A stretch of 64,000 bases of DNA from positions 1-64,000 of the forward strand of contig PLOR01000104.1 in assembly GCA_003142185.1 (NCBI GenBank), written 5' to 3'. Within the stretch, counting starts at the first letter, position 1. Every line of letters begins with the position of its first letter. This document shows positions 1 through 64,000 of the stretch, piece by piece. This DNA is from Bryobacterales bacterium (GTDB lineage Bacteria; Acidobacteriota; Terriglobia; Bryobacterales; Bryobacteraceae). The notes below the pieces were generated by a model. It did no database searches. It saw only the letters and a list, made by a program, of their open reading frames with translations, and was not told the origin of the DNA. A program made the position numbers and the translations under genes.

Positions 1-85
1 TTCCACGGGTTTCCCCACGCCTCCGCGACACCTCACGCACACAATCCGTGTAGCGGCCGTTCTTTTGCAATCTGGAAATGTCTTT

Positions 86-104
86 GTAACGTTATTTTTG
101 TTAC
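86..104. promoter_or_regulatory. Inverted repeat upstream of the first Oar receptor gene
   Basis: The stretch GTAACGTTATTTTTGTTAC is an inverted repeat with GTAAC/GTTAC arms. It lies about 140 bases before the receptor start and could be an operator. No convincing -35/-10 pair can be placed around it. The rest of bases 1-245 shows only the ribosome binding site of the next gene. Confidence 0.25.
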
Positions 105-245
105 CCTGTCCTCAAACGGGCAAAAACGAGGTTCAAGTCTGGTATGGAAAAGAGCGCTCGTAGTGTTCTCTCCCGCGCCCGTGTGCGTCACGGGCGCCTG
201 GGCGTTCGATATGCCAGCGGGCCTACGAACAAGGAGGTAGTTATC

Positions 246-3200
246 GTGCATCAGCGCTTGGCAGTGTCGCTGTTGGTACTTTGTCTATTGCTCTCCGTTT
301 CGAGGCTGGGATTTTCCCAGTCCTCGGGCGGCGTGGCCGGAATATCCGGGGTTGTCCGGGATGCATCGGGGGCCGTCGTGCCGGATGCCAAAGTTGTCAT
401 CTCGAGCGCCGGTCAGGGTACGCTTCGTACGCTGACCACCAACGCGGAGGGTATCTTTGCCGCGCCGGCGCTGCCGCCTGGACCGGGCTATAAAGTGACC
501 TTCACGGCACAGGGTTTTGAGGACTACGAAGTAACGAACATGGTCCTGCAGGTGGGCCAGAATGTGGACCTGAAGGTCGCTTTGAAAGTCGCTTCAACGA
601 CCGAGCGGGTTGAAGTGGTGTCCGCAACTCCCCTGGTGGAAGACACCAAGTCCGACGTATCGGGCGTGGTGGATCTGAAAGCGATCCAGGATTTGCCGAT
701 TAACGGCCGCCGCGTGGATTCCTTCGTCCTGTTGCAGCCGGGCGTCAGCAACGACGGAACGTTTGGCTTGCTGACCTTCCGCGGAGTGGCGGGACAGAAT
801 TCATTCCTGGTGGACGGTACCGATACCACCGAACAGTTCTACAACGAAAACGCCGGCCGGACTCGCATCGCGTCGCAGATCTCCCAGGACGCGGTGCAGG
901 AATTCGAAGTTGTGTCTTCGAATTACTCGGCCGAGTATGGGCGCGCGATGGGCGGAGTTGTCAACACCGTCACGCGCAGCGGGTCGAACGATTTTCACGG
1001 CGCGGCCTTCTGGTTCTACCGTAGCACCGGGTTTGACGGGCAGGATCCGTTCTCGTCGGTGGTGGCTTCGGAGAAGCGGAACCAGGCGGGTGCAACACTC
1101 GGCGGCCCGATCAAGAAGGACAAGCTGTTCTTCTTCCTGAGCACCGAGGTGACGCGGCGCAACTTCCCGATGACCAGCAGCCTCAACACCACGGCGGTTA
1201 ACGGCACGACGCGCACATGGAACCTGTGCGGAGTCGCCAGCGGCAGCGGGACGAGCAAGGTGCCGGCGGCTACCGCCGCGCAGTGCAATGCGATCAATGC
1301 ATTGATCCCGCGGTTCTTCGGTGTAATCCCGCGAACGCTCGACCAGGAGCTCTATTTCGCCAGGCTGGATTACCATCCGACCGATCACAATACGCTGAGC
1401 GCCAGCTTCAACTTCCTGCACGACCTTTCGCCCAATGGCATCCAGACCGGCGTTTCCTCCACCAGCGGCTCGGCGCTCACCGGCAATGGCGACGATGCGG
1501 TGACGGTGCGCAATGGAGGGCTGGCCTGGACCTGGGTTCCCACTTCGACTTTAGTGAACGAGGTCCACTTCGGTTTTGCGGGCGACCGCCAGGCCGACTC
1601 ATTCGATAACGCGGAACTGGGCCAGGGCCTGGGTTACCTGCAGGTCTCGGTCAACGGCACGTCGCTGGGGCCGGCAAACTATCTGCCGCGCATCGAGCCG
1701 AGCGAACGCCGTTTCCAGTTTCAGGACAACGCTTCCTGGACGAAGGGCACTCACACCATCAAATTCGGCACGGACATCGCCACCACCGAGGATTATGTCT
1801 ATTACATCTCGGGCGCGTTCGGCTCATACACCTACCAGACGGTCAACGCCTTCGCGCTGGATTATTCCAGCCCGTCGGGCGTTAAGTACTGGCAGTCTTA
1901 TTCCCAGACCTTTGGCAATCCGGTGCTCGATACCACTATCAACGACTATGGCTTCTATCTGCAGGACCAGTGGCGCGCCACTCGCAAGCTGACGCTGAAT
2001 TACGGATTGCGTTACGAATATGCGCAGCTACCGCAACCCAAAGTTTGTAACCAGGACTATCCCGGAACTTGCCACCTGTATTCGTCGCCGAAGAACCTGG
2101 CGCCGCGCCTCGGGCTGGCTTACCGTCTGAATGACAAGACGGTTGTGCAGGGCGGCTACGGGATGTTCCACGCGCGCTTCCAGGGCGGGACCATCGACGA
2201 CTTGTTCACCACCGGGAACGGGCTTTACCAGCAGAGCGTCAGCCTGACGGGATTTCCGGGCCAGAATGCGTCTCAATATGCGGCCGGTCCGGTTTTCCCC
2301 AACGCGCTGAGCGCCGCTCCCTCGGCGGCTACGGCGGCCTCGGGTGTCAATCTGCAGTACTACGCTCCCAATATCAAGACGCCGTACTCGGAACAAGCGA
2401 ACATCGGCATCCAGCGGCAAATCACCCATGACACCGCAGTGACGGTTTCCTACCTCTGGAGCCGGGGACTGCAAATGATCGGCGTCCGCGATCTGAATTT
2501 CCCGACACATACGACCAACTTTACGTACGGCATCGCCAGCGCCAGCGGGGCCCCGGTAAGCGCCTTCACCACTACGGTCTACACCGGCGCCCGCCCGGAC
2601 ACCAGGTACGGCGCCGTCGACTACGACGAGAACGGCGTCAACAGCTACTACAACGGCTTGGCCGTGCAGGTAAATAAGAGGTTCGCGCACGGGTTGCAAG
2701 CGTTGGTTTCCTACACCTGGTCGCACGAAATCGATGACGGCCAAAGCTACGGCGAGAGCACCGATAACCTATTCCAGAATGGCAACACGTACTGGCTGAA
2801 CAACGGGAACTACAAGGCCGACAAGGGCAGCGGCACGGAGGACCAGCGGCACCGCGCCGTGATCTCCTGGGTCTGGCAGCCCGTGTTTACACACCGCCCG
2901 GGCGCCTTCTATAAGTATGTGGTGAATAACTGGGAACTCTCGTCCATCACGCCTTTGGCGAGCGGCCAACCTTATGGCAGCGAGACCATACAGATCACCG
3001 GTACACCCGTCACCGGCATGTTCAAGACCAGTTCGATCAATGGCACGGGGCTGAGCACGCGCGTACCTTTCCTTCCGTACAACAGCTATTACCTGCCGGC
3101 GCAGTACCATACGAACGCTCGCATCAGCAAAATCATTCCCTTGGGAGCGGACGATTCGCCGCGCAGGCTGATCCTCAACTTTGAGATGTTCAACGTCTCG

Positions 3201-3365
3201 GGTTCGTGGGCGGCAACTTCGTACAAGAGCAGCATCGGCTACACCGAAGCCAACGGCATCCTGACCGCCTCGCCGCAGAATCTATATATCCCGAGCGCCG
3301 ACGCCGGCTTCCCGGATGGAACCCAGGCTAAGCGCATGCAGGTCAGCGGCCGCATTGTGTTCTGA
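246..3365 (+). CDS. Oar-like TonB-dependent receptor with N-terminal carboxypeptidase-regulatory domain
   Basis: This is a large outer-membrane protein of the acidobacterial Oar/TonB-dependent receptor type, about 1039 aa. The GTG at 246 is chosen because AAGGAGG stands at 231-237 and the protein then opens with a clean Sec signal (MHQRLAVSLLVLCLLL..., cleavage near SQ at residue 25). Residues about 30-110 form a carboxypeptidase-regulatory-like beta-sandwich (GISGVVRDASGAVVPDAKV). A plug-like region follows, with LQPGVSNDG and a VVNTVTRSGSNDFHGAAF stretch. The rest is beta-barrel and ends in Phe (GRIVF), as expected for an assembled outer-membrane barrel. The ligand cannot be told from sequence. 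A strong terminator follows directly. A start at 144 is in frame but would bury the signal peptide. Confidence 0.9.
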   Translation: MHQRLAVSLLVLCLLLSVSRLGFSQSSGGVAGISGVVRDASGAVVPDAKVVISSAGQGTLRTLTTNAEGIFAAPALPPGPGYKVTFTAQGFEDYEVTNMVLQVGQNVDLKVALKVASTTERVEVVSATPLVEDTKSDVSGVVDLKAIQDLPINGRRVDSFVLLQPGVSNDGTFGLLTFRGVAGQNSFLVDGTDTTEQFYNENAGRTRIASQISQDAVQEFEVVSSNYSAEYGRAMGGVVNTVTRSGSNDFHGAAFWFYRSTGFDGQDPFSSVVASEKRNQAGATLGGPIKKDKLFFFLSTEVTRRNFPMTSSLNTTAVNGTTRTWNLCGVASGSGTSKVPAATAAQCNAINALIPRFFGVIPRTLDQELYFARLDYHPTDHNTLSASFNFLHDLSPNGIQTGVSSTSGSALTGNGDDAVTVRNGGLAWTWVPTSTLVNEVHFGFAGDRQADSFDNAELGQGLGYLQVSVNGTSLGPANYLPRIEPSERRFQFQDNASWTKGTHTIKFGTDIATTEDYVYYISGAFGSYTYQTVNAFALDYSSPSGVKYWQSYSQTFGNPVLDTTINDYGFYLQDQWRATRKLTLNYGLRYEYAQLPQPKVCNQDYPGTCHLYSSPKNLAPRLGLAYRLNDKTVVQGGYGMFHARFQGGTIDDLFTTGNGLYQQSVSLTGFPGQNASQYAAGPVFPNALSAAPSAATAASGVNLQYYAPNIKTPYSEQANIGIQRQITHDTAVTVSYLWSRGLQMIGVRDLNFPTHTTNFTYGIASASGAPVSAFTTTVYTGARPDTRYGAVDYDENGVNSYYNGLAVQVNKRFAHGLQALVSYTWSHEIDDGQSYGESTDNLFQNGNTYWLNNGNYKADKGSGTEDQRHRAVISWVWQPVFTHRPGAFYKYVVNNWELSSITPLASGQPYGSETIQITGTPVTGMFKTSSINGTGLSTRVPFLPYNSYYLPAQYHTNARISKIIPLGADDSPRRLILNFEMFNVSGSWAATSYKSSIGYTEANGILTASPQNLYIPSADAGFPDGTQAKRMQVSGRIVF

Positions 3366-3391
3366 ACGACTCGACAGGCATGACTTTCGCC

Positions 3392-3423
3392 GGGGCAGAA
3401 GAGTAATCTTCTGCCCCTTTTTT
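3392..3423 (+). terminator. Rho-independent terminator after the Oar gene
   Basis: A perfect 10-bp stem (GGGGCAGAAG at 3392-3401 with CTTCTGCCCC at 3408-3417) with a 6-base loop is followed by six T at 3418-3423. Confidence 0.92.
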
Positions 3424-3524
3424 CTGTTGCATACCCCCTGGGGACGAGTTAGCAATCTTTGCCAAGTTGCCGCCCCTTAAGTGTAGTAGCATACGGGTTC
3501 ATTGCACGCCCGGAGGCTGATTCA

Positions 3525-5507
3525 ATGGCAACTGCCGCGCCGGCCAAACAGCTACCTTCCAACGCCTACACGCCGCTCGAACCCGGCGAGGCCTATCAGC
3601 CGCCGGTCGCCGCGGCCGAGCGGCTGCCCGAGCTCACGCCGCGGTCAATCGGCTGGGGCGTGTTTCTCTGCGTTGTATTCACCGTGGCGTCCGCCTACTC
3701 CGGGCTGAAGGTGGGCCAGGTGATGGAGGCCGCCATCCCTATCTCCATCCTTGCCATCGGCCTCGCGCGCGTCTACCGGCGCCGGTCCACTGTCCTCGAA
3801 AACGTCATCATCACCGGCATCGGCGGCGTGGCCGGATCGGTGGTGGCCGGCGCGGTGTTCACTCTCCCGGCACTTTACATCCTCAATCTCGCTCCGCACC
3901 CCGTGCAGACCATCTGCATCTGTATCGCGGGCGGCTGCCTGGGCGTCCTGTTCCTGATCCCGCTGCGCCGCTACTTCGTGCGCGACATGCACGGCATGTT
4001 CCCGTACCCGGAAGCCACCGCCATCACCGAGGTGCTGGTCACCGGCGAGAAGGGCGGCTCGCAGGCGAAGCTGCTGCTGGTGGCCACCGCCATTTCCGGC
4101 GTCTACGATTTTCTGGTGACCACCTTCCAGGTGTGGAAGGAATATCTCGACTTTCAATTCGTGCCCGCCGTTCGTATGTTATCGGAGCGCGCCAAAGTCG
4201 CCGTCGGCTTCGACGCCATCGGATTCATTCTCGGATTGGGCTACGTGATGGGCCTGCGCAGCTCGATGATCCTGTGCGCCGGCGGCGTGCTCTCCAACCT
4301 GGTGCTGGTGCCACTCGTCTGGATGATCGGCCGCGAGCACACCACCGCCGTTTATCCGGCCTCCATCCCCATCTCCCAGATGACGGCCACACAGATCTTC
4401 CGCGGCTATGTGCGCTTCGTGGGTGTGGGCGCCATCGCCACGGCGGGCATTTTCGGCATCGTCAAATCCATCCGCATTGTGGCCGGCTCGTTCGGCGTGG
4501 CGGCGCGCACCTTCCGTGCCGGCGAAACCGCCTCCGGCGAGCGCACCGACCGCGACCTGCCGGTGATGACCGTCCTGGTGGGCGTGATCGTCAGCGCCGT
4601 CGCCGTCGGCGCGCTGCTCGGCACGCTGTCCTCCGCGCCCGCGGTGATCCTGATCGGCGTGGTGCTGGCGGTGGTGTTTTCCTTCTTCTTCACCAGCGTG
4701 GCCGCCAACGCCATCGCCACCACCGCGCGCAACCCGGTCTCCGGCATGACTATGCTCACCATCATCATTTCGTCGATTGTGCTGCTGCGCTTCGGCCTTT
4801 CCGGCACCACCGGCATGTTCTTCGTGATGGCGCTGGCCGGCATGGTGTGCACCGCGCTCTCGGTTTCCGGGCAGGCCATCACGGATTTCAAAGTGGGCTA
4901 TTGGCTCGGTTCCACGCCGGCGGCGCAGGAGAAAGTGAAATTTCTGGGGGTGCTGGCCGCATCGGTGGCTGTCGGTCTGACCATCGTGATGCTGGCCCGC
5001 GCGTTCCAGTTCGGCGAAGCGGTGCCCGGCGATCCGCGTGTGGTTCTGCCTTCGCCGCAAGCCTCCATCATGAAAGCGCTGGTCGAAGGATTCATGAGCC
5101 GGCAGCCGGTGGCGTACCTGTTATTCGGCGCCGGCGCCGCGATTGCGGTCTCCATGGAAATGCTCGGCGTCCCGGCGCTGATTTTCGCGCTCGGTATGTA
5201 CCTGCCGCTCGAGCTGAACACCCCGGCGCTGGTCGGCGGCTTCCTGGCACACCTGGTGTCGAAGCGCGACGCCACGGCGCGCGAACGCGGCGTGGTGATC
5301 GCCAGCGGCCTGATGGCGGGCGGCGCGCTGGGCGGTGTGTTCGGCGCGGCCTGCCGCCTCATCCCCGGCTACACAGAAGCCTGGATCCACACGCCCTTCT
5401 ACGGAAACGAGCTGGTTTCGCAGAGCCTGTCCGGCCTGATGTTCCTGGGCCTCTGCGCCTATCTGTGGTTCAGCGCCATCCACCGGCAAAAGGAGAATGC
5501 AGTATGA
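3525..5507 (+). CDS. OPT family oligopeptide transporter
   Basis: This inner-membrane transporter of about 660 aa belongs to the oligopeptide transporter (OPT) superfamily, which imports small peptides or peptide-like metal chelates. Nearly the whole protein is hydrophobic helices. Recognisable OPT segments are YSGLKVGQVMEAAIPI near residue 50 and PYPEATAITEVLVTGEKGG near residue 165. The ATG at 3525 is preceded by GGAGG at 3512-3516; an in-frame start at 3459 lacks this. Its TGA overlaps the ATG of the next gene (ATGA at 5504-5507), so the two are translationally coupled. The neighbour looks like a metallopeptidase, which fits import plus hydrolysis of a peptide. The substrate is not determined. 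Confidence 0.92.
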   Translation: MATAAPAKQLPSNAYTPLEPGEAYQPPVAAAERLPELTPRSIGWGVFLCVVFTVASAYSGLKVGQVMEAAIPISILAIGLARVYRRRSTVLENVIITGIGGVAGSVVAGAVFTLPALYILNLAPHPVQTICICIAGGCLGVLFLIPLRRYFVRDMHGMFPYPEATAITEVLVTGEKGGSQAKLLLVATAISGVYDFLVTTFQVWKEYLDFQFVPAVRMLSERAKVAVGFDAIGFILGLGYVMGLRSSMILCAGGVLSNLVLVPLVWMIGREHTTAVYPASIPISQMTATQIFRGYVRFVGVGAIATAGIFGIVKSIRIVAGSFGVAARTFRAGETASGERTDRDLPVMTVLVGVIVSAVAVGALLGTLSSAPAVILIGVVLAVVFSFFFTSVAANAIATTARNPVSGMTMLTIIISSIVLLRFGLSGTTGMFFVMALAGMVCTALSVSGQAITDFKVGYWLGSTPAAQEKVKFLGVLAASVAVGLTIVMLARAFQFGEAVPGDPRVVLPSPQASIMKALVEGFMSRQPVAYLLFGAGAAIAVSMEMLGVPALIFALGMYLPLELNTPALVGGFLAHLVSKRDATARERGVVIASGLMAGGALGGVFGAACRLIPGYTEAWIHTPFYGNELVSQSLSGLMFLGLCAYLWFSAIHRQKENAV

Positions 5508-6814
5508 GCCTGGAAACACTCGTCGGCAACGCCATCCTGGGCATTGACACGCTTTGGGGCGGTGACGTCCTTTGCGCCTCCGGCACGGGCCGGTTCATTG
5601 CCGATTCCTGGTTCAGCGATGAACCGCTGCCGCTCGCCTACACCGTCGCCGAGGCTGCCCCGGTTCGCGCCTCAGGCGGCGTTTCCGCCAAGACGCCCGA
5701 CGCCGCCGCCATCGGCCGCTACCTCGCCCAAGTCGACATTCCCGGCGCCATCGAGGGACTGAAGGGCGCTGGCGCCGAGTCGGGCGGCCTGCGCGGCGAA
5801 TACCTGGCGGGCCTCGCCCTGTGTTTCGAAACCATGTGGGACCTTGCCATGGAGATCCTCGGCCGCGGCGCGCCGGTCCCTTATGAACGTTGTGTGGAAG
5901 CCTCGACCGGCAGGCCTCCGGAACCCTCCGACCCGGCGCAAAAGCGAGAACGCGTGGCGCAATTGCTCGGTGGTTCGGGCGACCTCCTGGCGGCGGTGGA
6001 TGCCTGGCGCGCGCGCCATCGCGTGTCCATGGCATCCATCCGCCTGCTCGGTGCAGCCGTGATCGGCCACTTCGATCAACTTACCGCTGCCCATGTCGTC
6101 CCTCACCTGCCGCCCGAATTCGCCACTGTCCCGCGCGCCAACATTCAGTTCCTGCCCATCCAGGATGCCTGGTTTTCCGGCTCGATGAACTACCTCGGCC
6201 GCGCCCGCCGCCCCGATGGCAGCCCCGAATATGAGGCCACCTATGAGATCAACGCCTCGCTCGAAACCTCGCTCCCGGAATTCCTGCAACTGGTGAGTCA
6301 CGAGGTGGTGCCCGGCCATGTCACCACTTTCGCTTACCTACAAGACCTGTACGCCCGCGGCGAGGTCGGCTTCGAGGCCACTGTCCTGACGATGAACACG
6401 CGCGCCGCCGCGCTGTTCGAAGGCATCGCCAACAACGCCATTCTGATGGCGTACGGTGTTACCGAGGTAGATCAGTTACCCGACCCGGATCTGCAGATCG
6501 GCGTGCTGCTGGCCCTGCTGCAAGACGATGCCAAGAACCAATCGTCGTTCCTGACCTGGGGCGAAGGCGCCGCGCAGGCCTCTGTCGCCGAGACGCTGCG
6601 CCGCGATTTCCTGGTTTCGCCCGAACGCGCCGATAAACTCTCCGGCGCCTGGGGCCGCCATCCGCTGCTCGGCCGCATGTATCTCCCCGTCTACCGCTCC
6701 GGAACCATGCGCATCGCCGAGTTGCGCCGCCGCTATCCCGCATCGCGCCTTCTGCCCGCGCTCTATGGCGCCTGCGGCTTAGTCGACATCACGACGCTGG
6801 AGCGGGCGCTATGA
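5504..6814 (+). CDS. Putative zinc metallopeptidase with HExxPGH motif (DUF885-like)
   Basis: The 436-aa protein has no signal peptide and is therefore predicted to be cytoplasmic. It contains HEVVPGHV at about residues 266-273, which matches the HExxPGH signature of the DUF885/M3-like metallopeptidases. A downstream LFEGIANN near residue 304 could supply the third zinc ligand glutamate. The fold outside this region is not otherwise familiar to me, and the N-terminal half diverges from typical DUF885 proteins. The start is set by AGGAG at 5491-5495 and by the 4-base overlap with the OPT transporter gene. The context suggests hydrolysis of a peptide imported by that transporter; this is inference. 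Confidence 0.8.
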   Translation: MSLETLVGNAILGIDTLWGGDVLCASGTGRFIADSWFSDEPLPLAYTVAEAAPVRASGGVSAKTPDAAAIGRYLAQVDIPGAIEGLKGAGAESGGLRGEYLAGLALCFETMWDLAMEILGRGAPVPYERCVEASTGRPPEPSDPAQKRERVAQLLGGSGDLLAAVDAWRARHRVSMASIRLLGAAVIGHFDQLTAAHVVPHLPPEFATVPRANIQFLPIQDAWFSGSMNYLGRARRPDGSPEYEATYEINASLETSLPEFLQLVSHEVVPGHVTTFAYLQDLYARGEVGFEATVLTMNTRAAALFEGIANNAILMAYGVTEVDQLPDPDLQIGVLLALLQDDAKNQSSFLTWGEGAAQASVAETLRRDFLVSPERADKLSGAWGRHPLLGRMYLPVYRSGTMRIAELRRRYPASRLLPALYGACGLVDITTLERAL

Positions 6815-6949
6815 ATTTGTAAATTGGGCTACCTTGAAATCAGTCGTCCTGCCAGCCCTTGCCACCACACACTGAACAATTGCCGGGGTTTCCCAGTCGT
6901 GTCTCATGGAAGTTTCCTTCAGAATTTCCATTTGTCGCCTGTTTTTTCA
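6815..6949. other. Intergenic region without a recognised gene
   Basis: Nothing with coding character or clear structure is seen between the metallopeptidase-like gene and the promoter of the sorting-signal protein. A short plus-strand reading frame here has no ribosome binding site. Confidence 0.5.
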
Positions 6950-6978
6950 TTGACCCGTTCACAAATTCGGTTTATCTT
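6950..6978 (+). promoter_or_regulatory. Candidate sigma-70 promoter for the sorting-signal protein gene
   Basis: TTGACC (6950-6955), a 17-base spacer and TATCTT (6973-6978) resemble a housekeeping promoter. Transcription would begin about 60 bases before the ATG at 7045. A small inverted repeat, GTTAC/GTAAC (7013-7027), lies just before the ribosome binding site. Confidence 0.45.
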
Positions 6979-7044
6979 AAGACACCCCCATTTGCCATGG
7001 GTGTTAGTGCGCGTTACTTTTCGTAACGGGAGGATACATATCAG

Positions 7045-7669
7045 ATGAAGCGTTTTCTGCTAGTTGCCGCGGTTCTTGCTTGGGTCGCCAGCGCCGCGTT
7101 CGCCGGTTCGGTCTGCCCCGCCGGTTCAGGAGCGACTGCGTTCCCACATAGCCCCGACAACGCAGCCACCGGGTGCAACGTCGTGATCACGATCGCCGCG
7201 AACGGAAGCGTGTCCGCAGCCGTCACCGACTCCTTACGAGGAATCCGAAGACGTGCTGGTCGGCGTCGTGAACAATAGCGCAAGCACCGTCAGCTCCCTG
7301 GCCCTGACCGGAAGCGACATTTTCGGTTTCGACGGTGACGGAATCTGCACCTTCACGTTTGTGGGCAGCGGCTATTGCACTGCCAGCCAGACCGCCGGCA
7401 CGGATCCGGGGGATTACCAGGGTCCGACTTCGACGTTCGCCATCACCAACGCCAACAGTGGAACCGTGAATTTCAGCCCCGCGATTGCGGCAAGCGGTGG
7501 TACGAGTTATTTCAGCCTGGAGGGAGCGCCCACCGCCAGTCTGGGGGTTGTAGTCGGTACTGGCGGGGGGACGACTAGCACCCCGGCGCCGAGTTCGATC
7601 ACCTTGCTAGGTGTTGGGTTTGCGGTGATCCTGCTGATTCAAGCCAGGCGCAAGTTCGCGCGCGCCTGA
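7045..7669 (+). pseudogene. PEP-CTERM-like exported protein gene, interrupted by a one-base frameshift
   Basis: Two overlapping frames read as one protein. The first part (7045 to about 7230) has a Sec signal (MKRFLLVAAVLAWVASAAFA) and ends with SVSAAVTD. The second part, from 7232, continues PYEESEDVLVGVVNNSAST, then GFDGDGICTF and SYFSLEGAP, the usual pattern of acidobacterial exosortase substrates. Removing one base near 7231 (in GACTCCTTAC) restores a protein of about 207 aa. The C-terminus is a sorting-signal variant: a TPAPSS motif, a hydrophobic helix (ITLLGVGFAVILLI) and an Arg/Lys tail. Pro-Ala-Pro stands where Pro-Glu-Pro is usual. GGGAGGA at 7028-7034 sets the start. The lesion may be a real mutation or a sequencing error. 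An exosortase gene lies 1.6 kb downstream. Confidence 0.75.
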
Positions 7670-7695
7670 ACAGCAGGCACACACACCGAAATTAC

Positions 7696-7739
7696 GGGCA
7701 CCACGCTGCCGTGGGGCAGCATGGTGCCCGTTCTATTTT
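7696..7739. terminator. Terminator hairpin between convergent genes
   Basis: The 15-base arms 7696-7710 (GGGCACCACGCTGCC) and 7715-7729 (GGCAGCATGGTGCCC) pair with one mismatch around a GTGG loop and are followed by TTCTATTTT. It lies between the sorting-signal gene and the convergent EpsI-like gene. Confidence 0.8.
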
Positions 7740-7773
7740 GTAACCGAACACACTACTGCCCGACCGTGCGGCG

Positions 7774-8415
7774 CTATCGCGGGAAGTTGGCCAGCAGCAG
7801 CGGGTAGATTCGTCGCGCGAACGCCTCGGCCGCAGCAGTCGCGGCGGCGTCCCGGCCGGGCGGGATGGCCACCGCCACGCGCACGATGGCGGTGTCGGTT
7901 CGCTTGTCGCGCAGAGCATCGACCGCCAGCCAGAACTTGGCATCCCACTCGCTTGCGATCACGCGCCGCGAGGTCTGGTACCAATACAGCACGATGGCGC
8001 GTGTCCCGCGGTTATGGATGACATACCGGTTCACCGTGATGGCGCCGGCGACAGTGTTGAGCGTGATCTCGCCGGCCACTTCCGGTATCCAACCGTTTCC
8101 CGGCAAGCAGACCTTGGGAGAGTGCGGCTGGCGAGTCCCATCGCGCTGCGACCCGAACCAGGCCACAAACAGATTTGCGAACGGGCCCGCCGGGACGTGA
8201 AAATAGCTTCGGCTCAGCAATCGGTCGGCTCCGAGCTGCGACCGGGTAGCGGCGTCGATGGACTCCTGCCTTACCTGCACCCAGCCGCCAAACTGCGGCG
8301 CCAGCTTCGCCAGGTCCGGCGGCGCGGGTACGCGCTCTCCGGACGCCGCCCAATAGATGGCGCCGGCCTGCACGGCGAGGAACGCGGTGACCAGGATGGT
8401 TTTAAGATCAGGCAT
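7774..8415 (-). CDS. EpsI / exosortase-associated protein (DUF3485 family)
   Basis: This 213-aa protein has an N-terminal membrane anchor (residues about 5-25, ILVTAFLAVQAGAIYWAA). It carries the features of EpsI-type proteins that accompany exosortases: FGGWVQV, the HSPKVCLPGNGW segment with its conserved Cys, and a WYQTSRRVIASEWDAKFWLAVDAL stretch. It starts inside the end of the exosortase gene (8-base overlap at 8408-8415), so the pair is an operon. In other bacteria such proteins serve exosortase-linked export or polysaccharide systems. The exact role is not known here. Confidence 0.88.
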   Translation of the reverse strand: MPDLKTILVTAFLAVQAGAIYWAASGERVPAPPDLAKLAPQFGGWVQVRQESIDAATRSQLGADRLLSRSYFHVPAGPFANLFVAWFGSQRDGTRQPHSPKVCLPGNGWIPEVAGEITLNTVAGAITVNRYVIHNRGTRAIVLYWYQTSRRVIASEWDAKFWLAVDALRDKRTDTAIVRVAVAIPPGRDAAATAAAEAFARRIYPLLLANFPR

Positions 8416-9226
8416 GGCACCGGGTGTAAAGCGCGTCGATCAGGCGGCGCATCGCCAGCAGCGCCCCGAGGCACAGGGCAAAGATGAACCAGCCGCATAC
8501 CATGTGGAGCGTCCCCTCAGCCACCGCGGGCCAGGCGCCGGACGCCGCAACACGCAATGCATTGCCGGCGATCGCCAGCGGGACTGCTAATGCAAAAAGC
8601 GCTCCGCGCATCCAGGGCTTGGGATCGTAGAGGTACGCCAGCAGCACACCCATGAAGGCCAGCGGAATCAGGTAGCGAATCCCGCTACAAGCCTCCGCCA
8701 CCAGGATGCGATGGCCGCCCACTTCCAGCACATTGCCGTCGCGAATCACACCGAACCCGGTGACCGAGAGCATCCAGGCGGCGACGCGGCTGGCCATCAG
8801 TTGCAGGGGCAGCGTGACCAGGTTGTAGACGATGGCGAGCTTCGGCAGCATGAACAGCGCCAGCAGGAACGGAAACGTCCAGGCCCGGAGCAGAGCGAAG
8901 CCTCCCAGACAAACCACCACGCCGGCCGCCGAAACCAGAAACGCCACCGAGCCCACGAAGAGGCCCACACCGAGCGCCGCCACAAAATGCATGGCCGCCC
9001 CCGCCGCGAGGAACGCGAAGCCCCACCAGCTCGGCCGCTGCGGCAACGCCTGCCACCGGCTGCGCTCGCGCCACACGACCCACAGGATCACGAGGGGCAC
9101 CGCGATCCCATGGCCCATGTCCTCGTCGGTCATCCATTGGCCGAACATGCCGCGCAGGATCAAGGCATAGCAGACGAGGACCATGGCGCCTGCCAGCATC
9201 ACGGTGATTAGTCGCGTTCGTTCCAT
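8408..9226 (-). CDS. Exosortase (transpeptidase for PEP-CTERM-type proteins)
   Basis: An integral membrane protein of about 272 aa with eight or so hydrophobic helices. The exosortase catalytic residues are visible: Cys in VAEACSGIRYLIPL (about residue 178), Arg in GNALRVAAS (about 224) and His in HMVCGWFIF (about 240). The family cleaves and re-anchors proteins carrying a C-terminal PEP-CTERM-like signal. The likely start is the ATG at 9224-9226 (MERTRLITVML). A TTG at 9298 is in frame but would add a polar, unsupported leader. It is coupled to the EpsI-like gene downstream. A candidate substrate gene lies at 7045-7669. Confidence 0.92.
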   Translation of the reverse strand: MERTRLITVMLAGAMVLVCYALILRGMFGQWMTDEDMGHGIAVPLVILWVVWRERSRWQALPQRPSWWGFAFLAAGAAMHFVAALGVGLFVGSVAFLVSAAGVVVCLGGFALLRAWTFPFLLALFMLPKLAIVYNLVTLPLQLMASRVAAWMLSVTGFGVIRDGNVLEVGGHRILVAEACSGIRYLIPLAFMGVLLAYLYDPKPWMRGALFALAVPLAIAGNALRVAASGAWPAVAEGTLHMVCGWFIFALCLGALLAMRRLIDALYTRCHA

Positions 9227-9310
9227 AGGTGGATCATCCAGTATAGCGGGCGCACGCGGCGCGTTCCGGAATTTCGGAGACAGCCCGAATTTTCCCAAAG
9301 AAGCTGGACG

Positions 9311-10078
9311 CTAGTGATCGAAATTGATCGTCGATTCGGCGCGGTACTCGTGACACTGGGAGAAATCGATCACATCGCGGTACGTTACACCGGACAAAAA
9401 CGTCATCGTCAGTTCGCATCGTTTGGGCAGCAAAGCGTTGGATTCTCCGATGTGCGCGTGGGCGTAATCGGTGCGGGTGCCAGCTAGATCGAGGTTCAGG
9501 TCAGCCGGCATATCCTCGCCGTACACGTCCAGGCGAATCAGGTCTAGAGAGACCGGGTCGAACCAGAAGGAGCCTTTGACGGCCACTGTCTCCGAGACGT
9601 TGGCAATCTCTAATGTGAGGCCGCCCTCTTGTTTCTTGACACGAAAATCGTAGCGGACGGAACCATTATGGTGCCCTTCCAGGTTCTCCACGCGCCTGTA
9701 GCGGAGAGTGGCTCTGCCGTTGACAAACAGACGGCGAGCAAAGGAGGCGAACATGCCGCTGCCGACAGCGCCGGGGGGCACCAGGGACGACGCGTCCCGA
9801 TCTTCGAAGCGGCGGGCGCCGGGCTGGGCGAACAGTTCTTTACCGGCCACGCTGGAGACCTCCAGGCGAACCCTTCCGGCCGGCATGAAGTCGAGAGGCG
9901 GCGTACGGCGCGCGCGCTCGATCGTCTCCAGGCAGGTATAGTTCGGAATGCCGGCGATGTCGCGCCGGATCTTCTCCTGAAAACGAGCCAACTGGCCTTC
10001 AGCGGGCGACTGACCGGCGGCGCCGGCCGTCATCGCGAGGAAGATCGCGATCAACCACGGCAGCGTTCTGTTCCGCAT
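9311..10078 (-). CDS. Secreted hypothetical protein of the acidobacterial YTCLETI type
   Basis: About 255 aa with a Sec signal peptide (MRNRTLPWLIAIFLAMTAGAAGQ). The ATG at 10076-10078 is preceded by GGAG on the minus strand. Just after the signal stands RRDIAGIPNYTCLETIERARR. I recall this opening from many paralogous secreted proteins of Solibacter-like genomes, with no assigned function. The rest is predicted to be beta-rich (FWFDPVSLDLIRLDVYGED). It lies 84 bases upstream of the exosortase gene on the same strand, but a functional link is not shown. Confidence 0.75.
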   Translation of the reverse strand: MRNRTLPWLIAIFLAMTAGAAGQSPAEGQLARFQEKIRRDIAGIPNYTCLETIERARRTPPLDFMPAGRVRLEVSSVAGKELFAQPGARRFEDRDASSLVPPGAVGSGMFASFARRLFVNGRATLRYRRVENLEGHHNGSVRYDFRVKKQEGGLTLEIANVSETVAVKGSFWFDPVSLDLIRLDVYGEDMPADLNLDLAGTRTDYAHAHIGESNALLPKRCELTMTFLSGVTYRDVIDFSQCHEYRAESTINFDH

Positions 10079-10347
10079 TTTCACTCCACGACTTCTCAGC
10101 ATAACAAGTCTGGGAACCCGCACATTTGGATGGAGGCAGGCGAGTGCTTTGGAGCAGTCACGTACTCACTGGCCCGGATTCATCTTTTCAGCGGCCATAC
10201 CTGCCACTCTCTTATGTCGTACCAGCACGGGTCCGGCATGTGCTACAATACAATTAACTCCACTCATTACAGTGCTAGCCACGGATTCAACCCCGGCGCC
10301 CCAATCGGCTCGGGGAAGTAACTTCGTCAAGGGGAACGGGTAATCCT

Positions 10348-10653
10348 ATGTTATATGACAGCACGAAAGTCCTTCTTCGCGGAATGTTGCGGTCGCTGCA
10401 GAGCCCGGACAAGGAGGGATGGGACGATCACATAGAGTCGGGCGGCGAATGTCTGTACGAAATGCATCAAATGGCACGCCCGCTGTACAAGGGTTATAGA
10501 ACGGACGCTTTGAACCGAGCGCCAGCGCTGGTGCCGGTTTACGAAAGGGCGGCCCGTGCGATACCGCACGTGAAGTCCATGGTGAAGGCGATCCGGCGTA
10601 AGGACCAGGCTGCGGCCGTACAGAGCGGCACGGCCGCCCTTGCCGAGATGTGA
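10348..10653 (+). CDS. Hypothetical protein, 101 aa
   Basis: I do not recognise a family. The frame opens with MLYDSTKVLLRGMLRSLQ and is rich in charged residues and alpha-helix formers. A weak purine-rich site (AAGGGGAACGGG) lies before the ATG. Frames on the opposite strand cover the same bases, but their translations look random. Codon use is only moderately GC-rich in third positions, so this gene is less certain than its neighbours. Confidence 0.45.
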   Translation: MLYDSTKVLLRGMLRSLQSPDKEGWDDHIESGGECLYEMHQMARPLYKGYRTDALNRAPALVPVYERAARAIPHVKSMVKAIRRKDQAAAVQSGTAALAEM

Positions 10654-10949
10654 TCCCGCGTCGCGATTCGGGCGTACTGGAGAGCACGTCATCGGATCGC
10701 CTCGGGTGCAGCCAGGCGGCCAACGCGGCAAGGCTGCGGGCTGCCGCAGCGGAGCACCTCGTCAAACGTTCGTGCTATCGCGGAATTTTACCGCCCCGGC
10801 AATTTAATCGTTCCAGGCTGGATCGTTTCGTGTTACCATTGGTATGTAGTTTGACAGTTCCGCTAATTGAGGTCTCTCGCATAGTCCGGCACAACCGTCT
10901 ATCCTGCCCGCGATTCGCTGCTCTGCAAATTTCAGAAAGAAGATCTTAA
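10654..10949. other. Intergenic leader region before the RNA-binding protein gene
   Basis: No gene is recognised. A TTGACA at 10851-10856 could be a -35 box, but no well-spaced -10 is seen. The sequence is more AT-rich towards 10950, as expected of a leader for a cold-shock-like RNA-binding protein gene. Confidence 0.35.
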
Positions 10950-11267
10950 TTGAAGAATATTTTCGTTGGAAACCTCAGCTTCGGAGCTACCGAAGATGCG
11001 GTTCGATCGATGTTTGAGGAATATGGCACGGTGGACCGTGTCAACGTCGTTACCGACCGGGACACCGGACGTGCCAGAGGCTTTGGATTCGTGGAAATGA
11101 GTGTGGCGACCGAAGCCGATGCAGCCATTGCCGGTCTGAATGGCAGGGAACTCGATGGCAGGGCGCTGAATGTCAATGAGGCCCGGCCGAAAGAAGACCG
11201 CGGCGGCAGCGGCGGTGGATACCGCGGCGGTGGCGGCGGCGGCGGCCGGCAAAACAAACGCTGGTAA
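10950..11267 (+). CDS. RRM-domain RNA-binding protein with glycine-rich tail
   Basis: A 105-aa protein with a single RNA recognition motif, residues 1-80. RNP2 is IFVGNLSF and RNP1 is RGFGFVEM. The tail is Gly/Arg-rich (RGGSGGGYRGGGGG) and ends NKRW. Proteins of this type are small RNA chaperones, often cold-induced. The start is a TTG at 10950-10952, preceded by the purine run AGAAAGAAG. No ATG fits without losing the first RRM strand. Confidence 0.93.
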   Translation: MKNIFVGNLSFGATEDAVRSMFEEYGTVDRVNVVTDRDTGRARGFGFVEMSVATEADAAIAGLNGRELDGRALNVNEARPKEDRGGSGGGYRGGGGGGGRQNKRW

Positions 11268-11428
11268 GGTAAAATCAAATTAGGGGCGGCGCTCGCAACT
11301 GCCGCCCCTGTCCTCTTCTCGCGCGGACTCGGATCCGGTTTGTGCTGCTTCCGGGTGTTGCAGGAGTTTGTGCGCATTGGATGACGGCGGTTCGAGCCGA
11401 ATAGAAGAGCAGAAAAAGGAGACAGCCT

Positions 11429-11596
11429 ATGGCCACCCGATCGCGAACTACCTTCCAGAAACGACAGAAAGAAATGGCGCGCGCTGAGAAGCAGCGCGAT
11501 AAGGCTGCGAAGCGGGCACAAAAGAAAGACCAGGAGCCGGAGCGCAGCGGTCCGGAAGAGATCACGCTCGAAGAGGCCGAGCTCCTTCGTTCGTAA
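11429..11596 (+). CDS. Small basic coiled-coil protein, 55 aa
   Basis: A short frame opens with ATG at 11429 and ends with TAA at 11594-11596. AAAGGAG at 11415-11421 gives ideal spacing. The product starts MATRSRTTFQKRQKEMARAE, is very rich in Lys, Arg, Gln and Glu, and ends acidic (EEITLEEAELLRS). It is predicted to be helical. I recall similar short basic proteins in acidobacterial genomes but know no function. It lies 160 bases downstream of the RRM gene on the same strand and could be co-transcribed with it. Confidence 0.7.
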   Translation: MATRSRTTFQKRQKEMARAEKQRDKAAKRAQKKDQEPERSGPEEITLEEAELLRS

Positions 11597-11758
11597 AACG
11601 CGCACTCCACTCGCGGGCTCGCTTTGCAGCGGAGAGGGACTTCGCCCCTTTCACCAAGCCCGTTTTTCCCTCATCGATATTGCTAGATCAGTCGTATTGC
11701 GTCTGTGTCGTCATTTGCAGCCGGCGGCTTCTGCGCGCCGCAACGCTTGGGAAATCGC

Positions 11759-12430
11759 ATGCGGGTAATCCTCTTTGGCGCGACGGGAATGGTAGGGCAA
11801 GGCGTTTTGCGAGAGTGCTTGCTCGATCCCGAGGTAGAGACCGTTCTTTCGCTCGTCCGCGCGCCGACCGCACAGCGCCACGCGAAGCTGCGTGAACTCG
11901 TCCGTCAGGACCTTTCCGATCTCTCCGCGATCCAGAATGATCTCTCTGGCTACGATGCCTGCTTCTTCTGTCTCGGCGTCTCGTCAGTTGGCATGGCGGA
12001 GCCGGACTACCGCCGCGTAACCTACGACCTCACGATGTCGGTGGCGCGCACCCTCGCCAGCCAAAATCCGGACATGATTTTTATCTATGTGTCGGGAACC
12101 GGCACCGACAGCTCCGAACGCGGCCGCACCATGTGGGCGCGCGTGAAAGGCGAAACCGAGAACGCCTTGCTCAAGGTGCCGTTCAAAGCGGCCTATATGT
12201 TCCGTCCGGGATTCATCCAACCCCTCCACGGCGCGGCCCCGAAAACCAAATGGCTCAGGTCCGTGTATGCGGTCATTGGGCCGCTCTACCCTGTCTTGAA
12301 GGCGCTCATCCCCAAGTACGTGACCACAACCGAATGTGTGGGCCGGGCAATGATCAACGTCGCCAGGCGTGGCGCGCCTCACGGTGTACTCGAAAGCCAG
12401 GACATCAACGCGGCTTGCCGGGAAGAATAA
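11759..12430 (+). CDS. NAD(P)-binding Rossmann-fold epimerase-like protein
   Basis: A cytoplasmic protein of about 223 aa in the atypical short-chain dehydrogenase / NAD(P)H-binding family. It begins MRVILFGATGMVGQGVL, with the GATGMVG dinucleotide-binding loop, and continues with CFFCLGVSS and IFIYVSGTGTD. It then has MWARVKGETENAL, where a Lys replaces the classical Tyr-x3-Lys pair. The substrate is unknown. The start at 11759 is chosen because the glycine-rich strand begins there; a GTG at 11705 would add an unlikely leader. Confidence 0.8.
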   Translation: MRVILFGATGMVGQGVLRECLLDPEVETVLSLVRAPTAQRHAKLRELVRQDLSDLSAIQNDLSGYDACFFCLGVSSVGMAEPDYRRVTYDLTMSVARTLASQNPDMIFIYVSGTGTDSSERGRTMWARVKGETENALLKVPFKAAYMFRPGFIQPLHGAAPKTKWLRSVYAVIGPLYPVLKALIPKYVTTTECVGRAMINVARRGAPHGVLESQDINAACREE

Positions 12431-12541
12431 TCCGGCGAAAGTTCCCGGTTGAGTTATTCCGCGCCGGCAGGTCAGCGAGGGTCGCTTTTTTGCCCCGTTT
12501 CCCGGGCTGGACGATTTCACGGCTGGTCCCATTGCTGCCGC

Positions 12542-12580
12542 ACTGGGCCATTCTTTCGCCCCTGCCGGGGCTGGCCCAAT
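12542..12580. terminator. Nested palindrome between convergent genes
   Basis: TGGGCCA (12544-12550) pairs with TGGCCCA (12572-12578), and inside it GCCCC-TGCC-GGGGC (12558-12571) forms a perfect inner hairpin. It sits between the epimerase-like gene and the convergent prepilin peptidase gene. It is probably a shared terminator or a REP-like element; no T run is present. Confidence 0.45.
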
Positions 12581-12634
12581 GTGTACTTTGTCGGATTAAA
12601 TGTCGCTCAAACGCAGGCGCTGCGACGCCCCGCC

Positions 12635-13207
12635 TTACGGTGCGAAGCGCGCGGCGACGACGAGGAAGAAGACCGCGCCGACCCCGATCACCGCGCCGTG
12701 CGGCAGGCCCATCGCTTTGGGGCTGCGCACGTCCAACTCTTCCTTCTTGATGTAGGCCGGCCGTCCGCTCTTCATTTCCGTGAGAATGAAAACGACGTTC
12801 CATAGCGTCTTCTGGATGCGCCCGTGCGAGGCCGCCAGAATCACCGCCATCACCCCGCCCAGAACCGCGGTAATCACGAAGATTCCCAACCAATCCTGCC
12901 AGCCCACCATGGCTCCCACCGCGGCCATCAGTTTCACGTCCCCGGCGCCCATCGCGCGGATGACGTACAGAAGGAAGTACACGCCGAACCCCAAGCCCAG
13001 CCCGCGCAGCGAGAACCAGACGCCCGCCAGCGAAAACCACGAGCCAGGCGGGCCGAACAGAAACGCGTTCAGCGCCAGGCCCATCGCCGCCCCCGTTACG
13101 GTGATCCAGTTCGGAATACGGCGGAAGCGGACATCGTATATCGCGGCCACCAGCAACACGGCCAGCAGCACGATATCGACTCCCCGTGGTGGTAGCGTCA
13201 GAGACAT
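12635..13207 (-). CDS. Prepilin peptidase (A24 family)
   Basis: A polytopic membrane aspartyl protease of 190 aa. The two catalytic Asp are visible: Asp25 in IYDVRFRRIPNW and Asp90 in GAGDVKL. It lacks the N-terminal methyltransferase domain of PilD, so it is of the short CpaA/TadV-like type that processes Flp or type IV prepilins. No pilin gene is present in this window. The ATG at 13205-13207 has a GAG before it. It lies downstream of the GH3 gene, separated by a large palindromic element. Confidence 0.9.
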   Translation of the reverse strand: MSLTLPPRGVDIVLLAVLLVAAIYDVRFRRIPNWITVTGAAMGLALNAFLFGPPGSWFSLAGVWFSLRGLGLGFGVYFLLYVIRAMGAGDVKLMAAVGAMVGWQDWLGIFVITAVLGGVMAVILAASHGRIQKTLWNVVFILTEMKSGRPAYIKKEELDVRSPKAMGLPHGAVIGVGAVFFLVVAARFAP

Positions 13208-13297
13208 GTCAGCTCAATCATAACGCGGCGATCCACGGCTCCCCAGTCCCCGATTGTGTACACCCGAATGCTATCCAGGAAGCGGCCGTCAGGTAAG

Positions 13298-13385
13298 GTA
13301 GGACGGACGACCGCCTTCTGTCGTCTGTCAAGCGGCGCATCCACGCAGGGCGCGACAGACGACAAAAAACGATCGTCTGTCCTAC
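13298..13385. repeat. Double-hairpin palindromic element (BIME-like) overlapping the GH3 stop codon
   Basis: The outer arms 13298-13313 (GTAGGACGGACGACCG) and 13370-13385 (CGATCGTCTGTCCTAC) are complementary at 14 of 16 positions. Inside, GACAGACGA (13354-13362) pairs with TCGTCTGTC (13373-13381), and TCGTCTGTC also occurs at 13321-13329. The right arm contains the TAG of the GH3 gene. This is the layout of paired REP elements and may act as a terminator for that gene. Confidence 0.7.
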
Positions 13386-15166
13386 TGAGCCACGCTGCGA
13401 GCCGGCCGGGACGCTTTCACCTGCATGCCATCGCCGCGGGCGGCCAGGCCGGGGATGGAGACCGGCAAGTGGCCGCGAATATCGATTTCGCCCCACAGCG
13501 CCTTTACCGCCGCCGCTTCCGAAGGCGCCACACTGCTGAAGGTGGCCAGATATGCCGCGACCGAGGGGAAACTGCGCAATAGGTATGGATTGCCCAGCGC
13601 CACCAGCACCAGCGGCTTCGCCGAGGCCGTCAGCGTTTCCATCGCGTGCGGCAGATCGCCGCCCAGCCCGAGCGATCCCTGGTACGCCGTTACCGACGCG
13701 AATGCCGCCACCACATAAGTCTCGCATGGAGTCAGGCGTGCCAACGCCGCGTCCACATCCGCGCGCGATAGCGATGGATCGAGCGTAGTCACCGTGGCAT
13801 GCGCCAGCCGCGCTCGCACTTCCTGGGAAAACGTCTGCCCCTCGTTCGAGTCGCGGCTCTCCGCCAGCGTCAGGAAGCACGCGCGCTCCGGAGCGGCCAG
13901 GGGAAGCACGCCGCCCTCGTTGCGCACCAGCGTGACCGCGCGTTCGGCCACCTGTTGCGCTTCTTCGTTGGCCTCCGGCGAGTTGATGACGTCGCCCAGG
14001 CCCTCCACGTTGACGAAGCGTTTGCGGTCGAGCCCCACCTTTTCCTTCGCCGCGAGAATCTTGACCACGCTTTCCTCGATGCGCCGGCGTTTGATCCGGC
14101 CATTCTCCACCGCCGCCACCACCGCGCGGATGGCGGCCTCCGCATCGGCCGGCATCAGCAGCGTGTCGGCGCCGGCTTCGATCGCGCGCACGGCCGCGTC
14201 GCCCGCCGGAAATCCCTTGACGATGCCTCCCATGTCCAGCGCGTCGGTGATGATGAGGCCCTTGAACCGCAATTCGCCGCGCAGCAGGCCCGTGAGGATG
14301 GCCGGGGAAAGAGTGGCCGGCAAGTCCGGCGGGGCGAGAACCGGCACGGCTACGTGAGCTGTCATTACCGCGTCTGTTCCGGCGGCGATGGCGGCGCGGA
14401 AGGGCACCAGTTCCACACTTTCCAGCCGCTCGCGCGAGGCCGGCACGGTGGCCAGATTCAGGTGACTGTCCACCGACGTGTCGCCGTGACCTGGAAAGTG
14501 CTTGGCCGTCGTCAACACATAGTTGTGGGGATCGGAATGCGCGCCCTCGATGAAGGCCGCCACCTGGGCTGCCACCGCCTGCGGGTCCTCGCCAAACGAG
14601 CGGATATTGAGGACCGGGTTGTCGGGGTTGATGTTCACGTCGGCCACCGGGTAATAGACCCAATGCACGCCCAGCGCTCGCGCCTCGCGCGCCGTCACCT
14701 GGCCTTCGAAACGCGAGAACTCCGGATCGCCCGCCGCGCCGAAGGCCATCGCGTGCGGAAACACCGTGGTGCCCGCAACCCGCATCGAGGCGCCGCGCTC
14801 GAAATCGCCGCCCACCAGCAGCGGCACCTTGGCGATGCGCTGCACCCGGTTCAGAAAAGCGGCCAGCGCGTACGGCTCGGCATGCTGGATCGTACGGCCG
14901 CCGTTGGCGGTGTTGGTGAGGATCAGGCCGCCCACTTTCACGTCGCGGATCAGCCGCAGGAATCGCAGATACTCGCGCGAGCGCGTATGGGGCGCCGCGC
15001 CGGGGAAGGCGACGAACACCAGTTGCGCCACTTCATCGCGCAGCGTCATCCCCTTCATCCAGCGGCGGACCGCGGCGGACGGTTTCACCGCGGCCGGATG
15101 GCGAACGGCAGCGGCTAGTGCAGCCACCAGCAGCAGGGCTGCCAACGGGCGCGGAAAATGACGCAT
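13382..15166 (-). CDS. Secreted glycoside hydrolase family 3 enzyme (beta-N-acetylhexosaminidase-like)
   Basis: A 594-aa enzyme with a Sec signal (MRHFPRPLAALLLVAALAAA). The GH3 barrel occupies about residues 35-370. It contains VGGDFERGASMRV, the NagZ-type His-loop KHFPGHGDTSVDSH (about 222-235) and the nucleophile segment IITDALDMGGI (Asp near 309). A C-terminal GH3_C-like domain follows (ALVRNEGGVLPL replaced here by TLVRNEGGVLPL, then a beta-sandwich). The KHFPGHGD motif points to beta-N-acetylglucosaminidase rather than beta-glucosidase. Cell-wall turnover or chitin-oligomer trimming are both possible. It lies 20 bases downstream of the response-regulator gene. Confidence 0.9.
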   Translation of the reverse strand: MRHFPRPLAALLLVAALAAAVRHPAAVKPSAAVRRWMKGMTLRDEVAQLVFVAFPGAAPHTRSREYLRFLRLIRDVKVGGLILTNTANGGRTIQHAEPYALAAFLNRVQRIAKVPLLVGGDFERGASMRVAGTTVFPHAMAFGAAGDPEFSRFEGQVTAREARALGVHWVYYPVADVNINPDNPVLNIRSFGEDPQAVAAQVAAFIEGAHSDPHNYVLTTAKHFPGHGDTSVDSHLNLATVPASRERLESVELVPFRAAIAAGTDAVMTAHVAVPVLAPPDLPATLSPAILTGLLRGELRFKGLIITDALDMGGIVKGFPAGDAAVRAIEAGADTLLMPADAEAAIRAVVAAVENGRIKRRRIEESVVKILAAKEKVGLDRKRFVNVEGLGDVINSPEANEEAQQVAERAVTLVRNEGGVLPLAAPERACFLTLAESRDSNEGQTFSQEVRARLAHATVTTLDPSLSRADVDAALARLTPCETYVVAAFASVTAYQGSLGLGGDLPHAMETLTASAKPLVLVALGNPYLLRSFPSVAAYLATFSSVAPSEAAAVKALWGEIDIRGHLPVSIPGLAARGDGMQVKASRPARSVAQ

Positions 15167-15186
15167 GGGATTGGTTCGCGGGATTC

Positions 15187-15633
15187 TTAGAGCGCTGCTA
15201 CCCGCGCCGCGGCTGTTGCGCGCACCGAAGCCGGCGGCTTGCGCGTGGGCGTCCGGTTCAGTAGGCGTTTCACCGAGCGCGCCAGCATGGCCGGCTCGCT
15301 CGACGTCTTGGCGATCACCGCGTCTGCGCCGGTGTTGGTCTCGTTCAGCCCCAGCGGTTCCACGAAGCCCGATAGAAGGATGATGCGCGCCGCCGCATCC
15401 TGCGCGCGGATTCTGCGGATCATCTCGATGCCATCCATGCGCGGCATGCGATAATCCGTGACAACTACGTCATAGCGCCCGCACTCGAATCGCTGCAGCC
15501 CTTCTTCACCGTTCGGCGCCGTCTCCACCTCCAGCCCGAGTTCTTCGAGCAACAGGCGGCGCACTAGCAGCCCATCGGGATTGTCGTCTACAAGGAGGAT
15601 CTTGGACGGTGCAGCGGGGCAGATTTTCATCAT
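15187..15633 (-). CDS. Single-domain response regulator
   Basis: A CheY-like receiver domain of about 148 aa. KILLVDDN carries the acidic pocket, VVVTDYRMPRMDG the phosphoacceptor Asp, ILLSGF the Ser/Thr position and VIAKTSSE the conserved Lys. There is no output domain; the tail is a basic, Ala-rich stretch. The start is uncertain: tandem ATG codons at 15628-15633 are chosen because they lie just before the receiver, but no good ribosome binding site is seen. Other in-frame starts reach 15678. No partner kinase is adjacent. Confidence 0.82.
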   Translation of the reverse strand: MMKICPAAPSKILLVDDNPDGLLVRRLLLEELGLEVETAPNGEEGLQRFECGRYDVVVTDYRMPRMDGIEMIRRIRAQDAAARIILLSGFVEPLGLNETNTGADAVIAKTSSEPAMLARSVKRLLNRTPTRKPPASVRATAAARVAAL

Positions 15634-15800
15634 GGAATGTTGGGAGAGTAACAGAGCTGTAATCGGCATGTCAACCAATTTTTATCGCCTTGTAAAATTG
15701 GAAGATCCTTTTCTTGACATCCGGCGTTCGATGAGTTCGTATTCCCAGCCCGCGCGCACTCGCGGCGCGGTACGCTGAAAGTCTACTGCAAGACCGTCCT

Positions 15801-16820
15801 ATGAAACTAAACACTCTGGCCGAAGCCCTGGGTTGCCGTTTGGCGGGCTCGGACGAAATCGAGATCACCGGCGTCGCCACCGTGGAACAAGCCGGCCCCG
15901 GCCACATCACGTTCCTGGCCAATCCGAAGTACGCCGCCAAAGCCAGGCGCACCCGCGCCAGCGCGATTCTGGTCGCCGAGCCGCTGGCCGGCGTCGACGT
16001 CGCTTGTCTGGTTTCGGCCAATCCCTACCTCGATTTCGCTCGCGCCCTGGCTTTGTTCTATCAGCCGCCGCGGCCCGCCCCGGGGATTCATCCTTTGGCT
16101 TCGGTCGCCGCCAGCGCCGTCATCGGCGAGAACCCCTCCATCGGCCCGTTTGCCGTGGTCGGCGAGCGTGTGAAGATCGGCCGCAACGCCGTCCTGCACC
16201 CGCACGTTGTGATTTACGAGGGCGTCGAGATCGGCGACGATTTCGTCGCCCATTCTCACGCCGCCGTGCGTGAACTCTGCCGCATCGGCAACCGCGTGAT
16301 CCTGCAGAACGGCGTCGTAATCGGCGGCGACGGCTTTGGTTTCGCCAAGCGCGCCGACGGCACCCATGCCAAGATCGTCCAATCCGGCGTCACCGTCATC
16401 GAAGACGACGTCGAAGTGCAGAGCCTCACGTCGGTCGATCGCGCCACGATTGGCGAGACTCGCGTCCGGCGCGGCGCGAAGATCGACAGCCTGGTGCAGA
16501 TCGGCCACGCCTGCGTGGTGGGTGAGGACAATATCATCTGCGCCCAGGCTGGCCTGGCTGGCAGCACTACCCTGGAGCGCAATGTGCTCCTCGCCGGACA
16601 GGCCGGTTCGGCCGGCCACCTCACCGTGCATGAGGGCGCCATCGTCTATGCGCAGAGCGGCTTGGGCGGCGACGTTCCCCCCGGCGCCCGCGTATCCGGC
16701 TCGCCCGCCTTCGATGCTGGCGAATGGCTGCGCGCCATAACCGCTTTCCAAAAGCTGCCCGAAATGCTGAAGACCCTACGGGAATTGAAGAAAAGAGTCG
16801 ATCAATTAGAACAGCGATGA
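15801..16820 (+). CDS. lpxD: UDP-3-O-(3-hydroxyacyl)glucosamine N-acyltransferase LpxD
   Basis: This lipid A biosynthesis enzyme adds the second acyl chain, from acyl-ACP to the amino group of UDP-3-O-acylglucosamine. Length (339 aa) and layout are typical: a uridine-binding N-domain with ITFLANPKYA, then the left-handed parallel beta-helix of hexapeptide repeats (residues about 100-300) with GGDGFGFA and the catalytic His in LVQIGHACVVGED (about residue 235). A short C-terminal helix ends KRVDQLEQR. It is stand-alone rather than in an lpx cluster. The next gene starts on its stop codon (ATGA). Confidence 0.96.
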   Translation: MKLNTLAEALGCRLAGSDEIEITGVATVEQAGPGHITFLANPKYAAKARRTRASAILVAEPLAGVDVACLVSANPYLDFARALALFYQPPRPAPGIHPLASVAASAVIGENPSIGPFAVVGERVKIGRNAVLHPHVVIYEGVEIGDDFVAHSHAAVRELCRIGNRVILQNGVVIGGDGFGFAKRADGTHAKIVQSGVTVIEDDVEVQSLTSVDRATIGETRVRRGAKIDSLVQIGHACVVGEDNIICAQAGLAGSTTLERNVLLAGQAGSAGHLTVHEGAIVYAQSGLGGDVPPGARVSGSPAFDAGEWLRAITAFQKLPEMLKTLRELKKRVDQLEQR

Positions 16821-17620
16821 CTAACCAAACGCCTCCCAATGGCGGCCGCCGTCCGGTCGCCTACCTCAACGAGCAGTTTTTGAACAGCCCGGATGCGCGC
16901 GCGATCCGCATCCTGTCGGAATTCCTGGAGCCGCTGGCCCATTTCCGCCGCGAGAAGATCCGCGACACGGTCGTGTTCTTCGGCTCCGCGCGCGTGCGCG
17001 AAGACAGCGAACTGGGTCAATATTACAAGGACGCCCGCACGCTGGCGCATAAGCTCACGGAGTGGGCCGCCCAGTTCACCAATGGCACTTATCGTTTCGT
17101 GGTCTGCTCCGGCGGCGGTCCCGGTATTATGGAGGCCGCCAATCGCGGCGCCGCCGATGCCGGCGGGAAGACCGTCGGGCTCAACATCGGCCTGCCCTTC
17201 GAGCAGTTCCCGAATCCGTTTATCACGCCGGAGCTGAGCTTCGAATTCCATTACTTCTTCATGCGTAAGTTCTGGTTCGCCTATTTGTCCAAGGCGCTGG
17301 TGGTCTTTCCCGGCGGCTTCGGCACGCTCGATGAGATGATGGAAATCCTCACCCTCACGCAGACGCAGAAGCTCGCAAAGAAAGTGACCGTGGTGCTCTA
17401 CGGCTCGAAATACTGGAAGGAAATTATCAACTTCGACGCGCTGGTGAAGTATGGTACCATCAGCGCCGAAGATCTGAACCTGTTCCAGTACGCCGACGAT
17501 CCGGATACCGCTTTCGACTTGCTGCAGGCAGGGCTCACCGCATATGTGCAGCCGGATACGCCGGAATTCCCGGCGATTTCCAAATCGCGCAATCCGCAGA
17601 AACCTTCCGGCACCTCATGA
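16817..17620 (+). CDS. LOG family protein (Rossmann fold nucleotide-binding, TIGR00730 type)
   Basis: A cytosolic protein of 267 aa. The two signature motifs of the LOG / lysine-decarboxylase-like family are visible: GGGPGIMEAANRGA (about 99-112) and PGGFGTLDEMMEIL (about 163-176). Family members are nucleotide 5'-monophosphate phosphoribohydrolases or nucleotide-binding proteins. The long N-terminal extension (residues 1-50) resembles the larger bacterial subgroup rather than cytokinin-activating LOG. It overlaps lpxD upstream and the cyclase gene downstream by ATGA junctions. Confidence 0.9.
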   Translation: MTNQTPPNGGRRPVAYLNEQFLNSPDARAIRILSEFLEPLAHFRREKIRDTVVFFGSARVREDSELGQYYKDARTLAHKLTEWAAQFTNGTYRFVVCSGGGPGIMEAANRGAADAGGKTVGLNIGLPFEQFPNPFITPELSFEFHYFFMRKFWFAYLSKALVVFPGGFGTLDEMMEILTLTQTQKLAKKVTVVLYGSKYWKEIINFDALVKYGTISAEDLNLFQYADDPDTAFDLLQAGLTAYVQPDTPEFPAISKSRNPQKPSGTS

Positions 17621-18294
17621 GCGGCGTCAAACTGGTGGACCTGAGCCATACGGTGGAGCATGGCATGGTGACTTACAAAGGCCTGCCCGCGCCGCTGATC
17701 TGCGACTTCCTGACGCGCGAGGCGTCGCGCGCCTTCTACGCGCCTGGCACCGAGTTTCACATTGGCCGCATCGATATGGTGGCCAACACCGGAACCTATC
17801 TGGATTCGCCGTTCCACCGCTTCGCCTCCGGTCCGGATCTGGCGCAGTTGCCTCTCGAGTCGTTGGCGAATCTCGCAGGCATCGTGGTGCGGAACCCGGG
17901 CCGCGCGATCGCGGCCACCGCGTTCGACGGGCTGGACGTCCGCGGCAAAGCGGTGCTGGTGAATACCGGCTGGGACCGCCATTGGCGCACCGATGCCTAT
18001 TTTGAGGGGCACCCGTTCTTGACCGCCGGCGCTGCGGCTTGCCTGGCCGAGCGCGGCGCGGCGCTGGTGGGAATCGATTCTTATAACATCGACGACACCG
18101 CGGATGGCTCGCGGCCCGCGCACACCATTCTGCTCGGCGCCCAAATCCCCATTTGCGAGCACCTGTGCAATCTGGGCGCGCTCCCCGGCGCCGGTTTCCG
18201 GTTCTTCGCCGTTCCGGCAAAAGTGGCCGGCTTCGGCACCTTTCCGGTGCGCGCACTGGCCGTGGTGGAGGAAGCATGTTCCGGCGAACCATAG
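17617..18294 (+). CDS. Cyclase-family hydrolase (kynurenine formamidase-like)
   Basis: A 225-aa protein of the putative cyclase / KynB family. It starts VDLSHTVEHGMVTYKGLP. The usual metal-binding motif HxGTHxDxPxH appears as NTGTYLDSPFHRF, so the first and third positions differ from kynurenine formamidase (Asn for His, Tyr for His) while Asp and the last His remain. Catalysis or metal binding may therefore be altered. It also has VGIDSYNIDDTADG, a typical family segment. The ATG overlaps the LOG gene's stop, and its own end overlaps the GNAT gene by 19 bases. Confidence 0.85.
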   Translation: MSGVKLVDLSHTVEHGMVTYKGLPAPLICDFLTREASRAFYAPGTEFHIGRIDMVANTGTYLDSPFHRFASGPDLAQLPLESLANLAGIVVRNPGRAIAATAFDGLDVRGKAVLVNTGWDRHWRTDAYFEGHPFLTAGAAACLAERGAALVGIDSYNIDDTADGSRPAHTILLGAQIPICEHLCNLGALPGAGFRFFAVPAKVAGFGTFPVRALAVVEEACSGEP

Positions 18295-18839
18295 CGCCAG
18301 GCATCGAAATTAAATTGCTCGAGCCCGGTGACGCCGAGGCCGTGTTCGCCGCCGCCGGCCGCGACCGCGCCTATTTGCGCGAGTGGCTGCCGTGGGTAGA
18401 CCGCACCCAATCGGCCGAGGATGTGCGCCAATTCATCGAAGAGGTGGTGAGTCCGCAATGGACGGATAACCGCGGCCCGCAATGCGGCATTTGGGTGGAT
18501 GGCTCGCTCGCCGGTTCTGTCGGCTGCCATGCCATCGATTGGACGAACCGCGCGTGCAGCCTCGGCTACTGGATCGAATCCCGCCGCCAGGGGCAGGGAA
18601 TCGTCACCCGCTCGGTAGCCGGGATGCTGAATTACCTTTTTGAGGAGATGCTCCTGCACCGCGTGGTGATCCAATGCGCCGTCGGCAACCACCGAAGCTG
18701 CGCCATTCCCGAGCGCCTTGGCTTCACCAAGGAAGGTGTGCTCCGCCAGGCCGGGCACGTTGGCGACCGCTGGGTCGATCTGGCCACCTGGAGCATCCTG
18801 GAAGACGAATGGCCCCCAGTGGCGCAGCTGCGTACCTGA
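18276..18839 (+). CDS. GNAT N-acetyltransferase, RimJ/RimL type
   Basis: About 187 aa, with the GNAT acetyl-CoA fold of the ribosomal-protein-acetylase subfamily. IKLLEPGDAEAVFAA opens the domain. SLGYWIESRRQGQGIVTRSV carries the Q/RxxGxG/A pyrophosphate loop. HRVVIQCAVGNHRSCAIPERLGFTKEGVLRQ is the typical C-terminal half. GGAGGA at 18267-18272 supports the start. It is the last gene of the overlapping lpxD-LOG-cyclase run. The acetylated substrate is unknown. Confidence 0.9.
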   Translation: MFRRTIAPGIEIKLLEPGDAEAVFAAAGRDRAYLREWLPWVDRTQSAEDVRQFIEEVVSPQWTDNRGPQCGIWVDGSLAGSVGCHAIDWTNRACSLGYWIESRRQGQGIVTRSVAGMLNYLFEEMLLHRVVIQCAVGNHRSCAIPERLGFTKEGVLRQAGHVGDRWVDLATWSILEDEWPPVAQLRT

Positions 18840-18871
18840 GTTTCTTCACACGCTATCCGCCGACGCCACAA

Positions 18872-18898
18872 GTGGGGCAGGCGCTTTCGCCTGCCAAC
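18872..18898 (+). repeat. 27-bp dispersed palindromic repeat, copy 1
   Basis: A 27-base unit with core GGCAGGCGCTTTCGCCTGCC forms a perfect 8-bp hairpin with a CTTT loop, flanked by GTGG and AAC. The same 27 bases occur twice more, as an inverted pair, at 56422-56490. Confidence 0.8.
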
Positions 18899-19002
18899 CG
18901 CCGCCTTTCAAACCGTTCCATTCCCCTTCCCTTTTCCTTCCCTTTTCCACGCCACGCAACCCCGGACCTGCTAGAATCAATACCAGCAGTAATGGGGGGA
19001 CC

Positions 19003-20604
19003 ATGTCCGATCTCACGGCAGGCGGCGCTAGCCAGCGCAGGGACCCAATCACTCTCTTGCACGAAAGCGAAAAGTTGGTCATGGCGCTGCTGCAGTCAGC
19101 GTCACAAGCGATTCTGAGCATCGATCGTACTGGCCGTATTGTGCTCGCCAACCCCAAGACCGAGGAGATGTTCGGCTATACCGGCGAGGAGTTGCTCGGC
19201 GCCCGAATTGAAATTCTGCTCCCCGAGTCTCAGCGCCGCGCTCACGGACGCGACCGCGAAGAGTACTTCACGCGGCCGCGCGTCCGTCCGATGGGCATTG
19301 GAATGGACCTCGCCGGCCGGCGAAAGGACGGAACCGAGTTTCCGGTCGAGATCAGCCTCAGCTACGTCGAGACCACCGAGGGCGTGTTCGCGATCGCCTT
19401 CGTCAACGACATCAGCGACCGCAAGCAGCTCGAAGACCGGCTGCTGCAGGCGCAGAAAATGGAAGCCGTGGGAAGGCTCGCGGGCGGCGTGGCGCACGAT
19501 TTCAACAATATGTTGACCGTGATCGCCGGCTACAATCGCATGATCCTCGATGACCTTTCGCCGCTCGATCCATTGCGGGGCTGTGCCGAAGAGGTGCTCA
19601 AGGCGGCCGACCGCGCTGCCGCACTGACTCAGCAGCTATTGGCTTTCAGCCGCCGCCAAGTCATGCGGTCCTGCGTGATGAATGTGAACACCACGGTCGA
19701 GCACACCGAGAAGATGTTGCGCAGGCTGATCGGCGAAGACATCGAGCTGGTTCTCAGCCTGTCGGCGGACATCGGCAATATCAAGGCGGACCCGAACCAT
19801 ATCGAGCAGGCGATCGTCAATCTGGCGCTCAATGCCCGCGATGCGATGCCGAAGGGCGGCCGCATCACCGTGGAAACAGCCAATACATACCTGGATGAGA
19901 CCTACGCGCGGACGCACCTCGGCGTGAAGCCCGGCGAGTTTGTCATGGTGGCCGTCAGCGACACCGGCCATGGCATGGATGCCGAGACGCGCCGGCGCCT
20001 CTTCGAGCCGTTTTTCACCACCAAGGAAAAGGGCAAAGGCACGGGCCTGGGGCTGGCCACCGTGTATGGCGTGGTTAAGCAACTCGGCGGCGATATCTGG
20101 GTTTACAGCGAACCCGGCCAGGGCACTACCTTCAAGCTCTACTTCCCGCGCGTCACCGAAACTGCCAGTCTGCCACCGGCCAGTCCCGTGGAGGCGAATC
20201 GAGCGCCGTCCACCGAGACCATTCTGGTGGTCGAAGACGAACAAGCCGTGCGCGATCTCACGGTGAAGATACTGCGGAAACTGGGTCACACTATTCTGGC
20301 CGCGGCCAACGGCGCCGAGGCCATCGAAATCGCCACGTCCTATCCCGGCCCTATCGCTCTCTTGCTGACCGACGTGGTGATGCCGAACATGAGCGGCCGC
20401 CAGGTGGCGGACCATCTGCTCAAACTCAGACCCGACTTGAAAGTGCTTTACCTGTCCGGTTACACCGACAACACCGTGATTCACCACGGCGTGCTGGATC
20501 ACGGCGTCGAATTCCTTCCCAAACCCTTCAGCCGGGAAGCCCTGGCGAGAAAGATTCGCGACGTGCTGGGATCTCGCCCGCCGCCCGCCGAACCGCGGTC
20601 CTGA
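19003..20604 (+). CDS. PAS-containing hybrid histidine kinase with C-terminal receiver
   Basis: A soluble hybrid kinase of 533 aa. The order is a PAS domain (about 25-145, ILSIDRTGRIVLANPKTEEMFGY), a dimerisation/phosphoacceptor helix with His165 in GGVAHDFNNML, an ATPase domain (NLALNARDAMPKGG N-box, DTGHGM G1, KGKGTGLGLATVYG G2) and a receiver (ILVVEDEQ, phosphoacceptor Asp457 in LLLTDVVMPNM). There are no membrane segments, so the stimulus is probably cytoplasmic and sensed by PAS. The ATG at 19003 has GGGGGA before it; longer in-frame starts run into the upstream repeat. No separate response regulator is adjacent. Confidence 0.93.
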   Translation: MSDLTAGGASQRRDPITLLHESEKLVMALLQSASQAILSIDRTGRIVLANPKTEEMFGYTGEELLGARIEILLPESQRRAHGRDREEYFTRPRVRPMGIGMDLAGRRKDGTEFPVEISLSYVETTEGVFAIAFVNDISDRKQLEDRLLQAQKMEAVGRLAGGVAHDFNNMLTVIAGYNRMILDDLSPLDPLRGCAEEVLKAADRAAALTQQLLAFSRRQVMRSCVMNVNTTVEHTEKMLRRLIGEDIELVLSLSADIGNIKADPNHIEQAIVNLALNARDAMPKGGRITVETANTYLDETYARTHLGVKPGEFVMVAVSDTGHGMDAETRRRLFEPFFTTKEKGKGTGLGLATVYGVVKQLGGDIWVYSEPGQGTTFKLYFPRVTETASLPPASPVEANRAPSTETILVVEDEQAVRDLTVKILRKLGHTILAAANGAEAIEIATSYPGPIALLLTDVVMPNMSGRQVADHLLKLRPDLKVLYLSGYTDNTVIHHGVLDHGVEFLPKPFSREALARKIRDVLGSRPPPAEPRS

Positions 20605-20905
20605 TCGCCGCTTCGTGGCGCATGCATTGCTGCGTGCTACGTCGAGATTCAGCTCGACCCCTCGAGTTTCTACATTTCCGAGCGCATGGGGATACATAGC
20701 CAGCCGCCGGGTTCCCACCTCCATGTCGCACGCCAGATGACCCGATTGGGCGCGGTTTGCTGCGTATGGAGATAAGTACGGTAAGACCGGGCGGAGAGCG
20801 GCGCTGCCAGCGAGGATACGGATGCGCCCGGCCAGGCAGTCCCCAGGCGGACACCCGATTGGTCGCCAGCGAGCGAGTTTCTCGGAGGACGGCAAGCCGG
20901 CGTGG
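20605..20905. other. Convergent intergenic region, no gene seen
   Basis: This lies between the hybrid kinase gene and the native stop of the Yip1-domain gene. A minus-strand frame runs through it only because of the frameshift at 20957-20960; its translation here is Arg/Pro-rich and unlike protein. Confidence 0.5.
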
Positions 20906-21656
20906 CTAGCTCATGAAGCCAGCCCACGCCGACTTGCCGAGCACGTAGACCGCCCAGGGGAAGCACCACGGCGAAGACCGCGCCCCCGAACGTCAGCTTC
21001 TTGCCCGCCGCCGCTTTCAGGCCGACGGCCATGAGCAAAATCGTCCAAAAGGAAAACAGGTCGAGCGAGGTGGCCAGCGAGTACAGGAACTTCGAGCTTG
21101 TTCCCGGGTCCATGAAAGCCCCCGGGTTGAACACCAGCATGTTTTGCACGTTGACTTCGTCCGGGTTCTTCAGGTACAGCACCACAATCGTCAGGATCGA
21201 CGAGATCAGCCCGGTGAGGCTCGCATAACACACCACCGCAAAAACCTGTTTGAAGCGGACCCCCGCGGAGAAAATCCCCGATGCCACGCCTAGCAGGACG
21301 CCGGCCATGATCACATAGACCAGCGGCACAAAAACGATGCCGACGTAGCCCATGATCGACGCGATTTTGACGCCCATCGCGACCCCCTGCTCGCGCTGCT
21401 CCGGCGTCATCTGCTGTGCCCGCGAGCTGGATTCCATGCCATGCCGAACGATGCGTTCCCAGCCGATGCGCTGCGCCATGGTCATGCTCACCGCCAGGGC
21501 GGCGATCATGATCAGCACCAACGGCACAATCCAGGAGGGCCGTTGGGCGATGTCCTGAAACGTTTTCTTGGGGTCGAAGAAGACCCCGGTGATTCGCGAG
21601 AATTCGCCCATTCCCGCTGGGGCCGGCTCGACGGCCGGGGAGTTTTCGGGTGTCAT
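20906..21656 (-). pseudogene. Yip1-domain membrane protein gene with a one-base frameshift near its end
   Basis: The protein starts MTPENSPAVEPAPAGMGEF and has the Yip1-type membrane domain with about five hydrophobic helices (WIVPLVLIMIAALAVSMTMA, IVFVPLVYVIMAGVLLGVASG, FAVVCYASLTGLISSILTIVV). It then reads AVFAVVLP and shifts. On the minus strand the codons CTT CCC CTG carry one extra C (GGGG at 20957-20960 on the plus strand). Removing it gives WAVYVLGKSAWAGFMS and a stop at 20906-20908, the usual end of this family. Without correction the frame runs on as nonsense. Either a real lesion or a homopolymer error. Function unknown; members lie in the inner membrane. Confidence 0.75.
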
Positions 21657-21743
21657 ATCTTTGGTGATTGTACGCCATTCCCGGCAGTTTGTTCCATGGA
21701 ACATTCCGAGCCGCCACTGCGTAAGCCGAAAACGAGGGTTTTC

Positions 21744-22676
21744 ATGCGCGCTTTGCTTGTTCCGCCCGTGCTGGCAGCCATGTTGACGCTGGCCGGCTGC
21801 GATATTGACGATTTCAATGGCAACTGGCAACACTTCAGCCGCGATTTTCACTACAGTTACCCGTGTGCCCCGGGCAGCCGGATCTCGGTCGAGACGTTTA
21901 ACGGTTCGGTCGAGGTTACGAGTTGGGATGAGAACAGCGTCGAGATCGGTGGAACCAAGTACGGCCCCACGCAGGCTGCCGCCGATAGCCTGCGTATCGA
22001 CATCGACCGCTCTACCGGGTCTGTCTCCATCCGCGCCGTCCGGCCGGTGGAGCGGCGCAACAACCAGGGCGCGCGGTTCGTCATCAAGGTTCCGCGCGCG
22101 ACTGTGATCGAGCGCATCACCGCCAGCAACGGCGCCATCCACACCACAGATGGCGTGGGGCCGTCGCATTTCCGCACCAGCAACGGTTCGGTGCGTGTGG
22201 AGCGCCTTCACGGCAGGCTGGACGCGGAGACCTCGAATGGCCCAATCGAGCTGGTGGATCTGGAGGGCGACGCCCAACTTCGAACCTCGAACGGCCACGT
22301 GGATGTTCGGGAACTACGCGGCTCGCTCGACGCCACTACCAGCAATAGCGCGATCACGGCGGAGATCGACCGCTCCTCGAGCGACGTGCGCGCCACCACC
22401 AACAATGGCTCGATCGATCTCGAACTGCCTGCGGATTTCGCGGCTGGGATTCGCGCCCACACCTCCAACAGCTCGATTACGGTCCACCTGCCGTCCAGCA
22501 CCAACGCCCATGTGATCGCCTCTACCAACAACGACTCCATCAGCTCGGAATTCGAAATGAAGGTGCATGGCGAAATCAGTAAGAATCACCTGGAGGGCGA
22601 CATAGGAAAGGGCGGCCCGCTGGTCGATCTCGACACTTCCAACGGCGGCATCCGGATTCTGAGGGGCGGAAGGTAG
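21744..22676 (+). CDS. DUF4097-type beta-helical lipoprotein
   Basis: A predicted lipoprotein of about 310 aa: MRALLVPPVLAAMLTLAGC gives a signal II peptide with Cys19. The body consists of repeating short beta-strand units around SNG (ITASNGAI, FRTSNGSV, AETSNGPI, LRTSNGHV, TTSNSAI), the pattern of DUF4097 adhesin-like beta-helix domains. The ATG at 21744 with GAGGG before it is preferred to the in-frame ATG at 21696, which would add 16 residues before the signal. It is transcribed divergently from the Yip1-domain gene. Function unknown. Confidence 0.85.
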   Translation: MRALLVPPVLAAMLTLAGCDIDDFNGNWQHFSRDFHYSYPCAPGSRISVETFNGSVEVTSWDENSVEIGGTKYGPTQAAADSLRIDIDRSTGSVSIRAVRPVERRNNQGARFVIKVPRATVIERITASNGAIHTTDGVGPSHFRTSNGSVRVERLHGRLDAETSNGPIELVDLEGDAQLRTSNGHVDVRELRGSLDATTSNSAITAEIDRSSSDVRATTNNGSIDLELPADFAAGIRAHTSNSSITVHLPSSTNAHVIASTNNDSISSEFEMKVHGEISKNHLEGDIGKGGPLVDLDTSNGGIRILRGGR

Positions 22677-22717
22677 CGCCAGGCGTTACTTGCCGTTCGA
22701 CTCACCAGAGCATGAGG

Positions 22718-23044
22718 CTACCAATACCGCATGTCCAGCTTGGCCGCCGGGTTCGCAATCTTCTGAGCCACCATCGGCGCCATCAATACCGCTGAAAACC
22801 AGAGGGTTTGCGTCGCATACCGTGCCCATGGTGCTTCCGCTACCCACCCGTATGGGATTGTGTGCATCGCGTATTGAGCCACGCCACCGCAAATCAACCA
22901 GAAGGACAAGGCCATAAGGAACGAAGCCCTACGGCAGCGCTTGGCTGACCAGCGTTGGGATCTTGCAACCAAACCAATGGTAAGTCCCGGAATCGATGTT
23001 GTCAGCGCAACAAGAGATGCCCAGAGTCCGATTCTGATAGACAT
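22718..23044 (-). CDS. Small hypothetical membrane protein
   Basis: About 108 aa with three or four hydrophobic segments (IGLWASLVALTTSIPGLTIGLV, FLMALSFWLICGGVAQYAM, TLWFSAVLMAPMVAQKIA). I do not recognise the family. The start is placed at MSIRIGL because the hydrophobic region begins there; the ribosome binding site is weak. It ends near the DUF4097 gene, convergent with it. Bases 23045-23302 upstream show no gene. Confidence 0.5.
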   Translation of the reverse strand: MSIRIGLWASLVALTTSIPGLTIGLVARSQRWSAKRCRRASFLMALSFWLICGGVAQYAMHTIPYGWVAEAPWARYATQTLWFSAVLMAPMVAQKIANPAAKLDMRYW

Positions 23045-23302
23045 ACTCGCCCGCAGATTAGCACAACCGGAAAAGGGGTGTGACGTCGGCTTGTTCGCAC
23101 GTGGCACCAGCGGTCGGTTAGCTCACAGGACATGGCGAGTCAAGCGTATCAATGCCAGCGGCTTTCCCGAGAAGGTGCAGGGCGAATGCATCGGGCCAAT
23201 GACAAGGCCGATCAGGGATGCCGGCTCGCCTGCGCTCCGGGCCGTTGCAGGCTACCGTGCCGCAGTCAGACGATCTTGTAATCGAAGAAAGGTTCGTGCG
23301 CC

Positions 23303-23683
23303 TCAAAGCTGGCTGATGATGATGCGATGGACCTTGATCAGCAGATCGACCTCCTGGCGCGGGACTTCGAGCAGCGAGGCGATCCGTTCGGGGGGATCGC
23401 CGCGACGGTGCATGCGCAGAACCTGCGCCCGTTTGTTCAGATTCAACGCGGCCCTGCCGGCATCCGGGGCGGCTTCCGCTGGTTGCCTGCGGAGATCGGC
23501 GGCTTGTTGCTCCAGGTTTTCGAAGCGGGCCACCAGAGCCTCCATGTTGACTTGGATATTCGCTCCCAAAGCGGCGGTCCGGCGGGCGGCGCCGATCGCC
23601 AGGCGCGCCAGCAGCAGGGCCGTCCCGCCACACACGACGGCCACCAGAAAGGCGGCCGAGAACACGATGAGGCAGGTGTTCAT
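23303..23683 (-). CDS. Flagellar-operon membrane protein with DUF2802-like C-terminus
   Basis: A 126-aa protein with one N-terminal transmembrane helix (LIVFSAAFLVAVVCGGTALLL), a coiled-coil stretch (EALVARFENLEQQAADLR) and a C-terminal helix-turn-helix-like segment (RAQVLRMHRRGDPPERIASLLEVPRQEVDLLIKVHRII). Such anchored proteins (DUF2802/DUF6115) are found at the ends of flagellar operons in other phyla. Their role is not established. Its ATG overlaps the stop of the FliN-domain gene (ATGA at 23680-23683). It is the last gene of the minus-strand flagellar run. Confidence 0.75.
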   Translation of the reverse strand: MNTCLIVFSAAFLVAVVCGGTALLLARLAIGAARRTAALGANIQVNMEALVARFENLEQQAADLRRQPAEAAPDAGRAALNLNKRAQVLRMHRRGDPPERIASLLEVPRQEVDLLIKVHRIIISQL

Positions 23684-24558
23684 GGGATGCTCCGCAAGCG
23701 TTCGTTGCGGCTGGCGATTTCCTGGATCTTCACGCCATAGTTGCCCTCCACGACCACCACTTCACCGCGCGCGATCAGGCGCTGATTGACCAGCACTTCC
23801 ACAGGGTCATTGACGTCGCGGTCCAGTTCCACGATCGACCCGGTGGTCAGCTTGAGGACTTCCTTCATGGGGAGGCGCGTTTTACCGAACGAGATGCTGA
23901 CCGGAAGGTCGACATCGAGGAGCAGGCCGATGGTCCGCGAGTTCAAAGCCAACTGGCCGGCGTCGCTCGTATATTCGGCGCGCGCCGGCTCGGCTTGGGC
24001 TGGCTCACCAGCGGGCGGGGCGGCGATCAGCGACAGTAGGATTGGGCTGAACGCCACCAGCAACGGCGGTTGTGCGCCATCCGCGAATGTGAGCGAGACG
24101 GAGGCCCATTCGGTCGATTCCGGTGCCGCTTCGCGCTCGGCGCCGGTGCCGCAAGTGATCTCGCGGCCCAGCAGGCCACCGATCGATCGGGCCATCGCGG
24201 ACAGGGATTGCCCCAGAATCTCGAACCAGGTGTTTTGGGCCTCACTCGAAGCCACCGTGTCGAGGCCGGCGGCCTTGAGGGTCAGCGTCCCGACACGCTC
24301 CCAGGTGGGTTGCGGAGAACCGATCCACGCAAGGGCGCCGGACGCCGCCGAGAAGGGATGCTCCCACCAGAGGTATGGGTATTCTCCGGACGCCACCTCA
24401 GCGGCTGTGCCGCCGACTGCCTGCCAGGCGACCTGGGGCCGCTGGTCGGTCATGGAAGCCAATACCTGCGCCAGGTCTTCGGTCCACTGATTGAGGACGC
24501 CGCCGGCTCTACCGGTCGCCTCAAGCGCATTGGTTCGACTCTTGTCGCCCGGGCTCAT
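23680..24558 (-). CDS. FliN/FliY-like flagellar switch protein with extra N-terminal domain
   Basis: About 292 aa. The last 80 residues are a clear FliN/SpoA domain (LLLDVDLPVSISFGKTRLPMKEVL...VELDRDVNDPVEVLVNQRLIARGEVVVVEGNYGVKI). The first 200 residues contain Trp-rich and FEILGQSLSAMARSIGGLLGREI segments that recall the middle domain of FliM/FliY/CheC. A small stand-alone FliN is also present at 31793-32038, and no FliM is seen in the window. This protein may therefore take the FliY/FliM place in the rotor. The start is MSPGDKSRT, overlapping the sigma-factor stop (ATGA). Confidence 0.88.
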   Translation of the reverse strand: MSPGDKSRTNALEATGRAGGVLNQWTEDLAQVLASMTDQRPQVAWQAVGGTAAEVASGEYPYLWWEHPFSAASGALAWIGSPQPTWERVGTLTLKAAGLDTVASSEAQNTWFEILGQSLSAMARSIGGLLGREITCGTGAEREAAPESTEWASVSLTFADGAQPPLLVAFSPILLSLIAAPPAGEPAQAEPARAEYTSDAGQLALNSRTIGLLLDVDLPVSISFGKTRLPMKEVLKLTTGSIVELDRDVNDPVEVLVNQRLIARGEVVVVEGNYGVKIQEIASRNERLRSIP

Positions 24559-25310
24559 ACGGCGATGACTCCTCTGGTGATTGGCCACTGCGCCGCCAGG
24601 TGGCTTCGCAGGCGTAGAATCGCCTGCGACTTGAGCTGGGATATGCGCGATTCGTGAAGGTTGACCACCTGGGCGATCTCGCGCAGCGTGAGTTCCTCAT
24701 TGAAGTAGAGACTGAGCACCGTCCGCTCGATCTGGGGAATTCCATCAATCCCGGCCGCCAGCAGCCGTTCCAGTTCCGCGCGTTCAAGGAGGCTGGAAGG
24801 CGAGTTGTCCTGCCCGTCGGCGATGTAACGCAGCAGGTCTCCGGAGCCTTCGCCGGAGGCATACTCCAGACTGGCGATGTTCAAGCCGCGGGTTTCCACC
24901 AGCCACTCATGGTATTCGTCGAGCGTAACGCCGAGCTCGAACGCGATTTCCTCTTCGGTTGGACTGCGCTGGAGACGCTGCTCGGCCTGGCTCACGGCGG
25001 TTTCGATCTGTTTGGCTTTGCGGCGTTTCTGCCGGGGAGCCCAATCCAAGCCGCGCAGGCTGTCGAGGATGGCCCCGCGAATCTTGTATTCGGCGTAGGT
25101 TTTCAGCTTCACGTTGAAGCGCGGGTCGAAGTTATCAATCGCCGAGATCAGGCCCAGCACACCGGTCGAGACCAGGTCTTCCAGGCTGATGTTTTCCGGC
25201 AGCCGCTCCTGAATCCGCCGCGCGATGAGCCGCACTTGGGGCAGGTGCTGCAGAATCAGCCGCTCGCGTTCTTCTTCGCCGATCACCTCAGGCGCCATAG
25301 GGGAATACAT
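24555..25310 (-). CDS. fliA: FliA-type flagellar sigma factor (sigma-28)
   Basis: A 251-aa sigma-70-family protein of the FliA/WhiG type. Region 2 is visible as DLVSTGVLGLISAIDNFDPRF and TYAEYKIRGAILDSLRGLDWAPR, region 3 as RSPTEEEIAFELGVTLDEYHEWL, and region 4 as LTLREIAQVVNLHESRISQLKSQAI. It would direct RNA polymerase to late flagellar genes. The ATG at 25308-25310 is used; a second in-frame ATG at 25298 is possible. It lies 28 bases after flhF. The flhG gene often found between these two is absent. Confidence 0.93.
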   Translation of the reverse strand: MYSPMAPEVIGEEERERLILQHLPQVRLIARRIQERLPENISLEDLVSTGVLGLISAIDNFDPRFNVKLKTYAEYKIRGAILDSLRGLDWAPRQKRRKAKQIETAVSQAEQRLQRSPTEEEIAFELGVTLDEYHEWLVETRGLNIASLEYASGEGSGDLLRYIADGQDNSPSSLLERAELERLLAAGIDGIPQIERTVLSLYFNEELTLREIAQVVNLHESRISQLKSQAILRLRSHLAAQWPITRGVIAV

Positions 25311-25338
25311 AGGCGTTCGCTCTTTTGCGTTGGGCTGC

Positions 25339-26487
25339 TCAGGCCACCGAAGCAGCCTGGCTGGCGGGCGTGCCGAGGAGCCGCTCCACCAGCCGGTCCC
25401 ACGTGACAGCTTCCAGATCTTCCGGAATGCGCTGGCCATTGGCGAAGAACGACAACGGTTTCCCGGTGCGCGCGGCTTCGTTGAAAATCGGGCCGAGCGA
25501 CTCGGTTTCGTCCAGTCTGGTAAACAGCATCCGCTGCGGCCGGAAGATCTCAAATCGATCCACCATGCGAGTTACATCGGCGGCTTTCATCGAGGACGAT
25601 AGGACCAAATGCGTGTCGATGTCGCTGCGGGAAGAAAGAAAATGCGCCAATCCGCAGTCGGCTTCCATATCGGCCGGACCGAACCCCGGAGTGTCGATCA
25701 AGATCAGATCCTTGCCGCGGTTCTCCTCAATGGCCTGGGCCAAGGCGCCGACGGTTTCGAGCACCTGAAGCCCGACACCGAGGATGGCCGCGAAGGATCG
25801 CAGTTGCGCGGCGGCGGCGATGCGGAACGTGTCGACGGACAAAAGCACCACCGGACGCCGGCTGGCGAGACCGTATTGAACGGCCAGCTTCACCAGCGTC
25901 GTGGTCTTGCCCGAGCCGGACGGCCCGACCAGGGCTGCCACTCGGGGCGGGGATTCGCCCCGGCCCAAGCTGGGCTCGACGGTGAAGCGGGAACGGACTT
26001 CCTCCACCAGGGCCTGACGCCAATTAGCCTTCTCCTCGCTCTGCGCCGCCCGCGGCACCGTGGTGCGCGCCGCCGAGACTCGCGCTTCAGCCGCCTCGAC
26101 GATTTCGCGAGCCAGGCTGGGCAGCACTTCCTGGGCGGCCAGCGCGGCGTAGGCCTCCGATGCCGTGGGTGACACTCCGCTCCAGCGGGCGGGCGCAAAC
26201 GCCGAGCGCACCAGAGCGCGCCGCATGCCCTCCAGTTCGTTCTTGAGGCTGGCGACGTCGATCGCCAGCCGGTCGGCGTTCCCACCTTGTAGCTGGACTT
26301 GCGCGGCAGCGCCTTCCGCCTGGCCGGGGGCATTTTCGGCCGCGAAAACGACTTCGTATTCCCCCAGGTGGCGGGCCTCGGGCGGAGCTTTGCGACTGTT
26401 CACCAGCATCGCCTCCGGCCCCAGTTCCTGGCGCGCCTGTGCCATGGCGTCTTCCACGGCGGCAGCGAAATAGGACTTGATCCTCAT
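25339..26487 (-). CDS. flhF: Flagellar biosynthesis GTPase FlhF
   Basis: An SRP-type GTPase of about 382 aa that places and numbers polar flagella. The N-terminal B-domain starts MRIKSYFAAAVEDAMAQARQELGPEAMLVNSR. The G domain has the P-loop LVGPSGSGKTTTLVKLA, DTFRIAAAAQLR, IDTPGFG and TRLDETES. The ATG at 26485-26487 is preceded by GAGGTG. Its usual partner flhG is not in the window. Confidence 0.95.
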   Translation of the reverse strand: MRIKSYFAAAVEDAMAQARQELGPEAMLVNSRKAPPEARHLGEYEVVFAAENAPGQAEGAAAQVQLQGGNADRLAIDVASLKNELEGMRRALVRSAFAPARWSGVSPTASEAYAALAAQEVLPSLAREIVEAAEARVSAARTTVPRAAQSEEKANWRQALVEEVRSRFTVEPSLGRGESPPRVAALVGPSGSGKTTTLVKLAVQYGLASRRPVVLLSVDTFRIAAAAQLRSFAAILGVGLQVLETVGALAQAIEENRGKDLILIDTPGFGPADMEADCGLAHFLSSRSDIDTHLVLSSSMKAADVTRMVDRFEIFRPQRMLFTRLDETESLGPIFNEAARTGKPLSFFANGQRIPEDLEAVTWDRLVERLLGTPASQAASVA

Positions 26488-26571
26488 CGAATGCACCTCG
26501 CCCGGCGGGCGCGCGAGCTCGCCGGTCATTGAGGTTGATCGGCGGAACGGGAGTTTTCCTGTAGAGCGAGA

Positions 26572-28656
26572 CTACGAAATACTTCCCAGCGATTGCACGC
26601 GAACTCCGGGTGGAATCTCGTTGTGGGCCAGGAAGAAGAGGTTGGGGATGGTGGGCTCGGTAATCTGCCGCAGGAAAGCGCGCGCGCCGGTGGAGGTAAT
26701 CGCCACCACCGAGGTTTCCGGCGTCATCACACGAGCCCCGATGCGGTTCAAAATGTCGCGCACTGCCTGCGGCGCCAGCGTCAGGCGGCTGGTTTGCTCG
26801 CCATGCTCCACGCCGGCCTCGACGGCCTGTTCGATGGCCGGATCGAGAAACCAGGCAGGCAGTTCGCCGGCACGGTTCAAGTATGGCTTGACCACCGAGC
26901 GGCGAATGGTTTGACGCGCGTATTCGGTCAGCAGGATGGTATTGCGCGTGGCGGCGCCGGCCTCGCCGAGCGCCTCCAGAATGGAAACCGCGTCGCGAAT
27001 CGACACCCGCTCGCGCAACAGGTTCTGCAACACGCGCTGCACAGCGGCCAGGGGCAGCACCTTGGGCACCAGATCCTCCACCACCTTGGGGTTGTCGATC
27101 GCTACGCGGTCGAGCAGCCGCTTGGCGTCCTGGCGCGAAAAAAGCTCGTATGCGTGACGGCGGATCAGTTCGGAGAGATGCGTGCCCAGCACGCTCACGC
27201 CGTCCACTACCGTATAGCCGGACTGCCGCGCCCGCTCGGCGCGCTCGAGCGGAATCCAAAAGGCGCCGATGCCGAAGGCGGGCTCGCGCGTCGGCTGGCC
27301 GTCGAGCGCATGGTCGATTTGGGCGCCGGGTATGGCAAGTTCCCTGCCTTGCGGCAGTTCATACCGGGCGACTTCGACCCCCTTCATCGAAATGATATAT
27401 TCCCGGCTACGCAGCGACAGGTTGTCGGTGACGCGGACGGGCGGCAGCAGGTAGCCCAGATCCCCTGCCAACTGCTTGCGGATGGCGGAGATGCGGCGCA
27501 GCAAGGGCGATTCCTGGGCGCCTTCGACTAAGTTCACCAGGCCGAGTCCGACTTCGATTGCCAACGGCTCGACACGCAGCAGCGCTTCGGGGTGGTCCTT
27601 GGCTGCCGGCGGCTTGGACTCCTTGGCGGAGTCCCGCGTCTGGCGGTTTTCCTTTTCTCTCATCTTCCAGCCGATGGCACCGGCGCCGCCGCCCAGCGCC
27701 AGAAACGGAAGCATGGGCATCCCGGGCAGGGCGGCCATGGCGAGCAGTACCCCACCGGCCAGCAGCAGCGGCTGCGAATTGCCGAAAATCTGCCGCTGAA
27801 ACTCCACTCCGAGGCGCGCGTCCGAGCTGGCCCGGGTCACGATCAGACCGCCGGAGATGGAAATCATGAGCGCGGGAATCACCGTGACCAGACCGTCGCC
27901 GATGGTCAAAACGGTGTACGTCTCGATGGCTTTTTGAAAATCCATGCCGTGCTGAAACACGCCGATCAAAAAACCCGCCACGATATTGATTCCGGTGATC
28001 AGAATGCTGGCCACCGCGTCGCGCTGGGTAAACCGCGAAGCGCCGTCCATCGCGCCGTAAAACTCGGCCTCGGTGGCGAGCTGTTTGCGCCGGCGTTTGG
28101 CCTCGGTTTCGTCGATCAAACCGGAGTTGAGATCTGCATCGATCGACATCTGCTTTCCCGGCAGCGCATCCAGGGTGAAGCGCGCCGTCACCTCGGAAAT
28201 GCGCACCGCGCCATGGTTGATCACCACGTACTGAATGGCGATCAATACCAGGAAGATCACCGCGCCGATGATGTAGTTGCCGCCCACCACGAAGCTGCCA
28301 AAGGCGCCGATCACCTGGCCGGCGGCGGTGGTGCCGGTGTTGCCGTTGAGCAGGATCAGCCGCGCCGAGGAGATGTTGAGCGCCAGACGGTAGAGCGTGA
28401 GCAGCAAGAGCGTGGTAGGAAAGCTACTGAACTCGACGGGCCGAACCAGATAGAGCGAAACCATCAATACGGTCACCGACAGCAGAATATCGGCAACCAC
28501 CAGAAAGTCCAGCACGAACCCGGGCAGCGGCGTGATCAGTGCGACGATGATGGCCAGCACCGCCAGCGGCACGGCCATCTGGCGGAGCGCGTCCAGCGGC
28601 AAGCCGCCGATCCACCCTGGCAGCGCGGGAGCCGGTATCGCCTTGGCGGGCGTCAT
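26572..28656 (-). CDS. flhA: Flagellar type III export gate protein FlhA
   Basis: Full length at 694 aa. The N-terminal half has about eight membrane helices and the FHIPEP family signature around RFTLDALPGKQMSIDADL (near residue 150). The cytoplasmic C-terminal half carries the substrate/chaperone-docking domains, ending EIPPGVRVQSLGSIS. It forms the ring of the export gate with FlhB and FliPQR. The start lies 4 bases after the end of flhB. An 84-base gap separates it from flhF. Confidence 0.97.
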   Translation of the reverse strand: MTPAKAIPAPALPGWIGGLPLDALRQMAVPLAVLAIIVALITPLPGFVLDFLVVADILLSVTVLMVSLYLVRPVEFSSFPTTLLLLTLYRLALNISSARLILLNGNTGTTAAGQVIGAFGSFVVGGNYIIGAVIFLVLIAIQYVVINHGAVRISEVTARFTLDALPGKQMSIDADLNSGLIDETEAKRRRKQLATEAEFYGAMDGASRFTQRDAVASILITGINIVAGFLIGVFQHGMDFQKAIETYTVLTIGDGLVTVIPALMISISGGLIVTRASSDARLGVEFQRQIFGNSQPLLLAGGVLLAMAALPGMPMLPFLALGGGAGAIGWKMREKENRQTRDSAKESKPPAAKDHPEALLRVEPLAIEVGLGLVNLVEGAQESPLLRRISAIRKQLAGDLGYLLPPVRVTDNLSLRSREYIISMKGVEVARYELPQGRELAIPGAQIDHALDGQPTREPAFGIGAFWIPLERAERARQSGYTVVDGVSVLGTHLSELIRRHAYELFSRQDAKRLLDRVAIDNPKVVEDLVPKVLPLAAVQRVLQNLLRERVSIRDAVSILEALGEAGAATRNTILLTEYARQTIRRSVVKPYLNRAGELPAWFLDPAIEQAVEAGVEHGEQTSRLTLAPQAVRDILNRIGARVMTPETSVVAITSTGARAFLRQITEPTIPNLFFLAHNEIPPGVRVQSLGSIS

Positions 28657-28660
28657 GGCC

Positions 28661-29725
28661 TTAACCTGGGAGCCTCCCGTTCATGAGTTTGAAGATGTAA
28701 GCCAGAATCTCCGCCACGGCGCGGTACAGGTGCGGCGGGATCTCCTGGCCGACGTCGACTGAGTGATAAAGCGCCTGCGCCAGCGGTGGATTTTCGACAA
28801 TCGGCACCTGGTGCTCGATCGCCTTTTGCCGGATGCGCTGGGCCAGGTAGTTCTTGCCTTTGGCCACCACCAGCGGCGCCGACATGGTCTCGGTCTGGTA
28901 GCGGAGGGCGACCGCGAAGTGGGTGGGGTTGACGACGACTGCGGTCGCCGTGAGAACGTCCTTCATCATCCGCCGCCGGGCGCGCTCGCGCTGCAGGCGC
29001 CGGATGCGGGCTTTCATTTGCGGATTGCCCTCGATATCCTTCATCTCCTCCTTGATGTCCTGTTTGCTCATTTGCAGGTCGCGGCGGTAGCGGCGCAACT
29101 GCCGGAACAGGTCGACCGTACCGAACACCAGGAAGGCGCCGGCCGCCTTCCAGAACAAACCCATCAACGCGACGCCCAGGAAGCGCCAGCCGACCTCCAA
29201 CCCCGCCAGCGGCAGGGCCAGCAAGGCATCCAGTTTGTCCCGCGCCACGACGTAGACCGCCCAAAGAAATAGTGGCAGCAATAGCGCGGCTTCCACCAGC
29301 GCCCCCACATTCTGGCGCGGCAGATCGCGCAGACGGCTCATTGGGCTGAAGCGCGCGGGATCCGGCGCCAGCCTTTTCAAACTGAGTCCGAACCGGGTAG
29401 TCATCAGCCGCAGCCCCAGTGTGGCGACGACTACCGCCAGGCCGCCGAGCAACAAAGGCACCAGGTTGTGCCAGAACACCTGGTAGAGTACGTGGACCAA
29501 ACCTTCGGGGCGCAGTTCGCCCTGAAATGCGAATTCCAGCAGGGCACGCATGGTGACGCGAAACTGGCTCAACCATGCGCCCCCGCCGGCGCCGGCCAGC
29601 AGCAGAAACACCATGAACTGCAGGGCCGAGACGAATTCGCGCGCGGAGGGAAACTGCCCTTCCTCGCGCGCCTTCTTGACCCGGCGTTCGGTAGGCTGTT
29701 CGGTTTTGCCGCTGCGGTCGGGCAT
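28661..29725 (-). CDS. flhB: Flagellar export gate and substrate-switch protein FlhB
   Basis: 354 aa, usual length. Four hydrophobic helices lie in the first 210 residues, followed by the SKQDIKEEMKDIEGNPQMK linker and the self-cleaving motif NPTH in AVVVNPTHFAVAL (about residue 268). Autocleavage between Asn and Pro switches export from hook to filament substrates. It follows fliR with a 6-base gap. The start ATG at 29723-29725 gives MPDRSGKTEQPTERR, the typical FlhB opening. Confidence 0.97.
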   Translation of the reverse strand: MPDRSGKTEQPTERRVKKAREEGQFPSAREFVSALQFMVFLLLAGAGGGAWLSQFRVTMRALLEFAFQGELRPEGLVHVLYQVFWHNLVPLLLGGLAVVVATLGLRLMTTRFGLSLKRLAPDPARFSPMSRLRDLPRQNVGALVEAALLLPLFLWAVYVVARDKLDALLALPLAGLEVGWRFLGVALMGLFWKAAGAFLVFGTVDLFRQLRRYRRDLQMSKQDIKEEMKDIEGNPQMKARIRRLQRERARRRMMKDVLTATAVVVNPTHFAVALRYQTETMSAPLVVAKGKNYLAQRIRQKAIEHQVPIVENPPLAQALYHSVDVGQEIPPHLYRAVAEILAYIFKLMNGRLPG

Positions 29726-29731
29726 CGGCGT

Positions 29732-30505
29732 TCATAGCCCCAACGCCTGCTGCGCCACCCGCCAGGCCCCCAGACTGAACCGCGCCAAGACTCTGGGATA
29801 CAGCGACAGTACCGCCGCCAGGACAAACAGAGCGGTGAGCATCTTGGCCGGGAAGGCCAGCGAGAGCAGTTGCAACTGCGCGTTTAGCCGGCCCATCAGG
29901 GCCAGCGCCACGTCCACCATCACGAGCAGAGCGACCACCGGCAGCGCCAGCCGCGCTCCGGCGGCCAGCAGGCTTCCTGACAGCCGGATGAAGGCTTCCG
30001 CCGTGCTAGGTTGAAACACATAGGCCCCCGGCGGAATTCTTTCCAGGCTGGCGGAGAACAAGCGCAGCACCTGCCTGTCCATGCCCAGGGCGAAGAACAG
30101 CATCCCCGCCGTCAGTTGCGCCACCACCAACAGAATGCCCGCATCGGCCTGGGTGTTCGGATCCACGGTTTGGGCATAGCCGTATCCCGCCGGCATGCCC
30201 AGCATCTGGGCGGCGAAGGTGGCCACTTCCAGCACCATCGCGGCCGCCAGACCGATGGCGACTCCGATGGCCGCTTCAGCCATCGCCCAGGCAGCAAGGG
30301 TTCCGGCGTCGGCGTCGATTCCGTCCAAATGGGGCCAGCGCGGCGCCAGAGCCAGCGTGAACGCCAGAGAGAATGCAGACCGGGCCATCCCCGGCGTGCC
30401 GCTGAAACCCGGCAGCGGCACGAATACCATGGCGCCCGAAACTCGCGCCAGCACCAGCAGAAATGCCAGCACGGTGCCGGAAGAAACGGTGAGGTTAGCG
30501 GGCAT
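29732..30505 (-). CDS. fliR: Flagellar export apparatus protein FliR
   Basis: 257 aa, integral membrane, with six or so helices. PLPGFSGTPGMARSAFSLAFTLAL and MLGMPAGYGYAQTVDPNTQADAGIL are recognisable FliR segments. With FliP and FliQ it forms the helical core of the export gate. Its start overlaps the end of fliQ by 11 bases (30495-30505). Confidence 0.95.
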   Translation of the reverse strand: MPANLTVSSGTVLAFLLVLARVSGAMVFVPLPGFSGTPGMARSAFSLAFTLALAPRWPHLDGIDADAGTLAAWAMAEAAIGVAIGLAAAMVLEVATFAAQMLGMPAGYGYAQTVDPNTQADAGILLVVAQLTAGMLFFALGMDRQVLRLFSASLERIPPGAYVFQPSTAEAFIRLSGSLLAAGARLALPVVALLVMVDVALALMGRLNAQLQLLSLAFPAKMLTALFVLAAVLSLYPRVLARFSLGAWRVAQQALGL

Positions 30506-30764
30506 ACCGGCCCAGATCCCCCCACAGTGTCGCGGTGAACGCCACCGACTTCTGGATCAGCCACGGCATCAGCAGCAGTAGCGACACCAGGAACGCGACC
30601 AGCCGGGGAATCGTGCTGAAGGCGTTGTCCTGCATCGAGGTCGCAATCTGCACCAGACTGATGCCAATGCCGGTCGCGAACCCTATCGCCAGCAGCGGCG
30701 CGGCCAGCCAGAACGCCGTCAGCAGTGTCTGCCGGATGATATCCACCACCAGATTGGGCGTCAT
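30495..30764 (-). CDS. fliQ: Flagellar export apparatus protein FliQ
   Basis: 89 aa with two transmembrane helices, as usual for FliQ (TLLTAFWLAAPLLAIGFATG and VAFLVSLLLLMPWL), and the conserved ISLVQIATSMQDNAFSTIPR loop. GAGGAG stands before the ATG at 30762-30764, which overlaps the fliP stop (ATGA). Confidence 0.96.
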   Translation of the reverse strand: MTPNLVVDIIRQTLLTAFWLAAPLLAIGFATGIGISLVQIATSMQDNAFSTIPRLVAFLVSLLLLMPWLIQKSVAFTATLWGDLGRYAR

Positions 30765-31489
30765 TGGTAGAAGCTCCTCATCAGCGATCCGACTACCAGA
30801 TTCCAACCGTCGACCAGCACGAAGAGCAGGATCTTGAACGGCGCTGAAATCATCACCGGCGGCAGTTGCACCATGCCGACCGAGAGCGTCACGGAGGCCA
30901 CCACCAAGTCGATCACCAGGAACGGCAAAAAGAGCACGGCGCCGATCTGGAAACCGGTCTTGAGCTCGGAGAGGATGTAGGCGGGAATCAGGATCTTGAG
31001 ATCGAGATCGGCCCTGCTGCGCGGCGCCGGCGCGTGCGCCAGTTCGAGGAACAGGCGGATGTCTTTTTCGCGCGCGAAACGCGCCAGAAACTGGCGCAGC
31101 GGCTGGGCTGCCTCCGTCATCGCCTGCTCAGTTGTCAGTTTGCCATTCTCCATCGGCTCCCAGCCGCGGTGATACATCTCCGCCGCCACGGGCTGCATGA
31201 TGAGGATGGTGAGAAAAAGCGCAAGCCCCAGCAGGACCTGGTTGGAGGGCGTGGTTTGCGTCCCCAGCGCCTGCCGCAGGAAGTGCAGCACCACGGTGAT
31301 CCTCAGGAAGGGCGTGATGGACATTACGGCGGCGGGCAGCAAGGTCATCAGGGTGAGCAGTATGACCACTTGCATGGGCACGCTGAGCGTGTTCTTTCCG
31401 GCCGATATGCCGAATAGCGAGAGAGGTTCAGAGGTCGCGCCGAAGGCCGGCGTGGCCAGCAGACAAACCGCCAGAGTGCGGGCCTTCAT
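30761..31489 (-). CDS. fliP: Flagellar export apparatus protein FliP
   Basis: About 242 aa with a cleavable N-terminal signal (MKARTLAVCLLATPAFGA), then the family core FLRITVVLHFLRQALGTQTTPSNQVLLGLALFLT. The C-terminal helices follow (LIPAYILSELKTGFQIGAVLFLPFLVIDLVVASVTLSVGM). It nucleates the export gate. The ATG at 31487-31489 overlaps the fliO stop by ATGA; longer in-frame starts lie within fliO. Confidence 0.96.
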   Translation of the reverse strand: MKARTLAVCLLATPAFGATSEPLSLFGISAGKNTLSVPMQVVILLTLMTLLPAAVMSITPFLRITVVLHFLRQALGTQTTPSNQVLLGLALFLTILIMQPVAAEMYHRGWEPMENGKLTTEQAMTEAAQPLRQFLARFAREKDIRLFLELAHAPAPRSRADLDLKILIPAYILSELKTGFQIGAVLFLPFLVIDLVVASVTLSVGMVQLPPVMISAPFKILLFVLVDGWNLVVGSLMRSFYQ

Positions 31490-31773
31490 CGTACGGCCTC
31501 CTCCCGGCCGGCACCAGCCGCCGCGGGGCGGCGCTCGATCAGCCGACAGCCGCCCGGCGAGGCGGCCACCAATAGCATCGTCTCCCCCAGTCGCACCAGG
31601 TGGAGCGAATGTTGCGGCGAGAGCGGCAGCCGCTCGACCAGTTCCAGCTTGCGGCGAGAGCGCTTCCTGCCGATTGCCAGGGTGGCCATGCCGCGGCGCC
31701 GCAGCCACCAGAGCGCACTTCCGAGAAGGCCCAGAACAGCGGCCACCGCTCCCATCTGCCCGATCGTATCCAT
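31486..31773 (-). CDS. fliO: FliO-like flagellar export assembly protein
   Basis: A short, poorly conserved membrane protein of about 95 aa: one transmembrane helix (MGAVAAVLGLLGSALWWLRRR) followed by a basic cytoplasmic domain with LELVERLPLSPQHSLHLVRLGETMLLVAASPGG, the recognisable FliO/FliZ core. It assists FliP assembly. The start at 31773 (MDTIGQM) has GAGGA before it. An alternative ATG at 31800 overlaps fliN and is also possible. Confidence 0.88.
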   Translation of the reverse strand: MDTIGQMGAVAAVLGLLGSALWWLRRRGMATLAIGRKRSRRKLELVERLPLSPQHSLHLVRLGETMLLVAASPGGCRLIERRPAAAGAGREEAVR

Positions 31774-31792
31774 CGAGAGGTATCCTCGCGTT

Positions 31793-32038
31793 TCAGTCAT
31801 CGCGGAAGTCGGTGATGCGCACGCCCAGCGTGCTTTCGATCACCACGATCTCACCGGAGCCGCACAGCACGCCGCCGATGTAGATGTCGATGTTCTCGCC
31901 CGCCGACCGCACCGTTTCGATCACGCTGCCTTGTTCGAGGCGCAGGATTTCGCGCGCCGTCATGATGCGGCGGTCGAGCTCGATTTCGATCTCCACCGGG
32001 ATATCTCCCAGCGGAGCAACTTCCTCTTGAGGATTCAT
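31793..32038 (-). CDS. fliN: Flagellar motor switch protein FliN
   Basis: 81 aa, essentially one SpoA/FliN domain: IPVEIEIELDRRIMTAREILRLEQGSVIETVRSAGENIDIYIGGVLCGSGEIVVIESTLGVRITD (given here as continuous segments of the fold: PVEIEIELDRR, AREILRLEQGSVIE, VLCGSGEIVVIE). It forms the lower C-ring of the rotor and docks the export ATPase complex. It lies 7 bases after flgE. A second, larger FliN-domain protein is encoded at 23680-24558. Confidence 0.93.
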   Translation of the reverse strand: MNPQEEVAPLGDIPVEIEIELDRRIMTAREILRLEQGSVIETVRSAGENIDIYIGGVLCGSGEIVVIESTLGVRITDFRDD

Positions 32039-32045
32039 CGGCGGA

Positions 32046-33317
32046 CTAGTGAATTAAGTTGATAGTGTCCTGGCTCAATTGATCGGCCGTGGTCACCACA
32101 TGGGCATTGGCTTCATAGGCCCGCTGGTAGACGATCAGGCTGGTGAACTCGCTGGCGATGTCCACCGTCGAGGCCTCGATCGACCCGCCCACGATGGTGC
32201 CGCGTCCGCCCGTGCCGGGCATGCCGATCGCCGGATTGGCGGTCAGAGAACTGAGCGTCAGATTGTTGCTGCCGGCCGCGATCAAAGTGTCCGGGTTGCG
32301 GATGGATGCCATCGCGACTTGTCCCACCACCACCTGCGAGCCGTCGGTGTATTCGGCCAGAATCTGCCCCCCGCTCCCCATGCCGACCTGGTTCAGTTGG
32401 ACGGCCGCCGATCCGTTCTGGGAGGTGGCCGAGTAAGCCGAAGGTTGGCCGAACTGCGTAATCGTGGAGTTGCCGGCACTGTCGTACGAATTCCAACTGA
32501 GGTTCATATCCGAGGCTCCATCCGCCAGTCCGGGGACAGTGAAGGTGATCGGGCTTCCAGCGGCCGGAGAAGTCAAGTCGCCGTTACTGTCGAAGCTCAG
32601 CGTGCCGCTGGCACCGGAAATGTCGAATGGCGTGCCCGCAGTGCCTCCGCTGACGTCCGAGCCCGGTACGGTTGCCTGATAGCTCCACGTGTTGCCGCCG
32701 GTGTTTTGAAAGTCCAGCGTCAGAACGTGGGAGTTGCCTAGACTGTCGTACACGGTGATCGGCATGGTAAAGTCCGAAGTCGCGTCCGCCGCCGACGATG
32801 CGTTCAGGTTCAGGCTGGCGGTGATTTGCGTGGTGGCGACGGGTGGTTTGAGCGTTCCCACCGGGACCACAATGTTGCCGATCGGCCCGTTCGTGTCCAC
32901 CTGGCCGGTGTTGGGATCGACGGTCGTCCAGCCCTGTACGTAATCGCCCGTGGCCGTGGTCAGATTGCCGGATGCGTCGGTCTGAAAATCGCCGGCGCGC
33001 GTATATTGCAGGTTCCCCGCGCTGTTGGCAACGACAAAAAAACCATCGCCCTGGATGGCGGCATCGTCCAGGCCGCCCGAGGTCTGGATGGCGCCTTGCT
33101 GGGTATATTGGGCCTCGGTGATGGGCTGCGCCACGCCGAAGCCGACCTGAGTGACTCCGAGGCCCGCTCCCAGCGACTGGGTTACCAGGTCGCTGAAGCA
33201 TAGCTCGGTGGCCTTGTAGCCCGGTGTGTTCAGGTTCGCCAGATCGTTGCCCACCACATCGATTGCGGTGGAATCGGCATTGAGTGCGGAAAGTGCGGTG
33301 GAAAAGGAAGTAAACAT
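32046..33317 (-). CDS. flgE: Flagellar hook protein FlgE
   Basis: 423 aa. The N-terminal rod/hook signature is visible (SALNADSTAIDVVGNDLANLNTPGYKA), then a FlgE middle region (DGFFVVANSAGNLQYTRAGDF, FTMPITVYDSLGNSHVLTLDF). The C-terminal D0 helix follows (IASEFTSLIVYQRAYEANAHVVTTADQL). It polymerises into the hook outside the cell and is exported without a Sec signal. It sits 11 bases after flgD. Confidence 0.96.
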   Translation of the reverse strand: MFTSFSTALSALNADSTAIDVVGNDLANLNTPGYKATELCFSDLVTQSLGAGLGVTQVGFGVAQPITEAQYTQQGAIQTSGGLDDAAIQGDGFFVVANSAGNLQYTRAGDFQTDASGNLTTATGDYVQGWTTVDPNTGQVDTNGPIGNIVVPVGTLKPPVATTQITASLNLNASSAADATSDFTMPITVYDSLGNSHVLTLDFQNTGGNTWSYQATVPGSDVSGGTAGTPFDISGASGTLSFDSNGDLTSPAAGSPITFTVPGLADGASDMNLSWNSYDSAGNSTITQFGQPSAYSATSQNGSAAVQLNQVGMGSGGQILAEYTDGSQVVVGQVAMASIRNPDTLIAAGSNNLTLSSLTANPAIGMPGTGGRGTIVGGSIEASTVDIASEFTSLIVYQRAYEANAHVVTTADQLSQDTINLIH

Positions 33318-33328
33318 TGAGTCTCCTC

Positions 33329-33646
33329 TTACGAATTCGTTGTCGCGCCGGTGGCGCCGCTGGTGTTGCCTGTGTTACCGGCGGTGGTGTTCGTGTTGCC
33401 GTTGCCCACCAGGCCGTTGAGATCTTGCAGGATGGAGGACACATCCGATCCCGTGCTAATGGACGTGTCCAACTGCTGGAACTCCGCCAACTGGGTAACA
33501 AAAGTGGTTCCGTCTACTGGGTTGAGCGGGTCTTGATTTTCGAGCTGCGAGACCAGAAGCTGCAGGAACATGTCCTGGTCGGAGGCGGCGCTGGCGCTCG
33601 AGCTCGCGGTCGAGGACGACGAAGTACTGGTGCCTGTGGGTGCCAT
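33329..33646 (-). CDS. flgD: Short flagellar hook-capping protein FlgD
   Basis: 105 aa only. The conserved N-terminal FlgD part is clear: DQDMFLQLLVSQLENQDPLNPVDGTTFVTQLAEFQQLDTS (segments FLQLLVSQLENQDPLNP and TQLAEFQQLD). The C-terminal Tudor/FnIII-like region of longer FlgD is absent and replaced by a Thr/Gly/Asn tail. Such short FlgD forms occur in several phyla. It is needed for hook assembly. The ATG at 33644-33646 has AAGGAG before it. Confidence 0.92.
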   Translation of the reverse strand: MAPTGTSTSSSSTASSSASAASDQDMFLQLLVSQLENQDPLNPVDGTTFVTQLAEFQQLDTSISTGSDVSSILQDLNGLVGNGNTNTTAGNTGNTSGATGATTNS

Positions 33647-33656
33647 GCAATTCTCC

Positions 33657-34433
33657 TTACGTTGTTTGTGCCGGGGGCGGCGTGTTCGCCACCTCCTGGG
33701 CAATCATGGTGTTGATCTGCGATTGCGGGAAGCCAAACGTATAGAACGACGCTACCAGGCCGGGATTGATGAGCGCGCCGTTGGGCATTTGCACCATGTA
33801 GTTCGTTTGCTGCTGCACGAACGCGTTGCCGGGCTGGGTGAACATGTTCTTGGCTACCACCGTTCCCCCCACCATTTGCGCCACGGTCTGCGCGGTGCTC
33901 TCGGTGGCGAAATAGATCGGGTTGTAACCGAAGGTGGAGCCGTCGGGGCTCAGTCCGATGGGGTCGGTCATCCACACATCCGCTCCGAAGGCCGACTGTG
34001 CCGTGGGCGGGGCCGCGGCGGCGCTCGCGGAGCTGGCGGACGGAGCCGCCGCGGCAACCATCGGGTCAGCGGGATTATAAGAGCTGCCGCCAAATAATAA
34101 TTCGAAATCGGAGAGGCCGCTCGCGGCGGTAGTCGAGGAAGAGGCAGCGGCCGTGCCAGCGGCTGAGGCAGCCGCCGCGGAAGCCGTCGTGGCAGTTGCG
34201 GCTGCGGTTGGGCGCTTCGCGGCCGCAGTGACGATTGCCCCGGCCGGCCTCGTCGCCGCCGAGTTGCTCGCCAGCAACGAATCGAAACTGGAAGTGACCT
34301 GGGACATCCGGGTTGCCGTTGCCACCTTCGCGGCCGGCTGCCGGGCTGTTGTGTTGCCCGCCGCCGGCCGCCGGATGGAAACCTCCGGCACTATCAATGA
34401 AGGGCTCGCTATTGGAGTGACGTGTAAAGCCAT
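33657..34433 (-). CDS. Unknown Ala-rich protein of the flagellar operon
   Basis: 258 aa, between fliK and flgD. I do not recognise a family. Residues about 1-75 are basic and Ser/Thr/Ala-rich, about 75-145 are low-complexity Ala/Ser/Thr, and about 150-258 form a folded-looking domain (FGYNPIYFATESTAQTVAQM, FVQQQTNYMVQMPNG, FYTFGFPQSQINTMIAQEV). The N-terminus has no Sec signal and resembles the flexible heads of rod/hook-type export substrates. The start has AAGGAG, and the gene overlaps the end of fliK by 25 bases. Position suggests an exported hook- or rod-associated protein; this is inference. Confidence 0.75.
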   Translation of the reverse strand: MALHVTPIASPSLIVPEVSIRRPAAGNTTARQPAAKVATATRMSQVTSSFDSLLASNSAATRPAGAIVTAAAKRPTAAATATTASAAAASAAGTAAASSSTTAASGLSDFELLFGGSSYNPADPMVAAAAPSASSASAAAAPPTAQSAFGADVWMTDPIGLSPDGSTFGYNPIYFATESTAQTVAQMVGGTVVAKNMFTQPGNAFVQQQTNYMVQMPNGALINPGLVASFYTFGFPQSQINTMIAQEVANTPPPAQTT

Positions 34434-36268
34434 GAGAACTCCTTTGGATCGGGTTGGTTTTGATGCTGCCGCTTTTCCTGCGGCTGGCCGTCGCGCGGAT
34501 TGCCCCCGCCGCCCTCCCGCCGCGACTGGTTTTGGGACGATTGGAAACCGGCGCTCGAGACGGGCTCCGCCATCCTGATGCGCGCGGCCGCGGCCGCCGG
34601 AGCGTCGTGCCAGGTTTCCGCGCGCAAGCCGGTTTGCTCCAGCCGGGCCGTTAGCGCAGGCAGGTCGTCGCGTAAAGAGGCCGCCAGGTGGCTGTCGGGT
34701 GTGCGCACGTCCACCTGGATCGACCCCGCACGCTCGATCAGCCGCACGTTAACACGTGCATCGGCATCGCGCAACTCGAGCTGGATTTCCCGCGCCGGGC
34801 CGCCTGCCGCGAGCTTGGGTGCCGGCCCGGCCGCATCCCATAGGGAGAGGTCCGATGGTGCCGGCGCCGCGGCGTGCTGCGGATGGGTGCCCTGCGGCGG
34901 CGCCGCTGCGCCCACGCCTGCGTTGGAGGAAACCGGCGCGACCATGGAGAGACCGTTGGCAGCCAGTTCGGCCTGCGGCGCGCCGTCGGCTGGGCCGGGC
35001 CGCACCGCACTGGCGAGGCCGGGGTCCGCATCGCGGGCGGACCGGAAACCAGAGTGTCCGCCGCTCAATCCGCCGCTCGCTTCGAGGGCCGGCTGCCGGC
35101 CGCCGGAATCGTCGCCTGCTTCCCGCGATCCCTGGCCGGGACGCTGTGGACCGGCGGCGGGAGCCGGAACCAATAATGCCTGGAAAGCCAGGGTGCCCTG
35201 TTCCGCAAGGCTATCGCCGTCAGATGCGCCGGCGCCGTCCGCCGCGTTGGCGTCGCTCGGATCGATCGCTTTGCGATCCGGTTCGAAGGTGCGGTCCGCG
35301 CTGGGCGCAGCGAGCCGCGCGAACACGCTGGTGGCGGCGTCCACTCCTTCGGCTGCCGTGGATGCCGCCTGTGTCTTCGCGATGTTCTGGTTTGCTGCGG
35401 TCGCCTGCCACCCTGCCGTGGACATTCGGCCATCCGGCGGCGCGATTGCGGCGGCGGTGCTTGGACTGGACGCGATCGCTTGGCTGCTGGAAACGGCGGT
35501 CGCCGGCTCGCATCGCGCGACCCGAGCGCCCGCGCCATCGGTTGCGCCGGGCACCGAGCCCGCGACTGCGTGCGGGCCGGACAGCGCCAGCGCCTGTTGC
35601 GCTGCTGCGGCGTTGGCACTGGCCCCGAGAGCCAACTCCGAGGGCTGAGTGACTGACTCTCCGGCCGACTCCGTGACGGGCTTCGATGCCTGCTCGCCAC
35701 CAGCGGGCGGCGAGGTGGCGTCCGCCAAGGCCTGTCCGAGCTTGGCCGTGGCGCGGGTTGCGTGCCCCTGGCCGGACGCCGCTTCGCCGTTCGCTCCAAC
35801 CAGGGTGGGCGAGGCCTTGCGTGCCGTACCATCGCCGCTAGTGTCTAGGGTTTCGGAGAATGGGCCGCTCGAAGCCGCCGTCAGGAACAACGCTCCGTCC
35901 TGAGGCAGCCATGGATAGTGCGTTCGCGCACTGGCCAGATCGGGAGTCACTGGATTCTGACCCGACTCCGCAGCGGTGGCTGAGGTGGTGGCTGCAGATA
36001 CTGTCTGTTTCCTCTCACCAGCCAGCTTTCCGGAGGCGCGAACAGTGACCATGGCGGTTGCCTTCGAGCCCGGCGGCGCTTCTCGCCGGGAGGAAGGCTG
36101 GTTCTCGATTTCGGAATCTACCATTTGACCGAGCAGGTCCGGAAAAAACGCCGCTCCGGTCGCGGATGGCGGGGCGGAGCCGGCCGATTTCGACACTGGC
36201 GCGTTCGACGTGGCGGCCAACGCGGCTTCGATTCCGGTGGAGAGGGTCCGCGGCGCGGCGACGTTCAT
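34409..36268 (-). CDS. fliK: FliK-like flagellar hook-length control protein
   Basis: About 619 aa, dominated by Ala/Ser/Pro/Gly low-complexity sequence as in other FliK rulers. The C-terminal export-switch domain is visible: EIQLELRDADARVNVRLIERAGSIQVDVRTPD then HLAASLRDDLPALTARLEQTGLRAETW (segments QLELRDADARVNVRLIE and LPALTARLEQTGL). It measures hook length and triggers the FlhB switch. The ATG at 36266-36268 is uncertain. It lies only a few bases from the expected start of transcription of the sigma-54-like promoter at 36281-36296. Confidence 0.85.
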   Translation of the reverse strand: MNVAAPRTLSTGIEAALAATSNAPVSKSAGSAPPSATGAAFFPDLLGQMVDSEIENQPSSRREAPPGSKATAMVTVRASGKLAGERKQTVSAATTSATAAESGQNPVTPDLASARTHYPWLPQDGALFLTAASSGPFSETLDTSGDGTARKASPTLVGANGEAASGQGHATRATAKLGQALADATSPPAGGEQASKPVTESAGESVTQPSELALGASANAAAAQQALALSGPHAVAGSVPGATDGAGARVARCEPATAVSSSQAIASSPSTAAAIAPPDGRMSTAGWQATAANQNIAKTQAASTAAEGVDAATSVFARLAAPSADRTFEPDRKAIDPSDANAADGAGASDGDSLAEQGTLAFQALLVPAPAAGPQRPGQGSREAGDDSGGRQPALEASGGLSGGHSGFRSARDADPGLASAVRPGPADGAPQAELAANGLSMVAPVSSNAGVGAAAPPQGTHPQHAAAPAPSDLSLWDAAGPAPKLAAGGPAREIQLELRDADARVNVRLIERAGSIQVDVRTPDSHLAASLRDDLPALTARLEQTGLRAETWHDAPAAAAARIRMAEPVSSAGFQSSQNQSRREGGGGNPRDGQPQEKRQHQNQPDPKEFSWLYTSLQ

Positions 36269-36280
36269 GCCGTCCGAAAA

Positions 36281-36296
36281 TGCACTCGCCGGGCCA
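36281..36296 (-). promoter_or_regulatory. Sigma-54-like promoter for the fliK-flgD-flgE-fli-flh run
   Basis: On the minus strand TGGCCCGGCGAGTGCA matches the -24/-12 consensus TGGCACG-N4-TTGCA with the invariant GG and GC correctly spaced. Transcription would start around 36270, next to the fliK ATG. A near-identical element drives the divergent plus-strand operon. Confidence 0.55.
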
Positions 36297-36458
36297 AACC
36301 GCAGGAACCCGTTTTCAATGGATTGAGTCGAAGGCGGGTGGCAAGAAAATGCCGCGCGGCGCGCTGGCGGCAAAAAAACGGCGCGAGGACAGACGTCCGG
36401 CGCCTTCTCAAGGGCCTTTGTCACCGTGCTATGAGAGATGTGCCGCCGCAGACCCGCT

Positions 36459-36474
36459 TGGCCCGCCACGTGCA
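36459..36474 (+). promoter_or_regulatory. Sigma-54-like promoter for the flgF-G-A-H-I-J operon
   Basis: TGGCCCGCCACGTGCA fits the -24/-12 consensus in the same way as the divergent promoter (TGGCCCG-N4-GTGCA in both). Transcription would start near 36485, five bases before the flgF ATG, leaving almost no leader. Confidence 0.55.
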
Positions 36475-36489
36475 ATTGTCAATGCCGCC

Positions 36490-37218
36490 ATGGATCCCAT
36501 GACCGCAATGGCGGCCAGCGGCCTTCGCTCCCGCATGGAATCGCTCGACCTGGTGGCCAACAACGTGGCGAACGCCTCCACCGGGGGATACAAGGCCGAC
36601 CGCGAATTCTACAGCCTCTATGTATCGCCCGAGGCCGCGGATGCGGGCCAGATCGCCACCATGCCGGTGATCGAGCGGCCGTGGATCGATCTCGCGCAGG
36701 GCGTGATCCAACCCACCGGCAACGCCCTCGACCTGGCGCTTTCCGGCAAAGGGTTTTTCACGGTCCAGTCGCCTGGCGGGCCGCTGTATACCCGCAACGG
36801 CAGTTTTCACCTGGCGGCCGACGGCACGCTGGCTACGGCGGACGGTTATCCGGTAAGTGGCGCGGGCGGCGCCGTGCTGCGCCTCCAAGCTTCGGGAAAG
36901 ATCGAGGTTTCCGGCGATGGCACGGTCAGCCAGAACGGCCAGGCGGTTGGCCAACTGCATGTAGTCGATTTTCCGGGAGCCGCGGGGCTGGCCAAGCAGG
37001 GCAATAACTACTTCCGCTCGGCCGGCGCGTCTCCCGCGCCCGCGGCGGACGCCGGAACCACCGTCGTGCAGGGCAAGCTCGAAGCATCCAACACCGGGAC
37101 TGCGGAATCGGCGGTGCGGCTGATCAACATCATGCGGCAGTTTGAGATGTTGCAAAAAGCTGCCTCCACGGCGCTCGACATGAGCAAGCAGGCGGTCGAA
37201 CAGGTGGCCAAGGTTTGA
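36490..37218 (+). CDS. flgF: Flagellar proximal rod protein FlgF
   Basis: About 242 aa. The N-terminal rod signature is MESLDLVANNVANASTGGYKAD. The middle has LSGKGFFTVQSPGGPLYTRNGSFHL, and the C-terminal helix is VRLINIMRQFEMLQKAASTALDMSKQAVEQVAKV. It is the first gene of the plus-strand operon. The ATG at 36490 has no ribosome binding site, in keeping with a nearly leaderless transcript from the promoter at 36459. The ATG at 36499 is also possible. Confidence 0.93.
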   Translation: MDPMTAMAASGLRSRMESLDLVANNVANASTGGYKADREFYSLYVSPEAADAGQIATMPVIERPWIDLAQGVIQPTGNALDLALSGKGFFTVQSPGGPLYTRNGSFHLAADGTLATADGYPVSGAGGAVLRLQASGKIEVSGDGTVSQNGQAVGQLHVVDFPGAAGLAKQGNNYFRSAGASPAPAADAGTTVVQGKLEASNTGTAESAVRLINIMRQFEMLQKAASTALDMSKQAVEQVAKV

Positions 37219-37281
37219 CGAAGACAAGGTTCCACGAAAACGGGTTGACGGAACGGGGTTTGATCAGGCAAGGAGAAGCGG

Positions 37282-38073
37282 ATGATTCGGGCACTATATA
37301 GCGCGGCCAGCGGCATGGCGGCACAGGAAATGAACGTCGATAACATCGCCAATAATCTGTCCAACGCCAATACGGTGGGTTACAAAGCGCGGCGCGCGCA
37401 GTTTCAGGACTTGATGTACCAGAGCGTGCTGCAGCCGGGCGCGTCATCGGGCCAGCAGACTCTCATCCCCGCCGGATTACAGCTTGGCCTCGGCACGCGC
37501 CCCACTTCGAATGAAATCATCTTCACCGAAGGGGCCTTTTCCGAGACCGACAACCCGCTCGATGTGGCGATCCAGGGCGGCGGCTTCTTCCAGATCATGC
37601 AGCCGAACGGCGAATTGGCCTACACCCGCAACGGGCAGTTCCAATTGGATAAGAACGGCAACATCGTCAACGGAGAGGGGTATGCGCTGCAACCGCAAAT
37701 CACCATACCGGCCGCCGCCCAACAGGTGACCATCGCGGCCGACGGCACAATCAGCTACACGCTGCCCAACCAGACGGCGACCCAGCAGGCCGGACAGATC
37801 CAACTTGCCAATTTTCAGAATCCGGCCGGGTTGAACAGCCTGGGCAACGGTCTGTATACGCCCACGGACGCTTCCGGAGACGCGACGGTCGGGTTGCCGG
37901 GCGGCCCGGAAGGGATGGGCTCGCTGCTACAGGGTTACGTCGAACAGTCCAACACCTCGATCGTGAATGAGTTCATCAACCTGATCCAGGCGCAGCGCGG
38001 CTATGAGGCCAACTCGAAAGTGGTCACCGCCGCCGATCAGATGTACCAGCAGGTGAACCAACTCAGCCGATGA
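37282..38073 (+). CDS. flgG: Flagellar distal rod protein FlgG
   Basis: 263 aa, standard length. It opens MIRALYSAASGMAAQEMNVDNIANNLSNANTVGYKARRAQFQDL (rod motif NIANNLSNANTVGYKARR), with GGGFFQIMQPNGELAYTRNGQFQLD in the core and NTSIVNEFINLIQAQRGYEANSKVV at the C-terminus. AAGGAG stands before the ATG. Its stop overlaps flgA (ATGA at 38070-38073). Confidence 0.97.
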   Translation: MIRALYSAASGMAAQEMNVDNIANNLSNANTVGYKARRAQFQDLMYQSVLQPGASSGQQTLIPAGLQLGLGTRPTSNEIIFTEGAFSETDNPLDVAIQGGGFFQIMQPNGELAYTRNGQFQLDKNGNIVNGEGYALQPQITIPAAAQQVTIAADGTISYTLPNQTATQQAGQIQLANFQNPAGLNSLGNGLYTPTDASGDATVGLPGGPEGMGSLLQGYVEQSNTSIVNEFINLIQAQRGYEANSKVVTAADQMYQQVNQLSR

Positions 38074-38966
38074 TCGCCACACTCACATTCGCCGCATGTC
38101 TCGCCCTCAGCCCCGGCTCGTCGCAGATCCTGGCGCGCGACCTCGCGCCGGCGTGGCCTGCTTTGGGCACGCTCGCACCGGAAACGCCTCTGGCGCCGGC
38201 CCCCATGCCCGGGATGGCGCGCGTATTCCGTTCCTTGGAACTGCGCCAACTGGCGGCGCACTGGCATCTCAGCCAGGTCCCCGGCACTCCGCTTTGCGTG
38301 GCGCGGCCGGTAAAGGCGCTCGACCCACAGCGGCTGCTCGATGCCATGCGCCGGTCTTGGCCCACGGCGGCCATTTCGATTCTCGATTTCAGCCGCCAGC
38401 CGGCGCCCGCCGGTCCGCTCGAGTTTCCCAGGTCCGCGTTGCGGCGCGAGGCGGGCTCGGCGCTCTGGAACGGCTGGATCGCCTACGCGGAAAACCGCCG
38501 CTTCCACGTTTGGGCGCGGGTTCGCATCACCGAAAGCGTGGCGCGCGTAGTGGCGGCCGCCGACCTCCAGCCCGGGCGGCCGGTCACGCCGTCACAGGTG
38601 ATTGCCGTCACGCGGCAGGAGTTCCCGACCGAGGAGCCTTACGCACAATCGCTCGCCGAGGTCATCGGCCTTTGGCCCCGCCGCCCCATCCCGGTGGGCG
38701 CAGCCCTGCGCACCGATCAACTCACCGAACCGAAGGTGGTTACCACGGGCGACACGGTGGAAGTGGAAGTGCGGAACGGCGGAGCATTCCTCAAACTGGA
38801 AGGCACCGCGGAAAGCGCGGGAGCGGTGGGCGAGATCGTCTCCGTGCGCAACCCCTCTTCGCACCAGCTCATTCGCGCGCGCGTCCTGGGGCCGGGCAAA
38901 GCAACTGTAGATCCCGCGCGGCGAGCGGCCTTCGACGGCCAACCGGACAAGGAGCGTCAACCATGA
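38070..38966 (+). CDS. flgA: FlgA-like P-ring assembly chaperone
   Basis: 298 aa, exported. The N-terminal 20 residues are a weak Sec signal (MIATLTFAACLALSPGSS). The C-terminal SAF domain typical of FlgA is clear: VAAADLQPGRPVTPSQVIAV, RRPIPVGAALRTDQLTEPKVVTTGDTVEVEV and the GEIVSVRNPSSHQLIRARVLGPG end. It is periplasmic and helps FlgI assemble into the P ring. It overlaps flgG and flgH by ATGA. Confidence 0.92.
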   Translation: MIATLTFAACLALSPGSSQILARDLAPAWPALGTLAPETPLAPAPMPGMARVFRSLELRQLAAHWHLSQVPGTPLCVARPVKALDPQRLLDAMRRSWPTAAISILDFSRQPAPAGPLEFPRSALRREAGSALWNGWIAYAENRRFHVWARVRITESVARVVAAADLQPGRPVTPSQVIAVTRQEFPTEEPYAQSLAEVIGLWPRRPIPVGAALRTDQLTEPKVVTTGDTVEVEVRNGGAFLKLEGTAESAGAVGEIVSVRNPSSHQLIRARVLGPGKATVDPARRAAFDGQPDKERQP

Positions 38967-39664
38967 GATCGACCCTCGCCGTGGCGCTAGTCGTCGCCAT
39001 GTGCGGCGCGGCGCCGATATGGGCGAAGAAGAAAAAGCTCACCACGGCGGGCAGCAACCCGCTCAACCGGTACGTGGCGGAGTCGGAAGCGCGCTCGGCG
39101 GTAGCGGTGCCAGCCTCGCCCGGTTCCATCTGGCAGGCGGGTTCGCGTTTGGCCGACGCGGCGCGCGATGTGCGGGCCAGCCAGGTGGACGATGTGCTGA
39201 CCATCGTGGTGGCCGAGCAGGCGTCGGCGGTGTCGACCGGCGTCACCAAGACGTCGCGCGCCTCCAGCGCGGTCAACTCCGTCAGCAGCCTGGCGGGAAT
39301 CGACCCGCCCGGAGGGTCGCTGGTGAACCTGGCCAACATGGCGGGCTCGTCGCAACTCTCGGGTCAGGGCACCACCAGCCGCACCACCACCCTCACGACT
39401 ACGCTCACGGCACGCGTTACCCACGTGCTGCCTAACGGTGGCCTGGTGGTGGAGGCGTCCAAGGAGATCCAGGTCAATTCCGAGCACCAGCTCATCACCG
39501 TGCGCGGGGTGGTCCGCCCGGCCGACATCGATGCCACCAACAGCGTGCTGTCCGCGCGCCTGGCGCAACTCGAAGTCCACATCGACGGCAAAGGCGTGGT
39601 GGGCGATGCCATACGCCGGCCCAACTTCCTGTACCGATTGATGCTGTGGTTATTGCCATTCTGA
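38963..39664 (+). CDS. flgH: Flagellar L-ring protein FlgH
   Basis: About 233 aa with a Sec signal (MRSTLAVALVVAMCGAAPIWA). FlgH is normally a lipoprotein; here Cys14 lies in AMCGA, a poor lipobox, so lipidation is doubtful. The core matches FlgH: DDVLTIVVAEQASAVSTGVTKT, LTARVTHVLPNGGLVVEASKEIQVNSEHQLITVRGVVRPADI (segments THVLPNGGLVVEASKEI and ITVRGVVRPADID). It forms the outer-membrane bushing, which shows the cell is diderm. AAGGAG and the flgA overlap set the start. Confidence 0.95.
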   Translation: MRSTLAVALVVAMCGAAPIWAKKKKLTTAGSNPLNRYVAESEARSAVAVPASPGSIWQAGSRLADAARDVRASQVDDVLTIVVAEQASAVSTGVTKTSRASSAVNSVSSLAGIDPPGGSLVNLANMAGSSQLSGQGTTSRTTTLTTTLTARVTHVLPNGGLVVEASKEIQVNSEHQLITVRGVVRPADIDATNSVLSARLAQLEVHIDGKGVVGDAIRRPNFLYRLMLWLLPF

Positions 39665-40764
39665 TGGGAAAACGAATCTGCATCTCCGTTTGCGTGGCGA
39701 TCTCGCTCGCCGCCGGCGAGGCCGCCGCGGCGCGGCTCAAGGATCTGGTCACGATTGAAGGCGTGCGCGAGAACCAACTGATCGGATACGGCGTGGTGGT
39801 TGGCCTCGCCGGCACCGGAGACACGCAACAGACCACCTTCTCGAACCAGAGCTTGACCAACATCCTGGAGCGCATGGGCGTGGCCGTCTCGCCCACCGCC
39901 ATTCGGGTCAAGAACACGGCGGCCGTGATGGTGACCGCCACGCTGCCGGCATTTGCCCAACCCGGAATGAAAATCGATATCACCGCCGGGGCCATTGGCG
40001 ATGCCCTCAACCTGCAAGGCGGGATTCTGGTGTTGACTTCGTTGCGCGGCGCCGATGGGCAGGTCTACGCGGTAGCGCAAGGTCCGGTGGTCACCGGCGG
40101 ATTCGCCGCCAGCCGCGGCGGGGCGTCGCAGACCGTCAATCATCCCACCGTCGGCCGCGGCCCCAACGGCGCCATCGTCGAGCGGCCGGCGCCGTCCATC
40201 GAGCCCAAATCGGTGGTACACCTGCAACTCCGGCAGTACGATTACACTACCTCGGCGCGCATCGTCGAGGCCATCAACAAGAACTTCGCCGGCCCCACCG
40301 CACTGGCCCACACCGAGAACGCCGGCCTGGTCTCGGTGGCGATTCCGGCCGAATTCGCGGCGCGCTCGACCGAGTTCCTCGCCGAACTGGAAAACCTCTC
40401 CGTCGAGGCCGACCGCCCGGCGCGGGTGGTGATCAACGAACGCACCGGCACCATCGTGCTCGGCAAGGACGTGCGCATCGCTCCGGTGGCGATTCTGCAC
40501 GGCAAGCTGAGCGTCGAAATCCAGACCAACCTGGCGGTTTCGCAGCCGGAGCCCTTCTCGCAGGGCACCACCCAGGTGGTCCCGCAGAACACCGTCGGCG
40601 CCAAGGAAGAAAAGGCGCGCAACGTGGTCCTCAAGCAGGGCGCCACGGTGGAGGAACTGGTGCGCGCGCTGGCAGCGATCGGCTCCACGCCGCGCGACGT
40701 GATCGCAATTCTGCAAGCTCTGCGCGCGGCGGGCGCTCTGGAAGCCGAAGTGGAGGTGATCTGA
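39664..40764 (+). CDS. flgI: Flagellar P-ring protein FlgI
   Basis: 366 aa, periplasmic, signal peptide MGKRICISVCVAISLAAGEAAA. Typical FlgI text follows: RLKDLVTIEGVRENQLIGYGVVVGLAGTGD, then FSNQSLTNILERMGV and KNTAAVMVTATLPAFAQPG. It ends with VEELVRALAAIGSTPRDVIAILQALRAAGALEAEVEVI (segment PRDVIAILQALRAAGAL). The ATG shares one base with the flgH stop; a GTG at 39646 would lengthen the leader. Confidence 0.97.
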   Translation: MGKRICISVCVAISLAAGEAAAARLKDLVTIEGVRENQLIGYGVVVGLAGTGDTQQTTFSNQSLTNILERMGVAVSPTAIRVKNTAAVMVTATLPAFAQPGMKIDITAGAIGDALNLQGGILVLTSLRGADGQVYAVAQGPVVTGGFAASRGGASQTVNHPTVGRGPNGAIVERPAPSIEPKSVVHLQLRQYDYTTSARIVEAINKNFAGPTALAHTENAGLVSVAIPAEFAARSTEFLAELENLSVEADRPARVVINERTGTIVLGKDVRIAPVAILHGKLSVEIQTNLAVSQPEPFSQGTTQVVPQNTVGAKEEKARNVVLKQGATVEELVRALAAIGSTPRDVIAILQALRAAGALEAEVEVI

Positions 40765-40767
40765 CGC

Positions 40768-41061
40768 ATGGGTTCGATGTCGATTGCGCAAACGGCGGTC
40801 GCCCCTTCGCCCACTCCCGCGATCCCCAAGGACAGCGATCCGGCCAAAATTCAAGATGCGGCCCAGCAGTTTGAGGCTCTGCTGATCGGGCAGATCCTGG
40901 AAACGGTGAGCCAGAGCGGCGGTTGGCTGGGCTCGGGGGAAGATTCCGCATCGAGTTGCGCCAACGACTTTGCGCAGGAGCAACTGGCGGCCATGATGGC
41001 CAAACAAGGCGGCTTTGGCCTATCCAAGTTGATCGCGCAAGGCCTCGAACGCGGCAAGTAA
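40768..41061 (+). CDS. flgJ: FlgJ-type rod-binding protein, short form
   Basis: 97 aa, equal to the N-terminal rod-binding domain of FlgJ only: IQDAAQQFEALLIGQILETVSQSGG and FAQEQLAAMMAKQGGFGLSKLIAQGL. The muramidase domain of enterobacterial FlgJ is missing, as in many phyla, so peptidoglycan cutting must come from another enzyme. It starts 3 bases after flgI and closes the operon. A large hairpin follows. Confidence 0.92.
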   Translation: MGSMSIAQTAVAPSPTPAIPKDSDPAKIQDAAQQFEALLIGQILETVSQSGGWLGSGEDSASSCANDFAQEQLAAMMAKQGGFGLSKLIAQGLERGK

Positions 41062-41077
41062 GCGCCAAAAAAAGAGG

Positions 41078-41152
41078 GCCACGAATGAACACGGATGAAC
41101 ACGGATAAGATTCTTGGTTTTCATTCTGTGTTTATCTGTGTTCATCGGTGGC
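41078..41152. repeat. GATGAACAC-type hairpin between convergent genes
   Basis: Arms 41078-41105 and 41125-41152 pair at 23 of 28 positions, with G-U pairs helping. The left arm contains two units of ATGAACACGG, the right arm their complement. It separates the flagellar operon from the convergent epimerase gene and probably ends transcription from both sides. A related element lies at 52548-52630. Confidence 0.75.
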
Positions 41153-41290
41153 TCCAACGAGTTATTCAGGCCTCGCGAGCAAAATCGTGGCGCGGGCCGT
41201 CAGGCCTGCTGAGCCGAGAGTCATCTCGGCTTTTCTTGCCGGATTCCACTTGAGTGAATGGCCCCGGCAGAAGCCAACCGCTCCGGCTCA

Positions 41291-42229
41291 TCACCGCTGC
41301 TGCCGATACCACTCGAGAGTCCGCCGCATTCCCTCCTCGAACGAGAATCGCGGGGCGTGGCCCAAATCGCGGACGGCGGCGGTGACGTCGGCCTGGGAGT
41401 CGCGCACGTCGCCGGCGCGCGGCGGCCCGTATTCGGGCGCAATGCTGATACCTTCCAGTTCCTGGACCAGCCGCCAGGCCTGGTTGAGCGTGATGCGGCC
41501 GCCGTTGCCCGCGTTGTACATCCTGCCCGAAACATTCTTAGCGCTGGCTGCTTTGAGGTTCAACTCGGCCACGTCTTCCACGAAGGTGAAATCGCGCGAC
41601 TGCTCGCCATCGCCGAAGATCACCGGCGCGCGCCGCTCGATGGCGCAGCGCAGGAAGATGGAAAGCACGCCCGAATAGGGGCTGGATGGGTCCTGCCGCG
41701 GGCCATACACGTTGAAATAGCGCAACGCGACCGTTTGCAGCCCCCAGACGCCGGCAAACACGCCGCAATAATATTCGCCCACCAGTTTTTGCAGCGCGTA
41801 AGGCGACTTCGGATTGGGCGGCATGCACTCGACCTTGGGCAGCACCTCGGTATCGCCATACGCCGATGACGACGCGGCATAAACCACGCGTCCGGCGCGG
41901 CCTTCGCGCGCCGCGCGCAGCACGTTGAACGTGCCATCGATATTGATTTCGTGCGACGGCACCGGGTCGTCGATGGAGCGCGGCACCGACGGGATGGCGG
42001 CCTCATGAAACACCACCGCCGCGCCGCGGATGAGCGGCGCGATTTCCTCGTAGCACCGTATATCGGCGCGCTGGAAGTCGATTCGCGCGCGGACCTCTTC
42101 GAGATTGGCTTCGTGCCCGGTGAGAAGGTTGTCGATAACGACGATCTTTCGGGCGCCCGCGCAAGCAAGCGCGCGGACGATTTGCGAGCCGATGAACCCG
42201 GCTCCTCCTGTGACGACGTAGTGGCTCAT
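41291..42229 (-). CDS. NAD-dependent sugar-nucleotide epimerase/dehydratase (extended SDR)
   Basis: 312 aa. It opens MSHYVVTGGAGFIGSQIVRAL (GxxGxxG NAD-binding loop). It has YAASSSAYGDTEVLPKVE with the active-site Ser region, the Tyr-x3-Lys pair in SPYALQKLVGEYY, and RYFNVYGPRQDPSSPYSGVLSIF. The LPKVE...P-SPYA spacing resembles WbpP/TviC-type UDP-GlcNAc(A) C4-epimerases, so a UDP-hexosamine is a reasonable substrate. It overlaps the upstream isomerase gene by ATGA at 42226-42229. Confidence 0.9.
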   Translation of the reverse strand: MSHYVVTGGAGFIGSQIVRALACAGARKIVVIDNLLTGHEANLEEVRARIDFQRADIRCYEEIAPLIRGAAVVFHEAAIPSVPRSIDDPVPSHEINIDGTFNVLRAAREGRAGRVVYAASSSAYGDTEVLPKVECMPPNPKSPYALQKLVGEYYCGVFAGVWGLQTVALRYFNVYGPRQDPSSPYSGVLSIFLRCAIERRAPVIFGDGEQSRDFTFVEDVAELNLKAASAKNVSGRMYNAGNGGRITLNQAWRLVQELEGISIAPEYGPPRAGDVRDSQADVTAAVRDLGHAPRFSFEEGMRRTLEWYRQQR

Positions 42230-43062
42230 GAGATTTTCGCGATGACGGATTTGAGATGGAGCAGCGATTCGGCGGCGATCCGTTCGCCCCCGTAAGAGAA
42301 GTCGAAGGCTTCGAGCGAAATCCAGCCCTCATACCCGCACCGCGCCAGCACTTCGAGCACGGGGCCGAAATCGTACCCGCCGGTGCCACAGTGGCGCCCG
42401 TCGAGCTCGTTCACGTGGACGTGGCGGATCAGGTCGAAGTAACGCTCCACCAGCGCGGCGTGCGGCTCTCGCTCGTCGACCGCGTTGTGTACGTCGAACA
42501 TGGTGCGGATGGCGGGGCTAGAGATCCGGAGCACGATGCCGGCGGCTTCCTCGAGCGACTGTACCACGTCCGTTTGCCCGATCGGCAGCGCCTCCACCAG
42601 CACCGTGACGGCGCGGCTTTCGGCGTGCGGCGCGATCGACGCCAGTCCATCGACGAAGTGGCGGGTCGCCTCCTCGCGGCTAAGCCCGCCCGTCGAGGAG
42701 CGTTGCTGCGGAGAACCGAAGACCAGCACGCCGTCCGGCCCCAGGTCGGCGCAGAGATCGATCAGCCGGCGTATGTGATCCCAGCTCTTTTGCCGCAGGA
42801 CATGATCCGGTGTGGTGACGTGCAACCCCGGCGGGCTCATCATGAGCCAGTGCAGACCCACGAAGGTGAGGCTCTCGGCAGCCATCACTCCGCGATAGTC
42901 GCGGCGCTCGACCGCCGAGATATCCGCCGGCCTCTCCGCCAGCGTGAACGGAGCGATTTCGATCCCCGCATACCCCGCGCGCCGGATCGCCTTCACCGTC
43001 TCCGCGAACGGCCGCTTCTCAAACGCCTCGTTGCACATCGAGTGACGAAAACCATACGGCAT
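42226..43062 (-). CDS. Sugar phosphate isomerase/epimerase (AP endonuclease 2 / xylose isomerase-like barrel)
   Basis: About 278 aa, TIM barrel of the IolE/hydroxypyruvate isomerase-like superfamily. AIRRAGYAGIEIAPFTL is the first repeat. Metal ligands are suggested by VLVEALP (Glu), MFDVHNAVDE (Asp, His), HVHVNELDGRHCGTGGYDF and GWISLEAFDFS. The substrate is unknown. GGAG precedes the ATG at 43060-43062. It is the first gene of a two-gene operon with the epimerase. Confidence 0.88.
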   Translation of the reverse strand: MPYGFRHSMCNEAFEKRPFAETVKAIRRAGYAGIEIAPFTLAERPADISAVERRDYRGVMAAESLTFVGLHWLMMSPPGLHVTTPDHVLRQKSWDHIRRLIDLCADLGPDGVLVFGSPQQRSSTGGLSREEATRHFVDGLASIAPHAESRAVTVLVEALPIGQTDVVQSLEEAAGIVLRISSPAIRTMFDVHNAVDEREPHAALVERYFDLIRHVHVNELDGRHCGTGGYDFGPVLEVLARCGYEGWISLEAFDFSYGGERIAAESLLHLKSVIAKIS

Positions 43063-43341
43063 GAAACTCCAGTATAGGCGCGCGGAGGCGCACCTCGTGC
43101 GGCAATCGGCCGGTGCGTGGCCGGCATCGCGGCACATAAGTAGCAGGCCTGGAGCCTCATGTCCCTGAGCAAGCCCAATAATGGGGCGGGACCAAATAAG
43201 ACACGCCACGGACAAGACTTGGCATGGACAATGACGTGTAAGGGTGTTACACCAGGCCCAAAGTTTCCGCCGTAACCGAGGAAAAGCGTAGCGGGGAATA
43301 GTAGGTTCCCCGGGAAGGTGCCGGAGGATGGCGTCCAAGGG
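43063..43341. other. Intergenic stretch, no intact gene
   Basis: Upstream of the isomerase gene no gene is seen. The part nearest 43342 reads in several frames as fragments leading into the LuxR-type remnant and is probably decayed coding sequence. Confidence 0.4.
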
Positions 43342-43565
43342 GAGCGGCAATTAACCTTCCAACGCACGGGGAGTTGACGATCTTGAGCCTAATTGGCACA
43401 GGCAGGAGCAGTAAGGAAATCGCTCGGCATCTGAAGCTCAGCGTGTACACCATCGCGAATCAGCGAAAATATATCTGTGGGAAGCTCGATGTTCATTCGA
43501 CGGCGGAGATCGCGGCCTACTCTCTTACTAGTGGATTCGGCGGAAATCCCCACAGCACAGGTTAA
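43342..43565 (+). pseudogene. Remnant of a LuxR-type helix-turn-helix regulator
   Basis: From 43374 the frame reads LTILSLIGTGRSSKEIARHL then KLSVYTIANQRKYICGKLDVHSTAEIAAYSL, the C-terminal LuxR/GerE helix-turn-helix. The expected start of this domain (ERQLTFQRTG) lies immediately before it in another frame; one missing G in the run near 43368-43371 would join them. The receiver or ligand-binding half is gone. The gene is therefore a frameshifted, truncated relic. Its end abuts the end of the TlpA-like pseudogene on the other strand. Confidence 0.65.
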
Positions 43566-43989
43566 ACCTCAGGGAGATGTATCGAAAAGAAATGTTCTAT
43601 GTCTGACTTCGCGCGCCCCAGGAATGCGCTTTCCAGCTGGCAAGGACCCTCCCGGCAGCGGAAACAACTATCTCCTCCGGCGTGGTGTGCAAGCGGTAGA
43701 GCTTCGCTCCCTCACTAGAAATACCGGTGTAGGCTGGGAACCTGAAATCGTGTTCTGCGACGAATTCTGCCAGTCCATCCGGGGACAACGATATACCAAG
43801 CACCCGATACGACTTGGTAATCGCCGTGACCAGGTATGATACGCTAGGGCTATTTCTCTTGGCCGAAGCTCATCAAGCTCGTCCTGGAGTGCAACGCTTC
43901 GCGTGCCCTACAAGATATTAACTACCACGGAACCCCGCCGCCAGTAGCGGCAGGCCGACGCACAAGCATAACTTCCCCACCCTAGTCAT
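43562..43989 (-). pseudogene. Decayed TlpA/thioredoxin-like gene
   Basis: A start with GGAGG upstream and a signal-like opening (MTRVGKLCLCVGLPLLAAGF) stops after 23 codons. Another frame then reads ALQDELDELR. After an apparent internal loss the original frame continues VLGISLSPDGLAEFVAEHDF and FRFPAYTGISSEGAKLYRL, HTTPEEIVVSAAGRVLASWK, the C-terminal half of a TlpA/AhpC-like redoxin. One missing base after TGGAAAG shifts the end; restored, it reads GAFLGRAKSDIEHFFSIHLP and stops at 43562-43564. The CxxC active-site part is lost. It follows the propeller gene on the same strand. Confidence 0.7.
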
Positions 43990-44026
43990 CACGTTGACCC
44001 TTAGGTTGCTGCCTCCTAACTGGGGC

Positions 44027-45001
44027 TTAGTCGACCGCCTCAAAGAACTCTAGCGTGTTCCGCCTAGTCCCCGACGTCGACCCTACTAGTGTAGTCCCAT
44101 GAGCGCCATATAGAATCCCCCAGCCGTCGCCGCCGCCGACTGTCGCCCATTCCTGGCGATCACGGCCAAGCCGCTCGATATTCCAGCGCTTTGGGCCCTG
44201 AGTCACGGTACTAATAAACACGCCACCGGCATCGGTAATTGCGAACCCAGTTACTTGGGCTACGCCGGTCGGTTTGACGTGGATATCGCTTGACATCTGG
44301 CCGTCCAGCGAGATCTCCACATACCTATTCTCGGGCACGCAGTACCAAGCAACCGATTTTGCAGATGCCCCCAGGTAGTTCCCTAGGTCTAGGAGGTCTG
44401 ACGGGCTGGGGATGTTGCTCTGCAACACAAAGGATCCTATCTCCTGGCCTGTCGGATCAAACCGCCGGATCACGCCGGCTTCTGGACGAAGGGGCGGGTG
44501 AGGCTTAGGACCTCCTGCCTGCCGAACTGCCGATTCGTGTCCCATGGTCCAGATCGTACCGTCCGAGGCGACAGTAACCTTGAACGGATGATAAGGAGTG
44601 GTCCGGATAACGCGCAGGTTGGCTCCATTCGCGGAGAAGATCGCAAGGTAAGGAGCTCCACGGCCTTCGGAGTCGACCGCATCGCCGCAGGCCGCGATGC
44701 TGGCGTCAGTGCCGCGTGCAACGCCGGCAACCGTGACGAGAGTCGCCCCTGTCACACGTAATACGACAGAGGTTGTCAAGCGTCCCTCGTTGTCGAATGC
44801 ACGTAACTGGGGCTGCGCCGTGTTCTCTCCCTCGACGACTAGAAGGGCCCCGCCGGTCCAGGTTGGCACCAGCTTGTTCGCTAAATCGTAAGAGAGCGCA
44901 GTCTCCGATCGCTTCGCGAGCGAGGCCGCACTTAGATCCTGGTGCAGGGTCGAGCATAAAACCACCGCGATTAGCACGCTAGATTCTAAATAGGTGAGCA
45001 T
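44027..45001 (-). CDS. Secreted beta-propeller-like protein
   Basis: 324 aa with a Sec signal (LESSVLIAVVLCSTLHQDLSAASL). The body has repeating short strands typical of six-bladed propellers (LRAFDNEGRL, YLAIFSANGANLRVI, VASDGTIWTMG, VIRRFDPTGQEIGSF, GVFISTVTQGPKRWNIERL). I cannot assign a function. AAGGAG stands 9 bases before the ATG at 44999-45001. Codon use is less GC-biased than in the flanking genes. It lies between a secreted Cys-rich peptide gene and a TlpA-like pseudogene, an arrangement that recalls peptide/propeller/redoxin clusters in other phyla. The gene itself looks intact. Confidence 0.7.
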   Translation of the reverse strand: MLTYLESSVLIAVVLCSTLHQDLSAASLAKRSETALSYDLANKLVPTWTGGALLVVEGENTAQPQLRAFDNEGRLTTSVVLRVTGATLVTVAGVARGTDASIAACGDAVDSEGRGAPYLAIFSANGANLRVIRTTPYHPFKVTVASDGTIWTMGHESAVRQAGGPKPHPPLRPEAGVIRRFDPTGQEIGSFVLQSNIPSPSDLLDLGNYLGASAKSVAWYCVPENRYVEISLDGQMSSDIHVKPTGVAQVTGFAITDAGGVFISTVTQGPKRWNIERLGRDRQEWATVGGGDGWGILYGAHGTTLVGSTSGTRRNTLEFFEAVD

Positions 45002-45392
45002 GAGACTTACTCCTTAGCTGTACGAAACCGGCGTTCTCGTCCGAGCTGAACGCATAATAGTTATATGTTCTCGCCGGGCAGTTTCCAGGGCATGTAAACG
45101 AAAAGAGCTGGGTGTAGCAGACGCCAGTGGCGCCGCAACCCTGGGCCTCGCAGTAGGACTGGGCATGAACCGTGAGGGATATACCAAGGACGGCGGCTAT
45201 ACGATCTATGGCACCTTCTTTCTGAGCGCACGTGTGTTGAGGGGTCCTTCGCTTAAGCTGTTTCTTCAATATAGCATTCGGCCTAACTCCGTCGAAGAAG
45301 GTCGGCAACTTTAGACCAGAGCTGGTGGCAAACTCGACATGGGCCGGCCGGTGTGCTCGCAAGGAGCCGACCCTCAGAGGCACGAGGACCAC
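44979..45392 (-). CDS. Cys-rich secreted peptide, probably decayed at its start
   Basis: The frame contains IAAVLGISLTVHAQS, signal-like, followed by a short Cys-rich tail (YCEAQGCGATGVCYTQLFSF, then TCPGNCPARTYNYYAF) with five Cys. Upstream the same frame is open to about 45452 and reads NTKRQLLPISFLGIAVLLAV, a membrane or signal segment. However, only ACG stands where a start is expected (45450-45452), 6 bases after AAAGGTG. Translation may start at the GTG at 45392, or the original start may have mutated. It overlaps the start of the propeller gene by 23 bases. Function unknown. Confidence 0.45.
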   Translation of the reverse strand: MVLVPLRVGSLRAHRPAHVEFATSSGLKLPTFFDGVRPNAILKKQLKRRTPQHTCAQKEGAIDRIAAVLGISLTVHAQSYCEAQGCGATGVCYTQLFSFTCPGNCPARTYNYYAFSSDENAGFVQLRSKSHAHLFRI

Positions 45393-45886
45393 GGCGAGCA
45401 GGACGGCGATTCCCAGAAACGAGATCGGTAGTAATTGGCGTTTCGTGTTCGTATGTTACACCTTTAATAATGGGCGGTCAATGACCTTTGTAGGGCATTA
45501 TAATAGAATCGTCTTTCTTCAAAGTAAGGGCAAGGAGCGGTTCGACGGCTTCTAAATCCGCGGCTTGCAGTCATCTGTGTGCCGCTTTCAGAAAGCTGCG
45601 CAAGTCCCGCTCGTCAATCTGCGGCAGGCCGGGCGCCACATTGTCCAGTTTCCCTTCACGACGGTTGGCGTAGCGTTCCCAGCGCGGTCGGATGGGCTCA
45701 AAAGACGACGCCACGATTCGTGGTTAGCGGCGGAGCACAGATCGCATGGCTGTTGGATGTAAAGCTCACCGCGCGACCGAGCTTCCTCGATGAACGGGGC
45801 GTGGCCGGTAGGCAACCCGCGCTTCCCAACCACCTCTGGGAGGTGCTGTGGTACGTTGCGTCACTAGGAATGCGTCTTGGGTCCGG
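45393..45886. other. Degenerate region with a possible gene tail
   Basis: No intact gene. On the minus strand 45571-45714 reads VASSFEPIRPRWERYANRRE then GKLDNVAPGLPQIDERDL and RSFLKAAHR before a TGA. This looks like the C-terminal end of a real protein whose upstream part is broken by stops. An overlapping minus-strand frame contains PCDLCSAANHESW but lacks other coding signs. The region is less GC-rich than its surroundings. Confidence 0.4.
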
Positions 45887-47131
45887 CTACCAGAAGTATT
45901 GGCGCACGACCCTCGGCGAACTGGGCGCGCCTGAGATCACCTTCACGTGCAGGACGAGTTGCAGGTTCTTTTTCTGCCAGTCGGGGGGCGCACCGCGCAG
46001 CGCCTCGGCCATCAGGTCGGGATTGGTGACCAGGTCGGCCGCGGCGTCGGTGCCGTATTGGGTGATGCCGGCAAGTTCCACCAACATTGCGTGCGTATCG
46101 GGATGGAAGACGCGCGAGACGATCGCATAGTCTTCCGTGGTATGGCGGTCGCGCGGGAGCGCGGGTAGCACCCACTCCGTGGCTTTGCCATCGTCGGTGA
46201 TTCCGGCCGGGCGGCGGAAGCCGTCGACGAAAAAACGCATCTGATTGCTGATCTGTTTCCACCGCGTGTACGAGAACCCTACCAGGATGGCGGGGCCGGA
46301 ACGGAGGTCGGCGAAGGAGACGTCGTTGCCGAGCTTGACACGATAGGGACGGCCGAGCCGGGTGAGCATCGCGGCGAGGCGGGAGGTTGCAATGAGGTCG
46401 CCGCCGCCCACGAACTGGTCGGTCAGGAGCGTGAAGTCTCCGACGTGCGATGGCGGCGTGATGGACGGGTCGATATCGACACCATACACGGGCACGTAGG
46501 CGGCGCACAACTGCAGGGGCGACGATCCGTTCAGGACGGGCGCCCAGAACTGATTGAACGGCGTGACGGCGGGGCGCGTCAAGACCCAGACCAGAGCGGC
46601 GACGGCGGCCAGGACCATCGCAGCGAGGGCGGCGCGGCGGGGCGTCACAGCGGATTGGCGCCGGGGAGCCGAGGCCGGAAGCGGCGTGGCGGCCGGTGCC
46701 TGGTCGGGACTGACCCCGGGTGCAGGGGATGGCGGACTGTTTACCAGGTGGAACTCGGGGATGTAGGTGCCGGACGGCATTTCGATGCGTACCGGGTTAC
46801 GAGATCCCTGACCGGAATAATAGAGGCCCAGCCGCTTGCGAACCTCGCCGGCTTTGACCCGGACGGTCGCATCGTCGCTGGGATCGTAACTGGTGGGCCG
46901 GCCGAAAACTTCGATGCCAATCGTGCGCTCCTTGAGCATATCGCCATGGCCCTGAAGGGTGTTTTCGACCACATAACGAAGGAAGTCCTGGCTGCGCTTG
47001 CTGGCACGGAATTCGTGACAGGCGAGGACGCGGCTCAATTCCTCGCGGACCTGCTCTTCCGTGACGGATGCGGCCTGCCCCGCGTCCGGCGCCGACCTTG
47101 AAGAAACCTCCGGAGAATGTCCCTGCGACAT
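45887..47131 (-). CDS. Membrane-anchored protein with conserved acidobacterial regulator-like N-domain
   Basis: 414 aa. Residues about 22-130 form a conserved domain (EEQVREELSRVLACHEF, SQDFLRYVVENTLQGHGDML, SYDPSDDATVRVKAGEVRKR, RIEMPSGTYIPEF) that I recall from large acidobacterial families, often coupled to sensory or TPR modules. Its fold is not assigned; a winged-helix-like role is only a guess. A transmembrane helix follows (ALAAMVLAAVAALVWVL, about 170-188). The C-terminal 220 residues are periplasmic and resemble a ligand-binding domain (ILVGFSYTRWKQISNQMRFF). It is divergent from the SIS gene, and operator copy 1 lies between them. Confidence 0.75.
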   Translation of the reverse strand: MSQGHSPEVSSRSAPDAGQAASVTEEQVREELSRVLACHEFRASKRSQDFLRYVVENTLQGHGDMLKERTIGIEVFGRPTSYDPSDDATVRVKAGEVRKRLGLYYSGQGSRNPVRIEMPSGTYIPEFHLVNSPPSPAPGVSPDQAPAATPLPASAPRRQSAVTPRRAALAAMVLAAVAALVWVLTRPAVTPFNQFWAPVLNGSSPLQLCAAYVPVYGVDIDPSITPPSHVGDFTLLTDQFVGGGDLIATSRLAAMLTRLGRPYRVKLGNDVSFADLRSGPAILVGFSYTRWKQISNQMRFFVDGFRRPAGITDDGKATEWVLPALPRDRHTTEDYAIVSRVFHPDTHAMLVELAGITQYGTDAAADLVTNPDLMAEALRGAPPDWQKKNLQLVLHVKVISGAPSSPRVVRQYFW

Positions 47132-47234
47132 GCGCCCACTCGACTCTGCGTTGATTGCTGGTCCGATTCTACCAGATCCGCCAGAATACGCCGGACGCGT
47201 TGAAAATAGTTGAAAATAGTAGTGTTCGGTTATG

Positions 47235-47279
47235 GTAACGAACCAGCCTTAACAGCTTCGCAACCGTTCGGTACTGGAC
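47235..47279 (+). promoter_or_regulatory. Chitin-locus element, copy 1 (before the SIS gene)
   Basis: A 45-base element with conserved blocks GTAACGAAC, TAAC, CGCAACCGTT and ACTGGACA at fixed spacing. It ends 38 bases before the SIS ATG. Copies stand at 49809, 56274 and 63771. The blocks are shared; the bases between them differ. A short direct repeat of GTTGAAAATA lies just upstream (from about 47200). Confidence 0.7.
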
Positions 47280-47317
47280 ATTGAAACTCCGACGGCTCAG
47301 ATTGAAACTTGAGTACC

Positions 47318-48376
47318 ATGTCAAAGATGCTGGAAGAGACCCGCCAGCAGCCGGAAGCGCTGTCGAACACGTTGGAGGACGGGGCCATCCGGCTGCGGGA
47401 ACTGCGCCGTCACCTGGAGGCCAAACGGCCGCGGCTGGTGATTCTGGTGGCACGTGGCACCTCGGACAACGCGGCACAGTTCGGCCGGTATCTGATCGAG
47501 ATCACCACCCACATCCCCGTCTCGCTGGCAGCACCGTCGGTACTGACCCTGTATGCCAGTCCGCTGGATTTGCACGACGTGCTGATGGTGGGGATCTCGC
47601 AATCGGGCGAATCGACCGACACGAACGCGGTGCTGGCGGACGCGCGCAGCCGGGGAGCGACCACTCTGGGGATCACCAACGAACCCAACAGCACGATGGC
47701 GGAGATCTCGGAGTACACGCTGCTGGCGCGAGCCGGGACGGAAGAGAGCGTGGCCGCGACCAAAACGTATACGTGCCAACTCCTGGCGCTGTACCTGGTG
47801 GCGTATGCGCTGGGCGGCGAGGTGTCATTCGACGCGCTGCGCCAGTTGCCGCAGTGTGTGGAAGACGTGCTGGAGATCGAGGACCGTGTGGGCGAGATCG
47901 CCGAGCGTTACATGTACATGACGCGGGCGGTGACGGTGGGCCGCGGCTTGAACTACGCCAATGCGCTGGAGTTCGGCTTGAAGCTGATGGAGACGTGCTA
48001 CGTGGTGACGGAGCGGCTTTCCTCGGCGGACCTGATGCACGGGCCGATCGCGCTGGTGGAACACGCGTTTCCGGTCTTCGTGTTCGCACCTTCGGGAGTC
48101 ACGTGGCAGTCTATTTCCGCGGTGGTGGACATGCTGGAGGACGTGAAGGCAGAGACGCTGGTGATCACCGACGAGAGCAACAGCGAGGCCTGCGCCAAGC
48201 CTGCGCGGCTGATCCGCCTTCCGCACCCAACCGGCAGTTGGGGTGGCCCGCAGGATTTGTACACGCCCATTCCGTACATCGTGCCGGCGCAATTGTTCGC
48301 CGCGCAATTGGCGGAGATCAAGGGGTTGAACCCGGATCGGCCGAGGATGCTGCACAAGATCACCCGGACGATGTAG
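47318..48376 (+). CDS. SIS-domain sugar-phosphate isomerase/deaminase (NagB-II-like)
   Basis: About 352 aa with two SIS domains and no glutamine-amidotransferase domain. First domain: VILVARGTSDNAAQFGRYLIE and VGISQSGESTDTNAVLADA (SQSGES phosphate loop). Second: TVGRGLNYANALEFGLKLMETCY and SSADLMHGPIALVE. It ends near KGLNPDRPRMLHKITRTM, as in GlmS/AgaS/NagB-II proteins. NagB-II enzymes convert glucosamine-6-P to fructose-6-P and ammonia in chitin catabolic loci. The ATG at 47318 is used; TTG at 47309 is possible. The 3' end overlaps the convergent ROK gene by 17 bases. Confidence 0.88.
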   Translation: MSKMLEETRQQPEALSNTLEDGAIRLRELRRHLEAKRPRLVILVARGTSDNAAQFGRYLIEITTHIPVSLAAPSVLTLYASPLDLHDVLMVGISQSGESTDTNAVLADARSRGATTLGITNEPNSTMAEISEYTLLARAGTEESVAATKTYTCQLLALYLVAYALGGEVSFDALRQLPQCVEDVLEIEDRVGEIAERYMYMTRAVTVGRGLNYANALEFGLKLMETCYVVTERLSSADLMHGPIALVEHAFPVFVFAPSGVTWQSISAVVDMLEDVKAETLVITDESNSEACAKPARLIRLPHPTGSWGGPQDLYTPIPYIVPAQLFAAQLAEIKGLNPDRPRMLHKITRTM

Positions 48377-49775
48377 GCCCCGCCGTATCGGAGCCGCGAC
48401 CAGAGGGAGCGGTAATTCTGGGAAGCGTCGCCGCCGCCACTGCCTGCCCGAGGCGTTTCTCCTTTTCGCTGGGCATATGAAGCCGGAGGCCCTCCTCCAC
48501 TTCCGGGAATTCCCGCTGCAAAACCCGGCGCGCGGTCGAGAGGATGACGCCACCTCCCTCTCCGGTCATCACCCGGCCCAGCACCAGCACGTGGCGAAGC
48601 TCATAGAATGCGGCGTACTGAGCGATCGCATAACCCAGATACACGCCGATGGACTCGTAGATTCTCCGGGCGCGCTGGTCGCCCGCGGCCATCAGTTCCT
48701 GAGTCGCGGCCAGCTTCCCGGCCAGCGGCATGCCGGGATCGAGCGCGATGCCCGCGGCGGCCAGAAGCCGGTTGACGGCCTGTTGCGAGAAGTATTGCGA
48801 ACCGACGCCGCCGTCTCGCGACCACTCGTCGAGCGGTGCATTCTGCCGGTAGTCGACCGGCGCGAACGCCAACTCGTTCAGCCAGTCCGTGATGTTGCCC
48901 TGCGGATTGACATACCCGGCGGCCTGGCTGGTGCCCATCGAAATGCCCAGAACGGCCGTGTCTCCCAGCGCCATCGAAGCCGCCAGCGCCGTCACCTCGC
49001 CGTCGTTCGCCACCACGAACGGCACTCCATTCCAGGCCCGCTGGAGCTCGAAAAAAATGCGCCGCACCCGCTGGTCGAACAGGTCGGGGGGCACGCCGCG
49101 AAACAGCGACGCCACGCGGACTTCGTTATCCACGTAAATACCCGCGGCGCTGCCGCCGACGGCGTCGACACGGGGCAGCCGGGCCGCCGCGCGCTGGAGA
49201 GAGTCGTTAATCCCGGCAAAGTGATAGCCGGGATCCGCCTGGAAATAGGGATCCCAGACGACCTCTTCGCTGTGCACCACTTCCCCGTTCATCACGGCTG
49301 CGCACTTGCGGTCGCTGCCGCCCAGGTCGAATCCGATGCGGCAGCCGTCCTGGTGACGTCCGAGCGCAAGCCCGATCTCCTTCGGCTCGGGGGCCCGTTC
49401 ATAGGTCACACCTTCGATCACCATCGGCCGCCCGTATACGCGGCTGCCCATGAAATCGAAATCGAACGCGCGAGCGCCCGTCGCGGAATAGACGCGCTGA
49501 ATGTGAGCCGCCACGCCGGGATCGCCGGCGATGGTCACCTTCCACCCGCCCCTCTGCCATAGGAGGAACTTCACCAGGCGCTCGACGTAGAACTCGTTGG
49601 CCGGACGCGCGCCGGCGAAGATCCCGGTATGGAAGACGGAACGCGAGCCATCCTGCCGCTCGAGAGCAATCGCCAGCTTGCGGGCGTTTCCACCCGCGCG
49701 CACGGCAGCTTGAAAATCGCGGTTCCACAGCGATGCGGGAACGAATTCGGGATCGAGAGGCGGCTTCTCTTGCAT
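48360..49775 (-). CDS. ROK-family sugar kinase-like protein with N-terminal extension
   Basis: 471 aa, about 150 longer than a standard ROK kinase. The actin-like core begins at about residue 145 (CRIGFDLGGSDRKCAAVMNGEV, phosphate-1 loop). It has VDAVGGSAAGIYVDNE, the catalytic Asp in VANDGEVTALA, VLGISMGTSQAAGYV and VLVLGRVMTGEGG. The Zn-binding HxC/CxC cluster of many ROK proteins is not visible, and there is no helix-turn-helix. In this locus it is a good candidate for phosphorylating free GlcNAc released by the phosphorylase. The 145-residue N-terminal part is unassigned. The end overlaps the convergent SIS gene. Confidence 0.82.
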   Translation of the reverse strand: MQEKPPLDPEFVPASLWNRDFQAAVRAGGNARKLAIALERQDGSRSVFHTGIFAGARPANEFYVERLVKFLLWQRGGWKVTIAGDPGVAAHIQRVYSATGARAFDFDFMGSRVYGRPMVIEGVTYERAPEPKEIGLALGRHQDGCRIGFDLGGSDRKCAAVMNGEVVHSEEVVWDPYFQADPGYHFAGINDSLQRAAARLPRVDAVGGSAAGIYVDNEVRVASLFRGVPPDLFDQRVRRIFFELQRAWNGVPFVVANDGEVTALAASMALGDTAVLGISMGTSQAAGYVNPQGNITDWLNELAFAPVDYRQNAPLDEWSRDGGVGSQYFSQQAVNRLLAAAGIALDPGMPLAGKLAATQELMAAGDQRARRIYESIGVYLGYAIAQYAAFYELRHVLVLGRVMTGEGGGVILSTARRVLQREFPEVEEGLRLHMPSEKEKRLGQAVAAATLPRITAPSGRGSDTAGPTSSG

Positions 49776-49808
49776 CAGTCACCATGGTGGACGCCGGCGG
49801 GGCCGCAA

Positions 49809-49854
49809 GTCCAGTTCACAACGGTTATGGCTGCCGTTACAGCATGTTTGTTAC
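49809..49854 (-). promoter_or_regulatory. Chitin-locus element, copy 2 (before the ROK gene)
   Basis: On the minus strand a 46-base element: GTAACAAAC, TAAC, AACCGTT, GTGA, ACTGGAC in the same order and nearly the same spacing as the other copies. It ends 33 bases before the ROK start codon. Confidence 0.7.
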
Positions 49855-49873
49855 GGGGTGAACGTGCGAACTG

Positions 49874-51526
49874 TCAGGGGCTTGGAGACTCCTCGACTTT
49901 CAGGAACTGATCGGCGGCAACGTCCTTGAGGGTCTGCTCCGCGCCTCGCGGCCACCGGATCTCGATGGAGGCGATCTGCTTTTCGCCTCCCAGCCCAAAG
50001 TGCACTCGCTTGTCGCTCGAAGACATGAACCCCGTGCTGACGGATACGTGATTGTAGAGCACGCGGCCCGCAGCGGTGGTGAGCTTTACTTTCGCGCCAA
50101 TGGCGTCGCGGTTGCTATAGCGGCCCACCAGCTCCAGCGTCAGCCAGTGATTGCCGTTGCCGCCCGAGTTGAGGAGGATGCGGGGCCGCTCCATGAGCGA
50201 GGTCACCACCAGGTCCTCGAAGCCGTCGTTGTTGAGATCGCCGATCGCCGATCCGCGCTGATAGCCGGTGCGCAGAAAGCCGGCGCCCATCTGACCGGAC
50301 ACGTCCACGAACTGCTTGCCGCCCAGATTGCGAAACATGGTGTCGTGCTGCCGCGCGTTCGGCTTCACGTTGTCGATGTCGCCGTTGGCGGAGTACAAGT
50401 CCTTCCAGCCGTCGTTATCGTAGTCGATGAAGGCGGCGCTCCAGCCGGAGAGCGGTTGGCTGAGCTGTTGCAACTGGACCTGCTCGGGGACGTAGCGAAA
50501 GAAGTCGCCACGGTTGCGGTAGAGTTGCCAGATCTGCCCCATCAGGTTGTTCGTGAAGATGTCCACGCGGCCGTCGTTGTCGTAGTCTTTGGCGTCGCTG
50601 CCCATGGAGGAGACCGCTTTGGCATCGTCGTTGTAGGCGACGCCGAGCGGCAGGCCCCGGTCTTCGAAGGTGCCGTTTCCCTTGTTGATGAAAAGCGAGT
50701 TCGGCTCGGTGTCGTTGGCGATGAAGACGTCCTGGTAACCGTCGTCGTTGAAGTCGGCGATAGAAATTCCCATTCCCTTGCCCGGCGCGGTGGCGAAGCC
50801 GGACTTCCCGGTCACGTCCTCGAACCGGCCGTGGCCTAGGTTGTGATATAGCCGATGCGATGCACGCGGGTAAAACGTCGGACTGCAGTAGTACTCGACG
50901 CCGTTGACGCTGCATCGCCGGTCGGTTTGCGGCGTCCAGGTTGTGTAATTGGACACTACCAGGTCCAGCAGGCCGTCGTTGTCGTAATCGAACCAGGCCG
51001 CGCCGACGCTCAGCACCCCTGGCGGTTTCCCACCGATGCCCGATTGTTCGGTGACATCGGTGAAGGTTCCGTCGCCGTTGTTGTGATACAGGGTGTTCCG
51101 CCCGGCGCCGCAAATGAAGATGTCCTCGAAGCCGTCATTATCGTAATCGCCCACGGCGACGCCCAGATTGTAGCCGATGTTTTCGCCAAGGAGCCCCGCT
51201 TTCCTGGTCACGTCCTCGAACGTGCCGTCTCCTTTGTTGCGAAGCAGGCAGTTGTAGAACGCGGGGCCGATTTTCTTCATCTCCGGCAACTTCGCGCCGT
51301 TGGTGAAGAAGATGTCCATTTTGCCGTCGTTGTCGTAGTCGAAGATGGCGACGCCGCCGGCCATCGGTTGCACGAAGTACTTCCGCGGCGACAGATCGTT
51401 ATTGGTGATGTAGGAGAACTTCGAGCGTGCGGTGATATCGACGAAGTGCGGCTGCGCCGGTTGGATGGCGATTGCGCCAGCGGCCAAGGCGGCCGCCGCG
51501 CCGGCCGTGAGGAGCGCGGCTCTCAC
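49874..51526 (-). CDS. CRTAC1 family protein (FG-GAP/VCBS repeats with UnbV/ASPIC C-terminus)
   Basis: 550 aa, secreted (MRAALLTAGAAAALAAGAIA signal). It has at least six FG-GAP-type calcium-binding blades, seen as FDYDNDGKMDIFFTN, GDYDNDGFEDIFICG, FDYDNDGLLDLVVSN, ADFNDDGYQDVFIAN, IDYDNDGWKDLYSANG and GDLNNDGFEDLVVTS. The C-terminal ASPIC/UnbV domain reads WLTLELVGRYSNRDAIGAKV and SSSDKRVHFGLGG. Such proteins lie on the cell surface and are common next to TPR and Oar genes in acidobacteria; glycan binding is often proposed. Its ATG overlaps the TPR stop (ATGA). Confidence 0.93.
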   Translation of the reverse strand: MRAALLTAGAAAALAAGAIAIQPAQPHFVDITARSKFSYITNNDLSPRKYFVQPMAGGVAIFDYDNDGKMDIFFTNGAKLPEMKKIGPAFYNCLLRNKGDGTFEDVTRKAGLLGENIGYNLGVAVGDYDNDGFEDIFICGAGRNTLYHNNGDGTFTDVTEQSGIGGKPPGVLSVGAAWFDYDNDGLLDLVVSNYTTWTPQTDRRCSVNGVEYYCSPTFYPRASHRLYHNLGHGRFEDVTGKSGFATAPGKGMGISIADFNDDGYQDVFIANDTEPNSLFINKGNGTFEDRGLPLGVAYNDDAKAVSSMGSDAKDYDNDGRVDIFTNNLMGQIWQLYRNRGDFFRYVPEQVQLQQLSQPLSGWSAAFIDYDNDGWKDLYSANGDIDNVKPNARQHDTMFRNLGGKQFVDVSGQMGAGFLRTGYQRGSAIGDLNNDGFEDLVVTSLMERPRILLNSGGNGNHWLTLELVGRYSNRDAIGAKVKLTTAAGRVLYNHVSVSTGFMSSSDKRVHFGLGGEKQIASIEIRWPRGAEQTLKDVAADQFLKVEESPSP

Positions 51527-52491
51527 TTGCCGCCGCTATCCGGAGCCGGTACGCCCGAGACGTTTCGCTTCACCGTCTCGGTGTTGTGCTGGATCTTCTC
51601 GGCGGTGCTTTTCTGCAGCGCGAATTCGCGGGCGGCATCCTCCTTGCGTCCCAGATCCTGGTAGGCGTGGGCGAGGGTGAAGTGGATCGTCGGATTGCCG
51701 GGTGCCAGTTTTGCGGCCGTTTCGAGCGGCCCCACGGCGTCGGCCGCGCGGTCGGAATCGAGCAGACACCGGCCCAGCCCGAAGTACGGCTCCGGTAAAC
51801 CGGCATTGAGCCTGGTCGCGTTTGTATAATGTTCGATGGCCTGCGGCAAGTGGCCGCCCTTGCGGGCCAACTCGCCCAGGAAGTATTCCGCTCCGGCGTT
51901 TTGCGGGTAGACCTTCAACTCCTGTTCGAACTCTTTGCGGGCCTCGTCGTTGGATGTGGCGGTGGCAGGCAGGGTCAGAATGATCTGGCCGATCCGGTTG
52001 TGAATCCCCGGCATCCGCGGTTCGCGCTCCAGCAGGACGCGGTACTCGGCGATCGCCTTCCGCCAATCGCCCTGCTTCTCGAACTTCTCGGCGTTGATTT
52101 CCACCACCAGGGGCGAATCGGGAGCAGCCTCCATGAGCTCCTGCGAACTCCGGGCCGACAGATCCGAGTACACGTGCGTGGCCATGAACAGTATCTCGGG
52201 ATCGTGCGGGAACTGCTCTTCCAGCCAGGCCAGCAACGTGGTGGCGGCGCCCTGATGGTTCAACATCATCGCGCAGCGAACGCCGGCGGCGCCCATGCGG
52301 CGCTTCAGATCGCGGTCCTCGATCTGGGAGTCCTGTTCCAGCGCCTGGTGGATCAGGGGCATGGCCTCGGTGCATTTCCCCTGCTCGGCCAGTTCGGTGG
52401 CGCGCTCGGCGGCTGACTGATCGGGCGCGGCAAGGCCGAAGCCGATCGAAAACGCCGCGGAGAGAAGTGCCATGATGGCCGGCCTACGCAT
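51523..52491 (-). CDS. Periplasmic TPR protein
   Basis: About 322 aa with a Sec signal (MRRPAIMALLSAAFSIGFGLA). Tetratricopeptide helices run through the whole protein: ERATELAEQGKCTEAMPLIHQALEQ, WRKAIAEYRVLLEREPRMPG, LPQAIEHYTNATRLNAGLPEPYFGLG and PTIHFTLAHAYQDLGRKEDAAREF. It probably acts as a scaffold for the surface proteins encoded beside it. The ATG at 52489-52491 is chosen for the signal peptide; 52473 is an alternative. It follows the Oar gene across a hairpin region and is coupled to the CRTAC1 gene. Confidence 0.88.
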   Translation of the reverse strand: MRRPAIMALLSAAFSIGFGLAAPDQSAAERATELAEQGKCTEAMPLIHQALEQDSQIEDRDLKRRMGAAGVRCAMMLNHQGAATTLLAWLEEQFPHDPEILFMATHVYSDLSARSSQELMEAAPDSPLVVEINAEKFEKQGDWRKAIAEYRVLLEREPRMPGIHNRIGQIILTLPATATSNDEARKEFEQELKVYPQNAGAEYFLGELARKGGHLPQAIEHYTNATRLNAGLPEPYFGLGRCLLDSDRAADAVGPLETAAKLAPGNPTIHFTLAHAYQDLGRKEDAAREFALQKSTAEKIQHNTETVKRNVSGVPAPDSGGK

Positions 52492-52547
52492 GCGAGACTC
52501 GCTCACTATATTGGAACACACCGGCTTCAGAACCTGCCGAAAAACAA

Positions 52548-52630
52548 TGGCCACGGATGAACACAGATGAACACCGACAGAAAAGCACTGGCTCTTCTTA
52601 TCCGTGTTTATCTGTGTTTATCCGTGGCCA
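52548..52630. repeat. GATGAACAC-type hairpin, second copy in the window
   Basis: Arms 52548-52579 (TGGCCACGGATGAACACAGA and on) and 52600-52630 (its imperfect complement, ending TCCGTGGCCA) form a long stem. The arm sequence is nearly that of the element at 41078-41152. It lies between the Oar and TPR genes on the minus strand and may attenuate read-through. Confidence 0.75.
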
Positions 52631-52649
52631 AGATGTTTTTTCGGAATGC

Positions 52650-52680
52650 GCGGCTCAGCACTACAGGAATGCTGAGCCGC
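52650..52680. terminator. Perfect 11-bp stem-loop after the Oar gene
   Basis: GCGGCTCAGCA (52650-52660) and TGCTGAGCCGC (52670-52680) pair perfectly around a 9-base loop, 18 bases past the Oar stop on the minus strand. No T run follows, so it may stabilise the message rather than end it. Confidence 0.55.
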
Positions 52681-52697
52681 GCTTGCTACAGGGGGAA

Positions 52698-55600
52698 CTA
52701 GAACACGTACTTCAAACCGAACTGCAGATTGCGAGCGCCTTGCGATGTATTGATGACGCCCGCTTGCGAGCCGCCGTAAATGTCGGCGGAATACCCGACC
52801 ACATCGAGAACCGGGGCGTTGAAGGCGTTGATGGCCTCAGCCCTGAACTCGACATGCTGGTTCTCGTGGCCCGGAATCATAAAGGTTTTCGCCAGACTGA
52901 GATCGATCTGCTTCAATCCGGGGCCCCGCTCCGTGCCGACGCCACAATTGCCGAAGTTGCCAGCCGGCGGATTGGACATGTTGGCGGTACCGAACCAAAC
53001 ATAGCCGCCGCCATTGGCTGCGGAGTTTTCCGCGAACGGAGTCGCTATCGACGGCCCGTTGCAATTGGGGCGTGGATCGAACGACCCAGTGCCCGGGTCG
53101 CCGCCCCAGTCTTGCATGGTAATCGGGAACCCTCCATGCGCGGTGAAGACGGCGTTCACATCCCAACCGCCGAGGACCGCATTGACAACCGGACTCGAAT
53201 CCCTGCCATACATGCGGTTCTTGCCGAAGGGCAGCTGGTAGGTGACGTAACCGTTGAATACGCTGGTCAAGTCGTGGTCGCAGTAGCCATAGTCGGCGGC
53301 TATGTCATAAGTGTTCTGCGGGAAGCTGATGTCGTTGCTGGCCTGGCTGGCCGCGTCGTCTCCATACCGCCCGTAGTAACCGTTGTTGTTAGTCAGGCAC
53401 TTGGACCAGGTGTAATTCGCCTGGAACGAGAGTCCCTGTTTGAGCCGTTGTTGGAACGAAAGCTGCAAGGCATTGTAATTCGCTTCGCCCGTGGTTTCGT
53501 TGAGTCTCGTCTGACCCGGTCCATCGGCGACGAGGGCCGGATTTCCGGCGAGCAGCGGGCTGGGTAATACTACGCCCGGCGACGCGAGAAATCCCTGATT
53601 GGCGTTGACGATGGTCGCCAGGTGATCGTTATGTTGTCCGACATAGGCGGCCTGCAGCGTTGTTGCGCTGCCGAACTGCCGTTGCACGGAAAGATTCCAC
53701 TGGTTGGACACAGCGGGACGGTAGTTCGGATCCGTCAGGTGTATCCTCACGCCTGTGAAACAGGACGCGGGAGCGGAGGTCACGTTCGCGACCGTGCATC
53801 CGGCAGTATTGCCGAGCCCTGCGAAACCCTGGTCGAGAGTGACCTGATTCGACGGGATACCACTGGTGCCATTCCAATTACCCGACAAGTCGGCGTTCCA
53901 CGGAGCATTCGTAGCCAGCCGGTTATACTCGCCCGTGCCTTCCGAGAAGCTGGAGCGGCTGAGCGCGGCACGAAACACGGTGTTTTTCAAAGGACTCCAG
54001 GCCAGACCAATGCGCGGCAGGAAGTTGGCAATGCCGTTGTACTGGTTGTACATGGCGGCGCTGACGCCACCCACCCCCGCGAGTTCTATCTTACCCGTGT
54101 CTTCCTGGACGTTGGTCTCCCGATTGCCGATTTCGTAAATCGGCGTGAACAGTTGCCAGCGCAAGCCAAGATTAACGGTCAGCTTCGGAGTTAGCTTCCA
54201 GTCATCCTGTATATAAGCTCCCAAGGCGTCGTTGCGCTGTCCGACAGTGGCTCCGAACCCGGTGCCGATACCCATATAAGAAGGTAGACCGACCAAGAAG
54301 TCGGTTTCCGCATTTCCAGTGTAAGTTCCATTGAACCCGATCTGGCCCGCGCCGCCATCGGCAACCACCGACGGAATGTAATCGTTGCGGTAACGGATGA
54401 ACTGGAACCCGAATTTCACGTTGTGCGCGCCGTGGGTCCAGAGCGCCGTATCTTCGAGCAGGATGGAGGTCTGGTGGAAGATCTCCGGGGCATCGGCCGT
54501 TCCGAAAGCAAACGGACCGTTGACGGTGCCGCCGAGCGGCGCTCCCGAGAAGGAGAAACCCGGCAGGTAGTTGGTTGGCTCGCCGGGCACCAACGCGCCC
54601 AGATTCGAGGAAGTGCTGGGCTGGATATTCGCTTCCGCCGGATAGTAGTTCACACCAACGCGAAACTCATTGACGATGTTCGGCTTCACGGTCTTTGCGT
54701 AGTTAATGACGCCGTTCCAGAGCGGCAGGTGCTCGTTGCCGTTGGTGCTGTACAGCACTGCCTGGCTGTTCACGAACTGCTGTACGACGTTCTGTTCCGA
54801 GTACCGCACCGACACGTGATCGCTATCGTTTGGGTTCCAGTCGATCTTGACGTCGCCCTGATTGCCATTGGTGAAATCGTGTTCCGAATTGGGCACGTTG
54901 TTGAGCAGTCCGGTGCCGCCGGGTTGCGGAAGCGCCTTCATAATGTTCAGAGCAGTCTTGCTAATGGTGATGCAGGGATCGATGCCCATGGTCTGACCGG
55001 CGCCGCATGTCGTTGCCTGATTGAGGTTCGAGGGCATGGGAACATTCGTGCCCGGGTAGTGCAGCGCTACTCCCAGATCCGTGAAGTTCAGGCTGTTTTC
55101 GGCGGTGGTGAAGGTATTCATGGAGACGACCGTGGTCGGGTGGTCAAAGCGCGACCCCTGGAAGTCGCCGAAGAAGAAGAGTTTGTTCTTCTTGATAGGA
55201 CCGCCGATGGTTCCGCCAAAATCGTTCCAGCGTAGGTTTTGCGGGTTGGCGCTTTCACTGGAGAATTGGCTGAAGTTCCGCAACCACTCATTGGCATTCA
55301 GGTCGTTGTTGCGAAAGAACTCAAACGCATCGCCATGGTAAGTGTTGGTTCCCGACTTGGTGATCACGCTGATGACGCCGCCCATGAACTGCCCGTAATC
55401 CGCCGGCGGGTTGTTGGTGATGACGTTGAATTCCTCGATCGCATCCACGTTCGGCGCGTAGGCGACGTTGTTGTCCACGAATTCCACGTTTTCCATGCCG
55501 TCCAACAGGTAGTAGTTCGCCTGTTCGCGATTACCATTGATATAGGGGCGGCCGGAGTTGAATGTCGACTGCCCGGTATTGAAGGCGCCCGGGCTGGTGG

Positions 55601-56108
55601 TGACGGCGCCAGGCATCAGCAGAGTCAGTTGGTTGTAGTTGCGCGTTTCGAGCGGCAGGCTGGTGATGGCCTCCGATTGCATCACCGTGCCGACGGTAGT
55701 CGTCTCGGCCTGCAGGATTGGCGCCGCGCCGGTCACTTCCACCGATTCGCTGATGTTGCCGACCTTCAACTGGAAATCGAGTTTGGCGACCTGGTTGATT
55801 TCGAGTTCCACCTTCGGCTGAATGGCAGCCTCGAACCCGGTCTTGGTCACCTTTATTTGATAACGGCCCACGGGAAGCCGAGATAGGTTGTAGGCGCCGG
55901 CACTATCGGTGACGGCGGAGAATGTCGTACCGCGATCCAGATCTCCAGCCGTGACCTTGGCGGCCGCGACCGTCGCTCCCGTCGAATCGCTGACGACGCC
56001 ATTTACGGACGCGGTAACGTCCTGCGCCCGGAGCGGAAAGCTCGAGACCAGGGCCGCGAACAGACACAGCCCAAGAACCCGAACTGTGGAGTAGCGCTTC
56101 AGTTGCAT
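52698..56108 (-). CDS. Oar-like TonB-dependent receptor of the chitin locus
   Basis: About 1136 aa. Signal peptide MQLKRYSTVRVLGLCLFAALVSSFPLRAQ (first part MQLKRYSTVRVLGLCLF), then a carboxypeptidase-regulatory-like domain (ASVNGVVSDSTGATVAAAKV, about 33-115). A plug-like region follows (EEFNVITNNPPADYGQFMGGVISVITKSGTNTYHGDAFEFF in segments). The long barrel ends FGLKYVF with a terminal Phe. AGGGAG stands just before the ATG at 56106-56108. Its place among chitinolytic genes and its own copy of the shared element suggest uptake or binding of chitin oligomers; the ligand is not shown by sequence alone. Confidence 0.92.
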   Translation of the reverse strand: MQLKRYSTVRVLGLCLFAALVSSFPLRAQDVTASVNGVVSDSTGATVAAAKVTAGDLDRGTTFSAVTDSAGAYNLSRLPVGRYQIKVTKTGFEAAIQPKVELEINQVAKLDFQLKVGNISESVEVTGAAPILQAETTTVGTVMQSEAITSLPLETRNYNQLTLLMPGAVTTSPGAFNTGQSTFNSGRPYINGNREQANYYLLDGMENVEFVDNNVAYAPNVDAIEEFNVITNNPPADYGQFMGGVISVITKSGTNTYHGDAFEFFRNNDLNANEWLRNFSQFSSESANPQNLRWNDFGGTIGGPIKKNKLFFFGDFQGSRFDHPTTVVSMNTFTTAENSLNFTDLGVALHYPGTNVPMPSNLNQATTCGAGQTMGIDPCITISKTALNIMKALPQPGGTGLLNNVPNSEHDFTNGNQGDVKIDWNPNDSDHVSVRYSEQNVVQQFVNSQAVLYSTNGNEHLPLWNGVINYAKTVKPNIVNEFRVGVNYYPAEANIQPSTSSNLGALVPGEPTNYLPGFSFSGAPLGGTVNGPFAFGTADAPEIFHQTSILLEDTALWTHGAHNVKFGFQFIRYRNDYIPSVVADGGAGQIGFNGTYTGNAETDFLVGLPSYMGIGTGFGATVGQRNDALGAYIQDDWKLTPKLTVNLGLRWQLFTPIYEIGNRETNVQEDTGKIELAGVGGVSAAMYNQYNGIANFLPRIGLAWSPLKNTVFRAALSRSSFSEGTGEYNRLATNAPWNADLSGNWNGTSGIPSNQVTLDQGFAGLGNTAGCTVANVTSAPASCFTGVRIHLTDPNYRPAVSNQWNLSVQRQFGSATTLQAAYVGQHNDHLATIVNANQGFLASPGVVLPSPLLAGNPALVADGPGQTRLNETTGEANYNALQLSFQQRLKQGLSFQANYTWSKCLTNNNGYYGRYGDDAASQASNDISFPQNTYDIAADYGYCDHDLTSVFNGYVTYQLPFGKNRMYGRDSSPVVNAVLGGWDVNAVFTAHGGFPITMQDWGGDPGTGSFDPRPNCNGPSIATPFAENSAANGGGYVWFGTANMSNPPAGNFGNCGVGTERGPGLKQIDLSLAKTFMIPGHENQHVEFRAEAINAFNAPVLDVVGYSADIYGGSQAGVINTSQGARNLQFGLKYVF

Positions 56109-56273
56109 AAAAGCTCCCTTCATTTCGCTTTCGGTTAGGAACGCTCTGTCCTGCCGGCGCGTTGCCGTGCGGCCAACGCAAAACATGCCCTGCCGGAATC
56201 ACTTCGAGCCGCCGGGCTACCGACCGCAGTCCCCTGACCGCTTTACGCAATCCTGGGCCGTCCGGGGACCGCT

Positions 56274-56320
56274 GTCCAGTTCCAAACCGTTGCACAGGCG
56301 GTTCGCAACATGTTCGATAC
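56274..56320 (-). promoter_or_regulatory. Chitin-locus element, copy 3 (before the Oar gene)
   Basis: The least conserved copy, 47 bases on the minus strand: GTATCGAAC, ATGTTG, GAAC, GCAACGGTT, TGGA, ACTGGACA. About 20 bases after ACTGGACA, GACGGCCCAG resembles GACGGCTCAG after copy 1. Confidence 0.55.
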
Positions 56321-56421
56321 ACCTGAATGCTCACCGGGCACGACTTATGCGCTGGAGCGCCCCTCGATCCGATCGTCCCCAGCCTCGATTCGTGTGGACG
56401 CGCACAGGGTTTTTGAGTGCG

Positions 56422-56490
56422 GTTGGCAGGCGAAAGCGCCTGCCCCACTTTGCCGGCGAAGCAGTGGGGCAGGCGCTTTCGCCTGCCAAC
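56422..56490. repeat. Inverted pair of the 27-bp dispersed repeat
   Basis: 56422-56448 is the reverse complement and 56464-56490 the direct copy of the 27-base unit seen at 18872-18898, all three identical. They are separated by 15 bases. The pair can form one long cruciform, or two hairpins with core GGCAGGCGCTTTCGCCTGCC. Confidence 0.85.
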
Positions 56491-56545
56491 AGTTCGGGCC
56501 GACACCGGACCGGCGCTGGTGGAGCAGCACGCCCGGATGAGGCGC

Positions 56546-57775
56546 CTACTGCAAGCCGTTGGCGAGGGTGGTCAGGAGCGTGGCGGCGGAATCGTCGTTA
56601 CTCAGTTCCCACGACATCGCGCCGGCCAGGCCCTTGCGCTTGATGTAGTTGGTCTTGTTCAACAATGAGGCGGGATCGTCATAGGACCAGAAGATCCCGG
56701 CGGATGGGCTGTAAACCCAGAAGGCCTGCGCCACCGGGTCGCGGAAAGCGGGATAGCCAAGATTCTTGAGCGCGCGAAACGCCTCGGTGCCAGATTCGCT
56801 GCCGGGCTCGTCGCTCGCCTTCGCGGGCCCGGCTCCCGGTTGAAACAGCCCGTTGTTGGTGTTGGGCACGCCCTTCCAGCCGTGACCGTAAAACGGCACG
56901 CCCAGCACGAGCTTCGCAGGCGGAACGCCGGCTGCCAGGTAGTCCGTTACCGCGCGGTCGATGTTCCGGTTCGCGGTGTCGGCCGGCTCCGCCGGATTGG
57001 CGTATAGCGCGGCGTGGTGATTGGTAACTTTCTCCCACGTTCCGTGAAAGTCGTACGCCATCAGGTTGATGTAGTTGAGGTAGGGATGAATTGCGTTGAG
57101 ATCTAGGATCGAGTAGTCTTCGTGACCCGCCGGCGCCGCTATCGTCAACAGGTAACGTTTGTCGAGAAGATCGAGCTGTCGCCGGAACTCGGCCAGCAGC
57201 AACGTGAAGTTGCGCGGATCGGCGGGCGAAAAGGCGCTGGTGTTGCCCAGGGCGCCGGGATACTCCCAATCGACGTCGATGCCGTCGAACAGGCCCGCCA
57301 TCGACATCCCGTTGCCGAGGTCGCCTTTGAGGAACAGGCCAATGCAGGAGGCCACGAAAGCCTGGCGCGAGGCGGCGCTCGATGCCGCCTCCGAAAAATG
57401 GGATGAGAGCGTCCAGCCTCCTAGTGAGATGAGCACCTTCAGCCGCGGATACGCCGCCTTCAACTTGAGCAATTGACCGAAGTTACCGCGCACAGTCTGC
57501 GGCTCCGCGCGGTCGGCCTTCCCGTCCACGCTGTCAGCGGCACCATATGGTTTTTCATAGTCGGCCACCGGGTCCGAAATGGCGCACCCGGTGGCCGTCG
57601 GTTTGCCGAATGCGTACATCAGGTGCGTGATCCGGGCCGCCGCGCCGCTGGTCGCGATGTTCTTGGGATGGTACGCGGTGCCCCCGTTGTAGAAGTACGC
57701 GATGTTGACCCGCTGTGCGTTCGCCGCCAGCGCCAACAGGAACAGCAAGGCCACTGCAGGGGCACGATGCCGCAT
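56546..57775 (-). CDS. Secreted GH18 chitinase
   Basis: 409 aa, single-domain. Signal peptide MRHRAPAVALLFLLALAANA. The GH18 barrel shows LKVLISLGGWTLSSHFSEA and the catalytic DxxDxDxE motif as FDGIDVDWEYPG (Glu near 172). Further on come INLMAYDFHGTWEKVTNHHAAL and FWSYDDPASLLNKTNYIKRKGLAGAMSWELSNDD (segments GIFWSYDDPASLLNK and GLAGAMSWELSND). It hydrolyses chitin to chito-oligosaccharides. There is no carbohydrate-binding module. It starts 3 bases after the stop of the phosphorylase gene, so it is the last gene of the MFS-fusion-phosphorylase operon. Confidence 0.95.
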   Translation of the reverse strand: MRHRAPAVALLFLLALAANAQRVNIAYFYNGGTAYHPKNIATSGAAARITHLMYAFGKPTATGCAISDPVADYEKPYGAADSVDGKADRAEPQTVRGNFGQLLKLKAAYPRLKVLISLGGWTLSSHFSEAASSAASRQAFVASCIGLFLKGDLGNGMSMAGLFDGIDVDWEYPGALGNTSAFSPADPRNFTLLLAEFRRQLDLLDKRYLLTIAAPAGHEDYSILDLNAIHPYLNYINLMAYDFHGTWEKVTNHHAALYANPAEPADTANRNIDRAVTDYLAAGVPPAKLVLGVPFYGHGWKGVPNTNNGLFQPGAGPAKASDEPGSESGTEAFRALKNLGYPAFRDPVAQAFWVYSPSAGIFWSYDDPASLLNKTNYIKRKGLAGAMSWELSNDDSAATLLTTLANGLQ

Positions 57776-57778
57776 GAT

Positions 57779-60175
57779 TCATCCCATCACTACGGTGACT
57801 TGATTGGCGGAACCCGCCTGCTGAGGCGGTATCGCGCCGTCAACCGGTTCACCATTCAGCGTAATCGACTGGACGCCCTTCTGCACTCCGCGGGGGTTGG
57901 TGACCGTGATCTCGAACGCGGCGCCACGCCACCGGCGCGTCACCTGGAAGCCTTTCCACTCGGCCGGTATGCAGGGATCCACGATCAAGCCCTCAAAACT
58001 CAGCCGGACTCCGAGGATCCAGCGCGTGGCGGCAGTATAATTCCATCCGCCGCTGCCGGTCAGCCACGGATGCCGGGCGCGGCCGAAAGCCGTATGGTCC
58101 CGCCCCATCACGAACTGGCAATAGGAGTACGGTTCCGCCTCGCGAATCTCGATCCGGTCGTTCTGGTTCGACGGCAGCAGCGCGTCGTAGAACTTCATGG
58201 CTCGTTCGCCGCGTCCGAGCTTGCACTCGGCGATGACGGCCCAGGGATTGGGATGGCTAAAGATGGCCGCGTTCTCTTTGATGCCCTTGTAGACCCGCGT
58301 GACAAACCCTATATCGTCATCCGGCTTGGAAAACGCCGGCCACAGGAGGTGAATGCCGTATGGGGAGTAGAGATGCCGGTCCACGGCGTCCATCGCCAGC
58401 CTGCCGCGCTCCGCGGAGGCCGCATCGGAAAGCACGGCCCAGGTGTTGCTTTCGAGAAAGATCTTGCCTTCCTCGCTCTCCCGCGTGCCGATGCGGACTC
58501 CCTTGGCCGTGAAGCCGCGCAGGTACCACTCGCCATCCCAAAGCTCCCTCTCGCAGGCCGCTTTGACTTTGTCCCCAAGGGCGGCGCATTCGCGGGCATC
58601 CTGTTCGCAGCCCAGGTACTCCGCCGCCTCGACGAAAGCTCGCAGCGCCCAGTGATGCAGGAAGGAGACCATGGCACTTTCCCCGCCGCCCAGGTTCAGG
58701 CAATCGTTCCAGTCGGCACGCAGCCCTTGGCAGATGCCGTTCGAGCCGACGTGGCGGGCGGAGAAATCGAGAGCGCGTTTCAGGTGCTGGTAGACGGTGG
58801 CCTCGTCCTGGTCCGCGAACGGAACCACCTCCCCGAACAGTGCGTCGTCCCCGGTCTCTTTCACGTACTCGCAGATCGAGACCACCAGCCACAGCGCGTC
58901 GTCCGAGCAAACGTCTTCGAGACCGTGAATGATACTCTTGCGGTCCGGCGTCGCGGTCACCGTGGGCGATTTGAACTTGGGGGCCTTCTGCTTGGCCGGA
59001 TCGAACCAGTCCGGATCGAACAGGTGCAGCCCATAGCCCTGGCTCACCTGCCCTTGCAGCAGTTCGAGAATGCGCTGCCGGCATTTTCCGGGATTGGTGT
59101 GAACCACGCTCATCAGGTCCTGCGACGTATCGCGATATCCCAAGCCGGTGCGTCCGCCCACCTCGATGAACGATGCGAACCGCGACCAGACCACGCACGT
59201 CTCCGCCTGGTATAGCGTCCAGGTGTTGATCATGGTGTCGAGACCCTGGTGCGGAGTTTTGCACTGGAACGCAGCTAGCTTTTGCTCCCAATATGACCGG
59301 AGCGCCGCAAACGCGCGGTCCACTTCGGCCAGGTCCGAGTACTTGGCCTTCGCCTCCCGCCCTTTGGCGCGCGGGCCAACTCCCAGCAGGAAAACCAGCC
59401 GCGTTTCTTCTCCCGGCGCGAGCGTCAGCCGCTTATGCAGCGCACCGCAATGATTCCCGCCCAGCTCGGAACTGGCGGCGCACTCCCCCCGCTCCACCGC
59501 CGCCGGGTTGGTCTCCGTCCGGTAGTTCCCCAGGAAACGGTCCCGCATGCAGTCATAGCTGTCCGGCTCGAAGTTCGAGGCGAAGTAGTGAAAGGTCCAC
59601 GGCTCGTAAAAGAAATCGTATTCGATGATGCCGTCCTGGTAGCTCGCCCCGGAGGCGTAAAGGCTCATCTGCAGGTTCTGGTTGTCGATTTCGATATGGT
59701 GGAAGGAGAACTCCAGGTACGAAAACACGCTGAGGTGGCGCTGGCGCGAGCCGGTGTTCTTGATCCGCACATCCCACAGCTCGGCATCGTCGTCGACCGG
59801 GATGAAAACGGTCTGCTCCGCGTGCAGGTCCTGGTAGTCGCAGGAGAACTTCGAGTACGAGAGACCGTGCCGGCACTGGTAGCTGGCTTTCGCCAGGTCC
59901 TTGCCCACGGGCTGCCAGGAGACCGACCAATACTCGCCCGTGTCGTCATCGCGCAGGTAGACGTAGCGCCCCGGCCGGTCCAACGGAACGCCGTTGGCGC
60001 GGAAGCGCGTAATCCGCTGGTGCTCGGCATTTTGGTAGAAGGAGTACCCGCCGGCGTTGTGCGAGATCACGGTGCATAGATCCCGCACTCCCAGGTAGTT
60101 GGTCCAGGAGACCGGCACATCCGGCCGCTCAATGACGTATTCTCTGTTCTGGTTGTCGAAGTAGCCGTAGCGCAA
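57779..60175 (-). CDS. chbP: N,N'-diacetylchitobiose phosphorylase (GH94)
   Basis: About 798 aa, the length of the Vibrio enzyme. It splits N,N'-diacetylchitobiose with phosphate into GlcNAc-1-P and GlcNAc in the cytosol. The text is very close to what I recall of Vibrio ChbP: YGYFDNQNREYVIERPDVP, FCTV-like LCTVISHNAGGYSFYQNAE, MINTWTLYQAETCVVWSRF, ASFIEVGGRTGLGYRDTSQD and GRDHTAFGRARHPWLTGSGG. The catalytic Asp is in GLRADWNDCLNLGGGES (about residue 488). The TTG at 60173-60175 is chosen as start: AGG lies 6 bases upstream and the protein then begins (M)RYGYFDN as in homologues. A GTG at 60187, overlapping the previous stop, is the alternative. Confidence 0.95.
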   Translation of the reverse strand: MRYGYFDNQNREYVIERPDVPVSWTNYLGVRDLCTVISHNAGGYSFYQNAEHQRITRFRANGVPLDRPGRYVYLRDDDTGEYWSVSWQPVGKDLAKASYQCRHGLSYSKFSCDYQDLHAEQTVFIPVDDDAELWDVRIKNTGSRQRHLSVFSYLEFSFHHIEIDNQNLQMSLYASGASYQDGIIEYDFFYEPWTFHYFASNFEPDSYDCMRDRFLGNYRTETNPAAVERGECAASSELGGNHCGALHKRLTLAPGEETRLVFLLGVGPRAKGREAKAKYSDLAEVDRAFAALRSYWEQKLAAFQCKTPHQGLDTMINTWTLYQAETCVVWSRFASFIEVGGRTGLGYRDTSQDLMSVVHTNPGKCRQRILELLQGQVSQGYGLHLFDPDWFDPAKQKAPKFKSPTVTATPDRKSIIHGLEDVCSDDALWLVVSICEYVKETGDDALFGEVVPFADQDEATVYQHLKRALDFSARHVGSNGICQGLRADWNDCLNLGGGESAMVSFLHHWALRAFVEAAEYLGCEQDARECAALGDKVKAACERELWDGEWYLRGFTAKGVRIGTRESEEGKIFLESNTWAVLSDAASAERGRLAMDAVDRHLYSPYGIHLLWPAFSKPDDDIGFVTRVYKGIKENAAIFSHPNPWAVIAECKLGRGERAMKFYDALLPSNQNDRIEIREAEPYSYCQFVMGRDHTAFGRARHPWLTGSGGWNYTAATRWILGVRLSFEGLIVDPCIPAEWKGFQVTRRWRGAAFEITVTNPRGVQKGVQSITLNGEPVDGAIPPQQAGSANQVTVVMG

Positions 60176-60183
60176 AACGCACC

Positions 60184-62382
60184 TCACACCGACACAAATT
60201 GCCTCAGCCAGTGCACCAGTTCCTGCGCCTTTAGCGGCGAATCGGCTTCCACGGCGAGCCGCAGCACCGGCTCAGTGCCGGAGAACCGGAGCAGCGCCCA
60301 ATTATCGTTCTCAAGCCTCAGTTTGGTGCCGTCCATGTGCGAGATCCCGATTACGGGGTAGGGCCCGATCTGCTCGCAGGGCGCTTCTTTCAGGCGCCGC
60401 GGAACCACGATCCGCATCTCGGGCGTGGCCGGCAGGCTCTCCTCGAAATCGTAGAGCCGCCCGGTGAGGGCGCGCACCCGTTCGAGCAGCGGAGAAATCT
60501 TCTGGCCCGTACGCGCCAGCATCTCCACCACCAGGGCCGAAGCGAAGATACCATCCTTGCCGAGGATGTGCCCCCGGATGGTCAGCCCGCCCGAGGATTC
60601 GCCTCCCAGCAGCGCGTTGTGCTCCGCCATCGCGGCGGTGATGTGCTTGAAGCCCACCGGAACCTCGTAGCATTGCTCGCCCAGCCGCAGGGCCAGCCGG
60701 TCGAGCAGGTGCGTGGTCGCCAGGTTGCGCACCACTCCGCCGCGCTCGCCGCGTACTTCATGCAGGTACCAGTAGAGCAGTACCAGAACGTCGTTGATCG
60801 AGATGTACTCGCCGCGCTCGTCCACGATCGCGATGCGGTCGGCGTCTCCGTCCATCGCCAACCCCAGGTCGTATTTGTGATCCAGCATCTGGGAGGTCAG
60901 CAGCCGCAGCGCTTCCAGATTGGGGGCGGGGGAGCGGCCGCCGAACAGCGGATCGTGCCGCTCGTGGATGAATGTCACCCGGCAGCGGGCCTCTGTCAGC
61001 ACAGTACCCAGCGTGAGCTGCCCCACGCCATACATCGGATCCACGATCACGTTGAGTCCCGCCTCGCGGATCGCGTTCAGGTCAATCAGCTTCTCCACCG
61101 CATCCACATACTCGTTCGTGAAGTCGCGCCGCTCGACAATGCCGGCTTCCAGCGCCAGGTCCAGTTCCACTTTGATGACCTGGTCCGGCTCGAGCGCGTT
61201 GGTCTCGTTCTCGATCCGGCGCGTCTCGTCGTCGAGCAGCAACGATCCATCGCCGTGAAAGACTTTGAGCCCATTCCACTCGGGAGGATTGTGGCTGGCC
61301 GTGAACGCCAGGCCATACGCCGATCCGCGCGTAGCCGTGGCGTAGGTGATCAGCGGCGTGGGCGCGTCTTCGGCTAACAGAATGGTTGGGATGTTGTTGC
61401 CGGCAAACACCTCGCAGGAAGCCTCGGCGGCCTGTTTCGAAAGAAAGCGCCGGTCGTAGCCGACGATCACGCCGCGCTTCTCCTCGCCCCGGCGCGTGAT
61501 CCCGTTGGCCAGGGCCTGGCTGAGCCGGCGAACGTTGTGCATGGTGAAGCCTTCGCCGATGATGGCTCTCCAGCCGCCGGTGCCGAACGTGACCAGGTTC
61601 TGTTCCTCCTGGCGCCGCGGCCTGAATAACCGCTTCTCGAGAATGAACTCGGCCCGCGCCAGGTCCGCCGCCGTGTTGATGCCCTGCACTTCGTCCTGGT
61701 CGCAGAGCTGGTAGCTTTCCACGCGCCGGCCCGATCGAATCAACTCGTGAACCCAGTCCGTGAGGCGGCGGGCCGGCGAGACGGCACTCGCGGCGCTGGC
61801 ATCAATGGCGTATGCGCCCACGTTCACTTCCCGGATTTCCCGCACGGCAGGCGATGCCTCGGTGTCCTCGATGATGTCGATGATCTCGCCGGCGGCACTG
61901 CGGACGATCCGTCCGTAGGGAAGGGCCCGGTCGATAACCGCCGTCAGCAGCGTCAGGTCCGCCTTCCGCAGGCGGTGCCGGTTGAGCAATCCGCGGATGG
62001 AGGTTGGGCGGAACAGCGGCGTGTCGCCGTAGAGAATCAGCAGGCTGCCATGGAAATCCCGCAGCAGCGGCAGCGCCTGCAAGGCCGCGTGGCCGGTGCC
62101 GAGCGGCTCGTCCTGCAAGACATAGCGAACCTTGTCGCCCAGGTGCGCCCGCACTTCCTCCTGCCTGTATCCGACCACCACGTAGATGTCGGCGGCGCCG
62201 GCCACGCCGAGCGCATTCTCCACCACGCAATCGAGGATCGTGCGATCTCCCAGGGGTTGCAACACCAGCGGCCGGCCATCCTCGGCTAGGGTTTGCTTGC
62301 CGGCAGCCAGAATGATGACCTTGGTTTCCGCGGTCCCGGCCGGCGTGGCCGCCTCCACGGTCTCATCGAGCGTCAGCGCCAT
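60184..62382 (-). CDS. Fusion of a GlmU-like nucleotidyltransferase domain and a phosphohexomutase
   Basis: 732 aa, two enzymes in one. Residues about 18-245 resemble the GlmU pyrophosphorylase domain: VLQDEPLGTGHAALQALPLL, LLILYGDTPLF, REVNVGAYAID, VQGINTAADLARAE. The signature loop is degenerate: ILAAGKQTLAEDGRPLVL replaces GKGTRM...PKVL, losing the catalytic Arg and Lys. Residues about 260-732 are an intact alpha-D-phosphohexomutase: GTGGWRAIIGEGF, active Ser in LAFTASHNPPEWNGLKV (near 360), metal loop DGDADRIAI (near 508), sugar loop GGESSGGL, phosphate loop RFSGTEPVLRL. GlmU's acetyltransferase helix is absent. The mutase could interconvert GlcNAc-1-P and GlcNAc-6-P. GGAGGAG precedes the ATG, and the gene overlaps the MFS gene by 10 bases. 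Confidence 0.88.
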   Translation of the reverse strand: MALTLDETVEAATPAGTAETKVIILAAGKQTLAEDGRPLVLQPLGDRTILDCVVENALGVAGAADIYVVVGYRQEEVRAHLGDKVRYVLQDEPLGTGHAALQALPLLRDFHGSLLILYGDTPLFRPTSIRGLLNRHRLRKADLTLLTAVIDRALPYGRIVRSAAGEIIDIIEDTEASPAVREIREVNVGAYAIDASAASAVSPARRLTDWVHELIRSGRRVESYQLCDQDEVQGINTAADLARAEFILEKRLFRPRRQEEQNLVTFGTGGWRAIIGEGFTMHNVRRLSQALANGITRRGEEKRGVIVGYDRRFLSKQAAEASCEVFAGNNIPTILLAEDAPTPLITYATATRGSAYGLAFTASHNPPEWNGLKVFHGDGSLLLDDETRRIENETNALEPDQVIKVELDLALEAGIVERRDFTNEYVDAVEKLIDLNAIREAGLNVIVDPMYGVGQLTLGTVLTEARCRVTFIHERHDPLFGGRSPAPNLEALRLLTSQMLDHKYDLGLAMDGDADRIAIVDERGEYISINDVLVLLYWYLHEVRGERGGVVRNLATTHLLDRLALRLGEQCYEVPVGFKHITAAMAEHNALLGGESSGGLTIRGHILGKDGIFASALVVEMLARTGQKISPLLERVRALTGRLYDFEESLPATPEMRIVVPRRLKEAPCEQIGPYPVIGISHMDGTKLRLENDNWALLRFSGTEPVLRLAVEADSPLKAQELVHWLRQFVSV

Positions 62383-63689
62383 TGCGGCGTCTCCTCCATG
62401 GGCTCCGGCGAGACGGCTGGCGAGCTGGCTCCGCCCCGGATGGGGATCAGCCGGGAGAGAATCAGCGCCGGGATTGAGGACAGCAGCACCCACACAAAGA
62501 AATTCCGGTAGCCGACCGCCAATTGGATCTTCCCGCTCACCGTGCCCGGGATCAGGAGGCCAAGATTCATCAGCGAATTGGCGAAAGCATAATGTGCCGT
62601 CTGATACTTTCCCGGCGCGATCTCCTGCATCATGAGCAGGATTACGCCCACGAAGCCGAAGCCGTAGCCGAACATTTCCACGCTCAGCGCCGCCGTGACA
62701 GCCAAGTGACTCGTAGGCAGGGCCGTGCTCAGGTATACGTAAGCCAGGTTGGGGAAATTCATCGCGCAGACCAGCGGCAACAGCGCGCGCCGCAGGCCCA
62801 GCCAGGAAGTGAAATAGCCTCCCAGAATGCTGCCCGCCACGAAAGCCAAAGTTCCGAATGTGCCATATATGGTTCCGAACTGGTCCGTAGTCAGGCCCAG
62901 GCCGCCCGCCACCCGCTTATCCACAAGGAACAGCGGGCCAATCTTCACCACTTGGCCCTCGCCGGCACGGTACAACACAATGAAGAGCAGCAGCAGGTAG
63001 ATGTTCGGCTTCTTGAGAAAGCTGACCACCACCTCTTTGAAAGTGGCCGCCATCTCGCGAATGCTTTCGGACCGGCGCTCGGCCCCGCCACTGGGCAGCA
63101 CCTGCGCGTGATAAATGCTCAGCGCCATGAGGATCAGTCCCATGGCCACGAAAATCGCCATCCATGCGCGCGGCACGCCCACCCGGAGTTCGAGGTATCC
63201 CGCCAGGATGATCAAGCCGCCCTGCGAGAAGAACCGCGCCGCGTTGTAGAAGCCGCCCTGCCATCCTGTGTACGCCGCCTGCTCTTTGGGGGAAAGGCTA
63301 GCGATATACAAGCCATCGGCGGCGATGTCGTGGGTCGACGAGCAGAAAGCGACCACCGCCAGCAGAGCCAGCGTGTATCCGAAATAGCCCGGCAGCGGCA
63401 GGCACAAGGCCACCAGCGCCAGGCTCAGCCCACCCGCAAGCTCGAGAGCGACCACGAAGAATTTCTTGGTCTTGAACATCTCGATGAGCGGGCTCCACAA
63501 TGGCTTGAGCGACCACGGCAGCAGCAGCAGACTGGTGTAAAAAGTGATGACATCGTTGCGCAGCCCGAGGCGCTTGTAAAGGATCCCGGCGATCAACGCG
63601 ACAGCGAAGAACGGCACGCCCTCCGCGAAGTACAGCGTCGGCACCCATCGGGCGGGGTGGGTGCGATCAGGCGTCCGGGTGCTCGTCAT
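62373..63689 (-). CDS. MFS permease (AmpG-like), probable amino-sugar oligomer importer
   Basis: 438 aa with about 12 transmembrane helices. It opens WVPTLYFAEGVPFFAVALIAGILYKRLGL, similar to the AmpG muropeptide permease branch of the MFS, with LPWSLKPLWSPLIEMFKTKKF after helix 2 and CSSTHDIAADGLYIASL in the following loop. AmpG-type carriers import GlcNAc-containing disaccharides. Being first in the operon with chitobiose phosphorylase, it is a likely inner-membrane importer of diacetylchitobiose; this is inference. The start codon is ATG at 63687-63689. Confidence 0.88.
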   Translation of the reverse strand: MTSTRTPDRTHPARWVPTLYFAEGVPFFAVALIAGILYKRLGLRNDVITFYTSLLLLPWSLKPLWSPLIEMFKTKKFFVVALELAGGLSLALVALCLPLPGYFGYTLALLAVVAFCSSTHDIAADGLYIASLSPKEQAAYTGWQGGFYNAARFFSQGGLIILAGYLELRVGVPRAWMAIFVAMGLILMALSIYHAQVLPSGGAERRSESIREMAATFKEVVVSFLKKPNIYLLLLFIVLYRAGEGQVVKIGPLFLVDKRVAGGLGLTTDQFGTIYGTFGTLAFVAGSILGGYFTSWLGLRRALLPLVCAMNFPNLAYVYLSTALPTSHLAVTAALSVEMFGYGFGFVGVILLMMQEIAPGKYQTAHYAFANSLMNLGLLIPGTVSGKIQLAVGYRNFFVWVLLSSIPALILSRLIPIRGGASSPAVSPEPMEETPQWR

Positions 63690-63770
63690 TAGCGTTCCCC
63701 GGTCAGGCTTCGAACCAGGCCCAGACAGCCTGACCGCTCCCTGCGATGGTGGCCCGTGACTTGCCAGCCT

Positions 63771-63815
63771 GTCCAGTTCACAACGGTTGCGGAGACGTTA
63801 TGCGAGGTTTGTTAC
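63771..63815 (-). promoter_or_regulatory. Chitin-locus element, copy 4 (before the MFS operon)
   Basis: On the minus strand a 45-base element: GTAACAAAC, TAACG, CGCAACCGTT, GTGA, ACTGGACA, with exactly the spacing of copy 1. It ends 81 bases before the MFS start codon. Confidence 0.72.
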
Positions 63816-64000
63816 CTCCACCGAACATCCATAGGATCTGTACTTTCGGCCGCTTGGGTGCGTGCCAAAACCGGACAGTTCCGCTGGTTCTGGTTGGAGT
63901 GCTCTTTGCCATGATGCTCCTGAGCCTGCCGGCCACCTGGGTTCCTGCGGGGCGTGTCCTCGCGATTGATCCGTCGCGCCTTCTGCGCAATCCGTGCCGG
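63800..64000 (+). CDS. Partial frame resembling the C-terminus of an ABC permease, running off the window
   Basis: An open frame begins with ATG at 63800, with GGAG 5 bases upstream, and continues past the window end. Its first 25 codons lie over the regulatory element and look non-native. Later it reads VPLVLVGVLFAMMLLSLPAT then WVPAGRVLAIDPSRLLRN, which resembles the last helix and tail of MacB/FtsX-like permeases (the tail normally reads ...ARRALRVDPMxALR). It may be a remnant of such a gene. The true extent is not visible. Confidence 0.35.
   Translation, partial: MRGLLPPPNIHRICTFGRLGACQNRTVPLVLVGVLFAMMLLSLPATWVPAGRVLAIDPSRLLRNPCR

Follow-up and report, generated by a model that had tools for sequence, protein, structure and literature searches.

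A putative operator-promoter element repeated across an acidobacterial chitin/GlcNAc locus, and a candidate membrane-anchored regulator

Introduction

Four similar sequence elements stand in front of the four transcription units of a chitin/GlcNAc locus in a Bryobacterales bacterium, which raises the question of what these elements are and which protein reads them. The locus lies in the first 64,000 nucleotides of contig PLOR01000104.1 (assembly GCA_003142185.1), the whole of which is called here the window. We propose that each copy is the regulated promoter of a chitin/GlcNAc regulon, and that the product of a gene beside copy 1, named REG, is most likely its membrane-anchored regulator, a reading to which we give a probability of roughly 0.8. 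Conservation, position, promoter-like spacing, regulon content and the co-occurrence with REG were computed, while DNA binding, the preference for activation over repression, the membrane topology and the ligand are inferred in the absence of any binding or expression data.

Four copies of one element

The blocks of the four copies were all recovered in the window at the positions and in the orientations given by the initial annotation (Table 1). Its block consensus holds in general but fails for copy 3, a variant with GTATCGAAC for GTAACrAAC and AACGGTT for AACCGTT; the block spacing of copies 1 and 4 is identical, as claimed (9-6-4-8-7-4 in both). The element had been delimited to 45-47 bp, and is longer than this: it includes a -10-like region. 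The GACGGCyCAG common to copies 1 and 3 is real, but is part of this -10-like region. With the starts that we used (SIS ATG 47318, ROK 49775, Oar 56186, MFS 63689), the distances to the start codons shrink from 33-165 to about 32-86, the value of 165 matching a later Oar start. The SIS start was placed at ATG 47318 because relatives begin with MSKMLEETR.

Table 1. Predicted features of the locus (nucleotide positions refer to the window, amino-acid positions to REG).
Feature	Position	Strand	Remarks
REG, candidate regulator, 414 aa	45887..47131	-	Divergent from SIS, beside copy 1
REG winged-helix-like domain	aa about 25-129
REG predicted membrane helix	aa 164-184		AlphaFold model
REG C-terminal alpha/beta domain	aa about 189-414
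Extended -10-like TGGTAGAAT, possible REG promoter	47166..47174	-
Copy 1	47223..47303	+	Operator (GTTCG..GTAACGAAC..TAAC..AACCGTT), -35 TGGACA (47275-47280), 17 nt, -10 CAGATT (47298-47303), before SIS
SIS-domain sugar-phosphate isomerase/deaminase gene (NagB-II / GlmS-isomerase like)	47318..48376	+	SIS domain match
ROK-like sugar kinase gene	48360..49775	-	PF00480 E 0.035, below cut-off
Copy 2	49784..49865	-	Operator, -35 TGGACT (49813-49808), -10 CACCAT (49789-49784), before ROK
Oar-like TonB-dependent receptor gene	52698..56186	-	PF25183, PF13620
Copy 3 (variant)	56250..56331	-	Operator, -35 TGGACA (56278-56273), -10 CAGGAT (56255-56250), before Oar-like receptor
GH18 chitinase gene	56546..57775	-	GH18 match
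GH94 chitobiose phosphorylase gene	57779..60187	-	Nearest to chitobiose phosphorylase
Nucleotidyltransferase-phosphohexomutase fusion gene	60184..62493	-
MFS transporter gene, first of its operon	62373..63689	-	AmpG-like, below cut-off
Copy 4	63746..63828	-	Operator, -35 TGGACA (63775-63770), -10 CACCAT (63751-63746), before MFS operon

The gene assignments stand for SIS, Oar, the GH18 chitinase and the phosphorylase, the last with 1227 bits to a chitobiose phosphorylase (1v7v) versus 536 to the best cellobiose phosphorylase; ROK remains a weak match, and MFS is below the cut-off. The ROK protein was considered as a repressor and rejected: it has 471 aa and a weak PF00480 match (E 0.035), neither Pfam nor NCBIfam yields a helix-turn-helix model for it, and it therefore looks like a kinase.

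The four window occurrences of the core AACnGTTn4ACTGGAC are the only ones in the 5.79-Mb genome. With at most one mismatch allowed, AACNGTTNNNNACTGGAC has four matches in the window, all of them exact, against 0.04 expected (100 shuffles), and a scan of the entire genome (5.79 Mb) returned only the same four exact matches. Under the same mismatch limit, the pattern read backwards, our whole-genome control, gave three matches, so that an isolated match with one mismatch would have carried little weight.

A probable operator fused to a promoter

The operator consensus, of about 45 bp, reads GTTCGaT-n-GTaACGAAC-n6-TAAC-n8-CAACcGTTnnGAAC and leads into the -35 TGGACA. Among 35 copies, 32 have a -10-like CAnnAT 17-18 nt after TGGACA; counted from AACTGGAC, it begins after 18 or 19 nt in 32 of the 35, with a four-of-four match in 24. 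The spacing of 17 +/- 1 nt that is the criterion for a sigma-70-type promoter is met, in sequence only, and given this spacing each copy is, at the level of prediction, an operator fused to a -35/-10 promoter. The 35 copies were collected with a model built from the four window copies alone (R1), which stops short of the CAnnAT stretch; the CAnnAT motif was picked by eye, and the count does not include the three weakest of the 30 R1 rows (L108, L106 and L100; E 0.012-0.091).

The AAC boxes of the operator share roughly one face of the double helix, as would tandem sites bound by head-to-tail winged-helix protomers if binding is as we infer. They are found at about -69, -59, -48 and -38 in copy 1, in steps of mostly 10-12 bp, and among 32 copies the step is 9-11 bp between boxes 1 and 2 (29 copies), 11-13 bp between boxes 2 and 3 (29 copies, the other three being without a box) and 10 bp between boxes 3 and 4 (all 32). 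Against our reading, such phased boxes could also be used by another protein of similar footprint.

The element precedes the same genes in other genomes

In 60 other genomes, R1 found seven rows at E<=1e-5, spread over three genomes, and every one precedes SIS, Oar, ROK, or a PIG-L gene followed by SIS. An extended model (R2) gave 55 rows at E<=1e-4 in 237 family genomes. The next gene encodes an Oar receptor in 20 of them, SIS in 10, ROK in 10, MFS in 5, PIG-L in 5 and GH20 in 3, i.e., 53 rows, two of which precede broken genes (Oar in L201, SIS in L215); the remaining two are unresolved, since one (L197) ends at a contig end and the gene after the other (L230) has no match. Twelve more rows have E between 1e-4 and 0.01: four stand before regulon genes (two ROK, one Oar, one PIG-L) and the eight that do not were taken as chance. 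R2 was built from many of the copies that it then recovers, and its result is thus a census, not an independent test; R2 additionally excludes L079:1526, L098:11195 and L133:9664. Model searches of whole genomes, over 40 genomes, used stricter filters, with weak matches lost. One genus (loci L089, L093 and L096) lacks the strict element; a diverged version was read there by eye, which is weak evidence.

The matrix scan proposed in the initial annotation thus found the element again before Oar, SIS, ROK and GH20 genes. Random scatter or copies inside genes would have refuted the proposal, and neither is what we see: within the source genome the element occurs only at the chitin/GlcNAc locus. 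That it is a conserved site and no recent duplication is borne out by the differences between the blocks and by its maintenance, in relatives, before mutually non-homologous genes. The scan also supports one regulator for the whole locus, although the binding of all four copies by one protein is inferred from co-occurrence and position. The initial annotation had put no gene forward for this role.

REG as the candidate regulator

The AlphaFold model of REG has two domains separated by a hydrophobic helix with arginines on its N side, which meets the criterion for a transmembrane region, as a prediction. The C-terminal domain, predicted to be periplasmic, resembles BcsB and the N-terminal domains of GH67/84/115, and was the only part matched by Foldseek with the full model (BcsB, E 7e-4). 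The presumed DNA-binding domain was modelled with a pLDDT of 90 (in domain numbering, H6-17, H20-23, H26-40, H49-55, H70-87, E95-98 and E107-110). Its 12 best rows in VIA are all OmpR/PhoB-type (Z 6.0-7.7, 83-89 residues aligned), the nearest being PrrA, SaeR, PhoB-DNA, PhoP-DNA, RpaA, GlnR and AdeR, but all Z values are below 8, in the range of common arrangements, and unrelated ScpB rows come next at 5.9.

A Foldseek search restricted to this domain had no match at E<=0.001. None of 46 REG-family proteins matched a Pfam DNA-binding model in hmmscan, which reported seven weak single-protein matches (E 0.007-0.08) to other families, and Trans_reg_C (PF00486) in particular had no hmmscan match in REG. 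The comparison by hhalign of the DNA-binding domain with 13 Trans_reg_C domains of the same genome was not significant (P 0.079); as a positive control, two halves of these 13 match each other at 4e-37. A PDB sequence search with the REG profile gave nothing useful (best E 0.16). From its models, REG looks like a membrane-anchored one-component regulator, probably of an undescribed family, with binding, topology, activation and ligand all inferred. Sequences similar to its possible promoter (Table 1), ATTCTAGCA or ATTTTAGCA (other strand), were read by eye upstream of several REG orthologues.

Under the proposed mechanism, the N-terminal DNA-binding domain of REG would be cytoplasmic and, across a single membrane helix, the C-terminal sensor periplasmic. 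The Oar-like receptor would import chito-oligosaccharides, and these, or a signal derived from them, would alter the periplasmic domain. REG multimers would then occupy the phased boxes and aid sigma-70 RNA polymerase at the overlapping -35, and the receptor, chitinase, transporter, phosphorylase, kinase and isomerase genes would be switched on jointly.

Alternative readings of the element

The conserved boxes span about -86 to -36 in copy 1, i.e., upstream of -35 and not over -10 or the start site, and the -10 (CAnnAT) is poor, an arrangement usual in activator-dependent promoters. This makes it unlikely that REG binds the same site as a repressor that covers -35 and is freed by an inducer. 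Yet the operator extends into -35, and NagR of Bacillus, a known GlcNAc regulator, represses according to the part of the source available to us (PMC4333415).

We consider it quite unlikely that the same operator-promoter is bound by a different, unlinked regulator and that REG is nearby by chance. Over 237 genomes, 24 have both a REG orthologue and the element, 6 only REG, 2 only the element and 205 neither (P 4e-25); the counts become 22, 5, 4 and 206 when gene fragments are excluded (P 2e-22). Across the 76 genera, both are present in 16, REG alone in 2 and the element alone in none (P 1e-14). None of these P values is tree-corrected, and one genome (G220) enters as a REG genome solely via a fragment at a contig end (L124). 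In the window and 12 further loci (L079, L080, L084-L088, L095, L097, L098, L107 and L124), the element lies directly upstream of REG and faces away from the gene, which makes REG the divergent neighbour in 13 loci. An unlinked regulator would nevertheless account for the two of 26 element genomes in which no REG orthologue was found (G169 and G021), for the six of 30 REG genomes without the element at E<=1e-4 (G019, G172, G173 and G174, all of one genus, G228 and G193), and for G002, where REG and the elements are on different contigs and REG would therefore have to act in trans.

TAAC-type boxes upstream of REG relatives also speak for REG. An Oar-like gene is divergent within 1 kb in 16 of 21 loci of more distant relatives. 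Among the 4-mers of the regions upstream of such relatives (60 regions, reduced to 47 cluster representatives), TAAC has the strongest enrichment in pairs at 10, 11, 20, 21 or 22 bp (12 versus 1.9 expected; reverse complement 0). These distances were chosen after an earlier look at the data, TAAC pairs exceed expectation at other distances also (24 versus about 14 up to 45 bp), and over all 60 regions CTAA ranks first (from three loci) and TAAC second. We see even odds that REG is one of a large undescribed Acidobacteriota family, whose members would be divergent from their own Oar-type receptor, read TAAC-phased operators and sense a periplasmic substrate via a domain of the BcsB / GH67-GH84-GH115 N-terminal type.

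A -35 of GAAC type is typical of ECF promoters, and by this likeness GAACTGGAC-n17-CAnnAT could be the promoter of an alternative (ECF-type) sigma factor, the upstream boxes being secondary. We hold this to be very unlikely: TGGACA and a spacing of 17-18 nt fit sigma-70, the upstream AACnGTT is as conserved as -35 (of 33 full-length rows, 32 or 33 carry any given one of its six fixed letters), and none of the 13 proteins scanned near the elements in the window matched a sigma or anti-sigma family. Ca. Solibacter usitatus does have very many sigma-24 homologues, as stated in the accessible part of PMC3174227. Finally, a dispersed repeat or mobile-element remnant, which four similar copies within one locus might suggest, is ruled out by the differing inter-block bases, by the restriction of all four genome matches to the chitin/GlcNAc locus and by the conservation of the element before orthologous genes in 16 genera.

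Comparison with known systems

As the candidate regulator of these promoters, REG is matched in predicted layout by the transmembrane transcription regulators (TTRs; ToxR/CadC type), with a cytoplasmic DNA-binding domain, one membrane helix, a periplasmic domain and no kinase, but its sensor domain differs. A TTR census, as far as it was accessible, found Acidobacteriae slightly enriched and identified DNA-binding domains via Pfam models, so that the REG family, which matches none of these, was probably missed (PMC10269533). ChiS and TfoS of Vibrio cholerae are chitin-responsive, membrane-anchored TTRs acting on a promoter; in the available part of that study the promoter serves natural transformation, whereas the predicted REG regulon comprises receptor, chitinase and catabolic genes (PMC11856585). 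They belong to another lineage, and no sequence comparison is behind the likeness.

OmpR/PhoB regulators have no significant sequence relation to REG, which lacks a receiver domain and is, by prediction, membrane-anchored. Their tandem 10-11 bp operators are similar to the direct AAC boxes that run at 10-12 bp steps into -35, although binding by REG has not been shown. Direct boxes also run into -35 in pho-box promoters.

Known GlcNAc/chitin operators (the dre sites of NagR; those of NagC and NagQ) serve the same kind of regulon, for GlcNAc uptake and catabolism. NagC is of ROK type and NagQ of LacI type. NagR is a GntR/HutC protein in the part of the source seen (PMC4333415). REG matches none of these three families. 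In Bacteroidetes polysaccharide loci, a dedicated membrane sensor-regulator is encoded beside the SusC/D glycan receptor. The logic of a sensor-regulator gene adjoining an outer-membrane glycan receptor gene is shared, but REG is a one-component protein that would act alone, comes from an undescribed family and is found beside Oar-type receptors.

Significance

Acidobacteria are rich in Oar-type receptors of unknown substrate. They abound in soils but are difficult to grow in culture, and the open-access literature, as far as it was available to us, described no operator, regulon or regulator for their use of chitin. The analysis contributes a defined operator-promoter together with the regulon that it marks in 26 genomes, and puts forward a candidate regulator whose family has no Pfam model. 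A testable rule follows: where a gene diverges from that of an Oar-like receptor, its product may regulate the receptor, with the intervening boxes as the operator. If the large REG family is real, it would play in acidobacteria the part that sensor-regulators play in the polysaccharide loci of Bacteroidetes, and the substrates of the receptors would become predictable from their operators.

Conservation and genomic context of the element

The initial annotation had described one element in four copies, before the SIS, ROK, Oar-like and MFS genes, and all four lie where it placed them. The core AACNGTTNNNNACTGGAC, with at most one mismatch, has four matches in the window, all exact (0.04 expected), and these are its only matches in the 5.79-Mb genome, where a control pattern has three. 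A sequence-only model was built from the four copies (R1); in their own genome, its best match beyond them reached only E 0.03. The four-copy element is confirmed. Its proposed reading, a conserved protein-binding site used by one regulator, is supported and extended by the results below, although direct experiments are missing.

The independent test of conservation is R1, which we searched in this genome and 60 others. Seven rows elsewhere reach E 1e-5 (genomes G002, G031 and G035) and three are weaker (E 0.0016-0.0055; G015 and G021); all ten precede an orthologue of the SIS, Oar or ROK gene, or a PIG-L deacetylase gene. In 55 named loci, taken from assemblies of Bryobacterales and other acidobacteria, R1 matched 30 times at E<=1. 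We then scanned 237 genomes of the family with an extended model of 32 copies including the -10 (R2), which is a census and not an independent test because many of the copies found are in the model. It gave 67 rows at E<=0.01, of which 55, spread over 26 genomes and 16 genera, have E<=1e-4. Downstream stretches were compared with the proteins of the window and with GH20 and PIG-L proteins that turned up in the process: the gene next to the 55 strong rows is Oar (20, one broken), SIS (10, one broken), ROK (10), MFS (5), PIG-L (5) or GH20 (3), with two unresolved. In five fetched loci, the PIG-L gene is followed by a GH20 or SIS gene. These downstream families are mutually non-homologous, and the element was therefore gained or kept separately before each. 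That it is a functional cis-element is close to certain.

The arrangement of these genes varies. In the window, the Oar-like gene lies in tandem with the MFS operon, each having its own copy; in three relatives they are divergent, with two back-to-back elements (L079:1348-1596; L194/L232; L198/L233). GH20 genes are under the element in some relatives, unlike in the window's genome, where the R2 scan did not detect it at either of two GH20 genes outside the window.

Predicted promoter architecture

We anchored 35 copies on AACTGGAC: four from the window, four from loci L069, L070 and L077, and 27 of the 30 R1 matches in the named loci. A CAnnAT motif with at least three of its four fixed letters starts 18 nt (21 copies) or 19 nt (11 copies) past the anchor in 32 of them, 17-18 nt from TGGACA, and has all four letters in 24. 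The motif was first spotted by eye, but the copies were not selected for it, since R1 leaves out that stretch. In an alignment of 32 copies (A5), the first step between AAC boxes is 9-11 bp (29 copies), the second 11-13 bp (29 copies; the second box is absent in three) and the third 10 bp in every copy. Taking +1 as 7 nt past the -10, the boxes of copy 1 lie near -69, -59, -48 and -38, and the predicted leaders are about 8 nt for SIS (start 47318) and 2 nt for ROK (start 49775), whose mRNA may have almost no leader. The layout is that of an activator site fused to a -35. The -10 is weak, a feature of many activator-dependent promoters.

A candidate regulator co-occurs with the element

The candidate regulator gene beside copy 1 (REG) matches nothing in Pfam or NCBIfam, and DNA-binding Pfam models match none of 46 family members. 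Orthologues (E<=1e-100) occur in 27 of 237 genomes, with 51-85% identity outside its own genome, and fragments additionally in G193, G168 and G220 (locus L124). Counting fragments, element (E<=1e-4) and orthologue are both present in 24 genomes, the orthologue alone in six, the element alone in two and neither in 205 (P 4e-25); without fragments, the counts are 22, 5, 4 and 206 (P 2e-22). By genus (n=76), 16 have both, two only the orthologue and none only the element (P 1e-14). These P values take no account of the tree. Within genera, element and orthologue track each other in g1 (G000 vs G001), g86 (G253 vs its listed sisters) and g87 (G257 vs G256); the exceptions are G021 (g21), G169 (g68), G228 (g35) and all of g19. 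In a tree of 46 proteins, the 14 loci labelled element-bearing all group within a single supported set of 30 rows (100/99); the strict element is absent from the stretches fetched for the other 16. We put the probability that REG regulates the element at roughly 0.9, in the absence of direct experiments.

More distant relatives of REG were found at 21 loci (L111-L123, L125-L132). An Oar-like gene is divergent within 1 kb in 16 of these and 2.4 kb away in L119; none is so placed in L111, L126, L129 and L130. Clustering of 60 upstream regions of such relatives left 47 clusters, in which TAAC leads all 256 4-mers in pairs at 10, 11, 20, 21 or 22 bp (12 vs 1.9 expected, in nine clusters), and its reverse complement GTTA forms no pairs at those distances in the 47 clusters. 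The distances were chosen after the data had been seen, and TAAC pairs at other distances are also moderately enriched. By eye, TAACG boxes and GGAACTGG- or ATAACGG-type sites precede a -10 in several clades. The N-terminal domain of REG alone also matches within larger open frames of this and related genomes (511-724 aa in L004-L007).

Predicted structure of REG

The full model, from a 46-row alignment (mean pLDDT 84.6, pTM 0.57), has an N-terminal domain, a helix (164-184) preceded by arginines, and an alpha/beta domain from residue 189. This last domain is similar to BcsB (Z 11.3, rmsd 3.0, 157 residues aligned) and to domains at the N-terminus of GH67, GH115 and GH84 enzymes (Z 7.9-10.5). 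The resemblance, which is one of predicted fold only, hints at carbohydrate sensing without demonstrating it. With the DNA-binding domain modelled alone (pLDDT 90), the 12 best VIA rows are all OmpR/PhoB-type domains, headed by PrrA (Z 7.7, rmsd 3.5, 89 aligned), with ScpB next after them (5.9). Foldseek gave no match at E<=0.001, and a profile comparison with OmpR/PhoB-type domains was not significant. The modelled domain may therefore function in the manner of an OmpR/PhoB winged helix, but we do not assign it to that family.

A chitin/GlcNAc locus under proposed membrane control

The locus is one for chitin and GlcNAc: it encodes a GH18 chitinase, a GH94 phosphorylase by far closest to chitobiose phosphorylase (1227 bits vs 536 for the best cellobiose phosphorylase), a nucleotidyltransferase-phosphohexomutase fusion, an AmpG-like MFS protein (match below cut-off), a SIS protein akin to NagB-II and the GlmS isomerase domain, a weakly matching ROK protein and an Oar-like receptor. 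Locus L079 matches only the mutase part of the fusion. Near Oar-like genes, TPR genes are found again in L074, L075, L096, L104, L106 and L108, in some cases together with an ASPIC gene, and in L094 a TPR gene adjoins REG with no Oar gene in view; their products may be receptor partners. A long inverted repeat, noticed by eye, could be either a terminator or some small repeat.

Positions of features in the window and of GH20 genes elsewhere in its genome
Feature	Position	Strand	Context
REG	45887-47131	-	divergent from SIS, beside copy 1
ASPIC/UnbV FG-GAP protein gene and TPR protein gene	49874-52554	-	downstream of Oar-like gene
Inverted repeat (ttggcaggcgaaagcgcctgccccact ... agtggggcaggcgctttcgcctgccaa)	56423-56490		between copy 3 and end of GH18 gene
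GlmU-like nucleotidyltransferase-phosphohexomutase fusion	60184-62493	-	between chitobiose phosphorylase and transporter genes
GH20 gene	G000:C45:17996-18931
GH20 gene	G000:C35:39345-40262

We found no report of the operator or of the REG family, judging from listings of the open-access literature. A chitinolytic acidobacterium with a chitobiose phosphorylase is on record (PMC6252331), and a word search found neither "regulator" nor "transcription" in the main text on it. Transmembrane regulators are an established class, and a census that relied on Pfam DNA-binding models reports a slight enrichment of them in Acidobacteriae (PMC10269533). ChiS and TfoS of Vibrio cholerae are described as membrane regulators responsive to chitin (PMC11856585). 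For REG, with direct experiments still missing, we consider it probable that it activates its promoters from the membrane.
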